From: an uncultured Elusimicrobiales bacterium
GTDB lineage: Bacteria > Elusimicrobiota > Elusimicrobia > Elusimicrobiales > Elusimicrobiaceae
Assembly (NCBI GenBank): GCA_944326765.1
Contig: CALVFE010000014.1
Location: forward strand, 1 to 33,468
Direction: 5' to 3'
Length of the DNA stretch: 33,468 nt
Shown here: positions 1 through 33,468 of the stretch, piece after piece
Numbering within the stretch: the first letter of the stretch is position 1
Layout: every line of letters starts with the position of its first letter
Notes under the pieces: model-generated
The model's input: only the letters and a program-made list of their open reading frames with translations
Database searches by the model: none
Told to the model about the DNA's origin: nothing
Translations under genes and position numbers: made by a program

Positions 1-288
1 TTTCTCAGCGGCGGAATATAACATCGTGGAATTATTACCCTGCATATCTGGATACTTGGAAGCCAGCAGATATTCTTCCGCTTCATCATTTAAAAACGGC
101 ATCTGGGCTAAATCGTATCCGCGGGTATTAAAATTATCAAAGGAAGATTCGTCGGCATCTCCCATAAAAGAGGCCAAGGTAAGTAAAGCAACGAAACATA
201 CCACAACAATGGCGCCCCAGGTATAAGCCTGTTTTTTGTCCATTTTGTTGATTTTTTGAAAGACATTTCCCGGTTTTAATTTAAACAT
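1..288 (-). CDS. Unidentified single-pass membrane protein, N-terminal part only
   Basis: This is the first 96 codons of an ORF that runs off the left edge without a stop. It begins MFKLKPGNVFQKINK, followed by one strongly hydrophobic stretch at about residues 22-42 (TWGAIVVVCFVALLTLASFM) and then an acidic, polar segment. That pattern fits a short cytoplasmic tail, a signal anchor and an exported domain that starts inside the window. The start is supported by an AAAGAGG ribosome-binding site a few bases upstream and by a strong promoter about 100 bases further up. I do not recognise the family. It follows the TadE/TadG-like cluster on the same strand but has its own promoter, so a role in the pilus is only a guess. 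Confidence 0.75.
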   Translation of the reverse strand, partial: MFKLKPGNVFQKINKMDKKQAYTWGAIVVVCFVALLTLASFMGDADESSFDNFNTRGYDLAQMPFLNDEAEEYLLASKYPDMQGNNSTMLYSAAEK

Positions 289-331
289 AAAAGCCTCTTT
301 ATATATATAATAAAAACCACTCTTGTCGACC

Positions 332-348
332 CGTATCCCACAGATACG
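332..348 (-). other. 5' UTR hairpin ahead of the edge membrane protein
   Basis: A perfect 6-bp stem (CGTATC / GATACG, minus-strand sense) with a 5-nt loop lies in the roughly 100-nt leader between the promoter at 386-414 and the start codon at 288. It could protect the mRNA 5' end or regulate translation. No riboswitch family is recognisable. Confidence 0.35.
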
Positions 349-364
349 CTCAAACACAGAGTTT

Positions 365-391
365 TATACTATACCGCTATTAATTAGTATA
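365..391 (-). promoter_or_regulatory. Inverted repeat overlapping the -10 box, candidate operator
   Basis: Seven-base arms TATACTA and TAGTATA are perfect reverse complements separated by 13 nt. One arm contains the -10 hexamer of the promoter at 386-414; the other lies just downstream of the expected start site. This is a plausible place for a dimeric repressor. The arms are AT-rich and short, so chance similarity to the -10 consensus is a real alternative. Confidence 0.3.
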
Positions 392-414
392 GGCAGAAAA
401 CAGCCTTTTGTCAA
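386..414 (-). promoter_or_regulatory. Strong sigma70-type promoter for the edge membrane protein
   Basis: On the minus strand a perfect TTGACA -35 box (409-414) is followed after exactly 17 nt by TATACT (386-391), one mismatch from the -10 consensus. It lies in the 143-nt gap after the TadE-like gene and reads toward the gene starting at 288, leaving a leader of about 90 nt. It is the best-matching promoter I can see in the window. Confidence 0.8.
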
Positions 415-431
415 GGTCAAAACGCCCTGGA

Positions 432-980
432 TTATCTGCCTTCTGGCCGCTGATAAGGGGCTGGACGCTCGTTATGGCCTACATACTTAATAATTTCCAC
501 TTCGCCGCCGGTTTCACACAAAAAGGCATACCCTTTGAGGCATTTATCGTCCCGATCGCAAACCTGGTCTTTGTTGTAATTGCACAAAAACCGAATCCGG
601 GGGGGGCGGGTTCTGGCTGTTAAAACGACCTTTGTCCATGTACCCGAAGTTTCAATATCCATTTTTAATTCATTAAGGCTTAAAAATTTGCGCATACTCG
701 GATTATCAAATCCCAGATAATTTTCCACTTTACGCTGAATGTCTTTTTTCAAAAACCGTTTATCCCATGTATTGGCATAATAATCCGTTTCGTGCGATTG
801 CAGCTGAAAACGGCGCGCCGCATAAAACCCGGCGATTTCCATTTTCTGGCTTAAAATCAATAAACCGAAAATTTTAATAATAAATAAAATAAAAATAACA
901 AACAGCGGAAACAGCAATACTACTTCCGTAGTTGCCTGTCCTTTTTGGGAACGAAAAGAAAAAATAGAATGTTTCATCAT
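432..980 (-). CDS. TadE-like pseudopilin with a cysteine cluster
   Basis: A 182-residue protein with a class III prepilin-type N-terminus: a basic stretch, then KGQATTEVVLLFPLF and a hydrophobic segment to about residue 45. TadE/TadF pseudopilins have this G-Q-x-T-x-E pattern, which the TadV-type peptidase cleaves after the Gly. The C-terminal region has four closely spaced Cys (CNYNKDQVCDRDDKC, then one more about 9 residues on), suggesting disulfides or metal binding after export. The ORF could be extended upstream to 1022, but I chose the ATG at 980 because it overlaps the stop of the preceding gene as ATGA, the usual sign of translational coupling, and places the prepilin motif near the N-terminus. 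A second ATG at 977 is equally possible. Confidence 0.8.
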   Translation of the reverse strand: MMKHSIFSFRSQKGQATTEVVLLFPLFVIFILFIIKIFGLLILSQKMEIAGFYAARRFQLQSHETDYYANTWDKRFLKKDIQRKVENYLGFDNPSMRKFLSLNELKMDIETSGTWTKVVLTARTRPPRIRFLCNYNKDQVCDRDDKCLKGYAFLCETGGEVEIIKYVGHNERPAPYQRPEGR

Positions 981-2089
981 GGATCTAAAGTTACAGTATA
1001 TTTGGGCAACGGATTCGGCCACACGCAGTTATTATTGTTGCGCGGGCAAGATAACACCACCGTATTGCGCACATACGGTTTATATTTCTGTTCCAAATTG
1101 ATATTAAAATGATTTCTGGGCAACTTAAAAGGCTGTTTTAACACAATTCCTCTTCCCAATGTACGCAATTTGCTGCGGGAACTGGAATCCAAATAGGCAA
1201 ACTGAAAGAGTTTATCTTTAATAACTTCAGTCATCGGCAAATCCAAGTTAAGGGCACCGCCGTGTTCACCGCTCAAACCGGAATCAGAAGCGTAAAAACG
1301 GATTTTATCCAATTCAAAGGGGGTGGTGGAAATCGTGACATAAGGGCGCAGCTGGGCAGCACTTTGACGGGCACAGTCCGATTTTTTACAATCATTTGTA
1401 TTTAAATAATAGGCTTCCCGAAACATAACGACATTTTTGCTCACTTCTTTATATACATACGTTTGGGCTTCATAAATAGCCCCTGTCCTCACATATGTTT
1501 CCAAATAATTTTGAATTACAACCGTACCAAACCGAAGGGCAGGAAAATAATAATCGTTTACAAGAGAACGGCTCATGACGGGAACCCATTCATCTGAATT
1601 CACGGCACGCGGCTGCTCTTTTTCCCAATCCGTACGCGGAAAATCCGGAATAGTGGGATCATAATGAAGTCCCCAGTCCACAGATTCGGCTTTTGGAGAT
1701 TCGTTAATCCCTGTACTATAATCCGGGCCAATAGCAGGGACTCCCCCGCCATGATAGAAAAGTTCGAAAATGCTGATCGGCTGTTTACCGGCTTGGGCGG
1801 CGGTTTGTTTGGGATTTATTTTTTGGTCTTTGTAATATAGCATGACGCGATAGGGAAGCGGACCATTTACCATGGCCACTGCGTTTAAATAAGTGCTGGC
1901 GGAAGAAACTTGAGAATAAGCCGCGTTATCCAGTGCAAATTGCTGACGAACCTTGGTCATAGAAACTTTAGCGGTTTCAAAGAGCAAATAAATGACCAAC
2001 ACAAAAATAGGCGCCAAAAGAACCGAAGGCAGCAAAATTTGTGCCTTTCGGTCTTTTAGTTTTTCAACCGCCTGCCGAAGCATATACAT
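977..2089 (-). CDS. TadG-like exported protein with N-terminal membrane anchor
   Basis: A 370-residue protein with a basic N-terminus (MYMLRQAVEKLKDRKAQ), one hydrophobic helix at about 18-40, and a long extracytoplasmic domain. Size, topology and position between an Flp-type pilin (2 nt upstream) and a TadE-like protein (overlapping downstream) match TadG, a minor pseudopilin of Tad systems. Its cleavage-site region reads KAQILLP rather than the canonical GQ..E, so processing by the prepilin peptidase is doubtful and it may stay anchored. I see no von Willebrand domain, which some TadG proteins carry. Cys pairs occur mid-protein (NDCKKSDCA) and near the C-terminus (SCPRNNNNC), again suggesting disulfides outside the cytoplasm. 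The start could also be the second Met, two codons downstream. Confidence 0.65.
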   Translation of the reverse strand: MYMLRQAVEKLKDRKAQILLPSVLLAPIFVLVIYLLFETAKVSMTKVRQQFALDNAAYSQVSSASTYLNAVAMVNGPLPYRVMLYYKDQKINPKQTAAQAGKQPISIFELFYHGGGVPAIGPDYSTGINESPKAESVDWGLHYDPTIPDFPRTDWEKEQPRAVNSDEWVPVMSRSLVNDYYFPALRFGTVVIQNYLETYVRTGAIYEAQTYVYKEVSKNVVMFREAYYLNTNDCKKSDCARQSAAQLRPYVTISTTPFELDKIRFYASDSGLSGEHGGALNLDLPMTEVIKDKLFQFAYLDSSSRSKLRTLGRGIVLKQPFKLPRNHFNINLEQKYKPYVRNTVVLSCPRNNNNCVWPNPLPKYTVTLDP

Positions 2090-2091
2090 AT

Positions 2092-2268
2092 TTAACTTGT
2101 AAGTAACTGTCCAATAAACGTAAAGAAAAAACGCACAATGTGCGTATGAAACGCAGTTAAAAAGGCCGACAAAATCACCACTACCGCCGACAACATCAGC
2201 ACATATTCGATGGTTGCCTGTCCGTCTCGACGAAAAAACAGCAGGTTAGACGGCCTTTTTACATGCAT
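2092..2268 (-). CDS. Flp-type pilin (58 residues)
   Basis: A 58-residue ORF read from ATG 2268 to TAA 2092. It has a basic leader (MHVKRPSNLLFFRRD), then GQATIEYVLML and a hydrophobic helix of about 20 residues, the hallmark of Flp major or minor pilins cleaved by a TadV-type peptidase between Gly and Gln. The GQxTIEYVLML core is nearly the same as in the pilin at 16868-17089. GGAG lies 8 nt before the ATG, overlapping the end of the response-regulator gene (stop at 2272), and the next gene starts 2 nt after the stop. The short C-terminus after the helix (about 20 residues, several Phe) makes it shorter than usual, so it may be a minor pilin. It is short enough to be missed by ORF callers with a 60-residue cutoff. 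Confidence 0.85.
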   Translation of the reverse strand: MHVKRPSNLLFFRRDGQATIEYVLMLSAVVVILSAFLTAFHTHIVRFFFTFIGQLLTS

Positions 2269-2271
2269 AAA

Positions 2272-2964
2272 TCATTCTCCGTCATTCTCGTCTGGAACAA
2301 TTGTTCCTTCTGAAGAAATAAGTCCTTTTTCAATCGCTTTTACCACCGCTTCCGTACGGCTGCTTACCCCCAATTTGTGGAAAGCACTGTTCAAATGGTT
2401 TTTAATGGTTTTGACGCTGCAATTAAGTTCTTTGGCCAATTCTTTATTGCTTAACCCTTTCCCCAAAAAATCCATTACCTTAATTTCTGTTTTGGTTAAC
2501 GTAGCTTGAGAAGGCATACCGTTGTTTCCCATCTTGCGTAACCCATGCAACAGTTTTCCCATCAGCTGCTGGGGAATCATCAACCCCTCGCTGGTAAATG
2601 TTTTGATGGAGTTAACCAACTCAGCCGCCGGCAACATCTTGGACAAATAACCATTTGCTCCTGCCTGAATAGCGTCCAAAACGTGTGCCTCGTCTTCAAA
2701 ACTGGAAAGCATCAACACATTGACTTCCGGACAAGACTGACGAATCTGCCGGGTAGCATTGATACCGTCCATTTTAGGCAGTTTAATATCCATCAGCACC
2801 ACGTCTGGTTTCAGCTTCTTGGCCTTGGCAACGGCCTCTATTCCGTCGGCAGCTTCTCCCACTACTTCAATCCATTTCTCTCCGGTAAGAACATCTTTGA
2901 TACCTTCGCGAAACAGCGTTTGGTCATCGGCAATTAATACGGTTACTTTTTTCTTCTTGTTCAT
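2272..2964 (-). CDS. NarL/FixJ-type response regulator (REC + LuxR HTH)
   Basis: A 230-residue two-domain transcription factor. The receiver domain (about 4-120) has the acidic pair at 13-14, the phospho-acceptor Asp at 59 in LMDIKLP, Ser at 87 in place of the usual Thr/Ser switch residue, and the conserved Lys at 109 in GYLSK. A LuxR/GerE helix-turn-helix follows at about 155-212 (LTKTEIKVMDFLGKGLSNKE, then CSVKTIKNHL). I chose the start at 2964 over the ATG at 2970 because AGGGAG sits only 1 nt from the latter and 7 nt from the former. It lies 29 nt downstream of the hybrid kinase and just ahead of the small pilin, so it is probably the DNA-binding output of the two kinases and may control pilus genes (inferred). 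Confidence 0.9.
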   Translation of the reverse strand: MNKKKKVTVLIADDQTLFREGIKDVLTGEKWIEVVGEAADGIEAVAKAKKLKPDVVLMDIKLPKMDGINATRQIRQSCPEVNVLMLSSFEDEAHVLDAIQAGANGYLSKMLPAAELVNSIKTFTSEGLMIPQQLMGKLLHGLRKMGNNGMPSQATLTKTEIKVMDFLGKGLSNKELAKELNCSVKTIKNHLNSAFHKLGVSSRTEAVVKAIEKGLISSEGTIVPDENDGE

Positions 2965-2993
2965 TGGCATACTCCCTAAACATTGTTAAATTG

Positions 2994-4115
2994 CTACGAA
3001 TTTACAATCGGCAGCGTAAAATTAAACGAGGCACCTTTTCCCAATCCTTCACTATGCGCCCAAATACGGCCGCCGTGATTTACAATAATATCTTTTGCGA
3101 TGGACAGGCCTAACCCCAAACGCCCCACCCGGCTTTTATCACCCACTTGAATGAAACTGGTAAACAAATTAGGAGCTTGTTCCGGGTCAATGCCGTCGCC
3201 AGAATCCGTTACCGACACTTTAGCATTTTTTTCATCTATTTTGCTAACAACAATCTCTATCGTGCCATTATCCGGCGTATGCCGCACGGCATTCTCCAAA
3301 ATATTCGAGATGACCTGCCGAATTCTTTTTTCATCTGCAAATACAGGCACCGCCCCACAGCTTTCGAAGGTAACCCGGATATTGCGCTTGGCTCCTTTAG
3401 CGCGGAAAATCTCAGCGGTTTTCTTTAAGCTTTCCGTCAATTCAAAACGATTTTTTTCGATACGGAGTTTTCCCTTTTCTATGGCCGCCCAATCTACCAA
3501 GTCTTTAATAAGATGCTCTATCTGGCTGACAGACTCGTCCATAAACATCATTTTCTTTTGTTGGTCTGCGTCCGGATTCATTTTCTTTTTGAGCATATCG
3601 AAACTCATCTTGAGCGTCATCAACGAGTTAGATAAGTCATGTGAAACAATAGAAAAGAACTTGGATTTCATATTATTGAGTCTATCCAAATCTTCATTTC
3701 GGGTTTTCAGTTGCGCCAACAATTCTTTGTTGCTTTGTTCCAAGAAATACTTATCCAATGCCCGGTTGATGGTCCGTTTTAAATAATCAAAATCTACCGG
3801 CTTCATCAAGAAATCATATACCGATTCCTGCATGGCTTCCATAATGGCGTTAAGCGACGCATACGCCGTAATCATAATGATTTGCGTATCCTGATTGAAA
3901 GAACGAATCTTTCGGATTAAATCCAGCCCTGTTTCACCGGGCAAATTATAATCCATCAAAATGACATTAAAAAACTCATTGGCGCAAATTTCCAAACATT
4001 CGGCCGCATCGCCAGCCTGATAGACCTTATATCCCTCAATTTCCAACAAATCTACCAGGGTTTCTCGCAGGTTATTATCATCATCCACCACTAAAATTTT
4101 AACTTGCTTCTCCAT
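2994..4115 (-). CDS. REC-histidine kinase hybrid (cytoplasmic)
   Basis: A 373-residue soluble protein in the order receiver, coiled linker, HisKA, HATPase. The receiver (about 5-118) has DDD at 11-13, phospho-acceptor Asp55 (LMDYNLPG), Thr83 and Lys105 (MKP). The kinase part has the H-box with His159 (SIVSHDLSNSL), N-box Asn275 (NILENAVRH), G1 DSGDGI (304-309) and G2 GRLGLGLS (331-338), so ATP binding looks intact. The H-box lacks the usual Arg and Pro of HDLRTPL. No membrane segment is present, so input should come through phosphorylation of the receiver, presumably from the upstream membrane kinase, whose gene overlaps this one by 17 nt. This resembles a phosphorelay intermediate feeding the NarL-type regulator downstream. 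Confidence 0.9.
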   Translation of the reverse strand: MEKQVKILVVDDDNNLRETLVDLLEIEGYKVYQAGDAAECLEICANEFFNVILMDYNLPGETGLDLIRKIRSFNQDTQIIMITAYASLNAIMEAMQESVYDFLMKPVDFDYLKRTINRALDKYFLEQSNKELLAQLKTRNEDLDRLNNMKSKFFSIVSHDLSNSLMTLKMSFDMLKKKMNPDADQQKKMMFMDESVSQIEHLIKDLVDWAAIEKGKLRIEKNRFELTESLKKTAEIFRAKGAKRNIRVTFESCGAVPVFADEKRIRQVISNILENAVRHTPDNGTIEIVVSKIDEKNAKVSVTDSGDGIDPEQAPNLFTSFIQVGDKSRVGRLGLGLSIAKDIIVNHGGRIWAHSEGLGKGASFNFTLPIVNS

Positions 4116-5994
4116 AATTGGTATCTCCGGGTTTTCTATAAATTTTTAGATAAATCTGAAAACAAGTTCCTTTTCCAGGAATGCTGTGAATAAACAATTT
4201 TCCTTTATGCCGGCTGACGGCTTTTCCCACCACGGCCAGTCCAAGCCCCGTACCCCGTGCCTTGGTAGTAAAAAACGGAGCAAACATTTTTTTGCGCACA
4301 TCTTCCGTAATGCCCGTTCCTTGATCGGCAATATAAATACACACCATACGCCTGCCCACTTTCGTTCCTACCGTCAATGTACCGCCATTAGGCATAGACT
4401 CTATTGCATTGGAAACCACATTGCGAATAGCCTGTTTTATTTCCTCGGCATCTACCTTAATCCGCACGCTTTCCGGATCTAACTCATATTTGAGAGTAAT
4501 CCCGGGAATAAAAGGATAAGAAAGAAGCAATTCCCGCAAATAACTGTTCAAGTCCACCATCGTTAAAATCAGATCGCGTGTGCGGGCATATCCCAACACT
4601 TCGCTGATAATGCTGTTGGCTTGTTTAATTTCGGCCTCAATAATTCCAAATTGTTTAGTCAATTTCGGATCCGGCGACGAAACCAACATTTTAATCAACC
4701 GGGTGGCATTGCTGATTACCGCCAACGGATTACGAATTTCGTGGCTGATGATTGAAGCCATCTGTCCGATCGCCGCCAATCGTTCTGCTTTTACCAACTC
4801 ATTACTGGCGGCCTTTAATTCGTGAGTACGTTCCTCCACTCGTTTTTCCAAAGCTTGATTTACTTTAGCCAATTCTTCCTGCGCACGAATCAATTCCTGC
4901 CGGCGCATATGCAGTGCTTCCGACATATCTACAAAAGCCGCCGCCAGTTCCCCAATCTCATTATTAGGGATTTCTACATCTTCTTTTTTTACCACAAAAT
5001 CATCATTTTCTTGTTGCTTAATTGCCGCTTCTCTTAAACGCTCCAATGGGCGCGTAATAGGCTTAATAACCCAGTAACTGACTACTAACACAAAAGCCAG
5101 TACGGCCAACAATAACACAATAATATCCCAGGAAGAATGGAAAGTGCTTTCCACAAATAATTGCGCCGCCACATTGGCCGGCTGATCCACATATACTTTC
5201 CAACCCGGAAGCAATAAACTAGACACTGCCACCAACACCCGTTCCCCGTCGGGCAAAGTCACTTCACCGCTGCGGGCCGTTTTTAACTGTTCATTAATAG
5301 CACGGACTTTTTTCTCCATCTCTTTCTGTGATTCTTGCGCCAGTCCGTCAGGAGCCCCGTTGTAAGAAATAATCTTACCATTTTCCGTTGCAATGATGGC
5401 GTTCATATCCAGGGGGTATGCCTGCGATAACGATTCCCCCATTTCCTTTAAATTCATTTCAGCGACTAAGATACCCGAAACCTGCGGATCGTCTAAATGC
5501 TGCCGTACCGGAAAAGCCATTAGAGCAAACAAGCCGCTCGGCCTATGATACACATCGCTGATATAATTTTCTCCTTTTTGCACGCATGTTCGTACCAAAT
5601 CCGGCAACACTTCTTGATAATTTACCGTCCCCGCCAAAGTACCCGCCGAAAACAGCTGTACCCCCCGGGGATTGAGCACCGTCAAATATACAATAGAAGG
5701 ATTGCGGGCCAATAAATAACGCAAGTCTTGTTCGTTGATAAAATCATGCCCGCCGAAATCAGTATGCAAATCTACAAAAATAGAAAACAGCTGCGCTTTG
5801 CGATTGATATGCGCCCGGGCGACCGAAGCCAAACGACTGGCAACCGTTTGTTGCTTTTGTAAAATTTCATTTTTTAAAATACGGCTGTCCACTCCCATTA
5901 CATGATAGGCAATAATCACCACCGGTACGATGGAAATTAAAATAAGCACCAACACCGCTTTAGAAAATAAACCGCTGAATTTTCTTTTCGACAT
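4099..5994 (-). CDS. Membrane sensor histidine kinase (CACHE-like sensor, HAMP, HisKA, HATPase)
   Basis: A 631-residue transmembrane kinase. A first membrane helix (about 11-32) and a second (about 290-312) enclose a periplasmic domain of about 255 residues with the pattern of a double-CACHE sensor (for example VYLTVLNPRGVQLFS). HAMP follows (about 308-368, starting VIKPITRPLERL), then a coiled coil, HisKA with His418 (SIISHEIRNPLAV), N-box Asn529, DQGTGI (557-562) and GTGLGL (581-586), all intact. The ATG at 5994 gives a standard basic leader (MSKRKF). A TTG three codons upstream (6003) is an alternative, because the GGTAGG upstream does not clearly favour either. It overlaps the next kinase gene by 17 nt. 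The ligand is unknown; CACHE domains generally bind small metabolites. Confidence 0.9.
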   Translation of the reverse strand: MSKRKFSGLFSKAVLVLILISIVPVVIIAYHVMGVDSRILKNEILQKQQTVASRLASVARAHINRKAQLFSIFVDLHTDFGGHDFINEQDLRYLLARNPSIVYLTVLNPRGVQLFSAGTLAGTVNYQEVLPDLVRTCVQKGENYISDVYHRPSGLFALMAFPVRQHLDDPQVSGILVAEMNLKEMGESLSQAYPLDMNAIIATENGKIISYNGAPDGLAQESQKEMEKKVRAINEQLKTARSGEVTLPDGERVLVAVSSLLLPGWKVYVDQPANVAAQLFVESTFHSSWDIIVLLLAVLAFVLVVSYWVIKPITRPLERLREAAIKQQENDDFVVKKEDVEIPNNEIGELAAAFVDMSEALHMRRQELIRAQEELAKVNQALEKRVEERTHELKAASNELVKAERLAAIGQMASIISHEIRNPLAVISNATRLIKMLVSSPDPKLTKQFGIIEAEIKQANSIISEVLGYARTRDLILTMVDLNSYLRELLLSYPFIPGITLKYELDPESVRIKVDAEEIKQAIRNVVSNAIESMPNGGTLTVGTKVGRRMVCIYIADQGTGITEDVRKKMFAPFFTTKARGTGLGLAVVGKAVSRHKGKLFIHSIPGKGTCFQIYLKIYRKPGDTNYGEAS

Positions 5995-6090
5995 ATAGAC
6001 CAACGCCTACCGTTTTATCTATTCAGGTTCCTTTCCGAAACAACCGGATCATACGCCGCCGCGGCAGCCTATCATCTGAAGGTTTCTGGA

Positions 6091-6124
6091 AAACGGGGGC
6101 AGGGATACCTCCCAGCCCCCGTTT
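6091..6124 (-). terminator. Hairpin ending the Tad operon, probable terminator
   Basis: Perfect 10-bp arms AAACGGGGGC (6091-6100) and GCCCCCGTTT (6115-6124) extend inward by a further 4 bp (GGGA/TCCC) after one mismatch, with a 4-nt loop. It begins 18 nt past the stop of the thioredoxin-like gene and is followed on the minus strand by a short T run only (GTTTT, then CC). The strong GC stem and its position between two gene blocks support termination. The short U-tract means it may be leaky or bidirectional. Confidence 0.65.
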
Positions 6125-6142
6125 AGCTAAAATTATTTCTGC

Positions 6143-7093
6143 TTAGCAGCTTCCAGCCGCAACGGGCGCTGCGCCCGGCTGAGCGACACTGGGATTCAAA
6201 AACGAGAATCCTTCAATCTTGGAGGCCGAGCCAAAATCCAACTGCACTTTTCCTTCCCATAAGAAAGTCGGCGACGCCCCCACCCCATATTCGCTGACGT
6301 ATTTAGCTTCTTCTTTCAACAGTTCCACGCCTTCTTTATCAAACTTTTTCATGATTTTTTTGCTGTTGATGCCAGCTTCTTCCATAGCCTTATCCCAACG
6401 GCTGGAACGATAATCTTTGTTACGGATTTCCAAGTATTTCCAGAATTTTTTGGGGTAGTATTTGGCAATCAACAATTGGCGAATGTCTTCTTCCCACTCG
6501 GCCGAACCATGCAAACTGCCGAAACCGTTTTGTTCATTATAATCGACGATATAGCGGATTCTGACATCTTTTCCTTCAGGAATTTTACCGTCTTTTTGGG
6601 CTTGAATGACCAAATTCTCCGCAATTACGCCATAAGGGCATTGAGACATTACGAAAATTTCCATTACTCCCGGCTGCCCGGTTTTTCCATTATACACCCC
6701 CTGGCGGGTTTGGCGCGGCAGAATAATAAAATCTTCGTTTTCCTGCGCATACCCGTATTGGAGATGTTTTTCTAATTTAGTACGGATATCGTCTGTTTTC
6801 TTAATCAAATAAAGCGGCAAAAAGCTATAATCCAGATTTGCCAACTTAGGATCCGTAGCAGCATCTTTATAAGCTACTTTGGCAACCACCGGCTCCATAT
6901 CTAAAAACTGGGCAATACCCGCCGTTAGCTGAACATCTTCTTTTCCAGCATCATATTCATCGGATTCCACAATCACGAATTCCGCTTTTGCTTTTTCTGC
7001 TTTTTTAGCGGTTTTAGCCGCTTTCTTAGCAGGCGCCGCAAAGGCAGAACCCGCCACGGCCACCGCTAACAATAACGTCAGTAGTTTCTTCAT
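6143..7093 (-). CDS. Periplasmic thioredoxin-fold protein with CPYG site and C-terminal Cys
   Basis: A 316-residue exported protein. It has a signal peptide (MKKLLTLLLAVAVAGSAFAA), an Ala/Lys-rich linker (21-37), an N-terminal domain of unknown fold (about 38-140), then a thioredoxin-like domain (about 142-295). The active site is MSQCPYG (Cys152), where the second Cys of CxxC is Gly. The cis-Pro loop is GASPTF (273-278). The only other Cys is the very last residue (Cys316, GSC at the end), which could act as a mobile resolving cysteine (inference). Such folds make, break or shuffle disulfides, or bind client cysteines. It is the last gene of the Tad operon, which also encodes a secreted protein with 30 cysteines. 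Start: AGGAG lies 9 nt upstream. A non-catalytic chaperone role is an alternative. Confidence 0.8.
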   Translation of the reverse strand: MKKLLTLLLAVAVAGSAFAAPAKKAAKTAKKAEKAKAEFVIVESDEYDAGKEDVQLTAGIAQFLDMEPVVAKVAYKDAATDPKLANLDYSFLPLYLIKKTDDIRTKLEKHLQYGYAQENEDFIILPRQTRQGVYNGKTGQPGVMEIFVMSQCPYGVIAENLVIQAQKDGKIPEGKDVRIRYIVDYNEQNGFGSLHGSAEWEEDIRQLLIAKYYPKKFWKYLEIRNKDYRSSRWDKAMEEAGINSKKIMKKFDKEGVELLKEEAKYVSEYGVGASPTFLWEGKVQLDFGSASKIEGFSFLNPSVAQPGAAPVAAGSC

Positions 7094-7106
7094 TCCCCCA
7101 TTCTCC

Positions 7107-7376
7107 TTATTTATCTTCTAATTCTACGCGTACTCCGCGGATTCCAATGGCACAAAGCAAATTATATACCAACAGGAAAAAAACAGACGATACCAAGAAA
7201 AGCAAGGTGCTCTGAATCGCCCGCATCACCAACCCCATGATATATGCCATATTTATGACCGCGTCCGGATTGAACACTTCCATAAAGGCAGCTACCAGCA
7301 TAACCACAAATACGGCCAGCGGGAAGACGGAAAACAATACCGTTGAAATGCCAATTTTTTTAATCTCTACTTTCAT
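7107..7376 (-). CDS. Small two-helix membrane protein (DUF3566-like, tentative)
   Basis: An 89-residue protein with two long hydrophobic segments (about 10-35 and 48-78) and a charged N-terminus (MKVEIKKIG). The second helix is followed by VYNLLCAIGIRGVRVELED, a pattern I associate with DUF3566-type small membrane proteins (helix, then a YNL.....GG.EV.L motif). That family link is from memory and tentative. AGGAG lies 5 nt before the ATG. It sits between the HAMP sensor and the thioredoxin-like protein, with 13-24 nt gaps, so it is cotranscribed with the Tad genes. It could be an accessory or stabilising subunit of the inner-membrane platform or of the HAMP protein. No function can be assigned. 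Confidence 0.75.
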   Translation of the reverse strand: MKVEIKKIGISTVLFSVFPLAVFVVMLVAAFMEVFNPDAVINMAYIMGLVMRAIQSTLLFLVSSVFFLLVYNLLCAIGIRGVRVELEDK

Positions 7377-7400
7377 AATCTCTCCTAAAACAAGGCTCCC

Positions 7401-8510
7401 TTATTTTTCAGGTTCCAGCACCAATACAATGCGGTTTTTACCAGCATCGTCGGGCAGTTGAACCGCTTTTACTAAACATTTTACATTTTTATTAATTACT
7501 GTGCCGCGTAAAACCTTCGTCGGGTTTTCCAAGGCCTCCCCTACTACTTGGATAATTTCTTGCTGTCTTCCATCAAAAATATCCAACAAATGCACTCTTT
7601 CTTTTCCGGGCATATTCAATTCAAAATTCGTGTATAAGATATTATTATTTTCATCAATTACCAAAGCCCGGCTGCCTTTTGGAACCGTAACCGCTAAGAT
7701 GGTTTTCCACCAGCGCTGTTCTTTTTCCAAAGACATAATTTCTACGTTTTCCAAGCTCTTAATATCTTCACGGATTTTGGTTAGCAGAGAAGAAACCGCC
7801 ACGGCGACATCGCCAATTTCGTCTCGCCGTTCCGGAAAAGACAAGGTTAAATTATTCAGCGAAACCGCTTCCACACTGTCTTTAAGGGTATTTAACGGAC
7901 GTAAAATTTTCAGCAACAGGAACAAATACAGCACCCCGCCGATGAGTAAAATCATGATCAGCGCTCCGATGGCATACCGTATCATTGAAGAATGAATCAG
8001 TTTTTTAGCGCTTTCCCGCGAAACCGTTACATTTACCACCCCAGCCACCGTATTTCCTTTCGCCAACAGCGGAATAGCCATATCGTACGCATCGCCGTTT
8101 CCGAACAAAAGAGCCCGAGGCAGGCCATCGCGAATAGCCTGTACTACGGAATTGGTGTCAAAACCGACGGAATTATTATAATCCGCATAAGACATTCCTA
8201 AAAATTTCGTATTTTCATGCCAGCGAATAGAACCGTCGTAGTTTAAGTAAACCAGGCTTCGGATGCGGTCATCGTTACGCTGAAGTCCTTTCATGATTTC
8301 AGCTTCGCGGAAAGTGGCCTCTCCCTTAGGGCGGGAAGCCAGCCATTGCACCAAAGTAGGAGCGCGGAAACGCACCATCTCCACCATTTCGTTTTGGAGT
8401 TTCTTATCAAAAACAAATTTGAATAAATTATAATAGAAGAGTCCGCCAATAATAGCGGCATATACCGTTACTAATACGAACCATAAAATCCATTTGGAAG
8501 TCAGTTTCAT
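7401..8510 (-). CDS. Membrane sensor with HAMP and PAS-like domain, no output domain
   Basis: A 369-residue protein with two membrane helices (about 8-30 and 179-202) flanking a periplasmic domain of about 145 residues. This is followed by HAMP (about 203-258, LRPLNTLKDSVEAVS...DEIGDVAVAV) and a C-terminal domain (about 270-369) containing RALVIDENNNILYTNFEL, typical of a PAS fold. No histidine kinase, GGDEF, methyl-accepting or HTH region follows; the protein ends with the PAS-like domain. The layout resembles sensor proteins that act by protein-protein contact. AGGAG lies 9 nt before the ATG. Position inside the Tad operon suggests it senses envelope or pilus status or tethers a regulator (inference). 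Confidence 0.8.
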   Translation of the reverse strand: MKLTSKWILWFVLVTVYAAIIGGLFYYNLFKFVFDKKLQNEMVEMVRFRAPTLVQWLASRPKGEATFREAEIMKGLQRNDDRIRSLVYLNYDGSIRWHENTKFLGMSYADYNNSVGFDTNSVVQAIRDGLPRALLFGNGDAYDMAIPLLAKGNTVAGVVNVTVSRESAKKLIHSSMIRYAIGALIMILLIGGVLYLFLLLKILRPLNTLKDSVEAVSLNNLTLSFPERRDEIGDVAVAVSSLLTKIREDIKSLENVEIMSLEKEQRWWKTILAVTVPKGSRALVIDENNNILYTNFELNMPGKERVHLLDIFDGRQQEIIQVVGEALENPTKVLRGTVINKNVKCLVKAVQLPDDAGKNRIVLVLEPEK

Positions 8511-8522
8511 ACGGTTGTTCTC

Positions 8523-9944
8523 CTATTTCATCAATTCTTCGACTTTACGCAAGCCCAAATCGGCATCACTATTACCCGGATCCAACTGTTTCGCTACGAT
8601 CCACGCCTGGCGGGCACGTTCATAATCGTCTTGGTTAAAAGCGTCTAAACCTTCGATGTATTTGGCACGGGAAGCTGCGCTTGCTTCGGCGGACACACGG
8701 CTTACGGTACCGCCTAAAGTAGGCAGGGTTTCATTGGCGCCCACTGCCCCGATCGAAGACGTAGAACCGGGAATGGCGCCGGGAATCACAGATCCCTCAG
8801 ACAAGCCCGGCACCGAACCGCTTACCGTAACGGTTTCAATCGGCTCTTCTTCCAAGGCTTCAGCAGCGGCTTGTTCGGCTTTCTGGGCTGCTTCTTCGGC
8901 CTTTTGGGCAGCCTGTTCGGCCTTTATCGCCTGCTGCTGTTTAACGCGCAGGTGATTTTCCTTGGCGTTGCGGGCTCGTTTAATCAAACCGTCCATCGTG
9001 GAAGAATCCGCCCCCCACTTTTTAGCATTCGTCCAGTAAGAAATAGCCTGGTCAAACCGATTGGAATTATAAGATTTGTTCCCCGCATTATAATACCCCG
9101 CCGCAATTTCGTTTTTCAGCTGGGACATATATTTCTGCACGCGCGGATCGCCCGGTTGAATCTTGGTAATGCGTTCAAACACGGCATAAGCTTCCACAAA
9201 TTGCCCTTTATTATAAAATTCCAGCGCTTGCTTCATAGAATCTGCAACCTGCTGTTTGCGCAATTTATTTTCTGTGTCGGAAATTTTAGCCACCAATTTG
9301 GGATCATCTTTACGCATTAACAGCGCGTTATACCAGGCATCTAAGGCCTTTTGATAATCGCCTTCGTCATAGGCTACGTCCCCGCGGCGAGTATATTCTT
9401 TAGCAATATCATAATCAATCTTCCGCTTCCATGCCTGTGCCTTGGAGTTACCGGGCTGGATCGTCAGAATTTCGTTTAATTTATCATTGGCCTCTACCAG
9501 GCGGCCGCTGTCATAGAGCCGAATGGTTTCCTGGAACTTAGCCTCGATCACTTGCGCTTCGGAAATGGTACCATAGGTTCCCATATGATTGGCTTGTTTA
9601 GCCAAAGTTTGCGCTTGTTTGAAATTGGGATCAATACTCAAAATGGTTTGCGCCATTTCCTGTGCCCGCTGGTAATCGCCGTGTTTATAGAGCATATACG
9701 CATTTTCATACACCATGCGCAGCGTATAATTTTGAATGCGCTGCTTTTCCAGCTGAACGGTGGAAAGATACTGCTTTTTTTCTTCCACGTCGTTTAAGGT
9801 ACCCATGGAAATTTTGCTCAAATCCAAAAGCATTCCTTCTTCTTTTCCGTGTTGCCGGACGGGAATTTCCTTTCGGAACGCCGCCGCTTGAACCGACACT
9901 GCCGCCAAGGCAAAAACCAAAAGAAAAGCAAGATTTTTTTTCAT
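8523..9944 (-). CDS. Periplasmic TPR-repeat protein, possible TadD counterpart
   Basis: A 473-residue exported protein. After a signal peptide (about 1-20, MKKNLAFLLVFALAAVSVQA) come several tetratricopeptide repeats across about 75-320, seen as repeated Y..G.Y..A...W/F patterns (for example YKHGDYQRAQEMA, YDEGDYQKALDAW, YNKGQFVEAYAVF). An Ala/Glu/Gln helical stretch follows (about 337-372) with the repeated unit AQKAEEAAQKAEQAA, then a Ser/Gly/Pro-rich linker and a final TPR at about 430-470. TPR proteins such as TadD are standard Tad components that help assemble the secretin; this one is larger than typical TadD and has no lipobox, so equivalence is inferred from position behind tadC. AGAGG lies 7 nt before the ATG. 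Confidence 0.8.
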   Translation of the reverse strand: MKKNLAFLLVFALAAVSVQAAAFRKEIPVRQHGKEEGMLLDLSKISMGTLNDVEEKKQYLSTVQLEKQRIQNYTLRMVYENAYMLYKHGDYQRAQEMAQTILSIDPNFKQAQTLAKQANHMGTYGTISEAQVIEAKFQETIRLYDSGRLVEANDKLNEILTIQPGNSKAQAWKRKIDYDIAKEYTRRGDVAYDEGDYQKALDAWYNALLMRKDDPKLVAKISDTENKLRKQQVADSMKQALEFYNKGQFVEAYAVFERITKIQPGDPRVQKYMSQLKNEIAAGYYNAGNKSYNSNRFDQAISYWTNAKKWGADSSTMDGLIKRARNAKENHLRVKQQQAIKAEQAAQKAEEAAQKAEQAAAEALEEEPIETVTVSGSVPGLSEGSVIPGAIPGSTSSIGAVGANETLPTLGGTVSRVSAEASAASRAKYIEGLDAFNQDDYERARQAWIVAKQLDPGNSDADLGLRKVEELMK

Positions 9945-9954
9945 ACGTTATCCT

Positions 9955-10845
9955 CTAAAATCCCATTCCCCCTCTGACCAGCCCGCTGATCATGGGAGCT
10001 AAAATTAAAATAAAAATCGTGGGGAAAATAAACATAAAAAGCGGAAATAACATTTTAGTAGAAGCCTGGGCGGCCAGCTTTTCAGCACGGCTCAACCGGC
10101 GCGAACGCAAATCAGACGAGAAATTGCGCAGTAAATCCACCAAACTGGTACCGAGTTCGTCAGATTGAATAATCAAACTTACCAATGAACGCACTTCCGC
10201 CACTCCGGTTCTGGCCGAAAAACGTTCCAACGCTTCACGGCGCGAGTACCCCAATTTAATTTCATTAATGGTTTTTTCCAATTCTTCTTCTAAAATCGTT
10301 TTTACTTTAGCGATCTTGATAATTCTCTCAAATGCCGTTAAATAATCCAAACCAGATTCAATAATCAAAGCGGCCAAATCCACCGTGGTGGAGAAATTAC
10401 CCAAAATTTCCGCTTGCCGCTTTTGGATTTTGCTCTTGATCAACACGTCCGGCACCATAAAACATACCGGCACCAAAATAACCGGCCAAACGGATTGGAA
10501 CAAAAGCATAATCGCCGCTGGAATCACTAAGGCAGAGATGACTTTAGTATATAAAATATCCACAGGCTGCGGGTTATCAGGGCTGCCCAGCTGCATATGC
10601 ATTTCTTCCAAACTTTTCTCTAAATGAAAATTATGCAGGCAGAACACGGCCAACCGGTCTAAAATTTTCTCTTCCGGTTTTAAACGAGCGAAACTGGAAG
10701 TGGACTTAAAACGGCGCACCGCCACATCTACAATTTCCTCTTTCTTAGGCTTGGGAGCCAGCAATCCAAAAATGGTCAGGAACACCGCAAACATTCCCAC
10801 CGCCAACAACAAATTCAGCCCCAAGGTAAACACTAAATTGTTCAT
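9955..10845 (-). CDS. tadC: TadC, inner-membrane platform protein of the Tad pilus
   Basis: A 296-residue polytopic protein with the T2SSF (GspF/TadC) domain. The first membrane helix is at about 6-30, a central hydrophobic pair at about 98-130, and the conserved cytoplasmic T2SSF region runs about 150-265 (ILGNFSTTVDLAALIIESGL, LGYSRREALERFS, QSDELGTSLVDLLR), followed by a last helix (about 263-287). TadC works with TadB as the platform on which TadA ATPase drives Flp pilin assembly. It starts 2 nt after the tadB stop, so translation is probably coupled. It has the usual length for TadC. Confidence 0.93.
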   Translation of the reverse strand: MNNLVFTLGLNLLLAVGMFAVFLTIFGLLAPKPKKEEIVDVAVRRFKSTSSFARLKPEEKILDRLAVFCLHNFHLEKSLEEMHMQLGSPDNPQPVDILYTKVISALVIPAAIMLLFQSVWPVILVPVCFMVPDVLIKSKIQKRQAEILGNFSTTVDLAALIIESGLDYLTAFERIIKIAKVKTILEEELEKTINEIKLGYSRREALERFSARTGVAEVRSLVSLIIQSDELGTSLVDLLRNFSSDLRSRRLSRAEKLAAQASTKMLFPLFMFIFPTIFILILAPMISGLVRGGMGF

Positions 10846-10847
10846 AA

Positions 10848-12470
10848 CTATACCCGCACTTCTCCCATCTTTTTAAGTACTTTCATACCGATGCCAATCC
10901 AGATGACACAGAATAAAAACACAAAAATTCCCACCGGGCTGGCATAAAAGGAAATCATCTGCGTCGGATTAAAAATAAACATAACAAACATCATTACAAA
11001 CGGCATAATGCTTACCACGATGGACTGAATCTTTTGCTGAGCCGTCATGGCTTGCAGTTTTTCTTCGAGCTTGCTTTCCTCACGAATATTTTCCACCAAA
11101 CGCGAAAAAATAACCGTCAAATTACCGCCGACCTGACGCTGAATGATAATCGCTTTAATGATATAAGAAAGCATACGGCTTTCCACCCGGTCAGACAGAC
11201 CGTCCAACGCCTTTTCAAAGGGAGTTCCCAACTGATAGTTCTTCACAACCAGTCCAAATTCATCGGAAATAGGCGGCAGCATATCTCTCGAAACCAGCTC
11301 AAAGCCCTGCACGATATCCATACCGGAACGCAAAGAGTTCGAAAGCAAAATTAAAGCGTCCATCAACTGTTTATTGACACGTTTGCCGCGGCTTTTCTTT
11401 AAAGCGTCCAACACAGCGCTGGGCATACGAACCCCTACTACCCCGCCCACAAACACCACGAGCAGAAAAATAAATACACCCGTAAATCCCCCCGTCATCA
11501 AGCCAAGCAGCAGCCCGAAAACGGCAAAAAGGCCTATGGTTCCAAATACGATATATTTAATATCAACCGTAACGAATTGACGGTTGAAATCTTCCGCCCA
11601 TACTATGCTTTTTTGCTTATATTCTTCTATCATGCGCAAGATATTTTCGCGCTTATTTTCCAACAACAAATAAACGGCTAATCCCGCCAACGAAGCACCT
11701 AACACTATTAAAATCAAACTAACCAGCCGATCGGCATAAGTCGTGCGATAAATCTTCGGATCCGGCGGATACGAGGGGATAGAAGTTCCTAAAAACTGGG
11801 AAAATAAATGGTTAGACAACACCACTACCGCCATCACAGACTGACGATACTTATTTTCCCGCTGAGAAATCGGACTGGAAAAAGATTCGATGGTACTGAA
11901 AAATTCGTTATTAATCAATTCAAATGTAGAAAGCATCGAACGCGCCCGGCCGTCCATGCTGTCTTTCATAATCAAAAGCTGGTTGCCGCGCAATAAATCT
12001 TTATTCAAACGATCCAACGTGGCCATTAAATTGATTCGGTTCCCCACAAACCCACGGGAAAGCTGATCCAATACGATTGGCTGACTGGGATCCAACGATT
12101 TAGCAGCACGATCCAAAAATAAATATACGTTAGAAAACGCCTGGCGCCATAAATCGACCTCGCTGTACGTTCCTTCGTTGGGAACATATACCACTTTATT
12201 TTTATCCATACGCTCGAGCTCGGCCGCAAACCATTCCGGCATTTTGACGGTACGTCCTGCAGAAGCCCCACACACATTCGGAAGCGTATAGACTTTTTTA
12301 TCAGCGGCCAGGTTTACATCAAAAAACTCCGCCAAAATACGCATTTTTTCCTGGGCACACTGAATTCGCGCCAAATCCTGTTTTCCCAGTGCACGGGCAC
12401 ACAGCGACTCGGGAACCGCACCCGCCAAAAGGAAAACCCCCAACAGCGAAATATAAACTTTTTTCATCAT
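10848..12470 (-). CDS. tadB: TadB platform protein with an extra exported N-terminal domain
   Basis: A 540-residue protein in two parts. Residues 1-25 look like a cleavable signal peptide (MMKKVYISLLGVFLLAGAVP...). Residues about 26-245 form a soluble, mostly helical domain with two Cys (38, 67) that I do not recognise. From about 248 it is a TadB: membrane helices at about 248-270, 305-325 and 328-347, then the T2SSF domain (about 365-480; LLSNSLRSGMDIVQGFELVS, RQVGGNLTVIFSRL) and C-terminal helices at about 483-530. Typical TadB is about 300-320 residues without the N-terminal part. The ORF extends to 12608, inside the upstream gene, but I chose ATG 12470, which has AAGG 6 nt ahead and gives a normal signal peptide. 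ATG 12467 is the alternative. tadC follows after 2 nt. Confidence 0.88.
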   Translation of the reverse strand: MMKKVYISLLGVFLLAGAVPESLCARALGKQDLARIQCAQEKMRILAEFFDVNLAADKKVYTLPNVCGASAGRTVKMPEWFAAELERMDKNKVVYVPNEGTYSEVDLWRQAFSNVYLFLDRAAKSLDPSQPIVLDQLSRGFVGNRINLMATLDRLNKDLLRGNQLLIMKDSMDGRARSMLSTFELINNEFFSTIESFSSPISQRENKYRQSVMAVVVLSNHLFSQFLGTSIPSYPPDPKIYRTTYADRLVSLILIVLGASLAGLAVYLLLENKRENILRMIEEYKQKSIVWAEDFNRQFVTVDIKYIVFGTIGLFAVFGLLLGLMTGGFTGVFIFLLVVFVGGVVGVRMPSAVLDALKKSRGKRVNKQLMDALILLSNSLRSGMDIVQGFELVSRDMLPPISDEFGLVVKNYQLGTPFEKALDGLSDRVESRMLSYIIKAIIIQRQVGGNLTVIFSRLVENIREESKLEEKLQAMTAQQKIQSIVVSIMPFVMMFVMFIFNPTQMISFYASPVGIFVFLFCVIWIGIGMKVLKKMGEVRV

Positions 12471-12495
12471 ATAGAACCTTATCAAAACCTTAATA

Positions 12496-14805
<2,310 letters not shown>

Positions 14806-14810
14806 AGATT

Positions 14811-15557
14811 TTATTCCACAATTTCAACCGTAATAAACAGGAACAAAGAACGCTGTTCTTCCGTTACGTCTTTGTTTTTAAACAAAAGGCCGATCAACGG
14901 AATGCGGCCTAAAAATGGCACGCGGTCTTCAGATACGTTACGAGAACTGTTTTTCAAACCGCCGATTACCAACGTTTCGCCGCTGTTGATTTCCACATGG
15001 GTTTCCACGTCGCGGTTCGTGAAAGAAGGCGCCGTCGCCGTACCAATTACTACCGTTCTGGAATAGTCCACCGTAGAAACCGACAGCTGGACTTGCAAAT
15101 CAATAATGTTATTACGCTCTGGAATAATTGTTGGCAGTACATTGAGCAAGATACCATATTCTTCCAGCTGCGAACCCACTCCCTGGTTGTTTACAATCGG
15201 TATCGGCACTTTACCGCCCACGGTAATTTTGGCGCTGTTACCGGAAGACGTTACAATTTTAGGATTAGAAAGCACTTGGGCGCGGCCTTCCGTTTCCATC
15301 AAACGAAGACGAGTCGTAACCGCCGTTTTGCGTTCAAACTCTCCCAGGGACAAAATTCCGGGAATGGTGGCTTCTTCAAAATCAAAGAGCTGGTTCCATG
15401 AAAACCCTTTCACACTTTGCATGGTTCCGCTGATTTCCACCACATCGGCGCTGACAGCCACCAAACGCGTTTTTTTGGCAAACGCACTGGCCGGCAGCAG
15501 CACACTGAAAAGTAATACCGCAAGAGATATCTTAACTATAAAGTTTTTATTCGTCAT
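14811..15557 (-). CDS. rcpA: Minimal Tad secretin (RcpA/CpaC type)
   Basis: A 248-residue exported protein with a signal peptide (about 1-27, ending ASAFA). Nearly all the rest is the secretin core: VSADVVEISG (35-44), QVLSNPKIVTSSG (94-106), ITVGGKVPIPI (111-121), and the C-terminal signature NSGETLVIGGL (191-201) plus VPFLGRIPLIGLLF (213-226). Secretins form the outer-membrane channel through which the pilus exits. RcpA/CpaC proteins are usually about 450-500 residues, with N-terminal BON/N-domains reaching into the periplasm. Those are absent here, and the ORF opens with a good signal peptide and AGGA 5 nt upstream of the ATG, so it is not an obvious truncation. The periplasmic connection may be supplied by CpaB or the TPR protein. 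Confidence 0.9.
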   Translation of the reverse strand: MTNKNFIVKISLAVLLFSVLLPASAFAKKTRLVAVSADVVEISGTMQSVKGFSWNQLFDFEEATIPGILSLGEFERKTAVTTRLRLMETEGRAQVLSNPKIVTSSGNSAKITVGGKVPIPIVNNQGVGSQLEEYGILLNVLPTIIPERNNIIDLQVQLSVSTVDYSRTVVIGTATAPSFTNRDVETHVEINSGETLVIGGLKNSSRNVSEDRVPFLGRIPLIGLLFKNKDVTEEQRSLFLFITVEIVE

Positions 15558-15571
15558 ATTTGTCCTGTTCT

Positions 15572-16324
15572 TTATTGGAATAATTTCTCAAAGGTTGCGA
15601 TTTCCATCAAATAGTTGGTTACGTCGCCGTGCGAACGCAAGATGACGGATACATCTCCTTCCGACTGCGCCAACGCCAGATACTGCGCATCGCGCGGTGA
15701 AAGCGCCAAAGACAAAGCCGAGCTGTCCGAATAGGCCGCCGCATCTTCTTCTTTGTTCTTCATAGCGTTGGCAGCCTTGGCATCCAAACCTTGGCCCAAG
15801 TCCGACCCGACTCCCAGCACTTTTACATTCTGCAACAACGTTACGGTTACTTTCTGCCGCGTACCGCTTTTCATTACCGCTTCAAACGTAAGCAGCACAT
15901 CGATGTTGTCATCGGGCTTAATCATGCTGGCCGTAGCGATCGGCACATTAATGATAAACCCTCTCATCTGCACCGGGATTTTACTCGATAAGCCTGCCTC
16001 GGGAGACAGCGAGGTAATGGCATATTTAGAAATTTGGTTGCCTTTCGGGATCTGAATGCGCGCCACCGCGTTCTCGATTGCTTTAAAATCCGCGTCTGTC
16101 GTGTAGGTAAAAGCGTCTTTCTGCAAATAGGCAGCCGGAACCGGCACGGTTTTAATAAAATCGCGCTTAATGACTTCGCGTTCCTTAATATCGCGCACCG
16201 GCACGAACACTTGTTTAATGTTCTTGGATGCATTCAGCTTTTTTTCCGCGCTGCTCACAATCATCGCATACACAATGGCCGCCAGAATGGCTACCACCAA
16301 CGGAAGAAAGATTCCTTTTTTCAT
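15572..16324 (-). CDS. cpaB: CpaB/RcpC family Tad assembly protein (SAF domain)
   Basis: A 250-residue protein with an N-terminal membrane helix (about 4-24), an SAF domain (about 38-110, VPVRDIKEREVIKRDFIKTV ... IPKGNQISKYAI) and the RcpC/CpaB C-terminal domain (about 118-235, with GFIINVPIATASMIKPDDNI and VTLLQNVKVLGVG). The family belongs to the outer-membrane/periplasmic part of the Tad apparatus next to the secretin. It lies directly before the secretin gene, as in most tad clusters. AAGGAG lies upstream of the ATG. Length is slightly below the usual 260-300 residues. Confidence 0.92.
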   Translation of the reverse strand: MKKGIFLPLVVAILAAIVYAMIVSSAEKKLNASKNIKQVFVPVRDIKEREVIKRDFIKTVPVPAAYLQKDAFTYTTDADFKAIENAVARIQIPKGNQISKYAITSLSPEAGLSSKIPVQMRGFIINVPIATASMIKPDDNIDVLLTFEAVMKSGTRQKVTVTLLQNVKVLGVGSDLGQGLDAKAANAMKNKEEDAAAYSDSSALSLALSPRDAQYLALAQSEGDVSVILRSHGDVTNYLMEIATFEKLFQ

Positions 16325-16367
16325 TTCGTCTCCTTAAACAGCAACTTTTAAATTTAATCAATCAAAT

Positions 16368-16856
16368 CTATTTGGTATCGGAACTCAAATACGCTTTTTC
16401 AACCGGCATTCGCGCCGTTGCCTTAATTCGGCGCACGCCCTCCCGGCGGGGCTCACTGGCCAGCACATAGCTGGTACCCGGAAACATCAGCCGCACTGGA
16501 TAGGTTACCGTTACAACCACATCTTCGTGGCGATGTCTTTTATACATAGGATCGGTTCCAGTCGTTTCTACTTTTACGTTCACACCGATCCCGCCTGCTT
16601 TGCTGCCAAACACTTTCTGTTTGGCTTGGTTAATCTTTTGCGTAATAACCGTTCTGTCCGGCCGGCCGCTGGGTTTTTTGACTGCCACCAGCGAACCGAT
16701 ACGGGCAAACTCATAGGAAGCGTGGTTTGCAATAATCGTGTGGTAGGCGATGTTGCCATATTCAAGAACGAAAAACACCATCAGCATAAATACTGGCAAA
16801 ATCAGCATCAGCTCCGCCGTTACCTGCCCGCCACACTTCCTACGAAATTTGTTCAT
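16368..16856 (-). CDS. tadE: TadE-like pseudopilin
   Basis: A 162-residue protein with a basic leader (MNKFRRKCGG), then GQVTAELMLILPVFMLMVFF, the TadE/TadF prepilin pattern with a Glu five residues after the cleavage-site Gly, and one hydrophobic helix. The rest is an exported domain of about 120 residues. TadE is a minor pseudopilin needed for Flp fibre formation. GGGG lies 4 nt before the ATG. It follows the Flp pilin gene by 11 nt. A second TadE-like gene is at 432-980 in the left cluster. Confidence 0.88.
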   Translation of the reverse strand: MNKFRRKCGGQVTAELMLILPVFMLMVFFVLEYGNIAYHTIIANHASYEFARIGSLVAVKKPSGRPDRTVITQKINQAKQKVFGSKAGGIGVNVKVETTGTDPMYKRHRHEDVVVTVTYPVRLMFPGTSYVLASEPRREGVRRIKATARMPVEKAYLSSDTK

Positions 16857-16867
16857 ACAACCCCAAA

Positions 16868-17089
16868 TTACATTTCGTTCATGCTGCCAGTAATTTTGCC
16901 TTTGACTTGTTCAAACAAATCCGGCATAAACTTCTTAATCAACACACCGGCCAACCCGGCCACGCCCACGACTACTACGAGCATCAACACATATTCAATC
17001 GTGTTCTGGCCTTCTTTTTTCTTCAGGCAGCCCAAAGCTTGCGCTTTCAAGGCGTCCATTCTGGTTTGTAAAGCAACGATAAACTTCAT
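16868..17089 (-). CDS. flp: Flp-type pilin, probable major subunit
   Basis: A 73-residue prepilin with a 27-residue basic leader ending KKKEG, then QNTIEYVLMLVVVVGVAGLA as the start of the mature hydrophobic helix, and a short amphipathic C-terminus. The G/Q junction, Glu at mature position 5 and Tyr at position 6 are the Flp signature. Among the three Flp-like proteins in the window this one has the best ribosome-binding site (perfect AGGAGG at 17098-17103, 8 nt from the ATG), consistent with high expression. It precedes tadE and cpaB. I saw no prepilin peptidase gene (TadV/CpaA) in the window, so the peptidase must be elsewhere. Confidence 0.93.
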   Translation of the reverse strand: MKFIVALQTRMDALKAQALGCLKKKEGQNTIEYVLMLVVVVGVAGLAGVLIKKFMPDLFEQVKGKITGSMNEM

Positions 17090-17097
17090 ATGAGAAT

Positions 17098-17103
17098 CCT
17101 CCT
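17098..17103 (-). promoter_or_regulatory. Consensus ribosome-binding site of the major pilin gene
   Basis: A perfect AGGAGG on the minus strand, 8 nt from the ATG at 17089. Neighbouring genes use shorter or weaker sites, so this marks the pilin as the most strongly translated cistron of its part of the operon (inference). Confidence 0.75.
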
Positions 17104-17116
17104 GATTTTTTTAAAA

Positions 17117-17305
17117 CTATCTGCTTGCGTCATATTCCATCAAAATTACTTTGGCTCCTTCCTCAAACTGCTGCGGAACCATATAGGAATAAAGAACGTA
17201 GAAAGAAATAATCGCCGTAAACAATCCCGCCGCCGTTATGATATATTCTACCGCGGTTTGTCCTTTTTTGTTTAAGAATTTTTTCTTTCCCGCTCCATTC
17301 TTCAT
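17117..17305 (-). CDS. Second Flp-type pilin (62 residues)
   Basis: A 62-residue protein with a Lys-rich leader (MKNGAGKKKFLNKK), then GQTAVEYIITAAGLFTAIIS and a short polar tail. G/Q junction, Glu at mature position 5 and Tyr at 6 match Flp pilins, but the helix starts TAVEYIIT rather than TIEYVLML, and the tail is acidic. It starts 3 nt after the PorV-like gene with no clear ribosome-binding site, so it is probably translated by coupling and less abundant than the pilin that follows. Likely a minor pilin or initiator subunit. Confidence 0.85.
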   Translation of the reverse strand: MKNGAGKKKFLNKKGQTAVEYIITAAGLFTAIISFYVLYSYMVPQQFEEGAKVILMEYDASR

Positions 17306-17308
17306 ACG

Positions 17309-18277
17309 TTAAAATTCAATTGCCAGCGCAATCTGCTGCGAAGTTCCCAACGCCCCAAACGGCGTAACCGCATAGTCGATAGACGCCCCGTAACCAAACA
17401 GTTCCGAGCTGTAAATACCAAACCCGAACGACACTTTAGACGTTTCTTCCAAGCCCAAGCTCTTTACTAAACTGTCGTCTTCGTTGATACCGGTATCTTC
17501 GCGGGTATAATATCCCACACGCAAGTCAAACCGAGCGACTTGGAGCAAATCTTCGGGGATATGCACTTCTAATCCCACCCCATAACGGGCTTTATCATCG
17601 CGGTATTTCATATATTCGCCCGAAATGGTAAAGTAACGCGTATTCAAATCCGCACCCAAGCGCAAGCCGCGCGGCATTTCCTCTTTGTCGCCGATATTGA
17701 CCAACGCTCCGCCTAACCCCAGCCAATTGACCAGACGCAGCTTCGCGCCTACGTCGAAACCAACGTTATTGTAATGTTCCGAATCCAAGCTCTCGGAGAT
17801 ATATTTAACCGTACCGCCAAGCTGCAGTTTTTGGTCAAAGAAACCGCGCGCGATCGACAAACTGCCTACAAAATTCTGTACCGGCGTACCGATTTCCGGG
17901 TTAGGAGCACCGGTTTCATCACGGAAATCAAACCCGTCCATATCCATATAATTGATCGTCAAACCAATGATGGTTTTGCCAATGGGCTGCAAATAGGCCA
18001 GCGTACGCGCTTTATACCCTTGTAAATAATCCAAATACGCGAATTGGAGTTCCCGGGTCGTGGCCGAAGCCGCACCCGCCGGGTTCCAAAACAGCGCTTC
18101 CGGGCCGTCAGCGATAGATACAAAGGCATTACCTAAGGCCTGGGCTCTGGGGGAGCCGGCGTCAATCTTCAAAAACGCACTCGCGCTGGTACCGGCGTCC
18201 GAATCAATCGCCGCCGCGTTTACGCTTACAAGACCGACCGTTAAACAAGCAATTAAAACTTTTAATTTTATATTCAT
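17309..18277 (-). CDS. PorV/PorQ-like outer-membrane beta-barrel (UPF0164 family)
   Basis: A 322-residue exported protein with a signal peptide (about 1-23). The conserved N-terminal pattern of PorV/PorQ proteins is present at about 32-70: FLKIDAGSPRAQALGNAFVS, then ADGPEALFWNPAGAA. The rest has alternating hydrophobic strands and ends in an aromatic residue (LAIEF), as in outer-membrane barrels. In Bacteroidetes PorV carries type IX secretion cargo at the surface; related proteins occur in phyla without a classical T9SS, where their role is mostly unknown. Here it directly follows a giant protein with a T9SS-like C-terminal Ig-type domain and precedes the pilin genes, so it may export, anchor or display that protein (inference). 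GGAAAG lies about 10 nt before the ATG. Confidence 0.85.
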   Translation of the reverse strand: MNIKLKVLIACLTVGLVSVNAAAIDSDAGTSASAFLKIDAGSPRAQALGNAFVSIADGPEALFWNPAGAASATTRELQFAYLDYLQGYKARTLAYLQPIGKTIIGLTINYMDMDGFDFRDETGAPNPEIGTPVQNFVGSLSIARGFFDQKLQLGGTVKYISESLDSEHYNNVGFDVGAKLRLVNWLGLGGALVNIGDKEEMPRGLRLGADLNTRYFTISGEYMKYRDDKARYGVGLEVHIPEDLLQVARFDLRVGYYTREDTGINEDDSLVKSLGLEETSKVSFGFGIYSSELFGYGASIDYAVTPFGALGTSQQIALAIEF

Positions 18278-18356
18278 AAATTTAGTTTCTTTCCGGATAC
18301 TCCGGGCTCTTAATTAAGTTCCGGCCTCTCACAGGCCCCTTGGTACAACCACTACG

Positions 18357-18385
18357 CCCTTAGGGGGCTTTACGCCCCCTCAGGG
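18357..18385 (-). terminator. GC-rich hairpin directly after the giant gene, possible attenuator
   Basis: Perfect 7-bp arms AGGGGGC / GCCCCCT with a 5-nt loop are extended by CCCT/AGGG beyond one mismatch. The stem begins one base after the stop codon of the giant gene. No T-run follows on the minus strand, so it is unlikely to be a full intrinsic terminator. It may instead stabilise the 3' end of the upstream message or reduce read-through into the PorV-pilin genes. The rest of the 108-nt gap shows only a small GGCCT/AGGCC hairpin (18322-18336 region) and no convincing promoter. Confidence 0.45.
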
Positions 18386-21300
18386 TTACGGCACCAAAAT
18401 CTTGACTACTTTCTGGCAGTGCTCGCGGCCATTCTGGGCTTTAAAGTCCACCAGCCCGAAATAGACCCCGCGCGCTACTTTCTTACCGTGCTGGTTCGTA
18501 CGATCCCAGCGGCAGCGCAATGCCGCATTGCGGATATTGGGGAAAGCCGCCAAATCGTCCGCGTCCATCTGGGTAGAACCTTCCGGCGTATTATCCGGAT
18601 TAAACTGCAGGCTGCTGCCCATGGTTACCTGGTAGTTATTGGCGTCCACACAGGTATAATTGCTGTCGCGCACCAAGTCGCCGGCCAAGTTGAAGAACTT
18701 AATTGATACCGTTCCGGGCACGGGCATCTTGGTAATTTCCAGCGTACCTTTGGAGGCATCGCGCAGCGGGTTCGGATAGAAGAACACCGTCTTCTCCCAA
18801 TCTTCGCAGACGAAGCGTCCGTCGCCAATGGCTACCGTAGCCTTATGCAGGTTCTGGTATTCATAGGTATCAGCCACCTTGTCAATGCTCCACAAAGCGC
18901 TGTTGGTGCTGGAATCGTCACTGCCTAAAATTTCACCAGTTACGCTGTCAATATCGGCGGAGTTGAGAGCCGTTACGAAGCGGAACGGATACGTTCCGTC
19001 CGGCACTTCCTGCTGGGCATAATCGCGCCCGTCCCACACTTCTTCTATAAGTGTCGTAGCGGGGCGGATACCCACAATGGCTTTCACCAACACTTCGTGG
19101 ATATCTTGCACTTCCGTACCCGTGGTGGGGTTGCGCAGCGTACCTTTTTGGTAATCATAAATTGTGGTACCGGGTTTGAAAATCTGGATCGCCACTTTCA
19201 TCGGAACAGAAATCTGGTAACCGATTTTCATATCCGTATTGCGTTGGGAAAGGGCATAACCGTCCGCCTCCAGCAAGTCGAACACTTTCAACAGGTCGGC
19301 GTTTACCGTTACGCTCTTGACGGTTTCTTGGTATAAGCCCGGATCCGGATAGTTTTTGGCCGTCAAGCGGATTTCATAAATGCCCGGCTTTACATAAATA
19401 CCGTTATTGTCCGTACCGTCCCAATAGATCTTGCGGGTTACATTCGGATCAAAATTGCTGGTATTTACAATCGTCATGGTGGAGAGATATTTGCAAACCT
19501 CTCCCGCCGCCGCATTGCGCTGGGTAAGCGTGCCCGTATTGCCGTAGCACATATTGGGCTGCAAGGCTACAATGGCCACTTCCACCGTTGACGCACGCGA
19601 CACCGCAAAGTTAATCTCATAAGGCGGAATGAAGATCGGCCCGGTAGAGGCATTGAATAACTGCGGCGAATTCGGATATACCACTACGGATCCATCTAAG
19701 AAATATACAGGTCCGCGGGTTACATTAATTTTGCTGATGGGTTTTTCCGTTGCATACAGATAATCTTCCTGCACCACTTCCGCCGCCGTTTTGAACGGAG
19801 CTCCCGGCAAATAGTTTGCCGCCGGATTGCTGCCGGCAATCGGCTCGCCGCCGTTGGCATAGTAACGATCAAATGCTTCATCGGAACGGGCAGAGATGAA
19901 GAACGGGTATTGGCCGTCCGGCACCATCTCATACGGACACTGTTTCAAGTCCGTAGCTCCCATACATTGTGCGATTTCTTCGGACGTATGGCGTTCGGTG
20001 GAAGGCGTCGGATTATAGAAATACAACGCATCCCATTCTTCCGTAATCAGCATACCGTCGCCCACTTTGGTGGCGGAACGGTCAAAGGTTTTTACCGGCT
20101 GTAAGCGCACGTCCAGCACATTGGACGCCGCAGCCGCCGCCGTGGCTGGATAGTTGGTAAACGTCGTATCATTGACATAGATACAAGCCGCGCCGTTGGT
20201 ATTCACTTTGGCCGGATCCACATAGCAGGTATTTCCTGCATTACAGGTTCCGCCGCCTACAGCTGTAAAAATAGCGGTATCAGTGGTGCGGTCGCAAATA
20301 CGCGGAGGCCACGCGGCAGTGGTATCAGTCGTCACGTTTACTTCTTCCCGTTTCAAACTTACCGTATATTGTTCCTCTCCGGGTACTACGGACCCTGCTA
20401 CGTAATTCGGGTTTTCCGCCACCGTAATCGTATCGCGCGTATAGGGGTTGGCCGTCCCCGTAAGAGAGGTAACCGTCCCTAACGATAAATTGGTCAGCAC
20501 AATCGGCGTCGTATTTCCCTGCTCAAATACATTGGCCGTGGCCAATGTGTTGGTATAGCCCGTCGCTACCACGGAAGAAATTACCGTATAGTCGTTATAT
20601 TCGCCCGTGGTGGAATTATACGCCGGGATTACCACATCCTTATTATAAATGTTGACCTGTACATTCATCGCTTTAGACAACATATAAGAGATGGTGGCTT
20701 TGGCTTCGCTGTCGCCATACACATCGGTCGTAGCAACATCTACCACGCGGTACATATCCACCGGGAACACGGCCGAGGCCTTATTGGTTACCGCCGGGAA
20801 CATGGCATCTTTGGTTTCCACGGTAAACATATAGGTACCGGGGGTAACCATACGGCCCTGGTCATCGCGGCCGTCCCACGACAGCGTGTTCATCTGCTGC
20901 GCTACCTGGGTGACCCCTTCTTCGGGCGTTAAATGTTTAACCGGTACGCCGGCTGCGTTCTCGACGCGCGCCACTACAGTAGAGTCGCGCACCACCGAGT
21001 ATTTGAAAATAAACGGATCTAATCCATAAGCCGTCGGGCTGGAACCAACCGTAGAATAGCTGACGGGCTGAATGGTAATATCCACTAATCCGCGTTCAAT
21101 GGCAATCTGGCCTACGGAGTAGTTTTGGGTTTTCACACCCGTAAAGCACTGTCCGTTGATCTCCAAGTTTTGCCCAGAGCAGGTTGCGCCCGCCGTAAAG
21201 GCAGGTGTTCCGTTGCCACCTACGGCATTGAGATATTTTCCATTATAAGGTACTTCCGCCCACAGCACATACACATAGTTACCGTCCGGCATGGGGGCGC

Positions 21301-23422
21301 CGTAAGCGAAACTCTGTGTACAACCGGCTTCTACACCGCAAGTAGTACCGTCTGACATCGTTTCATTGAAAGCATAGGTGCGGGTACAACCATCTTGAAT
21401 GCCGCACAAACCGTCCCACTTAGAGGTAAAGTTCATACGCGCCGTACGGTCTTCTTCCGCACGATACACCAGCGTACCCGTATTATCTAGAACCGTAGGC
21501 CCGGTTCCGGTCGGTTTAGAAGAATCCGTTACCAAATTGGTGGCCGTACCTGCCCCGCTGAAAGTAGTACCGGGGGTATAGATTTCCCAATACACTTTAG
21601 CCGCTTCCGTAGGAACATAATTAATAGAAGCGTAAGCGGTAGATTTCTTATTTAAACCAGTAACCACAATATCCGTCAGTTTGAGAGGATCTAACGATAC
21701 TTGGCGCGTAACGGCGCGGGAGAAGTCCACCCCCGGCCATTCGTCTTGGGCTTTAGCTTGAATAGCAGCAATGTAGTTGCCCGCGGGGAGCAAGAGGCCA
21801 TTATCATTGCGCCCGTCCCACGAGTCGAACTCTACAATCTGCTTATCTTTGTCCGTCCCTTTCATTCCCTCGCCTATACGCGGCTGCCAATCCACCAGCG
21901 TACGAACCTTCTGTCTGGCCTCCAACTCATCATCATTATCTGTGTTTCCGTAATCGATATTATCGCCATTAGACGCATCAAAAATGGCAATACGCACGTC
22001 AGAATCTTTACTTAACCGATACGCAAACGTATAAGGCTGGGCAGAAACCGCTGTAATATCCCCCACCACCGTAGGAGTACTGCGCACGGTGTGCACATTG
22101 GTTACGTCCACCTGTATCGGGATCTGGTTCATACCCGGATAGGCGATTGTGGACGAAAATTCAATTTTGTCGGTAATGATGTTATCGCCGGGAGAATCGG
22201 TGGCCACAGTCGCGCGGAAGGCAAAATTTCCATTGGATTTACCAAACTCACCCGAAATTTCGTAAGAACCGTCCCACGCCGCGCAGAACGGAATCGGCTG
22301 GTTGGAACGATAGCCGTCGTTATTAAAAATCACGAACGAGCAGGTAGAATTTGGACAGTTAGAATAGTTGGAACCCGTATTGCAGTTTGATGAGGCAACT
22401 TTATTATTGGTACCAAACTCATAGCAGGTATTTCCGACCAATTCATATTTGGGAGCAGGACAGGTTACCCCGGAATCTGCACTGCCCGGACAAGAATAAG
22501 AACCGCAGCGGGCTTTTTCCACATCGGGGTACAAGTCAATCGTACGGACAGCCGGGGTTTCTTCCGGATTCTCTACGTTTTTGCCATTATAGTATTTAAC
22601 GACATCAAATTTTACCTGCTGCAACGGAAATGCAATCGAATAAGTACTCTGCGCCATCGGTTTGTTGGTGCAGTACACATTCATACACAGCCCCAGGCAG
22701 TGGTTCGGATACTGGTTGGAAGTGGTGGGCGTTACCGAAGGATACGGCTGGTCGTATTCAATCAAGGCCGAGCTGACCCACGGATCATTAGTTGTAGCGC
22801 TGCTGCCGGGCTGAATGCCAAAAACGAAACTGCGGTTATCCTCGTTTGGATCGCCGCTGGTGCTGGGAGAAACATCAATGGAAAAACCGGGAGAAACATT
22901 GTATCCCGAAACAACAAACGGATAAAAAGTATAAACATCATAGCGAACCGGAATTGTTCCACCTTCTTCTTCATCGGGGTTTGGTTCTTGCACTATGCGG
23001 GTGGATTTCGTCATCGTATAAAACATACTGCCAATAGCATATTGTCTATTGGAGTAACGGAGCGAGTAATTCGCCAAACCGGGGTTAGAGCTGGGCCATT
23101 TTTCTAAAACCTCTTGCGACCCCAAATAAATCAAATTTAAAGAACCGTCTGCATAGGATTGTCCCGCGGTATAGTTGGCGGCGACATCACTTGATATAGC
23201 ATTATTAGAACTTGTGCCGGATTTGCCGTATATTTCGGAGGAATAATCGCAATACATTTCCTCGTTGCTAACAGGGTTGTCTTTATAGAAAACGCCGGCA
23301 TAACGGACCTCGGCCGTTTGGGCAAACAACGGCACGGAAGCCGCGGCAAATAACGCAGTTAAAACGGCGCAACACGCCGCTTTACCCAGGAAAACCCGAA
23401 GTAAACTGTTGATTTTTTTCAT
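18386..23422 (-). CDS. Giant secreted protein with FlgD/T9SS-type Ig-like repeats
   Basis: A 1,678-residue exported protein and the first gene of the Tad operon. Signal peptide about 1-34. After a Cys-rich N-terminal region (about 35-440) come repeated units resembling FlgD Ig-like domains, each with a Y.(L/V)S...V.(V/I).I(F/Y) strand pair and a WDG(R/T)(D/N)..G...PG.Y.. hairpin. They lie at about 466-561, 600-726, 806-871, 911-1181, 1270-1358 and 1400-1486. The last unit (1549-1678) starts YPNPLRD and ends GVYFGLVDF...KVVKILVP, close to T9SS type A sorting or FlgD-Ig domains. There are 30 Cys after the signal peptide, an even number. I chose ATG 23422 because it gives a standard signal peptide; ATGs at 23437 and 23449 are possible. 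Likely a surface or pilus-associated adhesin or stalk (inference). Confidence 0.85.
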   Translation of the reverse strand: MKKINSLLRVFLGKAACCAVLTALFAAASVPLFAQTAEVRYAGVFYKDNPVSNEEMYCDYSSEIYGKSGTSSNNAISSDVAANYTAGQSYADGSLNLIYLGSQEVLEKWPSSNPGLANYSLRYSNRQYAIGSMFYTMTKSTRIVQEPNPDEEEGGTIPVRYDVYTFYPFVVSGYNVSPGFSIDVSPSTSGDPNEDNRSFVFGIQPGSSATTNDPWVSSALIEYDQPYPSVTPTTSNQYPNHCLGLCMNVYCTNKPMAQSTYSIAFPLQQVKFDVVKYYNGKNVENPEETPAVRTIDLYPDVEKARCGSYSCPGSADSGVTCPAPKYELVGNTCYEFGTNNKVASSNCNTGSNYSNCPNSTCSFVIFNNDGYRSNQPIPFCAAWDGSYEISGEFGKSNGNFAFRATVATDSPGDNIITDKIEFSSTIAYPGMNQIPIQVDVTNVHTVRSTPTVVGDITAVSAQPYTFAYRLSKDSDVRIAIFDASNGDNIDYGNTDNDDELEARQKVRTLVDWQPRIGEGMKGTDKDKQIVEFDSWDGRNDNGLLLPAGNYIAAIQAKAQDEWPGVDFSRAVTRQVSLDPLKLTDIVVTGLNKKSTAYASINYVPTEAAKVYWEIYTPGTTFSGAGTATNLVTDSSKPTGTGPTVLDNTGTLVYRAEEDRTARMNFTSKWDGLCGIQDGCTRTYAFNETMSDGTTCGVEAGCTQSFAYGAPMPDGNYVYVLWAEVPYNGKYLNAVGGNGTPAFTAGATCSGQNLEINGQCFTGVKTQNYSVGQIAIERGLVDITIQPVSYSTVGSSPTAYGLDPFIFKYSVVRDSTVVARVENAAGVPVKHLTPEEGVTQVAQQMNTLSWDGRDDQGRMVTPGTYMFTVETKDAMFPAVTNKASAVFPVDMYRVVDVATTDVYGDSEAKATISYMLSKAMNVQVNIYNKDVVIPAYNSTTGEYNDYTVISSVVATGYTNTLATANVFEQGNTTPIVLTNLSLGTVTSLTGTANPYTRDTITVAENPNYVAGSVVPGEEQYTVSLKREEVNVTTDTTAAWPPRICDRTTDTAIFTAVGGGTCNAGNTCYVDPAKVNTNGAACIYVNDTTFTNYPATAAAAASNVLDVRLQPVKTFDRSATKVGDGMLITEEWDALYFYNPTPSTERHTSEEIAQCMGATDLKQCPYEMVPDGQYPFFISARSDEAFDRYYANGGEPIAGSNPAANYLPGAPFKTAAEVVQEDYLYATEKPISKINVTRGPVYFLDGSVVVYPNSPQLFNASTGPIFIPPYEINFAVSRASTVEVAIVALQPNMCYGNTGTLTQRNAAAGEVCKYLSTMTIVNTSNFDPNVTRKIYWDGTDNNGIYVKPGIYEIRLTAKNYPDPGLYQETVKSVTVNADLLKVFDLLEADGYALSQRNTDMKIGYQISVPMKVAIQIFKPGTTIYDYQKGTLRNPTTGTEVQDIHEVLVKAIVGIRPATTLIEEVWDGRDYAQQEVPDGTYPFRFVTALNSADIDSVTGEILGSDDSSTNSALWSIDKVADTYEYQNLHKATVAIGDGRFVCEDWEKTVFFYPNPLRDASKGTLEITKMPVPGTVSIKFFNLAGDLVRDSNYTCVDANNYQVTMGSSLQFNPDNTPEGSTQMDADDLAAFPNIRNAALRCRWDRTNQHGKKVARGVYFGLVDFKAQNGREHCQKVVKILVP
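21275..21406 (-). repeat. Tandem 22-residue Cys-containing duplication inside the giant gene
   Basis: Two adjacent 66-bp units encode CGIQDGCTRTYAFNETMSDG plus two residues, and CGVEAGCTQSFAYGAPMPDG plus two residues. They share the pattern C-G-x3-G-C-T-x2-aromatic-A-aromatic-x3-M-x-D-G. They are inserted into the hairpin of the second Ig-like repeat, between its WDG and its DGNYVY motif. The DNA has diverged, so the duplication is old and its pattern was kept, notably the Cys pairs. Confidence 0.7.
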
Positions 23423-23483
23423 TGTACTCGTATCCATTTGGGGAAACATTCCCTTCTCAAAATTTAATTTTTTACAAATCTTT

Positions 23484-23506
23484 TTGCGCTAAAAAAATAC
23501 GCGCAA
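23484..23506 (-). other. 5' UTR hairpin of the giant gene
   Basis: Perfect 6-bp arms TTGCGC / GCGCAA flank an 11-nt AT-rich loop, in the leader between the promoter at 23556-23584 and the start codon. It could affect stability or translation of the operon message. No known riboswitch fold is recognisable. Confidence 0.35.
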
Positions 23507-23555
23507 GTAGGCGACTGGTTATACATATAAACAGACGCCGACACAATACTCTTAA

Positions 23556-23584
23556 ATTTTTGCAACTTTTGGGGCAAATGTCAA
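23556..23584 (-). promoter_or_regulatory. Candidate promoter of the Tad operon
   Basis: In the 231-nt gap before the giant gene, the minus strand has a perfect TTGACA -35 box (23579-23584) and, 17 nt on, AAAAAT (23556-23561), matching 4 of 6 consensus -10 positions. The transcript would have a leader of about 125 nt. The rest of the gap holds only the leader hairpin at 23484-23506 and AT-rich sequence. The -35 and spacing are convincing; the -10 is weak, which would suit an activated promoter. Confidence 0.55.
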
Positions 23585-23653
23585 CTCTTTTTTGCAATTT
23601 CTGCCGTCTTACTGTGCGGTAAATATACGACGACCGACGCAAAAACGCGTTTT

Positions 23654-25153
23654 TTACGAAGCAACTTGGTCGGCCACTTCGCGGTAAACGGCAAAGCTGC
23701 CGCGCCCATTTTGCTTGACTACATACAGGGCTTTATCGGCTTTTTCCAACAAAACATCCGGCGTTTGCCCATCAAAGGGAAAAGAGGAAATACCTTGGCT
23801 GATACTTAAATGTACTTCTTTGCCTTCGGTATAACGTTCCGGCAGCGTGATGGCGCCGATACGTTCTTTGAGGCGTTTGGCAATAATTTTTGCTTCTTCG
23901 CCGTTGGTGCGCGGAAGCATGATGACCATTTCGTCCCCGCCGAAGCGGCAAGGAACATCCGTCTGGCGCAAGCTGGTGCGGATTACGCGGCTGACTTCTT
24001 TAAGGGCCCAGTCGCCGATTTGGTGCCCATAGCCGTCGTTAATTTGTTTAAACCAATCTATATCCATAATAATTAAAGACATCGTTAAATCAAACCGTTT
24101 GGAACGGTAAATTTCTTCGGCAAATTTTTCATTAAAATAACGGCGGACGGGCAGCTTGGTCAGTTCGTCGTAATTGGAAAGTTCCTGCACCCGTTCAAAC
24201 AGGCGGGCGTTGTCTATGGAAAGCGCCATTTGCGATGCAAACTGCTGAAGCGAAATAAAATCCATATATCCAATGCGGCGGCGGGAAAGGATATTATCCA
24301 ACGCCAAAAAGCCCACTTTGTTGCGCTGTACTTTAAGCGGAATATAAATAACACTGCGGGTGGAGCGATAAGTAGCGGTGGAATCAAACACTTCTTTTAA
24401 TAAATTTTCCTCCCCTTCTACCAGGTTTTTTCCGTCCTGCTGGGTTACCTTTCCAGAAATGTCCACTCCCAATACCGATTTAATTTTGTTTCCTTCCGAG
24501 TCGGTCAAATACAAACGCACGCGGTCAAAACGAAAGTATTTCTGAACCCCTTTTAAAATCAGTTCCAGCCCGTCGTTTAAACGCAAAGAAGAAGCAAAAA
24601 TAGTAGATAGATCATTCAGCGCGGTAGATATATTTAACCGCTGATTTTTCGCTTGGTCAATTTCCGTGTTGCGCAAATTGTGGGAGATTTCCTCTCCCAA
24701 CGATTTAATAAGTTCTTTTTCTTCATTGGAAAAAACCCGGTTTCTGCGGAAACGCTCCAAACGCAGCACCCCTACTTTTTCCTGCATAAAATTGTGCACT
24801 TCGCCGGATTTAAGTTCTACGCTGGGGCGTTCCCATTTCAGCAGTACATAAATGGCGGGGTAGCTCAAATCCGTCGTCTCCGTTATGCCGTTTTGCAGCA
24901 GCTGTTTCAAAAACACCGGTTCGTTTAAAACGGATATATCTTCCTGCATATCCATACAATATTCTTTTTTACACATCATCTTAAGCGACAGCAAAGCCCG
25001 CTCCTGCTGCCAGTCAAAAAAGTAAACCCGATCCAACTTAAACATATCACGCAATGCCGGCAACGCGCATTCCAGCAGTTCCCGCTTATTCTGAAAGGAC
25101 TGGTTTAATTGTTTATGAAATTTATAAAGCGTATAGGATTTTTTATCAAACAT
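23654..25153 (-). CDS. Diguanylate cyclase with GAF-type sensor region (GGDEF)
   Basis: A 499-residue soluble protein. An N-terminal region (about 15-165) of divergent GAF-like appearance, a clearer GAF domain (about 175-320, KYFRFDRVRLYLTDSEGNKI, SVIYIPLKVQRNKVGFLALD), then a GGDEF domain (about 325-490). The active site is GGDEM at 405-409, where Met replaces Phe; Gly-Gly-Asp-Glu, needed for GTP and metal binding, is intact. The inhibitory I-site RxxD is present as RQTD at 396-399, five residues before the active site, so product feedback is likely. It should make cyclic di-GMP in response to an intracellular ligand. It starts 4 nt after the solute-binding-like gene. It directly precedes the Tad operon, and c-di-GMP commonly controls pili and adhesion. 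Confidence 0.92.
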   Translation of the reverse strand: MFDKKSYTLYKFHKQLNQSFQNKRELLECALPALRDMFKLDRVYFFDWQQERALLSLKMMCKKEYCMDMQEDISVLNEPVFLKQLLQNGITETTDLSYPAIYVLLKWERPSVELKSGEVHNFMQEKVGVLRLERFRRNRVFSNEEKELIKSLGEEISHNLRNTEIDQAKNQRLNISTALNDLSTIFASSLRLNDGLELILKGVQKYFRFDRVRLYLTDSEGNKIKSVLGVDISGKVTQQDGKNLVEGEENLLKEVFDSTATYRSTRSVIYIPLKVQRNKVGFLALDNILSRRRIGYMDFISLQQFASQMALSIDNARLFERVQELSNYDELTKLPVRRYFNEKFAEEIYRSKRFDLTMSLIIMDIDWFKQINDGYGHQIGDWALKEVSRVIRTSLRQTDVPCRFGGDEMVIMLPRTNGEEAKIIAKRLKERIGAITLPERYTEGKEVHLSISQGISSFPFDGQTPDVLLEKADKALYVVKQNGRGSFAVYREVADQVAS

Positions 25154-25157
25154 AGGG

Positions 25158-26363
25158 CTACCCCTGATAAATGGACAGAAGATATTCGATTTCTTTGGCG
25201 GCCAGATCCAATTCCCGGTCTAAAGAAGCTTGGGTAAAACGTTCTTCCACAATCTGCGTGGCGCATACGGCTAAAATACGTTTTAGAATTTCCATAATGG
25301 TACCGGTAATCGTTATATTGGGCAGCGTACGCGCGGAAGCCAAAATGTTACTGTAAGTTTGTAAGCGTTGGGAAGAAGAGAAAATAAATTGTTCGAAAGC
25401 ATTCTCAAAAGCGGGAAACGCATCTATCATAGCGGCGTAGCGCAACTGATTATCCGGCCGGGCGCAGAACTTGATAAATTTAAGTGCATTCTTTTTTTCC
25501 TGCGAAAGCTTATTGATAAACAAATTCATTCCAGACAAATAGGAATAATACGTATCGCCCGTAGTAGGAACCGGCAGCGTACGCACGCGCACGCCGCGGT
25601 GGGCGCTAAAAGAGCTGACGCCCTGTTTGCGGGAAATCATCATGCTGGCTTTGCCGGACACAACCGTTCCCAAAGAACCGCGCTCCCGCAAAATAGGCAT
25701 ATAGTTCCGAAGGGCTAAGTTCACATAATCCCGGATTCCTTCTTTAAAAGCTTTGGTGCCTACCAGAGTGGTGCCCAAATCGGCGGAGAGCAAATCGCCC
25801 CCCCTGCCCCAGATGCAAGGCAAGGCGTTGCGCATGGAAAGCGAACCGCGCCAATCGCTGTTTTGCATCGGATAGTAACCGGGCATATCTTTAAACTGTT
25901 CCCGCAGCGCTTGGCAAACGTTTAATAAACCGTCCCAGGTGGCCAAATCGTGTTCGGGGTTCGCAGTAACCAACTTCAAATGGTCGGCGCGATAATGCAG
26001 CGCGCTTAAATCAAACCACCAAGGATAAGAATAGATGTCTTTTGTACCCGGCTGATAACAATGCGGTTTTAAAGGAACCAAACAGTTTGCCAGCGATAAG
26101 CCGGGATCCAATTGGGAGAGATTTTCCGCTACGCCTTCTCGCACTAAAAGCGCCGTCCAATAATGCGGAATCTGAATCAAATCCGGCACTTCTTCTTCGT
26201 GGGTGGGGTGTTTAATGGTAAAGATCCGGCGCCAAAGCACATTCCGCGTAAACACACGTACGGAAACATCAACGGAAGGGTTTTCTTTTTTAAAGAGCGC
26301 AATAAAAGAGGCATAAGCTTCTTTTGTTTTATCGCCTGAATCAGGCATAGCCCACAAAATCAT
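25158..26363 (-). CDS. Solute-binding-protein fold without signal peptide (cytoplasmic)
   Basis: A 401-residue protein with the pattern of family 1 extracellular solute-binding proteins (ABC sugar-type): an opening strand ILWAMPD, a helix with FKKENPSVDVSVRVF, PDLIQIPHYWTALLVREGV, YSYPWWFDLSALHYRAD, and a C-terminal helical lobe (SYLSGMNLFINK..., KNALKFIKFC). It starts right at the first strand of the mature fold, with no hydrophobic leader or lipobox. The start is firm, with AAGGAG 5 nt before the ATG, so it is probably intracellular. No ABC permease genes are nearby. The GAF-GGDEF gene follows after 4 nt, so it may bind a ligand and regulate the cyclase (inference). Loss of export in a decaying binding protein is an alternative, but the reading frame is intact. 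Confidence 0.8.
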   Translation of the reverse strand: MILWAMPDSGDKTKEAYASFIALFKKENPSVDVSVRVFTRNVLWRRIFTIKHPTHEEEVPDLIQIPHYWTALLVREGVAENLSQLDPGLSLANCLVPLKPHCYQPGTKDIYSYPWWFDLSALHYRADHLKLVTANPEHDLATWDGLLNVCQALREQFKDMPGYYPMQNSDWRGSLSMRNALPCIWGRGGDLLSADLGTTLVGTKAFKEGIRDYVNLALRNYMPILRERGSLGTVVSGKASMMISRKQGVSSFSAHRGVRVRTLPVPTTGDTYYSYLSGMNLFINKLSQEKKNALKFIKFCARPDNQLRYAAMIDAFPAFENAFEQFIFSSSQRLQTYSNILASARTLPNITITGTIMEILKRILAVCATQIVEERFTQASLDRELDLAAKEIEYLLSIYQG

Positions 26364-26376
26364 TTAAACTCCTTGG

Positions 26377-27396
26377 TTAATCCCAGCTGCGCACCCTCAT
26401 ATTGGGATTAATATCTATATTCTTCTTAACAGGTTTACCCGTTCTTTCGGCATATTCCAATTTCTTATAAGCAGCCAGCGCGATCATAGCGGCATTATCC
26501 GAAGATAATTTTCTATCGACGAAATGGGCTGCAATTCCCGCTTTCGCCGCTTCCTGCAGCATTCGCTCGCGCAAAAGCGCATTCGCCGCCACGCCGCCGC
26601 CGACCGCAATATGCCGCACCTTATATTTTCGGGCGGCCAAAAGCGTTTTAGTAACCAGGGTTTCCACCATGGCTTCTTCAAAACTGGCACACACATCGGG
26701 AACACTAAAATCCTTATGGTCTCGCAGATAATAGCTGACAGCCGTTTTGATGCCGCTAAATGAAAATTCCCACGTGCCGGGCAGGAGCGGACGGGGGAAA
26801 TGAATCGCGTCGCGCCGCCCGGAAAGAGCCTGTTTGGACACTTGCGGCCCGCCGGGATAAGGCAAGCCCAATAATTTGGCTACTTTATCAAATGCTTCTC
26901 CGGCAGCGTCGTCGCGCGTTTTTCCCAGAACCTTATATTTTCCGTATCCTCTCACATACCACAGCTCGGTATGTCCCCCCGAAACAACCAAAGCCACCAG
27001 AGGAAACTGCAACCGGTTCTTTGCTTCGGAACCTTCAAAATCACAAGCAAAGATATGCCCCTCCAGGTGGTTCACTCCTAGTATAGGAACTTTTTTAAAA
27101 TTTGCAAGGGTTTCCGCCGCCACACGCCCCACCATAAGTCCGCCCGGCAGCCCCGGGCCGCTGGCAAAAGCCACATAATCCAAGGAATGATTCCCTAGCG
27201 CTTCATTTATGACGGTAGCAATTTTGGCAGCATGCGCGCGGCTGGCCAGCTCCGGCACGACGCCATGGTATTTTTTATGTTCCTCGATTTGGGAATAAAT
27301 CACGTTTGTTACGATTTCCTTGCCGTTTTTTAAAAGCGCAGCGGAAGTTTCATCGCAAGTGGATTCAATTCCCAGAATCATGAAATCTTTTTTCAT
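26377..27396 (-). CDS. tsaD: TsaD, tRNA N6-threonylcarbamoyladenosine transferase subunit
   Basis: A 339-residue protein of normal TsaD length, ASKHA/Kae1 fold. It begins LGIESTCDETSAAL, with the metal-binding motif NHLEGHI (His110 and His114), SGGHTELW, GEAFDKVAKLLGLPYPGGP and the C-terminal VGGGVAANALLRERM and LSSDNAAMIALAAY motifs. With TsaB, TsaE and threonylcarbamoyl-AMP from TsaC it makes t6A at position 37 of ANN-decoding tRNAs, an essential modification. The TsaB, TsaC and TsaE genes are not in this window. It follows ctpA by 7 nt with no clear ribosome-binding site. Confidence 0.97.
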   Translation of the reverse strand: MKKDFMILGIESTCDETSAALLKNGKEIVTNVIYSQIEEHKKYHGVVPELASRAHAAKIATVINEALGNHSLDYVAFASGPGLPGGLMVGRVAAETLANFKKVPILGVNHLEGHIFACDFEGSEAKNRLQFPLVALVVSGGHTELWYVRGYGKYKVLGKTRDDAAGEAFDKVAKLLGLPYPGGPQVSKQALSGRRDAIHFPRPLLPGTWEFSFSGIKTAVSYYLRDHKDFSVPDVCASFEEAMVETLVTKTLLAARKYKVRHIAVGGGVAANALLRERMLQEAAKAGIAAHFVDRKLSSDNAAMIALAAYKKLEYAERTGKPVKKNIDINPNMRVRSWD

Positions 27397-27403
27397 AAAT
27401 TAT

Positions 27404-28834
27404 TTATTTTTCTGTTTTAGAAACGGAATCGTTCGTTCCATTTTCCGGCTTTTGAGATTCTTTCGAAGCGGCTGTGCCGGTTTCTTTTTGATTTGTCTGT
27501 TCTTTTTTATCTGCTTGCTCGGCTTTACGCTTTTGAGCCTCTTTTTTAGAATCTTCTTTGGCCTGTTCCAACGAAATTTTACCCGTTAAAATTTCCACCG
27601 CTTTCTCCAACACGGGATCTTTTTCCGTAAATTCCATTTTCGGGGTTTCTTTTCCCGGCGTATGAACGATGTTATTATACTGCATAAACACTTTGGCTTC
27701 GTTTTCCGCCGGCACGATTACTTCCACGTCCGGGAAAATGCCGCCCTCCTCCGCCTTGGATTTATCCCGATAGTCCCGCTGAATCAGCCGGCCGGAAGGC
27801 GTATAATACTTGGCAATCGTCAAACGCAGCCCCGCGCCGCCGGAAAGCGGAAGCACCTGCTGCACACTGGCTTTTCCAAAAGTGCGCTGCCCCACCACAA
27901 AAGCGCGCTTATTGTCCTGCAATGCGCCCGAAACAATTTCGCTGGCGCTGGCAGACCCTTGGTTTACCAAAACGGCCATCGGCACATCGGGATAATCGGG
28001 CTTGGCGGAAGTTTTAAATTCCTGATAATATTCTTTTTTCCGCCCCTGTGTATATACGATCATTTCATTGGGCTGCAAAAAGAGTTTGGCAATATCTACC
28101 GCTCCGGTCAAAAGCCCCCCGGGGTTAAAACGTAAATCCAACACCAGCGATTTCATACCCTGTTTTTGCAAACTCGCCAACGCTTTTTTTACTTCTTCGG
28201 TGCTGTGGCCGGAAAAATCCACCATATACAAATATCCCACTGCGTCCGGAAGCATACGGTAATAAACGACCTCCGGTACGATTCTTTCGCGCTTAAAATG
28301 GAAATCCGGCAGCGTAACGTAATTGCCTTTTTCATCTTTGCGGCTTACCGTCAGTTTAACCTTGCTTCCCACCGCGCCGCGCATCAGTTCTACAGATTCG
28401 TCCAGCTGCATTCCGCTTAAATCTTTATCATCTACAAACAAAATTCGGTCGCCGGGCATAATGCCTCCTTTAAAGGCAGGCGTGCCGGGCATAGGCGTCA
28501 TAACGGTTACAAATCCGTCCATCATCTGCAGCCGCATACCCAAACCGCCGAAATCGCCGCGGGTATCATTTTTTAATTCTTTATAATCCTTTGGATCCAG
28601 GTATTGCGAAAAATCGTCCAACTCATTTACCACTCCCTTAATCGCGCCGGTAATGAGTTGATCTGTATCCGTTGTTTCTACATAATTTTCTTTTACAAAC
28701 TCCAACACATCTACAAAAGTTCGAAGCTGTTTTAAACTGTTATCCGCCGCCGCATACGCATACGGAAACAGCGTTCCCACAAAAAATACGATTGCCGCAA
28801 ATACGGCGTAACGATTTAATTTTTTTGATTTCAT
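27404..28834 (-). CDS. ctpA: CtpA-type S41 C-terminal processing protease with PDZ domain
   Basis: A 476-residue exported protease. A signal peptide or anchor at about 9-29, an N-terminal helical domain, a PDZ domain (about 92-170, with GLGMRLQ and GIMPGDRILFVDD), and the S41 core with FNPGGLL (236-242). Catalytic Ser296 is in NQGSASASEI and Lys321 in RTFGKAS, with the expected 25-residue spacing. The C-terminal 50 residues are rich in Lys, Glu and Gln. CtpA proteases trim periplasmic proteins, including peptidoglycan hydrolases and their partners. The ftsX-envC-ctpA neighbourhood fits a cell-wall remodelling role. AGAGG lies 5 nt before the ATG. Confidence 0.95.
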   Translation of the reverse strand: MKSKKLNRYAVFAAIVFFVGTLFPYAYAAADNSLKQLRTFVDVLEFVKENYVETTDTDQLITGAIKGVVNELDDFSQYLDPKDYKELKNDTRGDFGGLGMRLQMMDGFVTVMTPMPGTPAFKGGIMPGDRILFVDDKDLSGMQLDESVELMRGAVGSKVKLTVSRKDEKGNYVTLPDFHFKRERIVPEVVYYRMLPDAVGYLYMVDFSGHSTEEVKKALASLQKQGMKSLVLDLRFNPGGLLTGAVDIAKLFLQPNEMIVYTQGRKKEYYQEFKTSAKPDYPDVPMAVLVNQGSASASEIVSGALQDNKRAFVVGQRTFGKASVQQVLPLSGGAGLRLTIAKYYTPSGRLIQRDYRDKSKAEEGGIFPDVEVIVPAENEAKVFMQYNNIVHTPGKETPKMEFTEKDPVLEKAVEILTGKISLEQAKEDSKKEAQKRKAEQADKKEQTNQKETGTAASKESQKPENGTNDSVSKTEK

Positions 28835-28846
28835 AATATCCTCTAT

Positions 28847-30010
28847 CTATTTCAGCCAATTAAGCGGATCCACCGCGGTTGTTCCCTGACGGATTTCAAA
28901 ATAAACGGCGCTTTGTCCCGTTCCGGAAGAAGCCTGCGTATCTTTTCCGGCGGTGCCCAGCACGCCCTGTTGAGGCAGTTTATCCCCTACTTTCACACTG
29001 ATTTGCTGTAAAAATCCGTAAATCGTAAAGAACCCTTTTCCGTGGTCGGCAATTACGACATTTCCGTACGAACGGAAAGGCCCCGCATAAATAATGCTTC
29101 CCGCCGCCGCCGTGCGGACGGGTGCTCTGGATTGGGCGGCGATTTTAATGCCGTCGCGGAAAATCCACGTATTTAAATCGGAACGATATTCTTTTCCGAA
29201 TTTGCTAATCACTTTGCCCACCACCGGCCACGGCAGCGAATTTCTGGGCACATCGATTTTTGGCCCGGCGGATTTTTTGGCCGTATTGGAAGCGGCGGCC
29301 TTTTTGGCGTCGGCCGCTTTGCGTTTTCGTTCAAACGAGGCCAGCAATTTATTTAATTCTTCGGCAGATTTATTTAATTCATTGATTTCTTTCCGAACCG
29401 CGGCCACTTTGCGTTTGGTAACGTCTAAATCTTTTTTCTTTTTATTAAAGGATTGGGAGATAACCGCCTGCTCCTTTTTAATTTGGGAACTCTGCGCCAA
29501 CAGTTTTTTATTGCGTTCTTCAAAGGAATGAATCCGTTTTTTGGCTTCGGTATTTTCTTTTTTTAATTCTGCGGTAAAAGCGGCTTTATGCGTAATCATT
29601 CGATCCAAAAAAATTTTCTGCTCCAAGCTGTACCCGTTCACGCAATAAGGGCAAGAGGGCGTAAAATAATAATTTTTCAATTCTTCTTCCACCACTCCCT
29701 GCCACATCGGCATACTGCGTTCCAGCGCGGCGCGTTTGTCTTCGATGGAAAGCAGGTTCTGCTCCACATAGGAAATATCCGACTCCACTTGGTTTTTCAG
29801 CCGTTCGGCCTGCGCCTTTTTATCTTCCAAGGCGGAAATTTCTTTGGAAATCTTTTTTTCTTGTTCGCGGTATCTTTTGAGTTCACGCTCTTTTTGGGCG
29901 GCTTCGTTTTTCAGTTTTTCTATTTCGCGCTTACGGTCGGCGGCCTCGTCGCAAAAAAGCGGCGAGGCGCAGCATACGAGAGCCAATAAAACGCCTAAAA
30001 TTTTTGCCAT
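28847..30010 (-). CDS. envC: EnvC-like murein hydrolase activator (coiled coil + degenerate LytM)
   Basis: A 387-residue exported protein. Signal peptide about 1-20, long coiled coil about 22-235 rich in Lys and Glu, then a LytM/M23 domain (about 258-387). The metal ligands of active M23 peptidases are not conserved (FRDGIKI replaces the usual HxGxD, and YGFLQ replaces the HxH region), while the EnvC ending YFEIRQGTTAVDPLNWL is typical. EnvC activates division amidases under control of FtsEX. ftsX lies immediately upstream and overlaps by 16 nt. A CPYC motif (120-123) sits in the coiled coil, unusual for EnvC. The ORF extends to 30286 inside ftsX, but ATG 30010 gives the signal peptide and is clearly the start. 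Confidence 0.9.
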   Translation of the reverse strand: MAKILGVLLALVCCASPLFCDEAADRKREIEKLKNEAAQKERELKRYREQEKKISKEISALEDKKAQAERLKNQVESDISYVEQNLLSIEDKRAALERSMPMWQGVVEEELKNYYFTPSCPYCVNGYSLEQKIFLDRMITHKAAFTAELKKENTEAKKRIHSFEERNKKLLAQSSQIKKEQAVISQSFNKKKKDLDVTKRKVAAVRKEINELNKSAEELNKLLASFERKRKAADAKKAAASNTAKKSAGPKIDVPRNSLPWPVVGKVISKFGKEYRSDLNTWIFRDGIKIAAQSRAPVRTAAAGSIIYAGPFRSYGNVVIADHGKGFFTIYGFLQQISVKVGDKLPQQGVLGTAGKDTQASSGTGQSAVYFEIRQGTTAVDPLNWLK

Positions 30011-30804
30011 TTGGATAAAGTCCACCCGAAAAGGCCGCAAAAAGCCAGCATCAAAAGCTGTCTGCCGGCAGTGGTAAATTGGGCAAACGCAACGGATAAA
30101 AATCCCGTCGGATACACCAGTACCGCGAAAAACACGCACGAAGCCAGCCCCGCCAGCACGCCGGAAACCGCACCGCCCAGATAATGCGAACGCACCTGAT
30201 TGGAAGGATACGCTTCCACCAAAAACATAAACGCCAAAAATAACAGTATCGCAAAAATTACCGCCAAATTCAGCAATTTGGAACAAAGCCCCGTATAGAA
30301 CAACAAGCGGGCGTGGTCGGCATTATAATGGGCTTCCAGCCCGGGATATTCGGCCGCCAGGTTGTCCACAAAAGGGCGTATGTTATTGATTGCCTTATAA
30401 TTTAACTTTAGTTCAAAATAAGCCGGCATTTTATTTTTGCCCATTAATAAGAGGGCTTCTGTAAGCTGTGGGTTTTGACGCCGCACAACGGAGAGGGCAT
30501 CTTCCGGAGAGAACAACCGCACGGAGGAGATGTCCGTTTTCTGATTCAAAGACTCCCCCGTCTGTTCCAATTCTTCGTTCGAAGGCTGTCCGTTGACCGT
30601 TAACAACACCTTAAAGCTGTCATTCAGTTCCCGATAATAATTTCCCAGCCGCATATCCACAAACACGACGCTTTGCAACAACACCGCCACCGCAAACACC
30701 AGCAGGAACAGCCGCCGGTGCAGCCGCAATAGCTGTTTGGGGGCAGCGGCTGAGGCAGTTTCTTTTTTGCCTTCGAACATTTCGGTTAATTCTTTTTCCT
30801 TCAT
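29995..30804 (-). CDS. ftsX: FtsX-like cell-division membrane protein
   Basis: A 269-residue protein with the FtsX topology: a cytoplasmic N-terminus, helix 1 at about 31-49, a periplasmic domain (about 50-175) with LLTVNGQPSNEELEQTGESL and RLFSPEDAL, then helices at about 178-198, 211-231 and 247-262. FtsX is the membrane part of the FtsEX complex that relays ATP hydrolysis to EnvC or PcsB and so to peptidoglycan amidases. It is slightly shorter than usual. Its start overlaps the phosphatase stop as ATGA, and AGGAAG precedes the ATG. No ftsE is adjacent; the usual ftsE position is taken by the phosphatase. The envC partner directly downstream makes the identification firm. Confidence 0.88.
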   Translation of the reverse strand: MKEKELTEMFEGKKETASAAAPKQLLRLHRRLFLLVFAVAVLLQSVVFVDMRLGNYYRELNDSFKVLLTVNGQPSNEELEQTGESLNQKTDISSVRLFSPEDALSVVRRQNPQLTEALLLMGKNKMPAYFELKLNYKAINNIRPFVDNLAAEYPGLEAHYNADHARLLFYTGLCSKLLNLAVIFAILLFLAFMFLVEAYPSNQVRSHYLGGAVSGVLAGLASCVFFAVLVYPTGFLSVAFAQFTTAGRQLLMLAFCGLFGWTLSKWQKF

Positions 30805-32180
30805 TCTTCCTTTCCCCCCAGCACGTTTTTCATACGGGGTAGAATATCGGTATTATGATAGACGCCGGTAAATTCATCAGCCTCTTGCCCGTACGCCACG
30901 CTCAAGATAGGCAAAGAGGAATGATTGGGCGTAGCCCACACCAGGCCGCGCGACGTATTGATTTGTTGAAACAAACCGCTTATATCCGTCGGATTTTCAA
31001 ACTGATTGATATCCACTTCAAACCCCATCGCCTGGGACAATCGTTTTTGCAAATAGGCGGGGGTTAGTTTTTCGGCCGGCATTTTTTTAAGTTCTTCTTC
31101 CAAATTGTACAGGCTTTCTTTTTGTTTTGCGAACTGACGGAAGGTTTCAAAAGAAGCATAATCGATGTCTCCGCCGTAGAGCACCTCGCCTTGGGAGGTT
31201 TTCTGCATAGCTTTTTCTTTACCCAAATGGCGGTAAGTAAAAGCGCCCAATCCCGTATCGTGGTCGGCGTTGAGATAAACCAACGTTTCGCCGTTTTTAT
31301 CGGCATAAGCGGTTGCATATCCCAACAAATCGTCCAAATTTTTCATTTCATGGAACCACGCTCCCGCATCATGCGCATGACCTGCCCAATCGATTTTGCC
31401 GGCTTCCACCATCAGCACAAAGCCGTTTTCATTTTGGCTCAGCAATTCGACCGCTTTTTGGGTTTGTTCCGTCAAGGAAGGGACTTTCGGATTTCGCTCC
31501 AATTCTAAAGCCATCGGCAACGCTTCTTCGCTGAACAACCCCAGTATTTTGCCGGATTTAACAGCCGCCAGATCTTTTTTATTGAGCGCTACGCGGTATC
31601 CCTGTTTCTTGGCTTGGCGCAACAATTTTTTATTTTCACCCGTCGTAAAATACTTAAGTCCTCCGCCCATAATCACTTCAGGGGCGAAGCTTATCATCTG
31701 CCGGGCGATTTCCATTTTTTGGTTGCGGTTCTGTGCATGCGCGGAAAAAGAGGCCGGGGTAGCGTCTGTTACATAAGTATCGCTGATTACCCCTATGGAT
31801 TTCCCTTGCCGGCGCGCCCATTCCAAGAGCGTTTCCGCCGGCTGGCTATTATAATCCATTCCAACGAATTCCGGACGGGAAAGTTTTCCCGTAGCCATCT
31901 GCGTGGCGGAAGCCGCCGAATCGGTTACTATGGTGTCGTAGGTATTATTAAAGAACAACCCCCACTCGCCGCTATTCATCATTTTTTCCAGGTTGGAGAC
32001 TTTGCCGGGATAATCCTCCAATCCGGCATAGCGCACGCCCTGCATAAAGAAACCCATCGCTTCCGGTCCCATACCGTCGCCGATGATCCAAATCACATTC
32101 TTTACGTCCCCGGCGGACAAAGTTCCCGCCAAAAACAAACACACTAAAACCGTCCAAACCAGCTGTTTAATTTTCTGCAT
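30801..32180 (-). CDS. Exported alkaline phosphatase (PhoA family)
   Basis: A 459-residue exported enzyme. Signal peptide about 1-23 (ending GTLSAG). PhoA-family motifs: NVIWIIGDGMG (28-38, Asp35 as a metal ligand), nucleophile Ser88 in VTDSAASATQMATG, VISDTYVTDATPASFSAH, EAGKIDWAGHAHD and NADHDTG for metal ligands, and a late His in TPNHSS. It releases phosphate from monoesters in the periplasm. AGGAG lies 5 nt before the ATG, and its A overlaps the stop of glgA. Cotranscription with ftsX and envC is notable and not a standard arrangement. No Pho box is visible because the gene sits inside an operon. Confidence 0.92.
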   Translation of the reverse strand: MQKIKQLVWTVLVCLFLAGTLSAGDVKNVIWIIGDGMGPEAMGFFMQGVRYAGLEDYPGKVSNLEKMMNSGEWGLFFNNTYDTIVTDSAASATQMATGKLSRPEFVGMDYNSQPAETLLEWARRQGKSIGVISDTYVTDATPASFSAHAQNRNQKMEIARQMISFAPEVIMGGGLKYFTTGENKKLLRQAKKQGYRVALNKKDLAAVKSGKILGLFSEEALPMALELERNPKVPSLTEQTQKAVELLSQNENGFVLMVEAGKIDWAGHAHDAGAWFHEMKNLDDLLGYATAYADKNGETLVYLNADHDTGLGAFTYRHLGKEKAMQKTSQGEVLYGGDIDYASFETFRQFAKQKESLYNLEEELKKMPAEKLTPAYLQKRLSQAMGFEVDINQFENPTDISGLFQQINTSRGLVWATPNHSSLPILSVAYGQEADEFTGVYHNTDILPRMKNVLGGKEE

Positions 32181-32188
32181 GTTTTCTC

Positions 32189-33468
32189 CTAAGCAATTGT
32201 TTTTTTATAAAGAGCCAAATAGTCCTGCGCCGACTTATCCCACGATAAATCCTGCCGCATGGCATTACGCACCAATCGGTTCCAAAGCTGTCGGTCATTA
32301 AAAACCTTTAACGTTTGTTCCAATGTTTCATAAATGCCGTTTTCAGTAAATCGATCAATAAAGAACCCCGTGGCGGTATCTTCATTTCCGGGGCGGTATC
32401 CTTTTACGGTATCTACCAACCCCCCCACTTTCGAAACGACGGGCAGCGTACCGTATTTCATCGCAATTAACTGCGACAACCCGCACGGTTCAAACCGAGA
32501 AGGCATCAAAAAAATATCCGCTCCCGCATAAATACGGTGGGCTAAATCTTCGTCTAAACGTCCGTTATAGCTAACAGACGCCGGGTTATTACGCGCCAAG
32601 CTTTGGTAAGCTTTTTCCAACATAGGGTCGCCCATGCCCAACACGACAAATTGAGCGCGGTCTTTGAATCGGTTGATCAAATCCACCACAATATCCAATC
32701 CCTTCTGGTAGTCCAAGCGCGACACGATTCCGATCAGCGGTTTATCAGGTTCTTGGGCCAGCTTGCACTGTTGTTGCAGCGCAATTTTGGCAGCGAGCTT
32801 TCCCTTGACCGCTTCCGAAGGATCATACCCCAGTGGAATGGCCGGATCAATTTCCGGATCCCACACTTCGGTATCAATGCCGTTTACAATCCCATAAAAA
32901 TTTTTGCTGCGGTAACGCAATAATCCTTCTAGTCCAAACCCCATTGCCGGATCCGTTTGTACTTCGCGGGCGTAGTTGGGGCTGACGGTATTCACATTAT
33001 CGGCAAACACAATGCCGCTTTTTAAGAAGCTGATACCGCCGTAATATTCAAATTTTTCGGGTGTATAATCCACCGGGTGGAATCCCGCTTTTTTGAAGGA
33101 GGAATAAGGGAAATGCCCTTGATAAGCGATATTATGAATGGTATATAAGCTGCGGGTGCGGGTATAGAAAGCGTCTAATTTATAGACGGTTTTCAAATAG
33201 GCAGGAATAAGCCCGGTCTGCCAATCGTGGCAGTGGATAATATCGGGGCGGAAACCGATAAATTTGCATCCTTCCAGTACGGCACGGCTAAAGAGAATAA
33301 AACGTTCGTCGTTATCCGGGAATTCGCCCGTTTTGGTACGATAAAGTTCCGGACGGTCAAAATACTTGCGGTTTCCCACGAAGAATACCAGCACATTGCC
33401 CCAGTTAATATAGGAAAGCGAAACTTGTTCAATCCGATCGCCGATCGGGATCAAATACACGCCCGGTA
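32189..33468 (-). CDS. glgA: Glycogen synthase GlgA, C-terminal part (start outside window)
   Basis: An ORF open to the right edge; its codons continue past the GTG at 33458-33460, so the true start lies outside. About 425 residues are visible. GT5 family features: IHCHDWQTGLIPAYLK and TIHNIAYQGHF, then SPNYAREVQ, NFYGIVNGIDTEVWDPEID (typical of bacterial GlgA), and in the GT-B C-terminal domain SRLDYQKGLDI, MPSRFEPCGLSQLIAMKYGT and VSKVGGLVDTV. It adds glucose from ADP-glucose to alpha-1,4-glucan. About 50 residues of a normal 475-residue GlgA are missing, including the KxGGL motif. The phosphatase gene follows after 8 nt. Confidence 0.96.
   Translation of the reverse strand, partial: PGVYLIPIGDRIEQVSLSYINWGNVLVFFVGNRKYFDRPELYRTKTGEFPDNDERFILFSRAVLEGCKFIGFRPDIIHCHDWQTGLIPAYLKTVYKLDAFYTRTRSLYTIHNIAYQGHFPYSSFKKAGFHPVDYTPEKFEYYGGISFLKSGIVFADNVNTVSPNYAREVQTDPAMGFGLEGLLRYRSKNFYGIVNGIDTEVWDPEIDPAIPLGYDPSEAVKGKLAAKIALQQQCKLAQEPDKPLIGIVSRLDYQKGLDIVVDLINRFKDRAQFVVLGMGDPMLEKAYQSLARNNPASVSYNGRLDEDLAHRIYAGADIFLMPSRFEPCGLSQLIAMKYGTLPVVSKVGGLVDTVKGYRPGNEDTATGFFIDRFTENGIYETLEQTLKVFNDRQLWNRLVRNAMRQDLSWDKSAQDYLALYKKTIA

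What the first reader, a model, noticed from the sequence alone, without database searches (positions are those of the whole stretch)
6091..23584. A rebuilt Tad pilus operon tied to a giant Cys-rich repeat protein and a PorV-like barrel
Sequence shows, in one probable transcript, a giant Ig-repeat protein, a PorV/PorQ-like barrel, two Flp pilins, tadE, cpaB, secretin, fused tadZ-tadA, extended tadB, tadC, a TPR protein, an output-less sensor, a small membrane protein and a thioredoxin-fold protein. Known Tad loci do not normally include the giant protein, the PorV-like barrel or the redox protein. I infer a specialised Tad variant that exports or displays the giant protein.
Basis: partly seen in the sequence, partly recalled or inferred. 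Interest (0 to 1): 0.75.

Follow-up and report, generated by a model that had tools for sequence, protein, structure and literature searches.

The report
Tad pilus operon carrying type-IX-like adhesin
In one class of Elusimicrobiota bacteria, the operon that builds a sticky hair (Tad pilus) always begins with a giant surface-type protein and its own outer-membrane partner, and both look like parts of the type IX export route, which recent papers still describe as found only in Bacteroidota.

Summary
All reported genes are present, on the minus strand, and the order giant - PorV-like barrel - Flp pilins - tadE - cpaB - secretin - tadZ/A - tadB - tadC - TPR - HAMP sensor recurs across the class. 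The giant is upstream in 74 of 89 genomes with this TadZ-TadA; in every exception examined the contig ends at that point. The island runs on to the left edge of the window (two-component genes, a third Flp, TadG/TadE-like genes).

[quoted passage not shown] Its neighbour is a true PorV-family barrel; its model matches T9SS PorV best in a blind fold search. A single SprA-like translocon is encoded elsewhere in every relative tested, and nearly phylum-wide. In a sister family such sorting-domain genes are often followed directly by a PorV gene (62 of 149; 0.2 expected).

Best reading: the giant is a T9SS-type surface adhesin with a dedicated PorV shuttle, locked into a Tad operon. It is probably not exported by the Tad secretin. 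No T9SS motor or sortase was detected, but those searches lacked a positive control.

The parts
18386..23449 (-). Giant protein (1687 aa): signal-peptide-like start, N-terminal domain, about seven FlgD-type Ig repeats, C-terminal T9SS type-A-like sorting domain
   Evidence: FlgD_ig 3.5e-20; T9SS PorZ C-terminal match 5.5e-8; WDGR/WDxT repeat motifs; 15 of 21 family CTDs match TIGR04183
18386..18883 (-). C-terminal domain of the giant, the most conserved part; proposed SprA/PorV recognition and anchoring domain with one disulfide (C1548-C1678)
   Evidence: 94-97% identity between close relatives against 51-65% at the N-terminal tip; Cys pair lost together; AF2 model pLDDT 77, Foldseek top hits PorZ and PorU of T9SS
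17309..18277 (-). PorV/PorQ-family 14-stranded outer-membrane barrel, proposed dedicated shuttle/anchor of the giant
   Evidence: NF033709 92.1 bits, cut-off 90; AF2 pLDDT 77; Foldseek best 8gl6_F and 6h3i_F PorV; only PDB profile hit is PorV
17117..17305 (-). Flp pilin 1 (KKG-QTAVEY processing motif)
   Evidence: sequence; conserved
16868..17089 (-). Flp pilin 2 (KKEG-QNTIEY processing motif)
   Evidence: sequence; conserved
16368..16856 (-). TadE-like pseudopilin
   Evidence: PF07811 8.7e-11
15572..16324 (-). CpaB/RcpC
   Evidence: PF16976 4.1e-18
14811..15557 (-). Minimal secretin (248 aa; 410-600 aa in most Tad loci of other phyla)
   Evidence: PF00263 6e-42; length comparison
12496..14805 (-). 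Fused TadZ-TadA ATPase
   Evidence: CbiA/AAA_31 N-terminal, T2SSE 1.2e-61 C-terminal
10848..12470 (-). TadB with long N-terminal extension (540 aa; about 285-330 aa elsewhere)
   Evidence: T2SSF at the C-terminal part; length comparison
9955..10845 (-). TadC
   Evidence: PF00482 1.2e-15
8523..9944 (-). TPR protein (TadD-like position)
   Evidence: TPR families
7401..8510 (-). Membrane sensor with HAMP and no kinase or cyclase domain
   Evidence: PF00672 1.2e-5 only
7107..7376 (-). Small membrane protein
   Evidence: no family match; conserved in position
6143..7093 (-). DsbA/thioredoxin-like protein, single-Cys CPYG site, proposed to act on disulfides of the giant
   Evidence: weak DsbA profile hits E=0.05; invariant MSQCP-G
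4099..6003 (-). Sensor histidine kinase (dCache-HAMP-HisKA-HATPase), conserved continuation of the island
2994..4115 (-). Receiver-histidine-kinase hybrid
2272..2970 (-). LuxR-type response regulator
2092..2268 (-). Third Flp-like pilin
   Evidence: Class_IIIsignal 5.7e-4, just below the Pfam cut-off
977..2089 (-). TadG-like protein (position and N-terminal helix only)
   Evidence: no Pfam match; conserved
432..1022 (-). Second TadE-like protein
   Evidence: PF07811 E=0.0017, below cut-off

Best explanation
This is the Tad (Flp) pilus island of an Elusimicrobium-like gut bacterium into which a T9SS-type client-and-shuttle pair has been permanently built. Proposed working: the giant enters the periplasm by Sec; its paired cysteines are oxidised, possibly with the operon's DsbA-like protein; its C-terminal Ig-like domain is taken through the outer membrane by the SprA-like translocon encoded elsewhere; the PorV-family barrel made from the next gene collects that domain and holds the protein at the surface, so that conserved C-terminal repeats lie at the membrane and the variable N-terminal end points outward as an adhesin. 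The Tad genes build an Flp pilus at the same time, under the island's own two-component sensors. Shown: gene content, order, conservation, and homology of PorV, SprA and the C-terminal domain. Inferred: export route, anchoring, oxidation, adhesin role, joint action with the pilus.
For: Gene order conserved in both families of the order and in more distant families of the class. Giant upstream on the same strand in 74 of 89 TadZA genomes, gap 3.5-6.2 kb; the exceptions lie at contig ends where this could be checked. PorV: NF033709 above cut-off, Foldseek best hits T9SS PorV E=1.4e-10 and 4e-9, only PDB profile hit PorV. C-terminal domain: TIGR04183 in 15 of 21 members, Foldseek top hits PorZ/PorU. 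SprA-like 1.8-kaa protein: TIGR04189 up to 2e-42, PDB SprA 1e-18 in collinear stretches, in 61/61 relatives and 163/199 of the phylum, normally once per genome. Sister family: 62/149 sorting-domain genes have a PorV gene within 600 nt downstream, 0.17 expected. 800 kb of a same-genus genome holds one sorting domain and one PorV, this pair. N-to-C conservation gradient. Cysteines vary in pairs.
Against: No PorL/GldL, PorM/GldM or C25 sortase above cut-off, though no control genome rang, so absence is not shown. SprA matches stay below the model's curated cut-off. The window's own C-terminal domain does not reach TIGR04183; only relatives do. The SprA-like gene is not near the Tad locus, and it also occurs in classes that lack the giant. 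No experiment.
Confidence: 0.6

Rival explanations
1. The Tad machine itself exports or carries the giant: it leaves through the secretin and decorates the pilus or its tip; PorV helps only in the outer membrane.
For: Fixed position in the Tad operon and joint presence/absence within the class; the secretin, TadB and TPR genes are reshaped relative to other Tad systems.
Against: The giant has no pilin-type leader but a Sec-type start and a T9SS-type C-terminal domain; the same client-plus-PorV arrangement exists many times away from Tad genes in the sister family.
Confidence: 0.15
2. The giant and PorV are a T9SS-type surface module that only shares regulation with the Tad pilus, with no physical contact between the two.
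For: The pair is a common unit in the sister family; extra copies of the giant occur away from the Tad locus in some genomes.
Against: Linkage never seen broken across a whole class, with the pair always between the GGDEF side and the pilins, is more than co-regulation needs.
Confidence: 0.15
3. The barrel is a FadL-like transporter and the giant is a periplasmic or inner-face Ig scaffold of the pilus channel that replaces the missing N-domains of the short secretin.
For: The secretin is only 248 aa; PorV and FadL share a fold.
Against: PorV of T9SS beats FadL in the fold search and the protein passes the PorV cut-off; the N-terminal part of the giant varies like a surface-exposed region.
Confidence: 0.07

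Closest known systems
Tad (Flp) pilus loci, including those already noted in Elusimicrobia (Denise et al. 2019, PMC6668835)
   Same: Flp pilins, TadE, CpaB, secretin, TadZ, TadA, TadB, TadC, TPR protein
   Different: Starts with the giant and PorV; secretin half length; TadB extended; TadZ-TadA fused (fusion also seen in Omnitrophota and Bdellovibrionota); no prepilin peptidase in the locus; HAMP sensor, DsbA-like protein and kinases included
T9SS type B client plus PorP/SprF shuttle pairs of Flavobacterium johnsoniae (PMC12618676), e.g. SprB-SprF
   Same: Large surface protein gene followed directly by the gene of its dedicated outer-membrane shuttle
   Different: Here the shuttle is PorV-family and the sorting domain is type-A-like; in F. 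johnsoniae all type A clients share one PorV. Here the pair lies in a pilus operon
T9SS PorV and SprA (structures 6h3i, 8gl6)
   Same: PorV-family fold and SprA homology along the chain
   Different: Phylum Elusimicrobiota; PorL/M motor and C25 sortase not detected; SprA homologue about 1800 aa instead of 2400 aa

Membership tests
Tad pilus | TadA secretion ATPase | tested here: met
   T2SSE 1.2e-61
Tad pilus | TadB and TadC, one T2SSF domain each | tested here: met
   3.2e-17 and 1.2e-15
Tad pilus | TadZ ATPase | tested here: met
   CbiA/AAA_31 domain fused in front of TadA
Tad pilus | Flp pilins with class III signal | tested here: met
   G-QTAVEY and G-QNTIEY motifs; profile match only for the third, slightly under cut-off
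Tad pilus | Secretin, CpaB/RcpC, TadE | tested here: met
   secretin unusually short
Tad pilus | Prepilin peptidase TadV in or near the locus | tested here: not met
   One A24 peptidase at another place in gut genomes; the published Tad model allows a separate tadV (PMC6668835), so this does not exclude membership
PorV/PorQ family | Profile score above curated cut-off | tested here: met
   92.1 bits against 90
PorV/PorQ family | 14-strand barrel of PorV type | tested here: met
   AF2 model and Foldseek
PorV/PorQ family | Collects T9SS clients | not testable with these tools
   needs experiment
T9SS type A client | TIGR04183 sorting domain above cut-off | tested here: inconclusive
   15 of 21 family members match at E<=0.01; the window's own copy matches only PorZ/PorU models
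T9SS type A client | Ig-like beta-sandwich C-terminal domain | tested here: met
   AF2 beta-rich model; top hits PorZ and PorU, weak E 0.002-0.006
Complete T9SS | SprA/Sov translocon | tested here: inconclusive
   Clear homologue, below the equivalog cut-off
Complete T9SS | PorL/PorM motor | tested here: inconclusive
   None above cut-off; no positive control rang
Complete T9SS | PorK/PorN ring | not tested
   no search left
Complete T9SS | C25 sortase PorU | tested here: inconclusive
   None found; no positive control rang

The most novel reading that the evidence does not exclude
A T9SS-like export route runs in Elusimicrobiota with an SprA-type translocon, many private client-PorV pairs and a different or no PorL/M motor, and one such pair has become an obligate part of a Tad pilus, so that pilus assembly and surface display of the giant work as one machine.
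Probability: 0.35. Interest if true: 0.9.

Novelty: new variant of a known kind. Interest (0 to 1): 0.72.

Why it matters
T9SS is described as found only in Bacteroidota (PMC12618676, PMC4793230). Here its translocon, shuttle and sorting-domain families occur across another phylum, with client-shuttle pairing of a kind reported for type B clients, and one pair is fixed inside a Tad pilus operon. If right, it makes testable how T9SS arose, how it is energised if the usual motor is missing, and how gut Elusimicrobia attach to their surroundings.

Tried and rejected
Giant-PorV gene fusion in L044 (G045): one ORF spans both, but the giant's last residues are lost and porV keeps its signal peptide, so it looks like a frameshift between adjacent genes. 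The 770-aa porV ORF and the 881-aa HAMP ORF of L137 are GC-rich upstream read-through, not fusions. Rfam and tRNA searches empty. Promoter/terminator scan at chance level. PDB phmmer with single PorV and SprA-like sequences found nothing; profiles were needed. A PDB profile search with the C-terminal domain gave no T9SS hit. Paper searches found no report of T9SS or PorV in Elusimicrobiota; the E. minutum genome paper is not held.

Full report
Setting. The window is a whole contig (G000:C14, 33,468 bases) of a 1.49-Mb genome. Its closest named relatives are 'uncultured Elusimicrobium sp.' and Elusimicrobiales MAGs; the sister family (f2) matches groundwater Elusimicrobia.

Observation. Gaps from 23449 to 6143 are 108 nt between the giant and porV and otherwise 2-43 nt. 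In a close relative five further long genes without Pfam function and a TPR gene follow.

Conservation. In 20 loci of the sister family and all same-genus loci with enough sequence, the order giant-porV-flp-tadE-cpaB-secretin-tadZA-tadB-tadC-TPR-HAMP recurs, as it does in loci of more distant families of the class. In a 199-genome sample of the phylum, 89 genomes had this TadZA at high score; 74 have the giant 3.5-6.2 kb upstream on the same strand, no genome has a giant without TadZA, and 15 lack it upstream. For those 15, TadZA lies within about 3.8 kb of a contig start or, where I fetched the contig length, of its end. In the same class, families f3, f4, f6 and f9 lack both. In 74 loci kept from other phyla, with up to 10 kb on each side, neither giant nor PorV appears; their secretins are mostly 410-600 aa and their TadB mostly 285-330 aa, against about 240-290 and 480-690 here.

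What the giant is. Ig repeats of FlgD type and a C-terminal domain with PNP...NLAGDLV...W..N..G..VA.GVYF...KKILVP. 15 of 21 family members match the T9SS type A sorting domain TIGR04183; the window's copy matches the PorZ and PorU C-termini instead. The AF2 model (pLDDT 77) finds T9SS PorZ and PorU first, at weak E-values. Between close relatives identity is 94-97% at the C-terminal end and 51-65% in the first 200 residues, where a stretch is present or absent. dN/dS of the giant (0.08-0.11) is above that of the Tad core apart from the pilins, but still purifying.

Cysteines. 1.9% is not extreme. But conserved cysteines come and go in pairs: 260/315, 1548/1678 and 1052/1089, with 255 and 389 kept nearly throughout. 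In L137, the outer locus that covers this stretch end to end, the DsbA-like gene is missing and the 260/315 and 1548/1678 pairs are missing too. This suggests, without proving, that the DsbA-like protein serves the giant.

PorV. It passes the PorV family cut-off. Its AF2 model has 14 strands, and in a blind search of the PDB the two best matches are PorV of the T9SS translocon, one from a complex solved with a client domain bound, ahead of FadL. The only PDB profile hit is PorV.

SprA. A 1.8-kaa protein encoded elsewhere matches SprA in all 61 relatives, with TIGR04189 E-values of 6e-33 to 2e-42 and PDB SprA at 1e-18 in collinear stretches. It is found in 163 of 199 genomes of the phylum, normally once. 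It stays below the curated cut-off, so I call it SprA-like.

Client-shuttle pairs. The sister family has 2-22 TIGR04183 matches and 9-36 PorV-family matches per genome. Among the listed best, 62 of 149 sorting-domain genes have a PorV gene within 600 nt downstream on the same strand, against 0.17 expected. The giant-PorV pair is thus one case of a common unit. The gut genus has almost none left: TIGR04183 rings in 1 of 25 genomes, and in 800 kb (about half) of G092 only the Tad-linked pair is found. Yet the SprA-like gene is kept in all 37 same-genus genomes. I infer that this pair may be its main remaining client; clients with diverged C-termini in the unread half are not excluded.

Motor and sortase. 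GldL, GldM and C25 were not found above cut-off, but no control genome rang either, so absence is not shown.

Conclusion. It is a Tad pilus island with a built-in T9SS-type surface protein and shuttle. What is shown is anatomy, conservation and homology; export route, anchoring and adhesion are inferred. The library holds statements that T9SS is found only in Bacteroidota (PMC12618676, PMC4793230) and that Elusimicrobia have Tad systems (PMC6668835), but nothing found joins the two.

Noticed in passing
L119:267-5918 (G000:C12) and whole phylum: Single-copy SprA-like gene, near-universal in Elusimicrobiota and missing mainly in reduced f10 genomes.
   Followed up: partly
L063, L065, L067, L074; G063:C4, G127, G136: Some genomes carry a second giant away from, or in tandem with, the Tad locus; in G019 and G023 two contigs end in the same last 45-46 codons, as if both copies share them closely enough to break the assembly there.
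   Followed up: partly
sister-family genomes (G037-G052): Dozens of PorV-family barrels per genome, often directly behind genes with a T9SS-type sorting domain.
   Followed up: yes
L101:3237-13994: Five long proteins of 506-1293 aa, without a credible Pfam match, continue the Tad island downstream.
   Followed up: no
window 23654-25153: GAF-GGDEF diguanylate cyclase gene with sbp and tsaD keeps its place upstream of the giant in both families.
   Followed up: partly
window 7401-8510: HAMP sensor without output domain, conserved across the class; its C-terminal part looks PAS-like by eye.
   Followed up: no
G000:C8:7268-7612 and other gut genomes: Only one A24 prepilin peptidase in each gut genome tested, away from the Tad locus, so it may serve all pilin systems.
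   Followed up: partly
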